Shown here: piece by piece, positions 1 to 64,000 of the stretch
Layout: each line of letters opens with the position of its first letter
How positions within the stretch are numbered: the stretch's first letter is position 1
DNA from: Xestospongia bergquistia
Taxonomy: Eukaryota; Porifera; Demospongiae; Haplosclerida; Petrosiidae
Direction: 5' to 3'
Assembly: GCA_963965975.1 (NCBI GenBank)
Contig: OZ014419.1
Span: 248,001-312,000 of the forward strand
Length of the DNA stretch: 64,000 nucleotides
Position numbers and translations under genes: made by a program
Notes under the pieces: generated by a model
Database searches by the model: none
Seen by the model: only the letters and a program-made list of their open reading frames with translations
What the model was told of the DNA's origin: nothing

Positions 1-1862
1 TGGACAGGAGACCAACCATCATCATCAATGACATCCAATTGAGCACCATGTTTTAACAGACAGCAAACAGAATCCAGATCACCACTTTTAGTAGCTAGAT
101 GAAGAGCAAAAGTGGATGTAGAAGAGTCTGCTGGACACTGGCAGGGCTGGTTAGGATCCGCGTCATGATGTAAGAGGAGAGACAATATTTCAGCTTGACC
201 TTGAGCTGCAGCATAATGTATTAATGCCATGCCATCTTCTTCAGGTTTGTTGATGCGAGTTTTGGTACATCTTTTAAGTAGAGCTGACACTGGACCAGTC
301 AACCCTTTATCGATACAAGGTCGCAGTGAAACATTGATTGTTTTCAATTTTGAGGCTTGCCTTGGACCTAATGGACGTCGTAAAAACTCTTGGACTCGAC
401 TGTCAGAAATGGGAGGGAGTTTCATGCACTGAGACTTTAATTCCTGTGCCATAGCATGGATCCAACGAGGGAATTTAGGATAGTAATCCGCTAATTTAAG
501 TGTGATCAATGTATAGGTCTGTTTATTGACAGTAACTGTCATAGCTTCCTTTCCACGGCTCAATGCTTTTGTTAAAAGCTTCTCTTTTTGTTTCTTTAAC
601 TCTTCATTAAGAGGTACAACAGATACTTGTTGTTTATGAAAAATGATGCCACCATTGGCACTGGAGCAATGATTGTTAAAACTGTAAGGTGACCAATGAG
701 ATGACTTGGTTGGAAGAAATGGTGGTACTTCTCTGTCAGTGTTTAAGAGATCACAGTTCATTGGTGGTTGTAATTGATTGAAGTCTATTGTTTTATGTTT
801 CTGTTTCAAGGTTGCTAATAATAGAATCAGAAATGAAGCAAATTGTAACAGTTCAATATTGTGAGCTATTGAAGATTTCTTTGTCAAATGACTGCTCACA
901 AAGTCAATTTGTTTTTGTAAATAAATATGTAAGTAAGAGAAGAGGTCTTTGCCATTCTCTTTTGTATCGTATGCCTTTACTTTAGTATAGATATCATAGC
1001 TAGGATTTAACACAAGAAGACTACCACATTGTTGTATGCTGGACTGACTAAATGCAACACCAATGCTACTTTGTTCCAAATATCGCAAAAAGACATCTCG
1101 ACTGACATGTTGTATATTCCGCATTTGATCTTCACCTGTGCTGAGTCGAAATGACAGGTTTGAAGCAGACAGATCATGGTCAACTAGTTTTGGTGGATAA
1201 CGATAATATGGGACGTGTTGTTCAGTGTACAAGTTAGAACCTAGTTCTTTGTCGTCCTCCATATTCATCATACCATGCTCAACATACAGACTATGAAGAC
1301 CTGCTGGATTCTCGGAAGCAACTTTGCGCCATTTCTCATTGAGCCTTGTTCTCTTTTCGCGCTGCGAGACAATGGAACCATGTAATAGACTTTTAATGAA
1401 GTAGTCAAGTGAGAATAGAGACTGGCCTAAGAAGGTATCTGCATAGGCTGATGGTAGAAAGCAAGCCATGCTATTGTCATGATTGGTTTCCAAGGTAACT
1501 GAGGGTGTCTGATTGAAGACGTATATACCTACCACAAGCTCCCTGACAAGTTGATGCAGTTCTTGTGCACTAAAGTGTTTGCTGCATTGTTGAGTATGAG
1601 GGATAGCTAGTACATAGACATCATCCACATCAGGAGGTGATAACCCTATTAAATAAAGAGAATATTCATGTTATAATTGGAACACGAGCAAGCTACCTTG
1701 CAACCATGGAGTAATGTTAGCTTGATCATTATTGCTGCACAGAAACCAGTCTGTCTCCAAGAGAGCGCCTGCATGATATAACAAGGATTTGTCTACCTTC
1801 TCAAAATACTGGCTGGCTTTTTTGTTAGCTTGAACGACTTCTTCAGCAACCTTACTGCTCAT
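1..1862 (-). CDS. Ankyrin-repeat protein with a long uncharacterised N-terminal region (3' part cut by window edge)
   Basis: Two exons are visible. Exon 1 (1862-1697) starts MSSKVAEEVVQANKK; a 51-base intron (1696-1646) follows, then one exon runs open from 1645 to the left edge. About 500 residues of unrecognised sequence come first, including a basic/charged stretch near 1380-1330. From about 260 down to 1 the frame reads ankyrin repeats (DGMALIHYAAAQGQ, STFALHLATKSGDLDS, HGAQLDVIDDDGWSPV). Ankyrin repeats bind proteins; the partner cannot be told. The gene must continue beyond base 1, so repeat number and C-terminus are unknown. The upstream gap to the next minus-strand gene is only 104 bases. 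I do not recognise the N-terminal region and assign no function. Confidence 0.8.
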
Positions 1863-1966
1863 CTCGCTCGTTTGTGCGATCCGGTTACCATGGTAACGAG
1901 CCAGACTTTAAATTGTGCTTTATAATAATTATTATAGTAATACAAAGATTAGTTATAATGTCTTTT

Positions 1967-3366
1967 CTATTTGTCGACTTTATTTTGCTCTATTTTGTCT
2001 TTCATAGACACAATTTGTTGTAGGATTTCTTGAGAATGAGCTAACATGTCCTCCTCATCACATTCTAATTTATCATAAATCTATACAACAACAACAACAA
2101 CAACAACAACAACATTATTATGTGAATATATTAAACAACATACATGTACAACTCTTTCAAGATAGAATTTAGATGCACTGAAATCTTCTCTCAAAAATTC
2201 TAGCCAGCCCAAAAGATACCACACAACCAACACTTCATCATCATCTTTCAGTAAACTCTCCAGGACTTGATACGCTCTCTACATAATGATAGCATACAAG
2301 ATCATTATATCTCTATAGTAACCTCATATTCTTTAGCTTCTATTAGCAACTTTGAACAGTTGATTCGTGAATGATAAGATGGACTATCAGTCTGTACTGA
2401 GTATATCAGTATATATTACAACATTACCAATATCCAATACCTCTATTGGTAGAGCTTCAGTCTCTTCCTCAGAGATAGCAGGTAGCCATAATGACACACT
2501 TTTTAATAAAAGTTTCTTTGCTTCCTGTAAAGTGTCAATACACATTACATTTAATAAAACTACTAACCTCAATATTTTCTCTACTCAAATAATAATTAGC
2601 CATCACTTGATATGCCTCAGGATTATTACTGCCATATTTAATAGCATTACAACAACATTCATAACAATTTTGTTCAGCATTATCTTCATAACTAACACAA
2701 AATAAAGTTATATACCCATATACTGGTAATAAATACCATTCATCTGTCAAATATACTTCTGCTAGACTACAGTAGACATTAGATATATCAATATCCTTGA
2801 CATCACCCTTCTTATTAGTAAGTCTCTCTTTCATAATATCGAGACCTTTACAAATGTACTTTACTGCATCTTCTCCAGATGACAATTGTCCCAGCTGTAA
2901 ATACTTAACATAACCTGTATTAGGAACCAGTTCAACAGCTCGTAAAAAACAGTAAAAAATTGTTAAGAAAAAAAATAAATGTTGACTTAATTTGATAACA
3001 GCCATTATACTAGAGGGATATTTTTGAAGCTTCATCTGTCTTTCCATTTTCAAGTAAAACTGTACCTGCTGTCTCTAGAACATGTTCATTATTAGGATCT
3101 GAATTAAGTGCTTTGTAACACAGTGTCATTGCACGTTTGTAATCAAATACATCAATGCACTGATCTATCTGATAGTGAACTGTACTCCTTACTATTCAAT
3201 TTACAGCAACTAACTTTGCCAAGGACAGTCTCCAACGATTGCTTCTTCTTTCTTTTAGCTGCTTTTCTTGACTTTATTCTTTTCTTCAATATAAGCGCAG
3301 CTAGACATACAATTATAGTCAGTAATACTATACAAGCTACCTACTTGATGTTTTCTTCTGTGACAT
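1967..3366 (-). CDS. TPR protein, probable assembly chaperone of ribosomal protein L4 (ACL4-like)
   Basis: About eight short exons on the minus strand begin MSQKKTS at 3366; a basic segment (KKRIKSRKAAKRKKK) follows and the CDS ends at a TAG at 1967. The middle reads as tetratricopeptide repeats: YKRAMTLCYKALNSDPNNEH, AVELVPNTGYVKYLQLGQL, CNAIKYGSNNPEAYQVMAN, ERAYQVLESLLKDDDEVL and WYLLGWLEF. This order and the PSYHSRINCSKLLIEAKEYE segment fit the eukaryotic Rpl4 chaperone family, whose yeast member escorts nascent Rpl4 to the nucleus for 60S assembly. The basic N-terminus would suit nuclear localisation (inference). One intron contains a (CAA)n run near 2085-2114. It diverges from ybeY 87 bases away. 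A different TPR protein remains possible. Confidence 0.72.
2085..2114. repeat. (CAA)n microsatellite in ACL4-like intron
   Basis: About ten CAA trinucleotides lie in an intron between the last two exons of the Rpl4 chaperone gene. Confidence 0.9.
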
Positions 3367-3453
3367 TATTACACGTGGTCTGTCACGATAATTTCGGCGG
3401 TCCCCGGACAATTATATATATAGCAACTTCCGGATATTAGCAGAGCTACGGAT
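3367..3453. promoter_or_regulatory. Divergent promoter gap, ACL4-like / YBEY
   Basis: Only 87 bases separate the two start codons on opposite strands, so both 5' UTRs and core promoters must overlap or lie within the genes. A TATATATA stretch is present near 3413-3421. No other clear element was seen. Confidence 0.5.
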
Positions 3454-4109
3454 ATGCCTATTTGGTTAAGAAACTTCCAAAGCAGAGTGATATTCAACGT
3501 GCCAATGTTTAAAATGCATTGTTATTTTCTGTTGAATGCATTTGGAGTAAGTCGATATGATGTTAGTATTGTTTGTGTTGACAATCACTATATACAACAT
3601 CTCAACAAAACATACCGCCAAAAGGACACACCCACTGATATCCTCTCATTTCCTTATTATGAGGTTAATCCTTTAATTACTAGTTTAAAATTCACATTAC
3701 ATTACAGGATCTAAAACCTGGTAGTCTACCAGCTGAACCATTACAACAAGATGATTTTAATTTAGGAGACATAATACTAGGGTTACCTCATATTACAGAC
3801 CAACTTTATAACACACCATTACAACAACATTTACCAGTACGTCATAGTATACTGGGTTTGTATATTTTAGTATATTAGGTACTAGTGACTCACGGACTCT
3901 GTCATCTCCTTGGACACAGACATGACACGCCTACCCAAACCCAAATGGTAGATATATTGCTGATGATTGTACATATACACTTTCTACAATTTTTGTAGAT
4001 GTATACGAGAGAAAAATTTATCCTCAATGCTTTCAACACTGCTTTTGGAACACATTTGAAACCTCTTACGACAGTTGAACTCTCATTTCAAAACACACAA
4101 AACATGTAA
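3454..4109 (+). CDS. YBEY: YbeY endoribonuclease (rRNA maturation factor)
   Basis: Four exons (3454-3663, 3708-3836, 3879-3947, 3999-4109) join in frame to about 172 residues, the usual size of the family. The zinc site HGLCHLLGHRH (H-x3-H-x5-H) lies at 3891-3923; upstream are the conserved LNKTYRQKDTPTDILSFPY and LGDIILG blocks. YbeY is a metal-dependent single-strand RNase needed for small-subunit rRNA maturation in bacteria; in animals it works in mitochondria. The N-terminus (MPIWLRNFQSRVIFNV) starts directly in the fold, so no long targeting sequence is visible with this start. It converges on the PRPP synthetase gene with only 51 bases between the two stop codons. Confidence 0.95.
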
Positions 4110-4160
4110 TATATAAATATACATTGTCGTTATTGACAATAGTATCTTTTAAATTCCATC

Positions 4161-6008
<1,848 letters not shown>

Positions 6009-6254
6009 CGTTCAAAGATGTGGGATATCTCAATTCATTCACTAACTGTGTTTTATCTAATAGAAAGCTCCTCCTCTATCCAAGACTCCACGTGCACTTA
6101 AAATAATTTGTTATTAAAAATTGTAGTCTAACGAGAAAACACTCGAAAAAAAGTCAAAAAAAAACACCATCTATTTAATCTATCTAGATATACATTATAA
6201 TATGGAGAACATAATGAATACACACACAATAGCCATTAATACGCTATAAGTTTG

Positions 6255-9124
6255 TTAATAAACTTCTACTTCCTCAACATAATTAGCCGGAAAAATCCCA
6301 ATGGTGCCATTCAAATTACCTTGCCACCAATCCTCATCAATTTTTTCAGTGACATAGATAGTATCTCCTGGTAATATAGTTAACTCATCACCTTGTTGTG
6401 CTTGGTAGTCATATAACACTTCACAACGTGATATATCTAAGAATAAAAAATGAAAATACTTAATTAAAGAATACTCAAATAGATACTCAAATAGATTTGT
6501 AGATGGACAATTACAGTGATAATCATCAGCTTGTTCCTGTTGATCATAATCAAAGGTATCTCCACCTTGTGCTCCAATTGGCTCTATTGTAGGATTTAAC
6601 TGACCACACCCATACCACACCCACTAGCTTACCTTCATATGTAGCTGGCTCCTTTGAACGTTTCTTTATAGAAGAGTTAGAATGATCTATTAGAAAGTCT
6701 GATAATGAGGGGGTGTGGTTATGATCTTACTGATACTAGGACTAGGAGGAGACCATGCTGTCATTCCTTGTGTTCGCTCCTCAAGTTCTGACACTTGTTC
6801 TATTGGTACGCATAACAAACTCATTGTTTGATTCTAGACAAATGGATATATCTTATAAAATGAATGGACAAATGATGGCATATATATAGATACTAGATAG
6901 ATAGTTAGAAACACATGTAGACAAAATAGACATATAATAATATAACTAACCTGTTTGTCCTTTCTAACTTGAATATATTCTGAATACGGAGAATCAGGAG
7001 ATGGCAAATTAGAGATATCGGATCGAGCACTTAGCAATTTGAAATGATTTGCTTTTAACATATTTAACATGGCATTAGCTTCAGTTAGTTGCCGAGTCAC
7101 ATCAGCTGCTCCTTGTTCATCCACAAAATCAGGAGTTTGTTCATAAGCTGCAGACAATGACAAAACACCTAAAAACAAAATATATTTAGCATTAAAAACT
7201 GACTATTTTGTGATAATACCTTTCTTTTCCCTCTCTTTTCTATCAATATCCATTTCAAAATCTTGAATCTTCTTGTCCAAGTTGGATAGGCGGCGATCAT
7301 TATTCATGTGGTTGCTTAATTCTTCCTCCTACAATAATAAGGGGGCGTGGCTTATTATAGTTAAGACCAACACACATTACTTACAAATGTATCCAATAAA
7401 ATTTGTTCTGGTGAATTTGGTCCAGTACCACAAGTTTGACACATTGCTTCAATATCTCTATCAACAGATATGTAACTAGCTGCTTCAGTGAGCTCGTCAC
7501 AAGACTAACGAAGAGGGGCAAAGATGATAATTAATTTTAGATAACGTCCTAACCTCTTGAAGGGGCGTGACTAATCTTAACATGACCTCACTATATTTAT
7601 TTAAGACATCAGTCACTTGCTCGTGTCTTATATGCTCCAGTTCTTCCAAGTGGCGACAACAACGATACATTGATGATTCCCATGTTAACCGCACCTCTTC
7701 TGTCTTGACATTGGAATCTTTGTATTCACGATCTACATAACACACATTACACACTCAATTATTTTGAGTAATTACAGGGGCTCATCATACCTGCTTTCAC
7801 TAAAGATTCTTCAGCTTTGCGAACAGCTTTATCATGCTAATAGTAGAAACTATCATCACATGACAGTCACATGACTACTGACCTTGCTAATCTCTTTATC
7901 AGAAGCAACATTTCTCCGAATTAGAGCATCTTGCTGATCTAGATTTTGTTCCAACTCCCGACATCGCGTATGAGCAGTACGTTTTAGCTATAATGTATAC
8001 AAAAATGTACAATGTTATGTGATACAAACATGAATTTACTGAAAATATCATGTGATACAAACATGAATTTACTGAAAATATCATGTGATACAAACATGAA
8101 TTTACTGAAAATATCATGTGATACAAACATGAATTTACTGAAAATATCATGCGATACAAACATGAATTTACTGAAAATATCATGTGATACAAATATGACT
8201 TTACTGAAATGTCATGTAATAAAACTTGCTTTCAATTGTTCCGTTATTCTATCTTGATGTGCCTTCTTCTGTTTCTCTACAGCTTGTTCTAACTGTGTGT
8301 GTGTGTGTGTGTGTGTTGATAAACAAGTACTACTAATTAATGTGTAAGTTTACATGACTACATTATTGAAATAGTGGGTGAGGATGATTTACACATTCTA
8401 GTTATGCTCACTGGTTTCCTTAGTCTCATGTGATTATCAATAAAAGTCTTAAGTGTATTGTGACAATCAGTCGTTAAATCTTGAGCTAAATTCCTAGAGA
8501 GAGAGAGAGGGAGAAGAGACTGTTATTGTTAGTAAAACAGTTAGAATGTCAACATAGGATTTGTATACTTTACTTAAATAAGAAAGTAATATTAAATGAA
8601 AGAATGTTGCTTTTTAAAAGAAATACACAATTAATATAATTACACTAATTATACTAACTTATGAGCTTCAGCTTCATTCTCTATACTATCTCCAAACTTT
8701 TGCCATGCATCACCAATTGAGGACCTATAATTAAATAAATCATTATGATGACATCACTATGACATCATTGTAATTTACCCTGAACAGTATGTATTGACAC
8801 GTCGAGCTTTCTTAGCCAATTGTTGTAATTTAGTTGAGTATTGCTTCTCTATCTCAGATCTAATAACAATAAAACATTATTATAATTATTATATCTCACC
8901 TCTCGTGTAATACAGCTATTGCTTCTTTAACAAAATCACTGCCTTGTTTCATCAATCGTCTCAACTCATCAAATCCATTATCAGCCTAAAATGGGTTAAT
9001 ATTTCAAACTATCAGTACAATATTAGCATATTATCATAATGAAGTACATTAATGATATCTATATTGTATATTATCGTTCTTATCTTACCCAAAAGTTTTC
9101 CTCAAACATAGTGCGAGCCATCAT
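6255..9124 (-). CDS. NOSTRIN: Nostrin-like F-BAR and SH3 protein
   Basis: Many short exons run from ATGATG at 9124 to a TAA at 6255. The first exons encode an F-BAR domain (FDELRRLMKQGSDFVKEA, RSEIEKQYSTKLQQLAKKA, AWQKFGDSIENEAEAH); then comes WESSMYRCCRHLEELEHIR with CQTCGTGPNSPEQILLD. An HR1-like coiled coil follows (LTEANAMLNMLKANHFKLLS), and the last exons give one SH3 domain (CEVLYDYQAQQGDELTILPG, DEDWWQGNLNGTIGIFPANY). Domain order and linkers match nostrin, an adaptor that bends membrane and links it to actin and endocytic machinery. CIP4/FBP17 and PACSIN proteins have similar layouts, but the central segment favours nostrin. An intron at about 7990-8225 is filled by a 33-bp minisatellite. 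The start is 122 bases from the divergent p23 gene. Confidence 0.88.
8016..8212. repeat. 33-bp minisatellite in NOSTRIN intron
   Basis: Six copies of a 33-base unit (core GTGATACAAACATGAATTTA) with very few changes. Because 33 is a multiple of three, both strands stay open here by chance, giving a false repeat protein. Confidence 0.95.
8298..8316. repeat. (GT)n microsatellite in NOSTRIN intron
   Basis: A short run of GT dinucleotides within a nostrin-like gene intron. Confidence 0.85.
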
Positions 9125-9246
9125 TAAAAGGTAGCCACGCCTACATTGTTAGCAGCAATATCAATATGTGCGTTTATTAGAATAAGCAATTGCAATAATT
9201 AAAGGGTTTGCTCCTAGCAGTTACATGTGCTCTCTGCAAAATTAAA
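9125..9246. promoter_or_regulatory. Divergent promoter gap, NOSTRIN / PTGES3
   Basis: The start codons of the nostrin-like gene (-) and p23 (+) are 122 bases apart. The gap is AT-rich and shows no obvious TATA box or CpG cluster. A shared bidirectional promoter is inferred from spacing alone. Confidence 0.45.
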
Positions 9247-10033
9247 ATGGAGTAAGTTTCTAATTGCTAAGTTCAGCTTTTTAATTTTATAATTTTTATT
9301 TAGACCCTTGAGACCTCCAGTACAGTGGGCTCAACGTCGTGATAAACTTATGATCAGTATCTATCTCACTGATATACATAATGAGAAATTTGCATTAGAT
9401 GAGACTAAATTAACTTTTAGGTTAGTGTTATTAGGGGCGTGGCTCAGTTATATACATATACAGTGGTGTTGGAGGTGATGGTAGTAACTATGCGTTTGAG
9501 TTGGAGCTGTATAAGGAGGTCATCCCACAGGTTTGTTGCCATGGAAATGTGCATGTAGATGTCTTTGTAAACAGGAGTCAAAGCATAAAAAAACTGGTCG
9601 TGAATTGTTCTTTTCGATTAAAAAGAAAGAAGAGAGTGGATATTGGCCGAGACTACACAAGGAAGCTAGAAAAGTATTGCCTTAACTGGTTGTACTGGTT
9701 TTTATTTCTTGTCATTAGGTACCATTTATTAAAGTAGATTTTAATAGATGGAAGGATGAAGATGACAGCGATGATGATAATGATCAATTTGAAGATGGAT
9801 TAGAAAATGTAATTATTTAATTACAGGCATAAATATATTATATGATATGTGTATATTGTAGTTGATGCATAAAATGGACATGGGCGGAGCTGGTAATGGA
9901 GGAAAATTTGATCCTGGGGTAAGTCCAATAATGTTGTGTTATTATAATTAATTAATTGGTTAATTATAATTTATTATAGGATCTTCCTGATACTGATAGT
10001 GATGATGAAGAGATGCCTGATTTAGAGTCTTGA
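9247..10033 (+). CDS. PTGES3: Hsp90 co-chaperone p23
   Basis: Seven exons: 9247-9251, 9304-9420, 9464-9530, 9575-9673, 9719-9808, 9862-9918 and 9980-10033. They join in frame to 162 residues, close to the usual 160. The CS fold is clear: PPVQWAQRRDKLMISIYL, DETKLTFSG, then ESKHKKTGRELFFSIKKKE and the p23 signature YWPRLHKEARK. An acidic tail follows (WKDEDDSDDDNDQFED) ending DLPDTDSDDEEMPDLES. p23 stabilises the ATP-bound Hsp90-client complex and can carry prostaglandin E synthase activity in vertebrates. The first coding exon holds only five bases (ATG GA), fixed by a strong GTAAGT donor. It is divergent from the nostrin gene and converges with DCTN2, 175 bases from its stop. Confidence 0.97.
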
Positions 10034-10208
10034 GTTCTTTGTGCCCCTCGTTAATAATGTTAACTCTTTTATACTTGTTACGTGTGCTTATATAAATACT
10101 ACACATTTAATATAATTAGAAGATGTGATTTAAAATTGAGCAAATCAATTTAAAATTGAAGTATCTAAGAAAAAATCGTTTCCTCTATTGTTGGTGGGCG
10201 TGGTCTTA

Positions 10209-12407
10209 TTATTTTTGTAAACTAGTAATTCTTGACTCCAAATTTGATACATTTGATTGCAATGTTTCTAAGTTACCACCCACAGAGTCTTTGACCTATT
10301 ATAGTGGAATAATTAAAGGAGAGAGAAATGGCAAACTTACTTGCTCAAGAAGTATGTTTAATGTTTTTATTTGTTTAGAAAGATTATCTTGACCTTCAGA
10401 CACAGTAGCTACAGTACTTGTTAACTGAGCAGCTAAAGAGAAAGAATGAAATAAATCTTTTTTTCTCTTACCATGTTCGTGTAAATCTTTCAGCGTATGT
10501 AGTCTATCAACCTAAAAGAATTACTGATCATGTGACAATCAGGTGACTAATACTAACCAAATCAGGTACTAAACTGATAAGTGGTGTAACAGATGATATC
10601 ATTTCAAGAGCCTCAGATACCTTTAAAATAATAACAATAGACAAATTGTTTTATTTTATCTGTACTTTAGTTTTCTGATCTGATTCTTCTTTGATCTCTT
10701 TAGCTTTCTCTTGGAGTTGTTTCATAGTAACAGTAAGTTCTTGTAACTGAGCTTTAATACATGATATGTGAGAGACATCAAGAAGAGACACTTTAGCTTG
10801 TAAAGCCAGTACTGCACCCTAATAAAACTGGTCAAACCAGTTATCAATACAGGTATCAATACTTACAGAGAGATCTTTATATTCTGCATCTAATCCAGCA
10901 GCTACAATAGACTACAAACAGACCTAATAAGTGTGTGTGTGTGTGTGTGTGTATCACTTACTCCCTTGGAATCAGACTTTCCTACTAAATTCTCTAACAA
11001 TGATAGTCTACCTTCTAATTCACTCAACTATAGAAGACAGTAAGTACATAATACAAGAATTAATGTGAGATTACCTTTGATAAATGACCAAATTTAGCAG
11101 ACTCTAAATTGGCATACACTTCATAGACTGGATTACTTTGGTTCTATATATTAATATTAAAACATATTATACTATTAATATCATCTAGTAGCTTACCTCT
11201 GTGGATTGAGACTTGAGAGTAGCTAATTGAGTTTGAAGATCTCTGAAATAAACATATATCCATTTATACAAACATATATCCATTTCTTAGAACTCTCTTA
11301 CTTGAAGACAAGGCTATGTGTAGCTTGGTCTCCACCAGTTAATGCGCTTGTAGTTAGTGTTCTCTCTAATTCAAGTTGATGTAATTGTTTCTGGAGTTGA
11401 TGGAGCTATATTAGGGGGTGGAGCATGTAAATGGATTAGTGGGTTGAGATTACTTACATCACTGACAATATCAGCAGGTGAAATAGTTCCAAATTCCTTA
11501 TCAGATTCCTAAACACAGCAACAATGAAAATCATCACATTAAGAGTACAAGTATAATCATGTTAATATCAATTCAATATCAGTACAATCATGTTAATATC
11601 AATTCAATGTCAGTACAATCATGTTAATATCAATTCAATATCAGTACAAATATGTTAATATCAATTCAATATCAGTACAATCATGTTAATATCAATTCAA
11701 TGTCAGTACAATCATGTTAATATCAATTCAATATCAGTACAATCATGTTAATATCAATTCAATATCAGTACAATCATGTTAATATCAATTCAATATTAGT
11801 ACAATCATGTTAATATCAATTCAATATCAGTACAATCATGTTAATATCAATTCAATATCAGTACAATCATGTTAATATTAGTTACCTTTAGTTGATCAAT
11901 ATCAGTTATTAAATCAGCTACCTCTTGTTTAAGTCGATGATAACGTTGCATAATTGTTTCTTCTCGTTGTACTGCCACAGACTATAATATTAATAAAATT
12001 AATATTAATAGTTATTAATAATACCATTTCATAATCTTCTGGATCGACTTTGAACCCAAACTGAAGTGGTCTCCCAACATTATCGGAAAAATCTAAATCA
12101 CCATTTGATCACATGACAGTCACATGACTTCATACCTGCATGATGAGCGCCTATGTGCTTTCCTTTAAATTTACCAAAAGATGTTTTCATTGAGCTATCA
12201 AGCATTTCAACAGATTGACTCTTACGATCATCCTAAAAATAAGTGCTGATGTTTGAAGAGCTCTAAAATAGACTTACTTCATAATTAGGATCTTTCTCTG
12301 AAAGATCTGAGGTCTCAAAGATCTCCATGTCACGTGACTTTAGAAATAAAATTAAACAAAGAATTAAAATTAGAGTTACTTACAAACCCTTTAGTTCCAG
12401 CAGACAT
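10209..12407 (-). CDS. DCTN2: Dynactin subunit 2 (dynamitin, p50)
   Basis: Minus-strand gene of about fifteen short exons, from MSAGTKGFSRDMEIFETSDL at 12407 to SLQK-stop at 10209. The family's N-terminal (E/D)xxETSDL motif, KFKGKHIGAHHADFSDNVG and FGFKVDPEDYE are present, then REETIMQRYHRLKQEVADL and long coiled coil to the end (AAQLTSTVATVSEGQDNL). Dynamitin forms the shoulder of dynactin, the complex that couples cytoplasmic dynein to cargo. One intron (about 11548-11880) is almost entirely a 31-bp minisatellite. The start is 143 bases from that of the kinesin-1 heavy chain on the other strand, so the two motor genes may share control elements. Exon borders in the middle are approximate. 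Confidence 0.93.
10930..10952. repeat. (GT)n microsatellite in DCTN2 intron
   Basis: A short run of about eleven GT dinucleotides in a DCTN2 intron. Confidence 0.85.
11548..11880. repeat. 31-bp minisatellite in DCTN2 intron
   Basis: About ten to eleven copies of a 31-base unit (core TATCAATTCAATATCAGTAC followed by AATCATGTTAA) fill the intron almost from donor to acceptor. A few copies have single changes (TGTCAG or ATTAG for ATCAG). Confidence 0.95.
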
Positions 12408-12550
12408 TGTGTAATCAAGGGTTAGTAATCACGTGATATTAACGTGGGCATTAATAAGAGGTAAACAGGTCCACCTGGTCAAGAGAGGACTGGTTAGTAT
12501 AAAAGAGATTGCAATTTTTACTATTTTATTTTTCACCTGTAGTGAGTCTA
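12408..12550. promoter_or_regulatory. Divergent promoter, DCTN2 / kinesin-1 heavy chain
   Basis: The 143-base gap between two microtubule-motor genes contains a palindromic E-box CACGTG at 12430-12435 and a TATAAAA at 12499-12505, 46 bases before the kinesin ATG. That distance allows a short 5' UTR. The TATA box points toward the kinesin gene; nothing comparable was seen on the DCTN2 side. Confidence 0.5.
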
Positions 12551-17044
<4,494 letters not shown>

Positions 17045-17080
17045 GATATATCAATTATTTATTTTGCACTGTAAATAGTT

Positions 17081-17086
17081 AATAAA
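17081..17086 (+). other. Poly(A) signal, kinesin-1 heavy chain
   Basis: AATAAA occurs 37 bases after the kinesin stop codon, in GTTAATAAATAGTGG context. Confidence 0.45.
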
Positions 17087-17454
17087 TAGTGGTTAATAAA
17101 TTGTTCTGCAATGATGTCAGGATGATGTAATGATGACAAGTACCAAAATGATACCCTCACTTGTAATATGTCCATGATAATGTAAATGGCTTCAGTAGTC
17201 ATATCGTTTGTACTATAAAAGTACAAAAAACCCTTACATTGGTTCAAATATATAGTCACATGTACTTCCTGTATCATGCTAATCTAGTGCCAACAGTGAA
17301 AACCACAACACTAGTAAGGATGTCCTAGAAGAGTGCTGGAATATATTCTATGATGACTTGTATTGTCTATATCAGTTCTTTCTGCTTGTGTTATGTCTAA
17401 TTGACTCTAGAAAGTATAATTCCTATATGCTACATTATAACCAATACTATTTTA

Positions 17455-17735
17455 TCACTGGTCTCATTCCTATATTACAGTCCCAAAAGCACTCTCATTC
17501 CTATTCTGTGTTTTTACTTGTCTCATTTGTAACTACATCTCCATCAGTCTCATTCATAAATTATATTCCTGCCAGTCTCATTCCTATACTAAATTCCTAC
17601 TAGTCTCATTCCTATACTACATCTCTACTAGTCCCAATCCCATGCTTTGTTTTTACTAGTCTCATTCCTATATTACATTCCTACTAATCTCATCCCTCTA
17701 CTACATCACCAGTCTCGTTCCTATACTACAGTATC
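17455..17735. repeat. Degenerate CTCATTCCTATA tandem repeat
   Basis: About ten imperfect units of 25-30 bases around CTCATTCCTATACTA, often preceded by CTAGT. Units vary in length and sequence, so this is an old array. It lies downstream of the kinesin gene. Confidence 0.8.
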
Positions 17736-18102
17736 TATGTTATTGTTATTTCCAAAGTTGTTATCTAATCTTTTGACTAATAAGTTGCCAAATACATGTT
17801 TATCTATTCACAACAATAACTGTTCTCTTTCAATTTAGGTTTATAGTTCTTTTAAAGTTTCTCTCTTGTGTATAACAGTTCTTATGAAGAGCTAAAATAT
17901 AATAACAATAATTTATTTATAAATCATTTTAACAGTCCAATATCATCATGTATAATTGTTGACTGAGTTATTTATCATATTATGTAATCTATTGTTGACT
18001 GAGTTATTTTCATTTATTTGACTTCTATTGTCAAAATATTCAACATGTGTATTCAAGTGTGCATAATTAACAAAATATAATACAATAACAAATTTCTACA
18101 TG

Positions 18103-18103
18103 T

Positions 18104-18140
<37 letters not shown>
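18103..18140. repeat. (TG)n microsatellite
   Basis: About nineteen TG dinucleotides between the kinesin and DOK-like genes. Confidence 0.95.
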
Positions 18141-18145
<5 letters not shown>

Positions 18146-18517
18146 ATGAGTTCATTTAATGATAAAGTAAAGATGACTTTATAAATTGTTCATGTTATTG
18201 TTGAAGGTGTTAGTGTTAATTTTACTGCACAACAATGTATAACTTGAAAGTAACAAAGCAAGAACTGTGTGTAGTAATTAATGTTGCTCTGTTATTGACT
18301 TCAAAATCAAAGTATTTACTAAACATTCTACGAATCATTCAACAAGTTATTAGTAGTTGCCAAAATTATCATGTTATGAAATGAATAACAACAGAATAGC
18401 AAAAGTGATAAAAATATGCATTTAACAAAAATGAAGTTGATTAACAAAATCAGAATGTGTATGTACTTGTCATGTGATAATCATGTGATTGTGATGGTAG
18501 CCATGTATGTAATTAAG

Positions 18518-20242
18518 TTATAAACTAGGTGGAGTGACTGCTCTCATCATGAGGGAGGCAGCAGATCGAGGAGGAACATTAGGACGATAAAGATCAGGAC
18601 GAGACTTTGACAATCTTCTCATTTCAGACATTTCCACAATGACCTCATCTTCACGTGGATCTTCAGGTATCGGTGGACTGGACCCATTTGAGCCTGTAGA
18701 TCCATGACTGGTCAAAGAATCCTTTTGTGAGAGCTTTCTCTTACAAGGAGAAGTAGGTGTCTCAAAAACACAATCAGATGAAGGAGTATGTACTTCATCA
18801 CTGATTTCTAATGAATTCTGTGAGCTCAGGGAACTCATACTTGGTTTACGAAATCGATCCAGTGATGTTGGACCTCTTGAGAGAAAAGGTCTGTTAGGTG
18901 GGTGTGGTGTTGTGGGAGATGAGATGGATGAAATTGTACCCCTTCTACTGGGTTTGGTAGCTATTTCTTCCAAGGATATACCTACATTCATCACAGGTTC
19001 ACTAGGTCTGCGAATGGTGTCTCCAATACAAACAGGTCCAGGAGATGACGGGGCTAGTCCTCCACACAAGATCCTGTTACGTGCCATTGCTGGATAGGAA
19101 GGACAACCATAATGATTCTTAGAGATGTATGCAACTTCTGTGCTTGTAGACTCCTCCAAGATTAGAAACACTCCACTTGTTTTCTCTGTGGCTATCTTCA
19201 ATTCTTGAATTAAACTCTGCAAAGCAACATAACCTGATGCAACAACAAAGAAGAAGAACTGATCAGGTTCACTTGAGTTCTTGCAAGATTTACACGTTTC
19301 AAGCCACACGATATCTCGATTGTTTAACAACATTGTACCTATCCTGCGTAAATCCTTGAGCGATACATCAGCCATCGGAAGACTAGTAGTTGGTGATATA
19401 ACAGACACAGAACCACGTGAGGTGAACTTTAATATACCCTCTCCGTTTACTGCAGATGGTTGTGTGGGAACATGAACGTGATAGACTGGTTCTGTCGTTA
19501 GAGAGAAAGACATTTGAAGAGATAAATGTATGTTGTGTCTATGACTACATTAGTATCTATTGTATTGTTATATGACATATATGCATCTATCAAGCAATTA
19601 CTAAGCAACACAAATAACTTAATAGTCCAGATGGTCTTTGTTATTATTACATCTAAGTTTACCTTGTCCGCAGATTTCACACAGCTTAGCCAACCAAATG
19701 TTTTTGGTCCTCAAATCGCTTGCTCTTAAAATGTATTTTCTTTCTTCTGTCTCAATTGCAAACACATGTTCTTTGTGACCAATTTTAGCATTAGGTCGAA
19801 TGCCAATGAATTTTGACAAGTTAATGGTGCCTCTTTTTTCTTTCATTGTTCTATCATTATAATATGAGAAATCTAATGATGTAGGATCGCTCTGAAAAAA
19901 AGAGAGATAGATTGGCAACTCAACAAGGTTACATAAATTGTCTCATCATGAACTCACTGGATCTGATCTTGATAATACAAACCATCGTCTTTTCCATTTC
20001 TAAAGAGGAAAGCAAAGAGACTTATTATAACTATGTCCTATGTAAACTAGAGGAGGAGTGTGTGTTGCATTATATGGCTGCTGCCATTTTGAATTCTCGT
20101 TCAGAATACTAGAAATACTTATTATGATCATATTATTTAGCAGTGATATGTGCTGAAGTTATAAATATATATTATATTATATATTATCATATATATAATA
20201 TTATAAATGTCCTGTAGAGTCATAGATGTAACATCTATTATA

Positions 20243-20297
<55 letters not shown>

Positions 20298-20463
20298 CTT
20301 CGTTGACAATATTGTGATTGTATAGTTATGTTCTCTCTCTTTCTCTCTGACATACCACAAAGAGTTTATCTAATGGAGGAGTCTTTTGCAGGTAACTTTC
20401 AAATAAAATCTCTCTGCCTGGAGTCAGTGGAGATCGTGGAGGAGTAGTCGGTGAGACTGCCAT
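18518..20463 (-). CDS. DOK-like adaptor: PH domain plus IRS-type PTB domain
   Basis: Four exons (20463-20356, 19999-19958, 19891-19663, 19491-18518) join in frame to 450 residues. Residues about 18-125 form a PH domain (ESYLQKTP, KWKRRWFVLSRSDP, INLSKFIGIRP, EHVFAIETEERKYILRA, IWLAKLCEI). An IRS-type PTB domain follows (GEGILKFTSRGSV, VSLKDLRRIGTMLLNNRDIV, QSLIQELKIATE). The C-terminal half is Ser/Pro-rich and disordered-looking, with a few tyrosines (DLYRPNVPPR) that could be kinase sites. PH plus PTB plus tail is the DOK arrangement: adaptors recruited to receptor or adhesion tyrosine kinases. FRS and IRS proteins are alternatives, but FRS lacks PH and IRS is much longer. Intron 1 contains a (TA)n run. 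Confidence 0.82.
20240..20292. repeat. (TA)n microsatellite in DOK-like intron 1
   Basis: About 25 TA dinucleotides within the first intron of the DOK-like gene, next to other AT palindromic sequence at 20166-20205. Confidence 0.9.
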
Positions 20464-20656
20464 TATTTGTACAGAGCAGTTTCTAACAAACACTTCACTA
20501 AAGACAGCATGCAGTTTTTGGACTATCCTGCACTTTTATTATTTTGAGCTCGACGTAGGCGTCGAACAGACTAAACCGTATACATCCTATTTAAAAATAT
20601 TAAATCCTTAAGATTTGTAATAAGCGCCAGGCGGCAAAATTAGAAATCGGAACGGC
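20464..20656. promoter_or_regulatory. Divergent promoter gap, DOK-like / RPA3
   Basis: The 193-base gap between opposite start codons is locally less AT-rich than its surroundings (GAGCTCGACGTAGGCGTCG near 20543-20561, GCGCCAGGCGGC near 20623-20634). This is the most CpG-containing of the short divergent gaps. Shared promoter use is inferred. Confidence 0.45.
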
Positions 20657-21148
20657 ATGGACATCCAAAAGCCCAAACCTCGAGTTAATGTCTCTCAAAT
20701 CTCAAACTTTATAGGGTCTTATGTAACAGTAGTAGGAAGAACTCAAGGGGTAGGTAGTAAGAGAATAGTGATTTGACATTCTTTTTAGTCAGGTAGTGTT
20801 GGTGCTAGAACATTACAAGTTGAGACTGGTGACAAACAACAATTAACTGTACATTTCCAACAGCCATTAGTGAGTTCAGTTGACTCATTATGATATGTCT
20901 AATATTTATTAGACAGAGCCATTATCTCTTTATATTGAACTAATTGGACGTGTGGAACCTGACCGTTCTCTGTCTGTAATAAGATTTGTCAATTGGGGAG
21001 ATGACCTTGGTAAGTTTTAATACATTGTTATCATTATCACCAGTTCATCCTGTTTGATGAGTTTCCTTTTTTAAATATAGACCTAGAGGCTTACTACCAA
21101 CTTGTTCAAATAATACCACAGTTTCCTACCATATTTCCTACTTCTTGA
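20657..21148 (+). CDS. RPA3: Replication protein A 14 kDa subunit (RPA3)
   Basis: Four exons (20657-20749, 20789-20869, 20913-21009, 21081-21148) encode about 112 residues, the size expected of RPA3. The protein starts MDIQKPKPRVNVSQISNFIG and shows the OB-fold pattern VTVVGRTQ, LQVETGDKQQLTVHF, YIELIGRV and VIRFVNWGDDLDLEAYYQLV, ending IPQFPTIFPTS. RPA3 is the smallest part of the single-strand DNA binding heterotrimer and holds RPA1 and RPA2 together through a helix bundle. An AATAAA signal is at 21193-21198. The start codon is 193 bases from the divergent DOK-like gene. Confidence 0.95.
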
Positions 21149-21653
21149 ACTCCCAAATAATGTGTTATAATATCCTTACTATTCTCAGTTTAAATAAATT
21201 GATGTTCTTTCAATACATTTGGTAGCAATAGAGTATAGACAGAGTGGCTCCTTCGATAAGTATACCACAATTGTAATAATAGTGATGTTAACTCATATTA
21301 TTTAATATTTACTATTTTTTGATAGCACTGTTGCCAGGGAAGACACTCCTATGTAAATCCTTACAACATGGTATTTTATTACCACCCACTTATTTATGAT
21401 AATGTGGGCCACAAATGATTTTGAAGTGGGAAATTCATAAACAGGAAACTTGTTGTTATTTTAATACCTTCAAGTTACAACCTATGGTTGTTTTATGACA
21501 GGAAATAAGGTATTCAATATAATAGTATTTAGCTTGTACCCACTTAATTTTATCCCATTGGTGGGAGAGATATCTTTAATTTCTTGTAAGTACTTTATTT
21601 ATAATACACTCACAAAAAATAGCAATGTATTAATTTAAACAAACCAGTTATTA
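21149..21653. other. Convergent intergenic region, RPA3 / MIOS
   Basis: 505 bases between two stop codons. Apart from the RPA3 poly(A) signal nothing recognisable was seen. Confidence 0.6.
21193..21198 (+). other. Poly(A) signal, RPA3
   Basis: AATAAA lies 45 bases after the RPA3 stop codon. Confidence 0.45.
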
Positions 21654-24600
21654 TCATCTAAAAGGGGAGGAGTCCAGTGAGAGACAACGACAGGTACAAT
21701 CAGTAACAGGACAAATATTATGTTTTCTATAAAGAGAGAGAGAGAGACTCGTACTCATTCCGAGTATAACAATGTACAAGTATGCAAATGGTATGAGTAT
21801 GAGTCTGATGAACTTACTCAAACCATTCTGCTATATGGTTTGCATGTCCACCATGACGACATGTCTGACACCATGTGAACCACTGCCCAAACTGGTCTGG
21901 CTGTCCTATAAATCATCACAAAAACTAGTTTGTAAAACCTGTCTGACTAGTAGCTCACTGTGATCTTTGCCTTTGTTATTACCAGCTTCCATATGCAATA
22001 GACATAAAGCACAACGAGGAAGAGGCTTACGACAACTTGGACAACTGGTAGACTATAATGACACACCCCTCCTTAATTAGCAATCTATTTAACACAACAA
22101 TTTACCTTTTTGGCAGGTGCTTTGAGTCGTTCTAAATAGTGCCCATATGATGATCATTAAACACATATACAATATATCTTACCTTGTCTTAAAATATCAC
22201 TAGATATAGCTTTATAACAAAATGTACATAATACAGCTGCTTGTCTGATGGGTTTATAAGATGGATCAAAAATCTTACGTTGATGATCAAATTGAGCTCT
22301 AAATCAAATTACAATAAACATTTAATAATTATTAAAATTATCTTAATGAACCTTTGTTTCCACATTTGCCATTGATCTAATAAACCTCTATATCTATGGA
22401 CACATATATTAAGAAAAATGGACAAACAGTAATACATGGATGCATGCAATAGCAGTAAGTAACATACCCTTCAAACCAAGCCTTGACATGATCATTTCTA
22501 TTTACACTAGGCAAGACTTGACCAGCTATAAAACATGCTGTTTGAACATCACCACTCTACATAGAGATAATACACATATATAGTGCTATATTTATAACCC
22601 ACCTTGTTCACATAGTTAGCTAACAAAGATATACCATCTTCATTTAAACCTATCATTTTATTAATACTATATCAACTACACCCACTAATTACCTGTCAGA
22701 AATAGTCCTTCGATCAATCCTTGCATGACCACTTTATCTTTCAGTTTAATTACATAGTCTTTCAACTATATTAACATGTGGTATCATGTGACTGTCATGT
22801 GATCTCATAATACCTTATGATCATCAAGATAGCGACAAGCAAACGCCACTCTGTCTTGCAACATCACTTCATTGTCAGACTAGATAGAGTGAAAGAGAGA
22901 TGAGGCTCTCCAACTAACCACTATACTAAGAGGTATCATTTCATTATACTAACCAATATATCATGAAAACCTTCTCCGAGGTTAATAGCACAAAGAAAAT
23001 TGAACACAACTCGAAGATAAGGATGACTGATTTGACGTCTGATTTGAAGACATGTTTCTTGCCATAGAGATGGCTCAGATGGTGAATATCCAGACAATGA
23101 TAATGCAATAAGATTTAACAGACTACCTAATTTGAAAGTAAGTAATGACATATTACAAACAGTGTACCTCGTAGGGTATCCCCTTTCTTTGTAGCAGACA
23201 TCGCCCCCTCCCTTAATGAGCTATTAGCTCGAGGTAAATCACCTTGAAAGACAGCAATAGCAGCTGCTCTTTCAAATCTCTCAGACGATTCCTCTCTGTT
23301 TAGTAAACACGAGTTAGTAAATTGCCACAATATAGAAAGAATTCCAAATACAAAGACAATGACCAGACAAAGAGTAACCACCATTGTCCTAATATACTAC
23401 CTACCACCTCCATTGGGAAGCCACCCATCAATATAATCAAATACACACAAGGAACCACCCTACCATCCCACAAAACCCTCAACAATAGGTAATGACCTGT
23501 ATTGACAATAAACAATGGAGTTTGTACCTCTTAAGGAATGCATTCATTGTCTCTTTATCATTGGAAAAGCTCCACCCACATAAATCAAGAGCATTCATTC
23601 GTTGAGTACTGGAGAAAGTAGGGAAAGGTGGGGCAGAGCTAGGGGGTGGAGTTTGAGTAGATCCAGAAATATCTAAATAATTATAACAATAATCAATAAG
23701 TCATTTATAATTCTGACCTTCTAAAGCATCACTAACACCTTGAATAGTTCTCTTGGAATCAGATGTTTGTTGTTCTAACATTTTATGTTAAAAACATTTA
23801 GTTTATGAATATGACATCATGTTTATTAATACTATACATGAAAGGATACTAAGTAACCACGTCCAGACACTATGTAGAGCGGGAACATCAGCTATTACCT
23901 CAATGTTTTTACTAGCCTAAAAGACACAATGAACATAGTCTTAATATAATGTATTCTTACATTAAAACCATAAGCAGTACCGACTCTTCTTCTCATCACT
24001 ATAGATATATCATCATCAGGACTTGTTTCTAATGTCTGTCATTAAGCCAGTTTACTTGTTTTTAACATACACAATGTTTTACTTGTTTTCTATTGTAAAC
24101 AGTGATGCCAGATACAATAGAATCACAACCAGACCAAGAGAGTGGAGTCTTGTCCCAAACTTTAATCTCTTTGACAACACCTAAACAATAATAGATATCT
24201 TATATCTGAAACAATGTCATTAGTAGTCTGATTAATAGGGTTATCCCCTTTACTACCTTCTTTATTAACTGTGAGTCCAGTGTTCTGCCACTCAGTATGC
24301 CATTGTAGACCAGTAAGAGGAATCTTGTCTGAATCTAGATAAAATATCTAACATTTAATAATGAGCTAATAACTCTTACAAGAGAGGGGACATCGATCGT
24401 TACTATGACAACCTAAATATTCTATATAAGTATCAACTGAATCTGAAACTAAATGGATGACAACAAACAATGAAAGATTTAAAGTAAACAATTACTTTGA
24501 GAGACAAAAGGAATATTGACTAGTCGTAGATAAGGAGTTTCGGTAACAAGAACACTTAAACATCCTGGTCTGTAAGTGCAATGGAATTAGTATATAATGA

Positions 24601-26101
24601 TAGCATGTGTTACCTGGTGGTCAGCCATGATAAATGGACAATGTTCCCATGTCTTTGAAATGAATACAACTAGTTGTTTAATTAAGAAATGGACACATAA
24701 TTTGAATAAATGGACACATAATGTGAATAAATGAACAAAAAGGGTAAACAAACAACAATAAGAATGGATAAATGGTACATAAAATGGACAGACATGTTGG
24801 ATACAGGTCGTTGAAAAGCTCTAGTGTCCCATATATAAATAGTACTACCCTATAATAATGATTTTATATTATATAATAATTATCATCATAATACCTCAGC
24901 ATATGATGTTAATTGATGTGGTATATAGGGATCAACAGCAATACCATATATGGCTTTGTGTTGAGCATATTCTCGAGGACCTGTTGTCTGCATTGTTGCA
25001 TGTTCCTCTGTTACATGGTGGATATAATCACATGACTATCACATGACTGATACCTCGGATATCAAATATCTTTAAGTATCTTGATCCCATACCAGCCACT
25101 AGACTATTCTCTTGACTTGGTATCCACGCTATAGCACTTGTGTTTTCGCCATGACCTAAATATAATTTTAAAAAGTAAACCGGTTTATAAAGTTTGCTAA
25201 ACCTGCTTCAAAAAATTTGCTCCTGTCTTCCGAAGGAGAGGTAGTGTCAGCTGAACCAAAACGTGAACCAAATACATTTCTATAACATCATAATGACATC
25301 ATCAGTATATCATTCAATCATCACCTTGTCTTATCATGAGCAGAGCCACTAGCTCGAGTGACATCCCATACAATAAGGGAAGAGTCACTCCTTGTCTTCT
25401 CAAGACCCTCAGCTAACTTTAAGGTGAAAACTACAATAAATATACCAGTGTTGTGCGTGTGTGTGTGTCACTGACCAATCTGTTATCACTAGGGTTCCAG
25501 ACAATGCAATTACAAGATCTTCCTAATGTCTTTGGAACTAATAATACATCAATGATATTAAAACTAATGTAATTATTACTGACTTAATTGAAGGGCATGT
25601 GCATTTATTGTTGGTTCCTTGGACAGTAAGCTGAAAAGATGCAAAGATATTGTATTGACACCATAATTTTAATAACTCACTTAATCAAAGAGACCTTCCC
25701 ATTTGATTGACCGACAGCAAAACAATGTGCATGATCTTTACTTGGTTGCCAAGCAACAGTCTTAATCAACATGATATTCATAATGCAATATTTATTAACA
25801 TACTTGACATTCTACTTCAGAACTAGCTGCTATCAGTCGACCCACATGTCTATCAGACAAGTGGATATCTAGAAGATATATAATACACAACATTTTAAAT
25901 AGAGAACAAATTACCTGAGGTAACTGTTATACCAGAAGTCTATAGACAAAAGAATATCAGTAATCATATCAATTCCAGGACATACTGCAAACTCACATCA
26001 TCTTTTGGTAGTGTAGTGTATACTCTCAACTCACTACCGTATGTAGCAAATTCATTCTTTATGTTAGGAGACCAAAGAACCTGCAGTTTCTCTCCAGCCA
26101 T
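21654..26101 (-). CDS. MIOS: GATOR2 subunit MIOS (WD-repeat and zinc-binding protein)
   Basis: A long multi-exon minus-strand gene from [19 protein letters not shown] at 26101 to a TGA at 21654. The N-terminal third is a WD40 propeller ([47 protein letters not shown]). The middle is alpha-solenoid ([37 protein letters not shown]). The C-terminus carries cysteine/histidine zinc-binding modules ([51 protein letters not shown]). This matches MIOS, part of GATOR2, which supports amino-acid activation of mTORC1 at lysosomes. The intron before the last exon contains a short GA/CT run close to the acceptor. The start is only 94 bases from the divergent aquaporin gene. Exon borders in the middle were not all checked. 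Confidence 0.93.
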
Positions 26102-26195
26102 ATTTGCTCAGCTGGTTTCTGTGGGCATTAATTAGGGGGTAGACAATATAGACACGTGTAATTATGCTATAATTAATTAAGGGCTTTTATAAAAG
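26102..26195. promoter_or_regulatory. Divergent promoter gap, MIOS / aquaporin
   Basis: 94 bases separate the start codons. A palindrome ACACGTGT occurs near 26152-26159. A TATAAAAG lies directly against the aquaporin ATG, too close to act as its TATA box. Confidence 0.4.
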
Positions 26196-26954
26196 ATGGC
26201 TATTCTTCCTCCTCGTTATCGTGTTCCTCTCTGGTCTACCGTCCTGTTATTTATACCAGTAGTACTAGTTTTTCTATTCAGACGCGTTTGGCGAAAGACA
26301 GATACTTATTATTCTATATTTAATGAATGTATATGTACTTTATTATGGTTAGTGTGGTGCTTTGAAATACATGCTGTTACTCTCTATTCTAATTACTTGA
26401 TCCATTCATTGACCCTCTTCCTGGCACTTCTTGCTCAACCTCTCATTTATGGGGGAGCCCTGACTAATCCTTGTGTTGTAATAATCAACTACTTGCGTAA
26501 CAAAATAACAAGACAACAAGCTATAGGTTTGTTTGTTGCTGAACTTATAGCAGTTCCTCTGTCAATGGGAACTGTTGTTCTAACATGGAATGCATTATCT
26601 GAACTCTCACCAGCACATTATGATGCTTCATTGCGAGCTCATGATTTTTTAAAAGTGCATATTATTCTTGGAGTGTTGTCAGAAGCAGTTGTCACATTTA
26701 TTGCATATATACCTCAAGTATATGTGAAACCTGGACCCTTACAAAATGTCATATGTGCTATGACCTTTATTGGACTGGAATTCCTTTTTGGAGGATTTTC
26801 GGGAGCCTTTTTTAACCCTTTACCTATCACCACCTTCAGTATTTATTATGGCAAACATACATGGGCGGAGTTACTTGTTGTTTACTGGGGTGGCTGTATG
26901 CTAGGCGGGATCCTAGTATGGAAGATTCTCTACAGTACAAGACGTTACAATTAA
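26196..26954 (+). CDS. Unorthodox aquaporin (AQP11/12-like), intronless
   Basis: A single open frame of 252 residues with about six hydrophobic membrane spans. The first pore motif is NPC (residues 91-93, GALTNPCVVI), as in animal AQP11, in place of NPA. The second reads NPL (residues 207-209, GGFSGAFFNPLPI). The approach to it (EFLFGGFSGA) is typical of the family. Unorthodox aquaporins sit mainly in internal membranes and pass water or glycerol and perhaps peroxide; the substrate here cannot be inferred. It is the only gene in the window without an intron, so it may have arisen by retroposition or intron loss. The stop is followed by 276 bases before the convergent ARPC2 stop. Confidence 0.85.
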   Translation: MAILPPRYRVPLWSTVLLFIPVVLVFLFRRVWRKTDTYYSIFNECICTLLWLVWCFEIHAVTLYSNYLIHSLTLFLALLAQPLIYGGALTNPCVVIINYLRNKITRQQAIGLFVAELIAVPLSMGTVVLTWNALSELSPAHYDASLRAHDFLKVHIILGVLSEAVVTFIAYIPQVYVKPGPLQNVICAMTFIGLEFLFGGFSGAFFNPLPITTFSIYYGKHTWAELLVVYWGGCMLGGILVWKILYSTRRYN

Positions 26955-27230
26955 TCATCAGTTCATCACATTTCTTTCAGCTGTAATATATTCATTAATA
27001 TTAGGAGATTATTTATCTATTAACATTGAAGCCGTTAATAATATTATTTTATATCTACTAATTATTAAAGTTATTAGAAAAAGATAACAATACAAAAAGT
27101 GATAATCTAATCATCTATTATAATCAGCACTACAAACAGAACATGCTATCAATTGTTCTTTTAAACTACTATGTACATCGAGATATAAAAGCTGTGAGCA
27201 CAATAACAAAAAGGTTTTAAATATACCTCT

Positions 27231-28313
27231 TCATTTACGGAAAGTACGACCCCTATTATAATTAACCAATAATGAAATTTATTTTTAATACAAAAAACTT
27301 ACGAAATAGTCTTCTTTTCAGTGACTTTGACCTCAGGTCTAGCACGATTGAGTACCTTTAACAGAGCATTAGTCCTTGCTCGCATACGAGAATGCAAATA
27401 TGCCTGAATCATAATAAGTAACGTGATAATACCATATATGGTCATAATGATTACCTTGGAACACTTGATGTGATAATGGAGATAATCTCTAAATGTATGA
27501 ATGAGATTAATTGTATTTTTCTTGCTAGCATCATCTTTGAAATGACGAGGGAACAACACTATAGGAACAAGGTAACGATTACATCATTAAAGGTGTGGTT
27601 AAACAAAATTACCAAATGTAATATAACCAACATTAGGACCAGTCAACGCATCTGTTCCCACGAGTTCTTGAGGTGGCTCAGCATGAGAGAACAATACTTG
27701 AGGTGCAGTCTGACTGCCACGCCTACCTTCTTTGAACTCCTACAATATCCATTATTTATTGAAGGGGATGTGGTTATCTTTATATTACCTGCATAAAGAC
27801 TTTGCCAATAACGACATCGTCATCATCCATAAAAACAGTACTAAAAATAACTGTAACACGATCTTTTTGAGCAGATACATACCTACAGATATATTTAGAG
27901 TAATGGTGGGTGTGGTCATGACTTACATTGTTTCTTTTTCACGATAATGAATGATGGCTGTTGACTTTTCTCCACCTTTTGATTGAATTTCAAAATATTT
28001 TTCAAAAACTGACGCAAAACAGTTTCGTTTCAATAAGGCAATATGAGTAGCCAGACCCTCTAAAATATTTGTCACATAAAGACAATCAGAAAATGTCTAC
28101 ATACCTATGTTTTCAGGAAGATTGTCTAAAGAGACTTCAAGTGATATATCATAGCTACTTTCAGGTGATACCAAATATTCACTGTATTCACGTTGTATTA
28201 ACTAATATTAATTATATAATTGAATATATTTTTATATATTATAGTTAACTTACTTCATCAGCTCCATGAGTTTTAAGATCATCGTAAAATTTAAGTGAAA
28301 TGCTTACCTAAAA

Positions 28314-28359
<46 letters not shown>

Positions 28360-28940
28360 GAAGAGAGTCTTAAAGCTAACTTACAATGTATTTTTTACTT
28401 ACTCTAATCTTGTTTTTATCGCCATCAGGGTTGCTAACATGAAACAGTACGCCATCAAAATCTATACAAGACAAAAATAGTTATATGATAAAATAAACAT
28501 TGACTTAAGTAGCACCAGTGTTGACTTCCTGTTGTACATTAATAGTTTGATACAACAAATACACTTGGGGTAACATTAAGTGTGAACTATAACAAAACAT
28601 GGATTTCCTGCCAAACCTCTTGATACAGTGACATTATAAAGATACTAGGACAAATTTATCAACTCAGGACAGTGTGTTAATTTCTATAATTACCATACAT
28701 GGCAATAAGGCTGACTTTTTAAATATGATATTATTAATACCATATAACTCAAGTCTAGTAGATCCACTTGTATCAATGACAACTTACCAGCTACTGTAAT
28801 GTCCACACCTTCTGGTTTACCAAGAGCTGCACTAGATATAAAGATTTGAATTTACAACGAATTTCATAGACTTGTTACCTCTTGAATCGTTGTAACAATA
28901 GATCTTCGATAATTTTGTTTCGAAACTCTAAGAGAATCAT
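27231..28940 (-). CDS. ARPC2: Arp2/3 complex subunit 2 (p34-Arc)
   Basis: Minus-strand gene of about ten exons, from [19 protein letters not shown] at 28940 to GRTFRK-stop at 27231, near the usual 300 residues. Strong family blocks: [122 protein letters not shown] and [23 protein letters not shown]2 with ARPC4 forms the structural core of Arp2/3 and contacts the mother actin filament in branching. An intron at 28306-28353 has a GA run that reads as a CT polypyrimidine tract just ahead of a minus-strand acceptor (TTTTTAG). Confidence 0.97.
28316..28353. repeat. (GA)n run in ARPC2 intron
   Basis: A GA run that reads as CT on the gene strand and lies about ten bases before the acceptor of the next exon, where the polypyrimidine tract should be. 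Confidence 0.9.
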
Positions 28941-29578
28941 AATGTCTTTTTAGTCAGATATTCACCAAGAAGAACTGAGGTGCCTCAACCTCAAAATGGC
29001 CGAATATTAGATGGAGGTATTTAGAGGAATATCATCACGTGGTACTTTGTAACTGCCCACTTATTAATTTACAATTATTGAGTGGGTGTTTGTTAACTAG
29101 GAATAGGAGATATTATATATTCATGACAGCTAATGGGTGGAGTTAAATTATTTGCACGTTAACTTTTTAATTATAATTTTATAATCATTGTCATAGCTTA
29201 TCTGAACCTGAATTATATTAAGAGCTATTTAACTAACCAGAGAACAATACGATTGGAAATCAATTATTTCATCTGGTAGGTTGTTCAATTTCTTATTAAT
29301 TTGTGTCAGTCTTAACATAGTCAGTGGTATAATGTCATGATACTTATTGCTCTGTAATCACAATACCTATTTCGTGAATTTTCTGATGGAAACATTCCAG
29401 TTTTTAGCAGCAACATACCCTCATGACGTGACACATGAGGACAGGTCATTTTACAAATTACACAACAGTATTATAATAATATTCATGATATCACAACTAA
29501 ACTTATACAATACAAGAAGCCATTGAAGATAATAGAAAAGTAATATGTGGTTTTAAGAGGAACTCACTCAGCAGGGTC
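28941..29578. promoter_or_regulatory. Divergent intergenic region, ARPC2 / RETSAT
   Basis: 638 bases without a supported gene. An imperfect palindrome CCTCATGACGTGACACATGAGG at 29419-29440 has seven-base arms around a CRE-like TGACGTGA core and could bind a bZIP-type factor. The rest is plain AT-rich sequence. Confidence 0.4.
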
Positions 29579-31482
29579 ATGTTGCTGTACATTTGTGCAG
29601 GAGTTATTTTCATTATTGTGCTGGCAGTCAGAAATCTGTTTAAGAAGTTGTGGTTGTTTAAAACACCTTCAAAACAAGATTATCTCTTTCATCATGACCT
29701 TCTTACCAATTGTCATGGCAATGTTGAGATTGAACAAGATCAGAGTAAAAGAGATAAAGTATTAAAAAATACTTTCTCCATTGACAAAGTACCCAAATCA
29801 TTAGATGCTATTATCATAGGCAGCGGAATAGGTAGTCTAACTTCAGCTGGTCTTTTGTCTAAAGTAGGCAAGAAAGTACTAGTATTAGAGCAACACGATC
29901 AAGCTGGTGGATGTTGTCATGTTTTTGCTGAGAAAGGATTTGAATTTGATGTTGGCATACATTATGTTGGTAATGTTGAAGAAGGAAGTATGGGACGCAT
30001 ACTAATTGATCAACTTACTAATGGAAAGCTACAATGGGTCCCTTTGGATAATGTTTACGACATACTGGCTATGGGACAGAACTACGAACATCGATATCAC
30101 TACCAAGTCGGTCGCGAAAAACAGAAACAATATCTCATTGATAAGTTTCCAGGTGAAGAGAAGGCCATTCACAAGTTCTTCCAATGCATGAGAGAAGCAG
30201 CTTGGTGTGCTAATGTAGTAATAATGTTAAAATTATTACCTAAACCATTAGTAAAATGTCTTCTAACACTGAGAGTAATGCATTGGTTTTTTCCTTGTTT
30301 GAAATACTTGAAGAGAACAGTCTGTGAAGTTTTGGATGAGATTACTGATAATGTTCACCTTAGATCAGCTTTAATTTATAGTTATGGTAACTATGGTAAG
30401 TTATTACGAAAGACTATATATTTATATTGTGACACTGTCTTTATTTAGGTACTTCTCCTGATAAAGGATCTTTTGCAATGCACTCTATTATGGTAATCCA
30501 TACAATGTTAGGAACCTTTTATCCAAAAGGTGGAGCTAGTGAGATAGCATACAATATGATACCCATCATTGAAGCTAGTGGAGGGCGTGTTCTTGTGAGG
30601 GTGAAGGTGAAGGAGATTATAGTGAGCAATGGTTGTGCTGTAGGTGTTAAAGTCACTAAAGGTAAACAAGAATATACTTTAATGGCTCCATTGATTATAT
30701 CTGATGCTGGACTCATGAACACTGTTCATAAGTTATTACCAGATCATGTGACCAAGAAATATCAGATGGATCGTCTTACAAAAATAGTTAAGCCAAGTGC
30801 TGGAGTGATGTCAGTTTTTGTTGGTCTTGATGGTACAAAAGAAGAGCTTGGCTTAACAGCTCAGAACACATGGGCATTCATAGACGAAGATATTGAGAAT
30901 GCGGGATTAAATTACTTGATGCTGACTCCTGAAGATGCAAAATCTGCAACTATACCTCTTGTATTTATATCGTTTCCCTCGGCAAAAGACCCCACTTTTA
31001 ATTCTCGCTATCCTGGTAAATCTACTGCTGAATTAATAACAGTAACACCCTCTAAATGGTTTGAAGAATGGAAAGATGAGAAGGTGATGCATCGTGGTGA
31101 TGATTACACTTCGTTCAAAATGAAACTGGGTCGTCAATTATGGCAACAAACATGTGTTATCTATCCTCACCTTGAAGATAAATTGGAATATTTTGAAGTT
31201 GGAACACCTCTTAGTAACCGATATTATCTCGAATCATTTAATGGTGAGGTATATGGATTGGATCATGATGTAAACAGATTTGATCCATATGTTCAGACTG
31301 AGCTCCGCCCTGAGACTCCAGTGAGTGGTTTGTATCTAACAGGTCAAGATGTGTTTTGTGTTGGGTTTGGTGGTGGTCTTATAGGTGGTATGATATGTGC
31401 ATCAGCCATTTTGAAACGTAATATACCAGGTGAATTAATGAAAATGAGATCAAAGTGGAAGAAAATGAACAAAAGTCAATAA
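29579..31482 (+). CDS. RETSAT: All-trans-retinol 13,14-reductase (RETSAT-like)
   Basis: Two exons (29579-30395 and 30449-31482; 53-base intron splitting a glycine codon) give 616 residues, typical of RETSAT. An N-terminal hydrophobic segment (LLYICAGVIFIIVLAV) would anchor it in the ER. The FAD/NAD dinucleotide fold is clear (DAIIIGSGIGSLTSAGLLS, VLVLEQHDQAGGCCHVF, FEFDVGIHYVG). C-terminal family blocks include LLPDHVTKKYQ, FISFPSAKDPTFNSRYPG, GTPLSNRYYLESFNGEVYGL and SGLYLTGQDVFCVGFGG. The enzyme saturates the 13-14 bond of retinol; related carotenoid isomerase-like reductases look similar, so the substrate in this animal is not certain. A poly(A) signal AATAAA lies at 31531-31536. Confidence 0.92.
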
Positions 31483-31530
31483 TTCATTAATTAATGACGA
31501 ACGTAATTTATTAGGAATTGTTGAGTGTAA

Positions 31531-31536
31531 AATAAA
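31531..31536 (+). other. Poly(A) signal, RETSAT
   Basis: AATAAA lies 49 bases after the RETSAT stop, followed by a T-rich stretch. Confidence 0.55.
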
Positions 31537-31709
31537 GTTTCTTTATTAGTAGTTAGTGCTGATTTGATAGCTAGTTGCTATATTTATAAATTGAAGTAGT
31601 TTTATTAGTTTTTGGTCACACTTTAATGATTAGTGATAATTATTGAGATATTATACAGAATACACACAATTAAAATCTGGTTAATAACCAGTTAATAATA
31701 ATTTACAAA

Positions 31710-34700
31710 TTAGGTCGCTGCATTTGAACGACTATGTGTTCTGCGTAATGATTGGTCTGAAGTGACGCTAGTTTGAGAAGCAGAACGATTAAAGACTCGA
31801 CTTTTACGATATTCTTTAGGTTTAAATGCATTAGCTTTAAGTTCAGTTATTAACATATCAATAGCTCCATCATACACTTGTTGTAACACTTCAACTCCAC
31901 CCCCTTCCTATAATAAAGATAATTAAAAATAAAACAAAACATTATTTGTTTACCAGTTCTCTTTTAGCTCTGGCCTCGGCTTGTCTGGCCTAGAAAAAAT
32001 AAAGATGCATGAGTATGAGTATGAGTCTATATGTAGTATGAGTATGAGTCTATATATAGTATGAGTATGAGTCTATATGTAGTATAAGTATGAGTCTATA
32101 TGTAGTATGGTTATGAGTCTATGTGGTGGTTTGAAAACGGGCCTATTATTTGAGCTATGTGAAACATAGGCTCATATCCATACAGTATGGGCATAAGTCT
32201 ATTAGTAGTATGAGTATGAGTCTACTAGTGTTTATTACTTCTTCTAATCTGATCCTTTCCAAATTTTCATTATCTCCTTTCTAATAAAATATACAAGTTA
32301 TTTAAAATATTTACAAGTACAAAGTACTGACTTCAAGAGCAACAATAAAACGTTGTATTACTGGAAATATACTGTTAGGTTGAGCCAACTTGGCATTTTC
32401 TCCAAAATATTGAACAACTTCAAGAAATGCATCCTATTATGAATAAAGATAGTAACCACACCCTCTCTATGTGTCTCTACTTTTGCCGTCTGATAGTCTT
32501 GTTCAACTTGTGTAATACGAGGTTCCATTTCAAGACAAAAACTCTACAAATAAATGTATTACATCATGTATTATAACATGTATTATATTATGTATTATGT
32601 TATGTATTATAACATGTATTATATCATGTATTATATTATGTATTATATCATGTATTATATTATGTATTAATATTATGTATTATATTATGCATTATATCAT
32701 GTATTATAACATGTATTATATTATGTATTATATTATATATTATATTATGTATTATATTATGTATTATATCATGTATTATATTATGTATTATATTATGTAT
32801 TATAACATGTATTATATTATGTATTATATTATATATTATATTATGTATTATATCATGTATTATATTATGTATTATATTATGTATTATAACATGTATTATA
32901 TTATGTATTATATTATATATTATATTATGTATTATATCATGTATTATATTATGTATTATATTATGTATTATATTATGTATTATATTATGTATTATATCAT
33001 GTATTATATTATGTATTATATTATGTATTATATTATGTATTATATCATGTATTATATCATGTATTATATCATGTATTATATTATGTATTATATTATGTAT
33101 TATATTATGTATTATATTATATATTATATTATGTATTATATTATGTATTATATTATGTATTATATTATGTATTATATCATGTATTATATTATGTATTACA
33201 TTATGTATTATATTATGTATTATATTATGTATTATATTATGTATTATAACATGTATTATATTATGTATTATATTATGTATTATATTATATATTATATTAT
33301 GTATTATATTATGTATTATATCATGTATTATATTATGTATTATATCATGTATTATATTATGTATTATATCATGTATTATATTATGTATTATATTATGTAT
33401 TATATTATGTATTATATTATATATTATATTATGTATTATATTATGTATTATATTATGTATTATATTATGTATTATATCATGTATTATATTATGTATTACA
33501 TTATGTATTATATTATGTACACTGTATTATTAATTACCTTTAGTTTTTTATTGTGTTTATTGTTCACCAGTTCAGTAGTTGCTAACTTCATTCCTTTGAC
33601 CATCTCTCTCACATCACTCCCAAGTAAATCCATATGAACTGAACAGATAAGTCACATGACAAAAACAAAAACCACACCTACTCACCAGTTCCAGCCTTTT
33701 CTAAGTAGGAAAGCTCATTTATAGCAGATAAAGCATTTGGATAATGAAATCTGATAACCTCCGCTATGTAATGTATCAGAGTCAGTTTTCTATCAGTTGG
33801 TGAGCGGAACTCAGTCAACTAATTAAAAGGGTGTGGTCAATAAACATAGACACTAAAAGAAGACTTACAATGTCAAATGACTGAAGTTTGAACCCATAGA
33901 CTCCGCCCCTTTTGCTACTGTTAATGTAGTTACCAAACGCTAGTATAACCTGGACATGTACACTATAACATGTAGAAGAATTAGAGAGTAAGTACCTCAA
34001 TAATCTTTTTAAAATTATCTGAAGCTATTAATGATTTTGATGCAGCAATAACAGCATCTATTTGCTATAATAGAGTATATATAAAGAGAGTATAATTAAT
34101 ATATAATGACTCATTGTTTACTGGTATTGCCATTTGTAGATCATCTTCAATATTACCAAAATATAACATTACTTGTAATCTTGGTCTGAGTCTCTCTATG
34201 TTGTGTAACTAGACAAATGGATGAATTAATTAATGGATGGATTAGTTTATTAATAGATGGATGGACATATTATTAACAGGACAGATAGTCATTACTTCAA
34301 AGAGGAATTTATCATTAGGTGGTAATGTTTTAGGATTTTTTTTGTCTTTGATAAATTGTTGAAATTTCTTGATTTCATCATCCGTTGGAACAATTTTATT
34401 CAATATTTCAACATGTTCTAATGGTAATGCTTCAAGATCAATACTATAAAAAATCAAATATATCAAAGATAACCTCTACATAATTACTCACCCAGCAATC
34501 TGCTGTTTCAACACTTCAGGAGGGGTAGATACTTTACGACGAGCAATGGCTACATTTTGAATTCTTTTTGGTTCAAGAAGACTCTGTTCTACATCGGGAT
34601 GTACATCAGAACGTATACTTTTTGAAGACAATGAAGGACTGCCTTTAGATTGAACAGGTAGTACTTTTCCAGTCCCAACCAGTTTGAATTTCTCTTCAAA

Positions 34701-36940
34701 TTCACTAAAATCCAGTGAGTCAAGAATCTTTTCATCATCCAAAGAACTAAACACAGTTCCACTAACTTGTGTAGCAGGCATAGATACCCAATTCAATAAT
34801 GGAAGTTTGTGTTTTGTTTGTATTGTTTTCCTTCCTTGAAATGCTAACACAAACTTATTATTTCTATTTTTATAAAATATAACTTACTTATTCCTTTTCT
34901 TCCACTGGGAGGGACTGGAATAGCACCAGGTGGTAATGGAGGAGGGGGTATCGGAGCTCCTCCCCCAGGACCGGGAGGAGGTGGAGGAGGAGGAGGTGGA
35001 CCACCACTTGAGGGAGGAGGGGGAGGTGGTGGTGGGGGAGGACCCCCAGGAGGTGGAGGGGGTGGGGGAGGAGGTGGAGGTGAGACCGCAGTAACTGGTT
35101 GATTGTCGCCACTTCCTTGCAGAACTTTCTTTAACTCAACAACTTGCTTTTCCAGTTCAGCTAGATAATTTATGTCATGTGACTATCATGTGACTGAAAA
35201 TTGTACCTATTCTCTTTAAAGACTGAAATTCAGTTGCAGAATGTTTCTCTTGTACCTAAACACAGTATTAAAAAAGTCATGTCTTAGAGAGAGAGGGACA
35301 TGTGACTTACTTCTTCCATTTGTTTCTTAGTGTCCTCTACTAATGCAAGAGCCTCAGCTTTAGTCTGAGATTCTTCAACAAGTTCAGATACATTGAAATA
35401 GTTCTCTTCATAAGCTTGTATCTGATCTAATAAATTTTGAGCTGAGTCTTGTGAGGCCTTTAAAAACTAAAGAAAATGTACTCATCTTCCATTACCAATC
35501 ACACCATCATTTATATATTCTAGCTGATCATAAGTTATATACCTGGAGATATTCATCAAGACCCAGAACAGTAAATTCATATTGTAAGTGAACTCTAAAA
35601 TTTACATCTTCTGCTGAATGGACAACAACATTAATAAAATTCATACAAGCCAGCTGGAACTCTATAGATACATTACGATGATCCATAAAGAAATGAACTA
35701 AATGCTCAAAACGATGTTGTTCGTCAAATTCTTTCTTGAAATTATCGACAGCTTCAATGACTTTTATGTGACCACCTCGTACCAAACATACTGCCCCTAA
35801 TAACTCAACTACTGTGATTATTGTCCTAATGACAGGGGAGGTATAAACAAAGAGGATATAAACCATACTGTACCTCTGTGTTCCAAAAAACATAGACAAT
35901 ACCATGACAGTTATAGCATCTTTGTCTTTCATTACAGCAGCAAATCCATGCTACAAGAGAGATAATAAGAAAAAAACTATTTTAATTGAGTGTTTAATAT
36001 TGGTTTATATTAATAAAGATAGTTATTATAGTGTATGATGTATTATGTACATATAGATTTATCAAAAGGTAACAGAGTTTACTTTGTAAGCATAAAGGAA
36101 GTCATCAAACAAATTCTAAAACAACTATGTCACAGATTCTGACTGACTGTAATTACCATATATGGTCAAAAATAGTATAACATTGTAAATTTAATTTGAT
36201 AAAGAAGAGACAAAGTTATTACCAAATATGACTTTATCTAATGGAACTTATACCATAAACAAGTGATAACAAATACCATATAAAATATAATACAATTACT
36301 ATTAAACACGTCATAAAACAGATTCTCTTTTTGTTGCTTAGCAACCCAGGTTTGCCCCACCCACTTACTGCATTATTCATGAGAGCTCTCAAACACAAGA
36401 TACAAATATGTATATCCGATATCTCAGTATTATTAAGAATAACAGAAGAATAGAGAGACGAGTGATATGAAGAGGAATGAGATAACAATGATGATGTATT
36501 AAGACCACTATCAAGACTTTGTGTTCTTGTTAATGTTTGTTTATTTCTCTTTTGCATTCTATAGAGAAAATGAATGGATCAACAAACAAAGTGTTAGATA
36601 GATAAAATGGACAGTTAAATAGATGAAAGGACGAGATACAGAAGTTGATGATTTAAAGAACAAACATGATATATTATGTTTACATTCTCTTTTCAAGTTC
36701 ATATCGAAATCTCATGTACTGTACTAGCTTTTGTAACCCGGCATTGTTATCATCTAAAAAATCTTGAACCCAACTATTAGAAAATAATAGAAATATATTA
36801 ATTTTAAAGAAGTCTAATGAAGAAATGTACCTGATTTTATTAGTTCTTAATGAAATCTCCAGACCTCTCAAGTGATGAGCTGTATCTAATGAACGTTTTC
36901 TAGCTTTCTAAAAAGTAAGATAAAAGTAGATAACATATTT

Positions 36941-36995
<55 letters not shown>

Positions 36996-37824
36996 TAAGT
37001 AAGTATTGTGTGTACCTTAACATTTTCTGCCTCCATGACATGTGAGAACTTAGCAATGTAGAATTTAGGTGGCATCTGGTTGGTTTGTCGTAAATGATCT
37101 CTTACCATCAAACGTTTCTTCTCTTCTGAAGTGCCAAGGACCACCTGTTTCTTGTCATCAGGTAAATCCATAGATGCCTACAAGAGAGATAAGGAAAGTT
37201 GATTTAACATAATCAGAACAGTGTTTATAAAGCATTACAATCTGATTACTAACTGTTAACAGTTACTGTGGTTGTATCAACTACACAGGATGGTGCATCA
37301 ATACATAGAATTTAAACATGTTAACAGGTTATTATAATGTTTTCCTTTCGTTCGTTATTCAGTCAAAAATGTTATATTGACAAATATTCAGTTCTTAATG
37401 GAACAACTATAGTAGTGTAGGAGTAACGGACACTCTCATTAGTACAGAGAGCAAGTAAGAGAATAAATAACAAAAGATGTTAGCAGCTGACATTAACAAA
37501 ACAAACAAGGCCTACTTAACCATCATAACATCTGTGACTTCAACAAGATCATATATCACAGCCACTCCCTCTCTGTAATAATGTATTAATTCCATGTACA
37601 ATCTAACTATTCATTTAGTCATCAAACTATTTTATATACGTTACTAAAATACTTTATTGATCGTATAAATTATAATTATATTGCTATCATAATGTTTACA
37701 CATGGACGATAAACTAACTTACCACCAACTGCTCAAATGTCCTCTCTAACTCTTCACTCGACGGAATATATTGAGCAGATTGATCTGAGAGTCTTAAACT
37801 ATCACCAGAATGGCTGTTACCCAT
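31710..37824 (-). CDS. FMNL: FMNL-type formin (diaphanous-related)
   Basis: Minus-strand gene of about twenty exons, from MGNSHSGD at 37824 to a TAA at 31710. MGNxxxS is a candidate N-myristoylation site, as in vertebrate FMNL proteins. Next come GBD/FH3 blocks ([79 protein letters not shown]). The FH1 exon (about 35095-34890) is nearly all proline. The FH2 domain follows ([53 protein letters not shown]), then a DAD-like tail ([14 protein letters not shown]). It nucleates and elongates unbranched actin downstream of Rho/Rac-type GTPases. Introns hold a 0.95 kb satellite, a 23-bp minisatellite and GT/GA runs. Confidence 0.94.
32007..32225. repeat. 23-bp minisatellite in FMNL intron
   Basis: Around five copies of a 23-base unit (AGTATGAGTATGAGTCTATA plus TGT) at 32010-32125, then diverged copies to 32225. 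Confidence 0.85.
32570..33520. repeat. 15-bp satellite array in FMNL intron
   Basis: About 63 copies of a 15-base unit (TATTATATTATGTAT) in an intron inside the FH2 coding region. Variants ATC, AAC or ATA replace parts of ATTATG. The segment 33061-33219 is the same as 33361-33519, a 300-base higher-order period. The array stays open in one frame (YIMYY repeats), which is not taken as coding. Confidence 0.97.
36943..36993. repeat. (GT)n(GA)n microsatellite in FMNL intron
   Basis: A GT run followed directly by a GA run in the intron between early FH3 exons of the formin gene. Confidence 0.9.
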
Positions 37825-38067
37825 CTTGTAGACGTTAGAGAAACGAACCACGTCTACTTGCACTGAAGTACAATAAATTTATATATAATTAATTAGATAA
37901 CCACTCCTATTTATTAATAACACGCTTTATTTTTAAACCATGAATATAATTATAAACTACAACATATTAATTATCTACAAAATTTGAGTCCTAAGAACAC
38001 ATAAAAAGTATAGGATATTTTAGTAGTTATAACTAATTTAAAGAAAATGACGAAATAACATCAATTG

Positions 38068-38265
38068 TTACAATTTTGAAGCTTCAAACTCATCAATATT
38101 TTGTGTAGGTGGAGGTATTGGCTGAGGTATTGGCTGGGGTGGTGGTGCCCCTCCCCCTGGTGCATTACCAAATGGATTCTCAGCAAACTGTTCAAACTCT
38201 TCAGCTTCACCACCTTCATCTTTACCATGTTTCTTCCTTTGGAAGAATCCAAACTAGAGAGATTA

Positions 38266-38297
<32 letters not shown>

Positions 38298-39574
38298 CAG
38301 AGGAGAGACAAGAGGAGAGAGAGAAAAAGAGTTTTCTTCTACTCAACAAGAAGACTTACACAATAGAGTGCGATACCCACGATAAGAACGAAGATTGCAG
38401 CAGCAATGATAGGAGCTACAACAACATACCATGGGAATGAGGCACTTCCTCCTTGGGTCTGATACCGGATTAATTCAACATCACTCTAAATAGAGGAAAG
38501 ATCACACACACACTATATAATCTGTCCTTACAGTATCACTGTCAGTAGCGTCTCTAGAATTAGTAATACCATCTGTAATAGTAACCTTGGCGTATGACCT
38601 CAAATTAAAAGTGGTTGTCTTGCCCTATAATAAGAATAATAAATGACCTTTATTGGTTCAGATTTTACACTCTCCCTTACAGCAAAAAATCTCTCATCAA
38701 TATAACCTGTAATACCAATAGTAGCTGTACCAGTAAAATTTGCTATAACGCATTGAACAGAAATACAACCAACAGTGGATTGAGAACAGTCCTGTAAACA
38801 TTTAAAACCAGTACAGAAAACCAGTTAATAAACATACCACATTAAAGGTCTGAGTTTGTCTACGGCTACGTGAGAGACCAAACTCCCAATGACCTGGGGG
38901 GGCTTGCCTTCGACGACGCTTTGCAGAACTCAATGTAAAGTTGTTAGGATTAAGATTAGAACTGTTACATACAATACTGTCTTCTTGCTATATACATATA
39001 TACAAATATAAATAACATATAAAGTGAACTTACTAAACTGGCAGGATAATAGTAATAATAGCTACCAGTCTCAGATGAATATGATGGAATAGAAATGTCC
39101 AAATATCCTGATATGATACGGGATGGACCGTTGTTACGAAAATCAACAGACAATCTCAATTCACTTCCCAAATTACTAGCGATATTGTTAACAGTTGGAG
39201 TTCCATTACCATAATATACTTGCTGGCTTCGCGAGAACAACCTAATAAAAAATTTATATACTAATAATATCTATTGTCTTGAAGATACTTACAAAGTCAC
39301 TACATAATTAGAAGTAGCATATACAGGAATAATAGCTTGCTGTACATTGTTATCATTTGCAACATCCATACCAAAGCCTGTGTTTGGTACTACCATTGAT
39401 ATTTGGACTTTGAAATCATCCTCATCTCCTCGTATACCTTCACTAGGTACCTGCCAATTCAAATGAATCGTATTTACACCATCTGACTGTTTTAATGGAG
39501 ATTTGATGTTAACACAATCATAGTTTCCATGAGTGGTATTGTCTGGAGTAGTATCATTACAAATAATGAATAGC

Positions 39575-39608
<34 letters not shown>

Positions 39609-41800
39609 TAGAACAGAATTATAAATTTTACTTACAGATCGAGGTAAAATTTGTGGTTGTTGGAATATTCTTGGTATTGTAAATGTAAGATAAGTATTAT
39701 GAGCATCATCAGTATTGTTGTTAAAATAGTTCAAATATACTGATATTCTATCAACATCTCCAACTGTCAATCTAGTCTGATCAGAAGCCGGACTACCACT
39801 CAAAGTTCTATTAAAGAGTAATAATATAAATGGGTGGAGTTTAGTATAATTAAATCTCACAAATATGTGATATTGATAAGTGACAAAATAACATCAGCTT
39901 GACATTGATTGTCATCACCACAGTCCCGAGCCACAATAATCTGAGGAAGGAGTTGAACACAATAATACATCATATCATTTCATACTTGAATATCAGTAGG
40001 TGTGGCATCAATTTTTGGCACTTTAGATAAATCAAGAGGAACAGTTTCAATATTAACGGGTGAGTTATCTCGAGGAATATCCTGGAGTTCAGCTCTTAAC
40101 TTAAAATTGGCTACACTGCTAGAATTCTAGAGCAACAAATGATAAGTGTACTTGTACATTATATCAGAATACCTTAATATAAAGTGTTATATTGTTACAC
40201 AAAGCCTGGTTAATGCCAATATAGTTCACATCTTTTGAAATTGTGTTAATTGAAAGAGAAGGGTTAAAAAAGAGTCGACGTGCTGCATTACCAGACAAAA
40301 TTTCACTCAGTCTATATGTAGCGTCTAAGTGAGTGACATTGTTAATGATGTTAATAGTGAGTGAATGGACTTACTAAATCCTGATTCTAAACCTCTGCCT
40401 CGATATTGTGTACACACAGTTACAACAAAACTAATTATAATAATAAAGTTATATAATAATATTATTTAGTTTACCATGTAATGGGGTTATCATTTGGGTC
40501 CCTGCAATTATAATCATCAAGTTTAATTGGATCACTAGGAGCTGTAATAGTGATATCGGCAACAGCTACTGGTATTGAACGAAGAACAAACACAGTCTGA
40601 GACTCATATGCACCAACTACGAGATCTGACCAATCAAAGTAACATTGTGCGAATAGAATATCTCTTTTAAATACCTCTATATGTATTTTGATCAACATCT
40701 GTAGTACCAGAGAGAGAAAATCCAAAACTACTTACAGATGTAACATCAGTGACTTGATCTGCTATTTTAGACCCTTCAATTCGCTATAAACACAACATTA
40801 ACACAATACAATAATTCTTGCTATATTTCTACCTGTTGAAATGTTGTATTAATAATAGAACCCATGTCATCTATTTGTTGACCATGATAGATATAGATGA
40901 CACCACTATCTTCATAAGGTGCGCTAATAGCAACATCTAAGAGAAAGAAATATTAGAGAAAGAGAGAAAGAAATATGAGAGAGAGAGAGAAAGAAATATG
41001 AGAGAGAGAGAAGAGAGAGAAGAGAGAGAGAGACAGAGAGAGAGAGAGACAGAGAGACAGAGAGACAGAGACAGAGACCTTCAAATCCATCATTGTTCAA
41101 GTCACCAAGATTTGCTATAGAGATACCAAAACGACCTCTTCTGACAGTACCAACAATTACAGCACTTTTGCTAAATTCTCCCTTTAAAAATAAAACAATT
41201 CATAGTCAGCAATACACACACAAATCCCACACATATAAAAACACACCTGATTATTATAGTAAACATAGACACGACCCAATTCACTTAAAGTTGGTTCACT
41301 ATATATAGGAGCACCAACAAGGAAATCATCCAACCTACATGTAGAAAAATATATATATGACAGGTGGTAAGAAGAAGAGAACCACAGGAATGTAATATTC
41401 ACAAGAACACCTGCCAGCATGTCTGACCAATTATAAGGAAACTAACCCATCTCCATTGAGGTCAGCCACTCCAATAGAATATCCAAAATACTCTCCATAC
41501 TATAGTTAATAGTCACAGTTAAAGAATCATTTATATTTTTATTAACCTGTTCACCATCAACATATATAGTAGATACATTTTCTAATTTAGATATAATATA
41601 AACCTATTATGGTAAAAGGAGTTACTATATTACATGTACTAATATCATTAACTTACTCGTCCTAGCTGTGTGAATTCAGTATGGCGTGGTGATGAAATTA
41701 TGAAACCTAAGGAGTGTTGAATTAATGATGTTAAAAAATGAAATTTACTTTTTGAAGTTGTTGTATTAAGAAAACGTCCACTTGAGATAGCAAATCCTGT

Positions 41801-41837
<37 letters not shown>

Positions 41838-43879
41838 TATTAAAATAAATATAAAAACAATACATTCTTACCATAGTAAGAAAATTGCTCATAAGGTACA
41901 TTTTCAAAATTGGCTGTGTTATCACCATTACTGTCACCAGTGCTAGCTGGAACAAGAAAAGGTTGTACCATGTTTTGATCAAGTCCATAAGGATTAGTGA
42001 GATTGTTATAATAAAATGCACCACCACTGCTAAAACGACGACCAGGTACACCAGCAGCAAGAAGAGGTAAGCTACCATTCTAAAGAGGAAGACATTAATA
42101 AAGAACATCAAAATTAAAATAATCACCATTGATACATGTACTGAAAAACCAGTCTCACAATATCCTTCACGTTGTTGGCTAGTAGCAGCACCATTATCTG
42201 AAAAGTGATACTATAATTAGACTGATGATGTAATGTTACTATATTTATTAGCTAGATGATGCTATATATGGTATTAAATGTAGGTAGCTTAGTGACATAC
42301 TGCAAGGTTGGATAACAACAAAGTTGGTCAGATTTCTGCTAGCGTAGACACAGCGACCTCGAGGTTGAGAATTACTAAAGTCAGTATTAACAAATTCCCA
42401 CAGTGGAGCACAAGCCTAAATTTAAGAAACAATAGCATTGGAAATTATTCCTCTCTGTCTCTCTCTCTCTGTCTCTGTCTGTCTCTCTCTCTCTCTTACA
42501 ACAAAGAAACCTTCACTACTGAATACAGTTGCTCCCATTTGTTGTCCATCTTTGTTCTGAATTAAAAGGTACTGTTGGACCTCTCTATGATATTCAGGAA
42601 TATTTCCTACAAAGTCACATATTATAACAGTCCACCATGGTCTATCTCTTACCAACACGATCAAAGAGCATTCCATCTGGAGAGTTAGCATCACCATTGC
42701 CTAGTAGAGCTGAACAATTTCCTGCTGCTAAGTAACACTGATAAACCAATCCAGTACGATTAAACTCCAGTGTCATATTGTAAGGAATGCTACTAATTCC
42801 ACCAGGAAACCGACCTCGAGGAGCTCCAGCTATAATGCTAGATGAACACAATAATATTCAATGACTTGATAAAAGGCAATCACACTTAAAGTAGTAATAC
42901 TTTCTATTATTGTTGTTATTTGGTAAAAATGTTTATTGTTTGAGAATAACTTCACATACAAGCATTAAATAATTTACTCTAAGTGATAAACATTATATTA
43001 TTTCCTACACTTGTTAACAGCTGCATTATAATATGAATGTCATATTTAAATTGAAACACCAACTCAACATGTCACATTTCAACTACAAAGGAATGTGAAT
43101 TTATTGTAATAGGTATGTTAATACTATGATATGGTAAACAGATGTTTACTTACAAATTATCACACACATACCAAATACAGACTACTCAGGCATTGCTGAC
43201 CCTTCACTAAGAGAGGAAGAGTGAAGAGACAAGAGTATATAGGACTTGTACAAACCTTGTAGGTCATAGAAACTCCTCATGCACTTATGAGTTCCTTCTT
43301 TTCACTTAGCGGCTATTTATTGTGAATTGATAATGGCTAGTAAAGTCCCAGAAGCTGTTTGAAACTCTGCAGTACAAGTCGCAAGGCAGCGGTAGTTATA
43401 AAGGAGGGTCTACGCTTCCATTTGCTCTTATAACACATGCTCAGGTCTAAGTATACTCTACCCAAATCTGTATTCCTGTTATATGAATCCTATATGTACT
43501 TGTCCCCAGACCCTTCCTCCCATTGTGAAGGGTCAGGAACACCAGACTACATACAAACACACACACACACACACACAGAGGGGGCCACATTCCATTTCTA
43601 CATTTCACACATAATAGGTGTTATTTAGATATATATTATAATTACTTACACTGTCTTGTTAAAAATATCCTCTAATGACATACCACTAGAATCAGTGAAG
43701 AACTGATGAGCAGTGACCGAGTAACCAAAATGATCATCTAATGTGCCATCATTAATCTTAGCAGGCGATATCTTAGCTATAGGTTTGAGAACATCGATAC
43801 TTTCCAAACCTTGACATCGACAGATACAAACTAATGTACTCAGTACTATCCAAGTCGTGAGGAGGCTAAGGCTGTCCAT
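38068..43879 (-). CDS. Integrin alpha subunit, copy 1 (no I domain)
   Basis: Multi-exon minus-strand gene, exon 1 43879-43650 with a signal peptide (MDSLSLLTTWIVLSTLVCICRC) and the first propeller strand (DDHFGYSVTAHQFF). An 812-base intron holding a MITE-like repeat precedes exon 2 (42837-42653). FG-GAP repeats carry three Ca-binding loops: DLNGDGLDD, DLNNDGFED, DVDQNTYRD. No I domain lies between blades 2 and 3. Thigh and calf follow, with basic sites RRRRQ and RSRRQ (near 38890-38925) that furin could cut into heavy and light chains. A TM helix (VVVAPIIAAAIFVLIVGIAL) leads to GFFQRKKHGK; GFFKR is usual. The tail is proline-rich with an NPF motif (AENPFGNAPGGGAP, PIPQPIPPP) and ends EFEASKL. 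It should pair with a beta subunit at the cell surface. Confidence 0.95.
38264..38332. repeat. GA-rich simple repeat in integrin alpha 1 intron
   Basis: Imperfect GA/GAGA sequence in the intron between the TM exon and the cytoplasmic-tail exon of integrin alpha 1; on the gene strand it is a pyrimidine tract. Confidence 0.85.
39573..39604. repeat. (GA)n run in integrin alpha 1 intron
   Basis: Short GA run within a leg-region intron of integrin alpha 1. Confidence 0.85.
40943..41078. repeat. GA-rich repeat in integrin alpha 1 propeller intron
   Basis: Imperfect GAGAGA and GAAAGAAATAT units fill the intron between two FG-GAP exons. The matching intron of integrin alpha 2 (47224-47315) has a related but rearranged array including a GT run. 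Confidence 0.85.
41800..41836. repeat. (GT)n(GA)n microsatellite in integrin alpha 1 intron
   Basis: GT run joined to a short GA run within an early propeller intron. Confidence 0.85.
42450..42496. repeat. CT-rich run in integrin alpha 1 intron
   Basis: CTCTCTGT-type sequence right beside a minus-strand donor (GTAAGAGAGAG on the gene strand), so here the purine strand follows the 5' splice site. Confidence 0.85.
43178..43552. mobile_element. MITE-like inverted-repeat element in integrin alpha 1 intron 1
   Basis: The left end (CTGACCCTTCACTAAGAGAG, 43196-43215) and the reverse complement of the right end (CTGACCCTTCACAATGGGAG, from 43535 downward) match well, and a weaker match extends outward. 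The 375-base span has no coding frame and is less AT-rich than the rest of the intron. This fits a non-autonomous DNA transposon; target-site duplications were not clear. Confidence 0.5.
43556..43578. repeat. (CA)n microsatellite in integrin alpha 1 intron 1
   Basis: CA run just outside the right end of the MITE-like element. Confidence 0.85.
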
Positions 43880-44162
43880 TATCGACAGTCAAGTCTATAG
43901 ATTCCTTTCTTCGAGTTTACTACTTCCTGGATGTGGTATCATTCATTGCTAGTTATTAAAACAAATTTATTAATACAATTTGGCTCCTCCCACACCATAA
44001 CTTTTAATTTCAAGCCCCTCCTTTATTTATTAATAACTGTTTATAAAAATTCTACAAAATCACTAAAGGGACAAAAATAAAATATTGATTAATGAGTTTT
44101 GAGATAAGAAAAATACATTTCATGTGAAGCTACTGCTTTTAAATTTACTTAGAAAAGAGGTC

Positions 44163-45176
44163 TCAAATGGTGCTCTCTTCCGGAGCACTAGGGACTTTCT
44201 CAGTAATAGTTTCTGTATTATCAGATGGGGACACTTTAAAGGTATCAAGAGGCATCTCTTTAGTACTCTGAGGTTCCTCTTTAAAAACCTGAGGTCTTTC
44301 TTTGGTATCATCTTTTGTATCTATATCAACAAGAGCTGGTACATAAGTATCATCATAAGGGTCGGCATTCTCCTCTTCTTCTTTTTTAATCTGCTTTCTT
44401 CGGAAAAATCCAAGCTACACAAATATACAAGATTGCCATGGTAACAGCCAATTAGTGCTGATCATCAAACATACAAAGTAGAGAACAATGGCAATTAGAA
44501 TAATAAAGAAAATGGCCACCAGGACGCACACTACGATGATTATAATATTAAGAATACTCAGAACATCACCAGATCCAGTGTCTGGTGTTTTAGTAAGTGT
44601 TAGAGTCACCTAAAAAAAGAAGTTTATCTTTATGATGACACACTCAAACAGATGGCAACAGATATTGATCAAATAAACTCTAACATTAGCTTTATTGATT
44701 GAACCAGCAGAGTTAGTAAAACCATCAGTAACTTCTGCAGTGACAAATGCTCTAAAGATAAAAGTGTCAATTTTCCCCTAAAAGTTATAATAACAACATT
44801 TGTATATAAAATACAGCTGTACTTACATTGTAGAAACGCTCATCAATATAGCCAGTAACTATATACGATACTGAGTCAATTCCTAAATCTTTAACATCAC
44901 AGGATACCTTAAGGCATTGATCACGATTAGTCAGACAATCCTAACAGAAGATGATCACATTACATACAATATTATAGAGAACATACTAAATTGTATGAAG
45001 TGTCTTGTCGTTTCTTCCGACTTAAAGAGCTTCTTATCAATCTATCACTGAAACTTCTTTTCTTCCTTCTGGCAGTGGAATCCGTTAAGAAATTATCAGG
45101 ATTGAGTGAAGATGTGTTACATCTCAAATTTGATTGGTTAGTAGGAGTTTGAACACTCTATATATATAGATAGATA

Positions 45177-45269
<93 letters not shown>

Positions 45270-47283
45270 TACTTACTAATGATGCTGGATAATAATAATA
45301 GTAAGTTTCTTCCGGGCCACGAGCAGGAATATATAAATCAAGGAGTCCATTAAATTTAGATTTTCCCTTATTTTGAAGAGTGACTTGCATATTAACTCTT
45401 CCACCCAAATTACTGGCTAAGTTGTCAAGATTACGTTCAATGCCAGTATATATGAAAGAACCATTTAAAACATTGGTGTATAAACTAAATTGAAAATAAT
45501 ATAATATTATGTACAAGTACCTGAAATGGAGCAATCTGATTGGTCAGTTAAGACATAGCATGGTACAATATAATATGTACAGAGACTTACACAATTACTT
45601 CAAAATTTGATACAGCAGCAAACACAATGTTAGCTGTAACTTCATTATTTTCTAAGGTAGAACTGTTCTCTTTATTATGTTGTTGTTCAATAATTCTAAA
45701 TGCAATAGGCAGAGCCAAAGTTCCTTCATTGCCAACTAATTTTGCTGTGTTGCCCATCAAACGAAGGGTGATTTGCTTTGGAGCATCCAAATTGGATATC
45801 GTTGACGGGATATTACATGTATAATTTTGATATGTTGTATTATTGACAGTTGTGTAAGTGCAACTGATAACATTCTATTGATAAAGAGAAGTATATCAAT
45901 GATTTACTAAAGAGACACACTAACCAAAGAAATGTCTACCACTTGACGAAATGTCAAATAGTCTGTATTCACAACAAATGTAATATATGATTTGAAGGCA
46001 TCTTCACCAAGATTACTAAGATCAACTCGAATGTCAACTCTAGTAGCATCACCGACTACATAACGATCAGAATATACAGCTGGTGTAGCATCATCTGTCC
46101 TATTAATAAAATGGGTGTTGTGAAAGAGGTGTGGTTTACATGTATACTAACTTGTAGTCAATACTAGTGACAACTAGGGTAAGATCAGCAATACAATTAT
46201 TATCATCACCACATGGTAAGACAATAGAGATATTATAAGGTTTAGAGGGTGTGGCATCAATGATAGGAGAGTCTGACAAATCAAATGGAACAAATTTCGT
46301 ATTGACACTAGAATTATCTCGTGGTATCTGTAATAGTTCCACCATCAAATAAAAATCATTAACATCAAGGACAGTGGTATTCTAAGAGAAAAACAACATA
46401 GTTTGATATATTTTATTATCAAATTTTACTTTGACATAAGCTGTGACATTATTGCATGTTAGCTGATTAGGACCAGGAAATGTGATAGACCTTATAATAG
46501 AATTTGTAGTCAAAGAAGGATCAAAAAACAGACGATTTTGTTGATTAGTTTCTATCACTTCTTCTAGTTTATATGTAGTACCTGAGTAAGTGAGATTATT
46601 AATGATGTTAATAGTGAGTGAGATTATTAATGATGTTAATAGTGAGTGAATGGACTTACTAAATCCTGACTCTAAACCTCTGCCTCGATATTGTGTACAC
46701 ACAGTTACAACAAAACTAATTATAATAATAAAGTTATATAATATTATTATTTAGTTTACCATGTAATGGGGTTATCATTTGGGTCCCTGCAATTATAATC
46801 ATCAAGTCTAATTGGATCACTAGGAGCTGTAATAGTGATATCGGCAACAGCTACTGGTATTGAACGAAGAACAAACACAGTCTGAGACTCATATGCACCA
46901 ACTACGATATCTGACCAATCAAAGTAACATTGTGCGAATAGAATATCTCTTTTAAATACCTCTATATGTATTTTGGTCAACATCTGTAGTACCAGAGAGA
47001 GAAAATCCAAAAGTACTTACAGATGTAAGGTTGGTGACTTGATCTGCTATTTTAGACCCTTCAATTCGCTGTAAACACAACAATGACACATTACAATAAT
47101 TCTTGCTATATTTCTACCTGTTGAAATGTTGTATTAATAATAGAACCCATGTCATCCATTTGTTGACCATGATAGATATAGATGACACCACTATCTTCAT
47201 AAGGTGCGCTAATAGCAACATCTAAGAGAAAGAAATATTAGAGAGAGAGAGAAAGAAATATGAGAGAGAGAGAGAAAGAAATA

Positions 47284-47314
<31 letters not shown>

Positions 47315-49571
47315 CCTTCAAATCCATCATTGTTCAAGTCACCAAGATTAACTACAGATATACCAAAACGACCTCCATTGACATTACCAGTAATTATAGT
47401 ACTCTCATTAAGGTTTCCCTCATCCTACAAAAGGAACATTATTATCATATGTCACCAACAAACCACGCCTACATTAAGAAAGACATAAACTCGTCCAAGT
47501 TCTGGTGTTATTGTATCCCAATAAAATGGTGCACCCACTACAATATCATCCCATCTATAAGTGGGAGGAGCTATAATAATTGACGTTAATTAGTAGAACT
47601 TACCCATCTCCATTCAAGTCAACAGCTGCAACACTGTATCCAAAGTATTCTCCAATCTATAAAATATTAAATGATGGACTACATCATCATCAAGTACCTG
47701 CTTTCCTTCAATAAATAAGTCAGGTTCTTCTGTGACATCAGTAACCACAGCAACCTATAATTAATAAAACTACAATCGGGTCTATAATGAGGAGGTCTTA
47801 CTCGACCAGCTGCACTATTCTGATCAGCATAACGAGGAACAGACACAATGTAATCTGAGAAGGTATGTAAGTTAATATATCAAGTGTTTAATATTATCAT
47901 ACCTTTACTATTGTTATTAGTTATAAATCCACTGGTAATGAAGTATCCTAGAAATTATGACTGATAATATACCATCCTCATTTCATAACCATTCATCCAT
48001 CCATCCATCCATCTTTCATGTACCATAATATTCATCAGGTCCGTCAAATATTGATGATGAATCCTTTTTTACTGGCGCAGCAGAAGAATTACTTCCTTGA
48101 TAATAGTACACTTCACCAAATTTACTTAAACTAGGAACACCAATACCAATGACTGGTTCAAACCCATTCTAAAAATATTTAACTACTAATTACTAATTAA
48201 CAGGGTCTACCTCATTGACCTTAATATGTCCTCCTACACCTCCACTGCAGAATTTTTTAGCAGAATCTGGTATATAATATTAATATTATTATTAGTCTAA
48301 TAAGAAATGTACCACACGGTCTCAAGAGGTTAAAGTTCATAAGAGATCGATTTGAATAGACACATCGTCCCTCAGGATATTTTTCATTCGCATCCTCATT
48401 TGTCCATAATGGAGCACAAGCCTAATAGATATGATAAATTGACTTGTAAAGTATTGTAATATACAGTCAACTAACAATAAAATATTCACCACTACTGTAT
48501 AAAAGAGCACCCATTGCTTGCATATCTTTAATTCCCTGTAAATTACAATGATGATAATTACCTATTAGAAAAGAAAAAAAACAAAAATTAATATTGAATA
48601 AGGTTTTGTTGATATTGGCTATCAAGCAATGTCTTATTAATTTGTCTATTTCTTTTGTCTGTCCAACCTTCATAACTTTGAACTTACCAATTCGATCAAA
48701 AAGGAGTCCATCATTAGATGCAGGATCACGATTGCCTAGTAGACCATCACATTCATTGATACCAATGGAGCATTGATAAACGAGCCCAGTTGTGATATTT
48801 TCAAGGCATATATCAATCTCTTCCGGTGTAAAATTCATTAAGATTGTCTCATTAAGAGTACATGTACTATTTTGACATGCTCTCCAATCTGGTTCTAGGT
48901 CTGTACCACCTGGGAATTTTCCATGAGGAGCACCAACAATTACCCTATCAAATGAACATACTTATTACATATTTGAGTAATTTACAGTTGTACATTTACT
49001 TGGCTAACCCACAACTATTCATATACACAAGTGGGCTGGTGAGGTAATTGTCCTTACTCTAACAAAGATGTTTACAATAATAATGATATATTGTTTACTT
49101 AAATATCGGTAAACGGCTTACTATTAAATGATTTATAAAAAGCTAAAAAAACTGTTATTAATGATATGATTATGTATGTATAGATAATATATATGTATTA
49201 TGTAATAATAAAAACATAATATCATAATAAATACAATTACCTAATATTAGCTTTTACTACAAAGAGTAGTGCCCTTGTTAAAATAATAGTGGCATGATGT
49301 AGCATGTCTTAATAGTTATTTATTATTTTGTAATTACTTACACTGTCTTGTTAAAAATGTCCTCTAATGACAAACCACTAGAATTAGTGAAGAACTGGTG
49401 AGCAGTAACCGAGTAACCAAAATGATCATCTAATATGTCGTCATTAATCTTGGCAGGCGATATCTTAGCTATAGGTTTGAGAACATCGATACTTTCCAAT
49501 CCTTGACAATTAGATATTAACACACAACAGAGACACAGTAATAACTGCAGCGCTCGAATAGACGCCATCAC
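44163..49571 (-). CDS. Integrin alpha subunit, copy 2 (no I domain)
   Basis: Minus-strand gene starting MMASIRALQLLLCLCCVLIS (signal peptide) at 49571 and ending ESTI-stop at 44163. The first exon after the signal peptide is nearly the same as that of copy 1 (GLESIDVLKPIAKISPAKIN). The propeller has DLNGDGWDD, DLNNDGFED and DVDQNTYRD Ca loops and no I domain. The last two FG-GAP repeats match copy 1 almost base for base, introns included. The calf region has basic sites RRKKRS and SRKKRQ near 45000-45090. TM: IIIIVVCVLVAIFFIILIAI, then GFFRRKQIKKEEEE with a long acidic tail holding DPYDDTYVP. A (GA)n intron run of about 85 bases lies at 45182-45267. Middle blades differ clearly from copy 1, so ligand choice may differ. 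Confidence 0.95.
45179..45267. repeat. (GA)44 microsatellite in integrin alpha 2 intron
   Basis: About 88 bases of pure GA in a short intron of the calf region; on the gene strand it is a CT tract before the acceptor TATATATAG. Confidence 0.95.
46591..46646. repeat. 28-bp tandem duplication in integrin alpha 2 intron
   Basis: Two perfect copies of TGAGATTATTAATGATGTTA plus AATAGTGAG. Integrin alpha 1 has a single copy at the matching place (near 40333-40360). Confidence 0.85.
47224..47315. repeat. GA/GT simple repeat in integrin alpha 2 propeller intron
   Basis: GAGAGAAAGAAATAT units with an internal GT run, matching the intron at 40943-41078 in integrin alpha 1. Confidence 0.85.
47995..48014. 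repeat. (ATCC)n microsatellite in integrin alpha 2 intron
   Basis: Five CATC/ATCC tetranucleotides within a short intron. Confidence 0.8.
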
Positions 49572-49898
49572 AAAACTTCTCCTTAACTACAGATATTAAT
49601 ATTAATAAAACTCAAACAAGAAGACTTAGCTATTTAATTTATTATTAACTACTCATCAGGAAGTTCATCATCGTTGTTCCCGGAAACGTGTTTACTAACA
49701 AAGTACACTCAACACAATAGAGGAGGTCATTATGAAGTCATTTAAAGAAAGGAACAATTTATTTTTAACGTCTTGTGTGTGCAAAATTAAAATTTTTAAA
49801 AGCTGATATCCATTATAATATAAATACTTATAATTATATATATACTAGTAGATCTGTCTCTATGACGACAGTTTGAATGACATAATTGTAAATAAAAT
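49572..49898. other. Tandem intergenic region, integrin alpha 3 to alpha 2
   Basis: 327 bases between the stop of alpha 3 and the start of alpha 2, both minus-strand. It must hold the alpha 2 promoter and the alpha 3 3' UTR; no specific element was recognised. Confidence 0.5.
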
Positions 49899-52800
49899 TT
49901 ATGTTTCCACAGGAGCTTCTCCTCCTTGTTGCTCTTCCAAAAATTGAGCAGTTAGTTCATCCTTCTTTTGCTTGTGCTTACGTTTGAAGAAACCGACCTA
50001 TATAAGTATTACCAATAAATAGGTGTGGCCACACATGGTGCCTCCACCACTACTTACAAAGTAAAGGATAACACCTAACACAGTAAAAAATATAAGTGCT
50101 AAAACAATTGGGACAATAATCATCCATGCTTCAACATCAACTTTAGTATCTCCATCTCTAGTCCGTGGAGCTGATGTTATAGCTCTGACTTGTGCCTGTT
50201 CATTGAAAAATAAAAATAACTAAAATAAAGTCTGTGTGACATACACTTGTTTCATCAGAGAGATGGTTAGTTGGTTGGGTAATAAAAGAAGAGTTGACAA
50301 TGGTCACATTAGCATATGTTATAAAGGTGAACCTATCCACACGTGACTAAAATAATATATAAAGGGATTAAGTCTATAATAAAAACCACTTTACTTCGAA
50401 ATATCTCTCATCAAGATGGGAAACAATGCCTATTTGAGCACTACCACCTTGTGGCAACTGAAGAATGTTGCATACAATTTGAACACACTGTGTTTGATCC
50501 GACCTACAATCCTGTTAATAACATGAACATTATCATGTGATTCTGAAAAAAATTCTAACTTACAATTGTTATATCTTGAACATTAGTACCTCCTCCTCCT
50601 CCAGAACTGGATTGTCTTTTTTGTAGTTTAAGTCCCTCATCTGTTGTATCCAAACTAAAGAAAATAGATATATTATGAATGAAATAATTAATAAATAAAA
50701 CATTCATACTTTCTTCTTTTTCTTTTTCCTTGTCCTCCCGTCAATTGTTCATCTCCATTATTAATTGGAGATTGATCTAGACCAAGTGGATTAATATACA
50801 TATTAGCACATGTGACAGCTGAAGTGGATGATACCTATTAACAACAAGGGATAACAATAATAATAATAAAGATGAAGGAGGAACGCACCGTTATGCGAAA
50901 TGGATATAGGTAATATAAGTCTGATGAATCAGATGGTCGTAGAGGCCAAAGAATAAGCAAACGAGTGTTAGGAACAGTAGTAGGTCCATCATTACGTACC
51001 TAGAGTGAGTGAAAGAGAGAGAGAGAGAAAGAGAGAGAATGCACATGTATGTGTGTGTGTTAATAACTCTTACCACAAACGATACATTAACTTGAGGTCC
51101 TAACTGTGTTACATAAGTCAAGTTAGCAATGTTAGTTGTATTATCATATGATACTTGCTCAGGAGATGTAATACTATAAAAAATATTTCAATATACTAGG
51201 TATTAAGAAATAAACTTACGCTTGATCTAAATACACATCAGCTTGAGCTCTAACAGTAAGAGATTCAGTGTAAGTGTTATCAGAGAGTGTGGTTGGTAGT
51301 TCATCATTGATACTAGTGGCATTGAATTGGAATTGAAAATTGCCTTCAGAGCCATTAATGGAAGTAGTCGGTTGCACTCGAACAGCAATTACCCTCTAGA
51401 AATGTGTTGATCAAGAAGAGTAGATGGAATATATGAACTAACCTGGTTACCACTAGAGAGTGGATTAGCTATTGGACAGGTAAACCTAGTTGTACCAGTT
51501 CCAACAGGTTCAGAATTACAGGATAACAATAACTAAAAACAATAAAGAGATATAATTAAACTGCATAATTGTATTGGTATACAAATACAAACTTACATTA
51601 CGAGGCTCGATACGAACGAAACTAAAATGTACGGTATCCAATAAAAACACAAGTTGAGTTAAAAAGGAATCATCCCCTGCATTAGTCAATCTCATCCATA
51701 TATTGATAGCGGACACAAGACCAGCTGTTAATGTGTTGGTTGTAACACCAGTTGTAGTTCTAAATTACATAATAACATTAACAACGGACTATATTAGTAG
51801 GGACTTACTCATAAGTAACATTGATACGCTCCAAACGCAAGTTAGGAATACAAACTGAACCTTGACAGTCTTTTAATGTTTCCACTTGAATTTCAGTGGT
51901 GCCAGTTGTTGTCACAACAGGAAAATTTAAAAAGTTGCTAGGGTCTGGATTGCCATCTTTATTACTGCTTGTAAATTCTGGACCAGTGACTGAGATCTCA
52001 ATGGGAAAACCACGGAATATATCGACAATACCTCTCTAACAGGTGATATAAATATTTCAATTACTTAAAAGGTTAAATACAAACCTTCACAAAAACTGTC
52101 TCAGTGATGCATTGTTCTTGTCCTTGACTAAATGTACTGACAACCATTTGTTGAGGTTGTTGTTCTGAATTATCGAAAAATACTCTTGAATCCAGGCCCC
52201 GCTCAATATTCTGACGTTCAGCAAATAAAGTAATAGTTAACTCTACACAATCAATAATCATTAATAATCATTAACAAGACAATTTACCTATAGTATCACT
52301 TAATTGATTGTTACTAGGATATGATGCACACACTGTAACATTGAAACTAAATGAAAGAGTATATATTTTAGATCTGTATATAACAGCTGCTCTATGTTCT
52401 TACCAGGGATACATCATGCTATTGTGCGAAAATCTACATGTTGTGTTGCTGTCTGCTTGTACATCAACTACTAAGGGAGCAGCAGTTAGAGTTATAGCAA
52501 CAGGAGCAACTACTCGGGTTCTAAAAATAACAATATTATTTTATTTTATTTTTCTATTTATAAGAACAATTATATGTAAACGCATTATAAATAAATTTTA
52601 TACGAGTACATGAAAGTAGTTACCTCAAAAGAAATACTTGTTGTGATCTGTAAGCTCCAATGACAAGATCTATAGAAGTAATGGCTTTAATATCAAGTCA
52701 ATCTAAATGTATTGACTTACCATTAACACCATTACCATCTACATCAATAGAACTAGCTAATGAAGAACCAAAACTGATAGGTGTGTCTACAGTAAGATTA

Positions 52801-54690
52801 CGAGTGACATCTGAGCCATTAATGATCTATGAGATATCATAAGGAAGTCACATGACTGTCACATGATCACCAATGCATTACTTGTTGTGGGTTTGAAGAA
52901 ATAAAATCAGATCTTGAACCATAATAAATAAAGACTTTTCCAGAACCCTTTCCAAATGGAGCACTAATAGCAACATCTGTGAAAATATGGGTCTGAAGAT
53001 GTCAATGCAAAATGGTTTCCTGTACCTTCTAGGCCATCTCCATTAATATCACCAAGATTAACAATTGCATGACCAAAACGTACATATTCCTCTGACTCTC
53101 CAGAAAGAGTTTTAAACCTTTGGAGACTCCCCTAAAATTAGCGGTAATTACACAGTCAGTCATGGTTCTAGAAGACTTACCCCTAAATTTCTATACACAT
53201 AAACTTGTCCAACTTCTGGTACTCCTCTTACACTGTACATTGGAGCACCCACTAAGAGCTCGTCATATCCATCACCATTTAAATCAACTGTAGCCAAAGA
53301 GAAACCATAATATTCACCAACCTAAACAAAATCGCAAGTATTTTTATAGTTCACTCTACATACCAAACAGTCATACCTGAACACCTTGCAGTTGAACATT
53401 GATAATATCTAAGTTACGATCATTAGATACAATGTTCACCTAAGAGAAAGAACAATTGAAATTACTTGATTGAAAACAGCCTGTACTCACAGCACCAATA
53501 TAATTCCCCCGTCTTGGCACAGATACAACAAAATCTTCTCTGTTTTTATCAACTATATGACCTTTAGTCAGAGAGTAACCTTGCCAATCATTGCTACCCG
53601 TTCCTTCATTTTGACTCATACGATCCACAATACCACTTGAAGAACGACGAAAGAGTACTCCTAATTATAAGAGTATTAGGTTATTATAAAATAATTCATA
53701 ACTTACCTGACCAACTGTAAGAACCAGGCGCACCAACAGCAAAAGCTATATTTCCACCACTGGTTTCTTCCTGTGTAAACAAAATTATCATTAATTTCAT
53801 TTAGTATATATTTTAGTCTAAATAAAACTGAACTTACAGCCAAAGCTACACTGGTCCCAGCTTGACAGTAGCCAAATTGACCTGTACCAGTACTTAAGCC
53901 TGCATAGTAATATTTCACATAATATTGTCAGATACCAATAACTGACCATTACAAGGATCAAATTGCATGAATCCTTGAAGATCTCTGTTTGCTGTGTAAT
54001 AACACTTCCCTCGTACAAGACGAGATGTGCCAGATGAGCCTCTAAAAATATGGCGATGAGCACAAACCTATATTATATACATAGTCAAATAAAATTATAT
54101 ATATACATGTTTTAAATGTCTGACAATAAATTGGTTGTCCTTGCTGTCCATGGCCACACCAAGAAACTGGCCCATTTTCAATTCATCATTACCATTAGCT
54201 ACATAAGAGAACAGACTTAATGGTAGATACGTTCAATAGTTGTAAGTTATAAAATATTATTAATAGCATATACTGACCATCTCTGTCATAGAGTTTCCTG
54301 TCAAGACCATTATTAGTACCATTAAGAGGTACACAATCTCCTTGAGTTATTGGACACAGATACAGAAGTCCAGTATTGTCGACTGCTGTTCCACCAGGTG
54401 CAGTACCATTAGGCGCACTAACTATAATCCTAAAAGTATGCAAATCACATACTATATATTGCGATTTCTTGCGAGATTTACCTTGTCCCCTGCAAGTGCG
54501 AGCTGAAGCTTGACGGCGTCGGGACCTGTGTTCTATGCAACAATACGGTGTAACCAAAGTAAGAATCGTTGTCCAAACCATTAGGTGCCAGACGGACGAT
54601 CGGCTCTGTTGTATCGATTGAGCTTTGAGCTCTTAGCCAGTTGAAACACACTGCAAAGAGGAGCAGTATTATTTTCAAAGTTGACTGCAT
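49899..54690 (-). CDS. Integrin alpha subunit, copy 3 (no I domain)
   Basis: Minus-strand gene from MQSTLKIILLLFAVCFNWLR (signal peptide) at 54690 to PVET-stop at 49899. It is the most divergent of the three alphas. The propeller begins DNDSYFGYTVLLHR; Ca loops read DLNGDGYDE, DINGDGLED and DVDGNGVND, all with good consensus. There is no I domain. Thigh and calf follow; the calf has GKRKRRS and LQKRQSS basic sites (near 50610-50740) beside a glycine run. TM: AWMIIVPIVLALIFFTVLGV, then canonical GFFKRKHKQKKDE and a short tail. Its start faces the first integrin beta gene across 350 bases, so the two are natural candidates for co-expression and pairing (inference). Exons in the leg region are short with introns of 40-100 bases. 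Confidence 0.95.
51016..51060. repeat. GA and GT runs in integrin alpha 3 intron
   Basis: Imperfect GA run followed by a short GT run in a leg-region intron. Confidence 0.8.
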
Positions 54691-55040
54691 TTCTTTGACT
54701 TGTCTGTTGAAAATTACAAAATTCTGTTGTAGACAGCCTTGAACGGTGTCACTATATCGCTAGAGTTGCAGCCTACTGATGACCTTCTTTGGACAAATTC
54801 TTGAATCAGTGCCAAAAATATCGTCACATTCTTTACAGTTTTGAGACTCAAACACTGACGCCATACTGGGTCCAGACAATAGTTTGATAACCGTAACTGT
54901 TCTTTTAAAAGAGTGTAAAATAAACTTCCTCTACGTATCGCGAAGCTAACCGCAGGTGTGACTGTCGGCGTGGCCAACTATAATGGTCAAACCCATAACA
55001 TCCTGTATTGTATACGGTGGTGAGTATTGACGAAGCTATC
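54691..55040. promoter_or_regulatory. Divergent intergenic region, integrin alpha 3 / integrin beta 1
   Basis: 350 bases between the signal-peptide exons of an alpha and a beta integrin gene on opposite strands. The sequence is less AT-rich than the introns and contains several CpGs near 54850-54975. No TATA box was seen. An open frame on the minus strand here (54977-54714) has no family features and is taken as chance. Confidence 0.5.
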
Positions 55041-58000
55041 ATGAAGTCGAGAAGTCTTATCATTATTTTCATGCTGTCTCTTTATCTGACAGAAATCGGT
55101 AAGCTACAGGACACCAAACATTTCAATATATAGTCAATGATTATCGTGGGAATGCTACTAACGTTTTGTCTATAAAATGTTTTATTCATATTCTTCACAA
55201 AATAGTTATTGGTCAAGATTGTTCTACTGCTAACACATGTGGTGAGTGTTATGCCATCCCTGCTTGTGTGTGGTGTTCGTCACCTGGCTTTATTGTAAGT
55301 ATCTCAACTATTTAGATTATAATTATAATAATAATTATTAACCTTATTATTATTAAGACAATGTCTAGAGTGTTGCTAATAGAATGCTGTACTTTAATGG
55401 GCATTTAATACTATCCGTAGACCCCAAATCTTAAACATCAAAACCTAAATGTATGAATTTTACATTAATTAATATACAGCATTCTGTTAGCACTCTAGAT
55501 AATATCAAAGTCTAAGAAAGATGCTATTAAAGGAAATCTGATCATTCACCTCCATATTAATCTAAATAAATATTTGTGGTTAAACTAACACAGGTGTCTG
55601 ACATTCCAAGCATGTCAAGCCAGATATATAGTCTGAGTTGATTTTTGTTATTCCATCTTTTTTTAAGGGGGTTCGATGCTTTGCTGCTTCCTCATCTGTG
55701 ACTTGTTCAATGAAAGAAAACACCCCAAACAATGTTACTATTGATGAAGTAATTGGTAACAGTTATGATATTAAGAGTTTAATAGTACACTGGTAGTGTT
55801 TGCTACAAGGATTTACAATTTACCAAATAAGGAATTAGCAATACTTACCAGCCAATCATATCCTGACTCTTTCCTTTCTTCTCAGCTTGAACTTAACTCC
55901 GATAACCAGATATCTTTAAAGAAATCTACAGTTCGTCTAAGAGTTGGTGAGATAAATGTCTCTCTCTCTCTCTTTTTATATCTCATTTATATTCTGCTTT
56001 ATTGTAGGACAAACTCAGAGCTTTAATGTATCCATTAGGGCAGCTGAAAATTTCCCTCTAGATTTGTATATGTTGGTAGATTTATCAGGTTCTCTACGTG
56101 ATGATCTTGAAACAATTAAATTAATAGCTAGTGATATTGGTAAACAGTCATTGTTAATCTTTAATTCATTCTATTATATTATTAGCTGAAACAATACGTA
56201 ATATATCAACACGTTTTCAAGTTGGCTTTGGTACTTTTGTTGATAAAGTTACTTTGCCTTATATCTCTCGGGTGCAGATAACGTATGAATATGATATTAC
56301 AAGTCATATGATATTGTGTTCTCTTTTAGGGGTATGTCACTTACTGGGAACGCTACTTTACCATTTAGTTATGTTCATAATGTGAATCTGACCAATAATT
56401 CTGCTGTGTTTGATGTGAGAATATACATATAATAAATTCTATTATAAAAATAATAAATTTCTTGTTAGAGAGGGTTCCAGGATTTGATCATATCTACAAA
56501 TGTAGATGATCCTGAAGGGACTTTTGATGCCATGTTACAAGCTGTTCTTTGTCCAGAGGTGAGCTTTACACTACAGCATTCATCTCTCTATTTGTATCCC
56601 CAGGTTGTTGGCTGGCGTACCAATGCTAGAAAGATATTGATGGTCCTTACTGATGATGTCCTTCACTCAGCAGGAGATGGAAGGGTAAATCATGTGATAG
56701 TCACGTGACTGTCACAATATTTACTTTCATATTAGATGGCAGGTATTGTGAAACCAGCATCAGAAGAGTGCCAGATGATGTTTGATCCAGAAATAGGATT
56801 AATGTCTTTTGTTAATAATCTTCAATACGTATGTACTCATAATTAATAACAATAATTATAAATTTATTGTTTTTTACAAAGGATTATCCATCAGTTGAGC
56901 AGATACGTGAAGTTTTTCAAAAGAACATTGTTGTACCAGTATTTGCAGCAACTAGTGAATTCCAGTCATTGTTTGAACAAGTAGCAGCAGCTATGGAAGG
57001 ATCTGGTGCTGTTACTGCTATCATCTCTCAAAATTCTTCCAATATAATTGATGTTATTCAAACAGCTTACCTGGTTGGTAACAATGACAACATTTGGTAT
57101 CTAATAAAATTGTGTTGTAGAATATTATATCAAATGTGGCCTTGAGTTTTGTACCTCCTAAAAATTTTACAATCACATATAGAGTAGAATGTCCTGAGTA
57201 AGTTTAACAATTGAAAACTATCACTACTGTTATATTTCCTTTTAGAGGTTCTACATTAAATAGCAATGGTCTCTCGTGTAGTAATGTCACAGTTAATCAA
57301 ACTACTACATTCACTATTGATGTGAAACTAGAACGATGTAGTAAAACATTTCAAAATGAGTAAACAGGACATTATCATTTTGTTAATTATAATTATGTTT
57401 TGTAGAAATATCGTTGTTACTGTACCTGCTTATGGTAACTTTGAGATTGAGTTAGTAGGTATATGTCAGTGTGACTGTGAAGAGGATGCTGTGAGTAGTA
57501 CTTGTTAATCATGTATTGTATTGTATAAACTATCTAGATACCTAATAGCGAAGATTGTAGTTTTAATGGTTCCTTGTCGTGTGGAGTATGTGAATGCAAT
57601 CCTGGCTGGTGAGTAAAACCCGCTTGTAGTGAATAATAATTATTAACAATAATTACCTAATTTAGGACAGGTGATATCTGTAATTGTTTTGAACTAGATG
57701 GAAGTACAGATTGTCCGTATGTTCTATGATATAAAGATTGTTTAAGTTAACACATTACATTAGTACATTTGCTAATCAAGAATGCAGTAACCGTGGTGTT
57801 TGTCAATGTGGTGTATGCTCATGTGGGAGAGCAGATAGTGTTGAAGAATTGTCATCACCTACTCGTTATCGAGTTACTGACAGACAACTTCCAAGACCAG
57901 TTATATTGGTGAGTTCTATAATTATCTTTATTATTTAAAACGACCTACCCTTTCCAGTATGAACGTCCTAAGATAAATGAAAGTGCGTGTGAATGTGATA

Positions 58001-58765
58001 ATTTTCGTTGTTCGTTCAATGATGATACTTCTGAAGTATGCAGTGGTCCAAATAATGGTAAATATAGCTTTCTGTCCTGTACACATTTTATATCTCCTAG
58101 GTCAATGTACTTGTACCAATGGAATACTATCTTGTGTCTGTAAATTGAACACTTACAATAACAAACCGTATACTGGTGAAGCTTGTGAATGTACTGAAGC
58201 TAATTGCTATGATCAAAGACTTGATTTTGATCCATCTGTACAGGTAAATAATTGATTGCTAGCTAGCTAGGTCATACGTCTCTTTTTGTATCTATCTTTT
58301 AGCCATGCAATGGTAATGGTCAATGTAACCCTTGTAATAACAACAACCCGTGTACTTGTAGACCTGGTTTTAGTACCAGGTTTTGTATAGCAATTAATAC
58401 ATCTTTTAGTCAATGTGAAAGTGTTGAGAGAACATGCGTACAATGTATTGCTGACAACGTGAACCATGGAGATGTATGTCAATGTCGTAATACCTCTACT
58501 CGTGAATATGTACGCCTCTCTGAACCACAACGGAATGATAGTTATGAGATTCCTAGTAAGGCAACACCCAAGCTAATTACTATTTATTGTCCTTAATAGA
58601 CTCTCAAGGTGATACAGAGAGCTGTAGTTTTCAAATAGCTGATCCTATATGTACTTACAAATATTATATTGCCACTTCTAGTGAATCCATAGGTAATAAT
58701 CAGAAACAACTTGTTTATATTGAGCCTTCAGGTATGTTTATCTTTCTTAGTATGACTTGAAAATA

Positions 58766-58798
<33 letters not shown>

Positions 58799-59140
58799 CT
58801 GTATATTTAAGACTGTTTTCCACTACGTTGGTGGCATTTGGCTTTGATTCTATTGGCTGTTTTCATAATTTTTGGAATTCTTATTCTTATAATTGTCAAA
58901 CTCATTTTTATGTGCCTGGTGAGTTACTTGATATACATATGTCATAATGATGTCATTGTTGTTTAGGACTATGCAGAATTGAAGAAATTCCAAAAGGAAG
59001 TTGCAGAGGCAGATTTGTCAAAGGTATATGAAAAATTATTTTCCATTTTAGTTAGTTAAAAAAATATTTTCTAGAATTTTAATCCTCTCTATCAAAGTCC
59101 AGAAGTTAAATATGACAATATAGCATTTGGTAAAGAATGA
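55041..59140 (+). CDS. Integrin beta subunit, copy 1
   Basis: Plus-strand gene from MKSRSLIIIFMLSLYLTEIG (signal peptide) at 55041 to GKE-stop at 59140. A PSI domain is cysteine-rich (CSTANTCGECYAIPACVWCS). The I-like domain has the MIDAS/ADMIDAS sequence DLSGSLRDD (DLSGS at 56079-56093), DDPEGTFDAML and VLTDDVLHSAGDGR. The specificity loop lacks the cysteine pair found in most betas. I-EGF modules follow (CGVCECNPGWTGDIC, CSNRGVCQCGVCSCG, CNGNGQCNPC). After the TM helix (LALILLAVFIIFGILILIIV) comes DYAELKKFQKE with the Asp/Glu used in the alpha-beta clasp. The tail has one clear NPLY (59081-59092); the distal motif reads KYDNIAF, without NPxY. A 35-bp tandem duplication overlaps the stop codon. 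Confidence 0.95.
58768..58798. repeat. (CT)n run in integrin beta 1 intron
   Basis: CT run on the gene strand shortly before the acceptor of the TM exon of integrin beta 1. Confidence 0.85.
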
Positions 59141-59201
59141 AGTCAAGTTGTTATCTACTCTTTACAAAAGAATGAAGTCAAGTTGTTATCTACTCTCTAC
59201 A
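59132..59201. repeat. 35-bp tandem duplication at the integrin beta 1 stop codon
   Basis: AAAGAATGAAGTCAAGTTGT and the bases after it (to TTTAC) occur twice in a row. The first copy includes the last codons and TGA stop; the second is in the 3' UTR. Confidence 0.9.
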
Positions 59202-59674
59202 AAATATGTTTTTTGTCATTTTTGCTTAGTTTTAGTTTAGAGAACATAATTAGTATTATGTGTGTATTGTTGTTTAATTAAAATTGAATTACAGGATACG
59301 TCATTATTAGGTGATAAGCTACTATAAATTGTGTACACAATAACGGATTAATATAAGGAGTGGCTATAGTAATAAGCGGTCACACAATTCTAATTATGCG
59401 AATGTACACTGCAAACATCTACGCGATTTTCTCGGGTTCCAAAGTAAAGTTGCATAGGCTTGAGCCTGAACGGTAATAACGAATATAATGCAATTTGGTC
59501 ATGTTTGGTTAACTTTCTAACTTTGAAACCATTTGTGGTCATTTCATTGCAGCAATAGCTGACGACATTTAGTGAACGAAGTCGTATCTAGACTTAAGTT
59601 AAACTAGTGCAGAGAGAAAGACAGAATCCATTGAGAGTTAGCAAAAAGAAAAGAAAAGACTGCATTGCAGAGCC
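59141..59674. other. Tandem intergenic region, integrin beta 1 to beta 2
   Basis: 534 bases holding the beta 1 3' UTR with its 35-bp duplication and the presumed beta 2 promoter. No TATA box at a fitting distance from 59675 was seen. Confidence 0.55.
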
Positions 59675-62600
59675 ATGACAAGAAAACAATATTGGATTAC
59701 TCTTTTAATCCTAGCTGGAACCAGTTTGGGTAAGAATAGAGAGAGAGAGAGAGAGATGATTCATTATAATATATATTTGTTGTAGTTTACAGCCAACAGA
59801 ACACAGATTTGATATGCAATGCTCAGACTACATGTAGAAACTGTATACAAGCTTCTCCTTTATGCAGCTGGTGTGCAGAGCCAGTAAGTAAATCCATGAA
59901 CATAACACCATCACTGCATCAAAAAATACAATGAGATTGTATTATATAATTAGGGATATGACTGCAAATTTTTTTTTAGAATTTTCGTGGACCACGATGT
60001 TATTCAACAAGTAGCAACAGCAATTGTAGTAACAATAATATACAAGATCCTCGTGGTTCAGTCCAGGGAGCTACCAATGTAAGTGTCTCATTAACAACAG
60101 AATGCAGAATGATATTAATAGTGTTTTTAAAACAGCATTCTTTTAATCTCATAGTACAAATTACTGACAGTCACATGTATTTTGTTAACAAGACATACTA
60201 ACACTTGCCTTTCCTGTAGGACCCATTTACAGACTTAAATCAAATCTCACCTCTTAATGTCAACATTTCACTAAGACGAGGTAATTAACTTAAATAAACA
60301 AGTATAGACAGATTAGACAATGAACATGAATTATCAATACTATGAATAATGTTAAATGTTATGACATACATTCATCCTCCAAATACAATTTACCTTAAGA
60401 AACTAGCACATCACATTCCAATCTTTCACTTGTGCAGGTCAACCACTTACTTTTCAAGTAAAAGTGACACCAGCAAGAAATTATCCTTTAGATCTTTATC
60501 TTCTTATGGATCTCTCGTACTCTATGAGAGATGATTTGGCAAATCTCAAAACACTTGGAGGTCAAATAGGTAAGGACTTGACACTTCCAACGACAATCTT
60601 AACAATCTTGTATCTTTAGCAACTACTATCGCTGGAATTACAACCAACTATAACTTAGGATTTGGTGCATTTGTTGACAAACCTATAGCTCCCTATGTCT
60701 CCATTATCCCTTCAAGGTTAGCACGACATATTCTCTAACGATATGACCTTTACTCTCTAAATAATAGGTTGGCTGATCCTTGTTTAGGTGGTTGTGAAGG
60801 ACCATATAGTTTTCGTCATATTATATCTTTAGGAAATGATAGCAATGTCTTTGATGTAAGTCTATAAACTGTGCATTCTCTTTGAATAATTTACAAAGTT
60901 TATTTGTTACTTTGTCATGACATCTTTTCCTAAACACTCTTGTTTCTCAACCAACTATGTTGTCTAACATCAAACCACATATACATAATATATACCCACA
61001 CATTCAGACCTGTCACATTCAACCCACATGCACAAGCTTGCTCCCATAACACACCCAATTAGCATCCGTGGTCTTTTGCATGATTTTTCTTATCACTTTA
61101 GAATGGTGTCCAAGCTCGTGAAATTAGTGGTAATCTAGATGCACCTGAAGGAGGATTTGATGGATTTCTACAATCAATTGTTTGTCAAGATGTAAGTTGA
61201 TAGATACAAAGGATGACATAATATATTTAATTAACTTTACAAGGCCAGTACAATTAGTATCAATGTTGTAAATGGCCACAAAGTTATTTGTTTGGTGTAG
61301 GAGAGGCAGCCTTACTTGGTAGTCTTGGTCAGATTTGTGGTCACAAAAATATTGTAATCACACCTTACATGTTAATTATGTCATGGTGTGGTATGTGTAT
61401 AATCAAGTGTAAGAAGTGACTTCTGGATTTATGACTTGGGGGCATACAACATACAAGTAGTGTGTGTGTGTTCCAGAGTGTTTTTTTCTCAAGCCAGATC
61501 ATTTCCTACTTGTTTATTTAATAATATTGACTCTTTGAAGGGTTCTATTTTGTTTATTATATCTTAATTATATAGTTAATTGGTTGGCGGAAAAATGCTC
61601 GTCATCTGCTATTGTATATTACTGATGCTGGCTTTCATTTTGCAGGAGATGGAAAGGTTTGTTCATTTTTACAACATTCAGTCACAACATACACCACTAA
61701 GATGAACTGCATGTCAAACAACAAAACCGTTCACATCTAAATAGTGTGTTATTTATGTTTTTATCACCTAGCTTGGAGGAGCTGTCATTCCACACACTGG
61801 AGAATGTTTAATGGGACAACAAGTAAACAATGAACCTGTTGACTACACTCAGTATGATAGACTAGTAAGTTCAGGTAGTCTGGTAAATTGTAGTTACTGC
61901 TGGCACTATTTTTTAATAGGATTATCCATCTGTTGGACAAATTAGAGAAAAATTGAGAGAATTTGATATTATTCCTTTGTTTGCTGTGACTGATGGTGCT
62001 AGAACATTTTATAATGTAAGCTTAACATGGTGGAGTATTGTGACATACTTCCTCTCTCTTCTTGGCAGGCTCTTGCAGCTGAGTTAGAAGGAGCTGATGT
62101 AGAAGAGTTAGAATCTGATTCAGGTAATGTTGTACAGCTCATTGAAGAAAGCTATCGGGTAAATAAGTAGTACTCATCTCACATCTCCATTAATTTATTT
62201 ATTCTACAGAGAGTATCACAACGTGTTATTATATCTCCTGATAATGCTCCTGGCATTGCTTTTAATATCACCCCTGTAACGTGCCCACAGTGAGTTCTTT
62301 TGATAATATTGCCATAGGAACAATGGAAATCACATCTCTTCTAATAGACCTGAAGGCAGTATTTGCAATGGTCTTGAAATTAATCGGACAGCTGTCTTTG
62401 ACATCACTGCTACTCTCCTTCAATGTAGTTCTGAGTTTACGAGTGGAACAAGACGGTAAATTGATGTTGAATTCATTATTGATAGTAATTGCATCTCTCT
62501 TAATTCGTTCAGTATAAATTTCCGAATTCTTGGTTTTGGATCTTTTGAGGTTCAAGTCAACGCAATATGTGGGTGTGAATGTGAAGATAATGCAGTACAA

Positions 62601-63960
62601 AACAGTCCAGATTGTACAAATGGGAATGGTACATTTACTTGTGGTATATGCGAATGCAATAGAGGAAGGTAAGATCAATTGTATTGAGTGATCATTGTAA
62701 TACTGGTTTTTATCAGGTTTGGTGAACAATGTCAATGTGATGGTACAGGTCAAATAGCAGGTACAAACAACACGTGTGGGTAAGTATATTGTTAGTTTTA
62801 GTTGTAACACTTTGTTATCTTAATTGTTTTATAATAGACAAGGATCTAATGGTTTGGAGTGTTCTGGACAAGGGACTTGTATTTGTGGACGATGTAACTG
62901 TAACACATTATCCGTGAGTAGTAAACATTCAGCTAACAAATAGTCATCATTTTTTATAGGAAGGAAGACGATACTTTGGAGTCACTTGTGAATGTAATAA
63001 CTTTGATTGTGACAAAGATTCTGCTGGACGTACCTGTGGAGGTAAATAACACAAGAGGCTACATATTATATGTTAATGATCTTGTTATCATAGAACCTGA
63101 CAGAGGGAGGTGTTCCTGCAATGGGCAGTGTGAATGTCTTACATCGCCCCTTTCAGGATTACTTTACTCTGGACCAGCTTGTGAATGTAGTCCCGATAAC
63201 AACACTTGTATCAACCCAAATATGCCTGACAGAGTATGTAGTGGTCGTGGGGCTTGTAACTGTGGTGAATGTGTTAACTGTAGCACGTATTTTATAGGCC
63301 AGTTTTGTGAAACATGTACTAATATTTCAGTAAGTTCATTTACTCCAGTTTTATTACCATATCATCTTTGCATTACAAAGGCTTGTCCTGTTGCCTCGTG
63401 TTCTACAAATTTGCTCTGTGCACGATGTGCTGCTGGTCTACTAACAGATGGCTGTGATCAGTGTACTAATACTACTCGTGTTAATAATCCTGGACAAGGC
63501 TATAGAATTAATGGCAAGTTATAATGTTATGATGTATTACAAAGAGCTCTGCCTCTAATAGGTAGTCAAGCTGTCACCTGTGATTTCACTGATGACGATG
63601 GCTGTGAATATCGTTACTTTGTTGCCCTTGATGACGATGGTAATAGTCGACCTGTTCACCTCGACACCAACGTTGGTATGTTAAGAGAAGACAAATTATA
63701 ACAGTATTAATTTTAACTCTTTCTTTCTCTTCTTAGACTGTCCAAGTCGAGTTGCTCCTTGGGTTATTGCTGTAAGTATCATTGGAGGACTCCTGTTAAT
63801 AGGAGCATTGATTCTTCTTGCAATCAAATTACTTCTTATGTTATTGGTAAAATAATTTTAAAATCAGTTATACTGATAAATAGAACTATTCTTTTCTTTA
63901 AAGGATTACATTGAAGTTAAAAAGTTCATGAAAGAAATACAAGATCCTGCTTTTAGGAAG
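59675..63960 (+). CDS. Integrin beta subunit, copy 2 (3' end beyond window)
   Basis: Plus-strand gene from [18 protein letters not shown] (signal peptide) at 59675. PSI domain: [21 protein letters not shown]-like domain: DLSYSMRDD (DLSYS at 60509-60523), the usual MIDAS wording; [15 protein letters not shown]; specificity loop with its cysteine pair ([14 protein letters not shown]); [33 protein letters not shown]. Then hybrid and I-EGF modules ([44 protein letters not shown]), beta tail, TM ([20 protein letters not shown]) and [19 protein letters not shown]. The last visible exon stops at a GTAACT donor after 63960, so the NPxY exon lies outside. It is closer to vertebrate betas than copy 1 in its I-like domain. 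Introns at 60857-61102 and 61194-61576 are longer than usual. Confidence 0.95.
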
Positions 63961-64000
63961 GTAACTTAAAATAATACTACATGTGCAGCTGTCATTATTT

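Follow-up and report, generated by a model that had tools for sequence, protein, structure and literature searches.

In unicellular holozoans, integrin alpha and beta genes are described as head-to-head neighbours, with four such pairs in Capsaspora and one in Corallochytrium, an arrangement of likely holozoan origin according to the report, in which the Capsaspora pairs are also found to be co-expressed (PMC5560861). Against a retention of such pairs stands the statement of this source that, in animals, the linkages of holozoan ancestors have been disrupted and rewired. In humans, ITGB3 (17q21.32), ITGB4 (17q25), ITGB6 (2q24.2), ITGB7 (12q13.13) and ITGB8 (7p15.3) map to HOX-bearing chromosomes (2, 7, 12 and 17), with ITGB5 off them at 3q21.2 (PMC2235844). 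The view that well-studied animals have their integrin genes scattered, on which our sequence-only reading relied, is fair at the kilobase scale, but five of these six human ITGB genes share the HOX-bearing set. Here, we describe a genuine alpha–beta integrin cluster in Xestospongia bergquistia, in which an array of alpha genes and an array of beta genes, each in tandem, meet head to head. It was found in a stretch of 64,000 nucleotides, hereafter the window.

Gene models and domains of the cluster

Spliced gene models and Pfam confirmed what had been read from the sequence, namely three I-domain-less alpha genes on the minus strand and two beta genes on the plus strand that meet across 350 bases (Table 1). 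All five genes are complete (26–28 exons in alpha1–3, 24 in beta1 and 23 in beta2), in models for which the borders of the first exons and of one beta2 exon were placed manually from splice sites and frames, and all five frames are open, the sole stop being the terminal one. The beta2 gene runs 75 bp beyond the window end, its last exon being C9:312013-312075 on the 7.5-Mb contig of the cluster.

Table 1. Positions of the integrin genes, conversion-like tracts and neighbouring genes in the window.
Feature	Position	Strand	Description and evidence
Dynamitin (DCTN2)	10209-12407	-	PF04912, 3.1e-59
Kinesin-1 heavy chain (KIF5)	12551-17033	+	PDB kinesin heavy chain, 1.7e-159
RPA3	20657-21148	+	PF08661, 3e-18
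MIOS	21635-26101	-	PF21720, 6.5e-24
FMNL-type formin (automatic model)	31710-37824	-	Top PDB match Formin-like protein 1, 1.9e-63
Integrin alpha1	38068-43879	-	27 exons, 1144 aa, GFFQR tail motif; gene model, Pfam, PDB
Conversion-like tract, alpha1 copy	40328-41166	-	839 bp, 89.8% identical to alpha2 tract, introns included; blastn
Second tract, alpha1	43620-43816	-	197 bp, in exon 1 and the beginning of intron 1; 91.9% identity with alpha2 49315-49508
Integrin alpha2	44163-49568	-	26 exons, 1148 aa, GFFRR tail motif; gene model, Pfam
Conversion-like tract, alpha2 copy	46613-47403	-	Partner of alpha1 40328-41166; blastn
Integrin alpha3	49899-54690	-	28 exons, 1093 aa, GFFKR tail motif; gene model, Pfam, PDB
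alpha3-beta1 intergenic segment	54691-55040	.	350 bp, start codon to start codon
Integrin beta1	55041-59140	+	24 exons, 819 aa, MIDAS DLSGSLRDD, NPLY tail; Pfam
Integrin beta2	59675-64075	+	23 exons, 802 aa; gene model, Pfam, PDB

FG-GAP repeats and the Integrin_A_Ig_1, 2 and 3 domains were recognized by Pfam in all three alphas (for alpha1, the Integrin_A_Ig_1 match of 24.0 bits lies below the 26-bit cut-off), and none of the three has a VWA/I domain match (Pfam, E ≤ 0.001). D-x-D Ca-binding loops and a GFFQR, GFFRR or GFFKR motif are also present in each model, with the transmembrane (TM) segment judged by eye, and the features that define an I-domain-less integrin alpha (propeller repeats, Ig-like leg domains, TM and GFFxR) are found together in all three. 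The Integrin_beta VWA domain, I-EGF_1 and the cytoplasmic domain were matched in both window betas (for beta2, Pfam was run on the model preceding its final correction), with a PSI domain in beta2 only. Both carry the MIDAS DxSxS, EGF repeats, TM and NPxY/F of an integrin beta. Three of the five cluster genes were compared with the PDB, and the top matches were integrin alpha-V for alpha3 (3.6e-71), integrin alpha-4 for alpha1 (5.5e-54) and integrin beta-1 for beta2 (3.7e-130). A six-frame search with PF08441 gave no match, its controls being equally silent, and a search with PF01839 matched one exon; neither outcome speaks for an absence.

Duplicated genes and the single-exon betas

Beyond the cluster, the genome holds at least two alpha loci, two intron-bearing betas and at least 22 single-exon beta loci. 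Because these exist, the six alpha–beta pairs that the sequence-only reading had thought possible from the cluster leave out most of the integrin repertoire. The cluster's own contig also carries a further intron-bearing beta at C9:34-37 kb and a further alpha at C9:731.9 kb; beta4 is found on contig C5 and alpha4, an alpha1-like copy, on contig C1.

The alphas of the cluster share most of their introns (24 for alpha1/alpha2, 21 for alpha1/alpha3 and 22 for alpha2/alpha3, of 25–27, an intron being counted as common when it has the same phase and lies at most three alignment columns apart), whereas random placement gives alpha1/alpha3 a mean of 1.3 and a maximum of 6. Likewise, beta1 and beta2 have 18 of 22 introns in common, against a random mean of 1.25, and the four intron-bearing betas share 14–18 introns per pair (beta3 and beta4, outside the window, being automatic models, with an N-terminal part of beta3 that looks wrong by eye). 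The protein identity between beta1 and beta2 (37.8%) is about that between beta2 and beta3 (38.0%), and with introns shared pairwise the beta copies are therefore old. A recent tandem duplication giving beta1 and beta2 was dropped, as their identity is no higher than that of beta2 and beta3. On the alpha side, alpha1 and alpha2 are 50.5% identical across 1070 aligned residues, with 92–100% identity in exons 13–16 and 15–81% in the other 23 exons. The two tracts of Table 1 suggest gene conversion between these copies. Together with the alpha4 copy elsewhere, these conversion-like tracts indicate that integrin copy number has been altered within the lineage.

Among the single-exon beta loci, 16 have open frames of at least 795 aa in one exon. 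They have no introns, against 21–23 in beta1–beta4, a loss of all parental introns such as is expected of a retroposed family. Their closest intron-bearing relative is beta1, with a grouping support of 100/99 in a tree that carries long-branch warnings, including for beta1, beta3, beta4 and the beta-1 outgroup. Compared with beta1, their mean dN is 0.62, and dS, computable in 15 of the 16 comparisons, is at least 1.55 in each; judged by this divergence, the copies are old. No alpha match was found near the 22 single-exon loci, the nearest on a common contig being alpha4, about 12.7 Mb from the array on C1. Across an alignment of 16 copies, variation is highest in the presumed ligand-binding loops, the remainder of the domain being constrained. 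A dN/dS above 1 across the single-exon betas as a whole was considered and dropped, the values within three groups being 0.36–0.57. In the loops, pN/pS is 1.00 when pooled, 0.86 in six independent pairs and 0.78–1.37 by group; pN and pS are both raised, which could reflect relaxed constraint or loop exchange just as well as positive selection.

The single-exon betas are perhaps a beta-side recognition repertoire. In a wider scenario, which we advance tentatively and regard as unlikely in its entirety, an alpha/beta pair older than animals would survive in this cluster, and retroposition of a beta1-like gene from it would have given about 20 single-exon betas with diversifying loops and a role in recognition. 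These would form five groups, in which the MIDAS/ADMIDAS and specificity-determining loops would diversify and be shuffled within a constrained frame; paired with a handful of alphas, they would recognize self/non-self, microbes or matrix.

Origin and regulation of the linkage

The alpha3 and beta1 genes start at 54690 and 55041, and are adjacent and divergent across 350 bp, which is the layout of the holozoan pairs. That this layout exists in unicellular holozoans favours an ancestral linkage, and we infer that alpha3/beta1 descends from a holozoan pair. The explanation that we consider probable overall is that such a pair was retained and enlarged by duplication, with conversion between alpha1 and alpha2 and a promoter region shared by alpha3 and beta1. 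The junction would most likely retain the head-to-head pair present in unicellular holozoans too, duplication on each side of this one pair would have produced the present three alphas and two betas, and alpha1 and alpha2 would have undergone gene conversion with each other. The linkage had initially been proposed to be either ancestral or lineage-specific, and each half of this proposal finds support: the former in the Capsaspora/Corallochytrium layout and the neighbours shared with a human region, the latter in the changes of copy number.

As for these neighbours, a human 12q13 position could be taken from a paper for three of the 14 non-integrin genes (DCTN2, KIF5 and a p23-like gene, the human counterpart of which is PTGES3). 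DCTN2 adjoins KIF5 in the gene list of human 12q13.3-q14.1, with PTGES3 at 12q13.3 (PMC3990535). In the window, DCTN2 is head to head with KIF5 across 143 bp. Some neighbours have human counterparts off this pattern, with PRPS genes on X and F-BAR relatives on chromosomes 1, 9 and 19; human ITGA2B and ITGB3 are both at 17q21. Wnt matches at three loci of the genome, together with 12 TGF-beta matches, mark it as that of an animal.

The alpha and beta arrays may instead have been brought together by rearrangement within the lineage, the geometry being incidental in a gene-dense genome. Indeed, six of the window's 18 neighbouring gene pairs are divergent, all with gaps below 640 bp (94, 125, 143, 193, 350 and 638 bp), and in Amphimedon 45% of genes are potentially head to head, 11,379 of them with start sites at most 1 kb apart (PMC4773876). 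Chance is excluded for the five genes themselves but, with short divergent gaps so usual in the window, not for the alpha3–beta1 spacing alone. For the same reason, the 350-bp gap by itself was dropped as proof of co-regulation. The location of beta4 and alpha4 on other contigs also fits a secondary adjacency. Yet both families are also arranged head to head in Capsaspora and Corallochytrium, two lineages of unicellular holozoans (PMC5560861), two further integrin loci lie on the cluster's contig and the neighbours correspond to an integrin-bearing human region, so that we judge this origin rather unlikely. An artefactual join of two unrelated loci is extremely improbable: the window contains no N and is internal to the 7.5-Mb contig, and the genes to either side of the 350-bp junction are complete.

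With retention of a holozoan pair as the preferred reading, the segment 54691-55040 is presumed to be a shared (bidirectional) promoter region. It would most likely drive both genes, whose products are subunits of an obligate heterodimer, a reading suggested by the co-expression of linked Capsaspora pairs. We infer the shared regulation of alpha3 and beta1 and also the alpha–beta partner choice. The ancient linkage could also have been kept passively, through low rearrangement and gene density, with no regulatory meaning and with partner choice independent of linkage; this is compatible with descent from a holozoan pair and rivals only the regulatory part of our explanation. It is in keeping with the seven betas and six alphas of an Ephydatia transcriptome search and with an anti-ITGB1 precipitate that held ITGA1, ITGA3 and ITGB1, 2 and 4; the antibody recognizes three betas, and ITGA1 probably pairs with several, according to the authors (PMC6820919). 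Single-exon betas with no alpha match nearby point in the same direction. Against it stands the Capsaspora co-expression, and passive retention seems to us a serious possibility, albeit somewhat doubtful.

Comparison with known systems

Vertebrates have 18 alpha and eight beta integrins. Judging by the single-exon family related to beta1, one animal at least appears to have gone the opposite way and widened its integrin repertoire through its betas, with variation concentrated in the presumed ligand-contact loops. In another sponge, integrin genes are likewise clustered and multiplied, and the number given for integrin beta is 36, worded so that it may count genes or clusters, but the duplicates described there have an identical intron–exon structure, in contrast to the single-exon copies of X. 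bergquistia (PMC7385117).

The human chromosomes with ITGB genes also carry counterparts of some window neighbours (DCTN2–KIF5A and PTGES3 at 12q13), but this linkage is at the megabase scale and the genes are not head-to-head neighbours (PMC2235844). If holozoan descent is true, it offers a possible origin for the integrin linkage on vertebrate HOX-bearing chromosomes; within the literature on integrin–HOX linkage, PMC2566581 makes no mention of integrin. Collagen IV provides a parallel in which partner chains of one complex are encoded head to head, with conservation across animal phyla, the difference being that it is a distinct family and that both partners come from one family (PMC5395295). 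A PF01413 search gave no match, with equally silent controls.

The closest likeness is to Capsaspora owczarzaki and Corallochytrium limacisporum, where alpha and beta genes are also adjacent and divergent, although these unicellular holozoans have separate pairs and the animal cluster has one junction between three tandem alphas and two tandem betas (PMC5560861). If holozoan descent is true, the linkage of these obligate partners is older than animals and is found in a lineage that allows tests of its role in tissue adhesion. The head-to-head alpha/beta layout was already known from unicellular holozoans, and this animal may have kept a pre-animal gene arrangement.

The five-gene integrin cluster and the relations among its genes

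Three integrin alpha genes on the minus strand face two integrin beta genes on the plus strand, with 350 bp between the start codons of alpha3 and beta1. The sequence-only reading had proposed this arrangement and had taken the alphas to be I-domain-less. Both points are borne out by the spliced models and by Pfam, which finds FG-GAP repeats and three integrin Ig-like leg domains in every alpha (the alpha1 Ig_1 match lies slightly below the cut-off), no VWA domain in any of the three, and the integrin betaI domain, I-EGF_1 and a cytoplasmic tail in both betas (for beta2, in a model preceding its later correction). The gene finder was trained on long open frames from this genome and on its own models of the window, and exon borders were then corrected by hand. 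All motifs have the canonical form: the tails of alpha1, alpha2 and alpha3 carry GFFQR, GFFRR and GFFKR, beta1 has DLSGSLRDD and NPLY, and the same holds for beta2, whose tail carries NPVY. Median introns are 49-57 bp, and the final exon of beta2 lies 13-75 bases beyond the window end. Minus-strand ORFs at or near the cluster (36911-37177, 40927-41199 and 45161-45337) are simple repeats translating as SLSLS or HTHTH. The window sequence (C9:248001-312000) contains no N; in the assembly (146.46 Mb, 21 contigs), 12 TGF-beta matches and Wnt matches at three separate loci identify the host as an animal, probably a demosponge to judge by its compact genome and its genes. The segment C8:312.8-344.3 kb has TGF-beta matches at intervals of about 10.4 kb, four in all and three of them scoring identically, which looks like a recent tandem array.

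Integrin loci in the window (window positions) and elsewhere in the assembly (C1, C4, C5, C6 and C9 are contigs; C9, of 7.5 Mb, carries the window)
Locus	Position	Strand	Remarks
Integrin alpha1	38068-43879	-	complete
Integrin alpha2	44163-49568	-	complete
Integrin alpha3	49899-54690	-	complete
Integrin beta1	55041-59140	+	complete
Integrin beta2	59675-64075	+	complete
beta3	C9:34.0-37.5 kb		intron-bearing
beta4	C5:8.816-8.820 Mb		intron-bearing
alpha4	C1:15.142-15.151 Mb		intron-bearing, alpha1-like; exon matches 47-74% identical
alpha5	C9:731.9 kb		intron-bearing; from 3.5 kb of sequence
Single-exon betas	C4:225-243 kb		5 loci
Single-exon betas	C4:868-876 kb		3 loci
Single-exon betas	C4:894-918 kb		6 loci
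Single-exon betas	C1:27.86-27.92 Mb		6 loci
Single-exon betas	C6:6.877-6.883 Mb		2 loci

The alignment of alpha1 with alpha2 covers 1070 residues at 50.5% identity; alpha3 reaches 32.3% identity to alpha1 and 30.5% to alpha2. Pairwise, the three alphas have 21-24 of 25-27 intron positions in common with three-column slack (16-22 at the exact column), against a mean of 1.3 for alpha1/alpha3 under random placement; they are therefore tandem copies of one gene. Alpha1 and alpha2 match closely in two tracts, one of 839 bp that includes introns (89.8% identity) and one of 197 bp at the 5' end (91.9%). Protein identity is 92-100% in exons 13-16, 15-81% in the other 23 exons and 16-47% in the N-terminal propeller exons 5-9, which we take to include ligand-facing blades. 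The tracts look like gene conversion between tandem copies. Beta1 and beta2 have 18 introns in common (14 exact; random mean 1.25), and beta3 and beta4, at other loci, have 14-17 in common with them. As the identity of beta1 to beta2 (37.8%) is also no higher than that of beta2 to beta3 (38.0%), a recent beta1/beta2 duplication was rejected, and the two are either old neighbours or the product of an old duplication.

Integrin loci outside the window

Three of the five loci of intron-bearing integrins lie on C9, the window counting as one. A search with the betaI domain further yielded 22 single-exon integrin beta loci, all outside the window. Because the searches detect exons and score best candidates only, so that divergent genes may escape, all of these counts are lower bounds. 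A 5' fragment of alpha2 also lies at C9:398-399 kb (in the region C9:396001-399500; 95.5% identity over 1452 bp, with another piece of 173 bp), interrupted by some 0.6 kb of inserted sequence, one frame of which resembles the C-terminus of a hAT transposase.

Open frames of at least 795 aa are present in 16 of the 22 single-exon betas, the other six being shorter or interrupted. Sixteen frames were aligned (15 of those sixteen and one of 762 aa). The final 48 residues lack an NPxY-like motif in three of them (the 762-aa frame and two frames from C4:868-876 kb), so the usual tail is not kept by all. When these frames are placed in a tree together with beta1-beta4 and a PDB chain of integrin beta-1, window beta1 joins the 16 single-exon betas (joint branch support 100/99), on a long branch of the kind for which the tree program warns of long-branch joins.

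The single-exon betas are under constraint overall, with dN/dS of 0.36-0.57 within three groups. When the 772 sites are ranked by variability, nine of the top 45 belong to the 25 sites of loops that we take, from integrin structures, to be the MIDAS/ADMIDAS and specificity-determining loops (hypergeometric p of 3.5e-6, which is descriptive, the loop limits having been set with the beta-1 alignment as a guide after the variable sites were known). Mean entropy is 1.26 bits in the loops, compared with 0.56 over the remaining betaI domain and 0.92 outside it; no site varies more than the first aspartate of the ADMIDAS pair (3.0 bits). Pooling the loop sites gives a pN/pS of 1.00 (six independent pairs: 0.86), against 0.35 for the remainder of the domain. 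Two sister copies and a member of a different clade have one loop segment in common (C4c_899468, C4c_903936 and C4b_874310). Since loop pS is also raised, relaxed constraint or exchange between copies explains the variation as well as positive selection does. The single-exon betas may be viewed as a beta-side repertoire, with variation focused on presumed ligand-binding loops.

Age of the alpha-beta linkage and comparison with known systems

We somewhat favour the view that the window cluster is the animal form of a head-to-head integrin pair known from other holozoans (four in Capsaspora, one in Corallochytrium; PMC5560861), enlarged through tandem duplication. The main rival, that alpha and beta are adjacent by coincidence in a compact genome, we consider rather unlikely. 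In its favour, six of 18 neighbouring pairs in the window are divergent (models of this analysis, short models overlapping other genes excluded), with gaps of 94, 125, 143, 193, 350 and 638 bp, so that 350 bp is ordinary. Head-to-head genes are also common in Amphimedon, with 45% of genes potentially so arranged and 11,379 with start sites within 1 kb (excerpts of PMC4773876).

Some window neighbours fit an old block. DCTN2 and KIF5 (a dynactin subunit and a kinesin) lie head to head across 143 bp (10209-17033), a possible animal-wide microsynteny. A p23-like gene (9247-10033) has PTGES3 as top PDB match (7e-10) and a Pfam CS domain slightly below the cut-off. In human, ITGA5, ITGA7 and FMNL3 lie at 12q13, FMNL1 lies near ITGA2B and ITGB3 at 17q21, and ARPC2 at 2q35; such a block is not matched by the F-BAR relatives, on chromosomes 1, 9 and 19, or by the PRPS genes, on X. 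RPA3 and MIOS, adjacent in the window (20657-26101), also adjoin at human 7p21. Human positions taken from papers cover three of the 14 non-integrin window models: excerpts of PMC3990535 place PTGES3 at 12q13.3 and list DCTN2 beside KIF5 within 12q13.3-q14.1. ITGB7 is at 12q13.13 in excerpts of PMC2235844, which argue that HOX-linked regions may not derive from ancient block duplication.

The cluster may be under shared regulation and could give six functional alpha/beta pairs, as the sequence-only reading proposed. Linkage need not dictate pairing: an Ephydatia anti-ITGB1 precipitate contained two alphas and three betas, the antibody recognizing three betas (excerpts of PMC6820919). E. muelleri is reported to have two scaffolds with large integrin clusters, the figure given for integrin beta being 36 (PMC7385117, whose main text contains neither 'intronless' nor 'single exon'); InterPro domain counts are 5 alpha and 18 beta in Terpios and 10 alpha and 14 beta in Amphimedon (PMC12465263), and Oopsacas has five alpha and three beta integrins (PMC10280926). 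Among the matches listed, titles and abstract openings in the open literature gave no description of an animal head-to-head alpha/beta integrin cluster or of a retroposed integrin beta repertoire. According to excerpts of PMC5560861, animals disrupted and rewired ancestral linkages; the head-to-head alpha/beta layout of the holozoan pair is present here in an animal.
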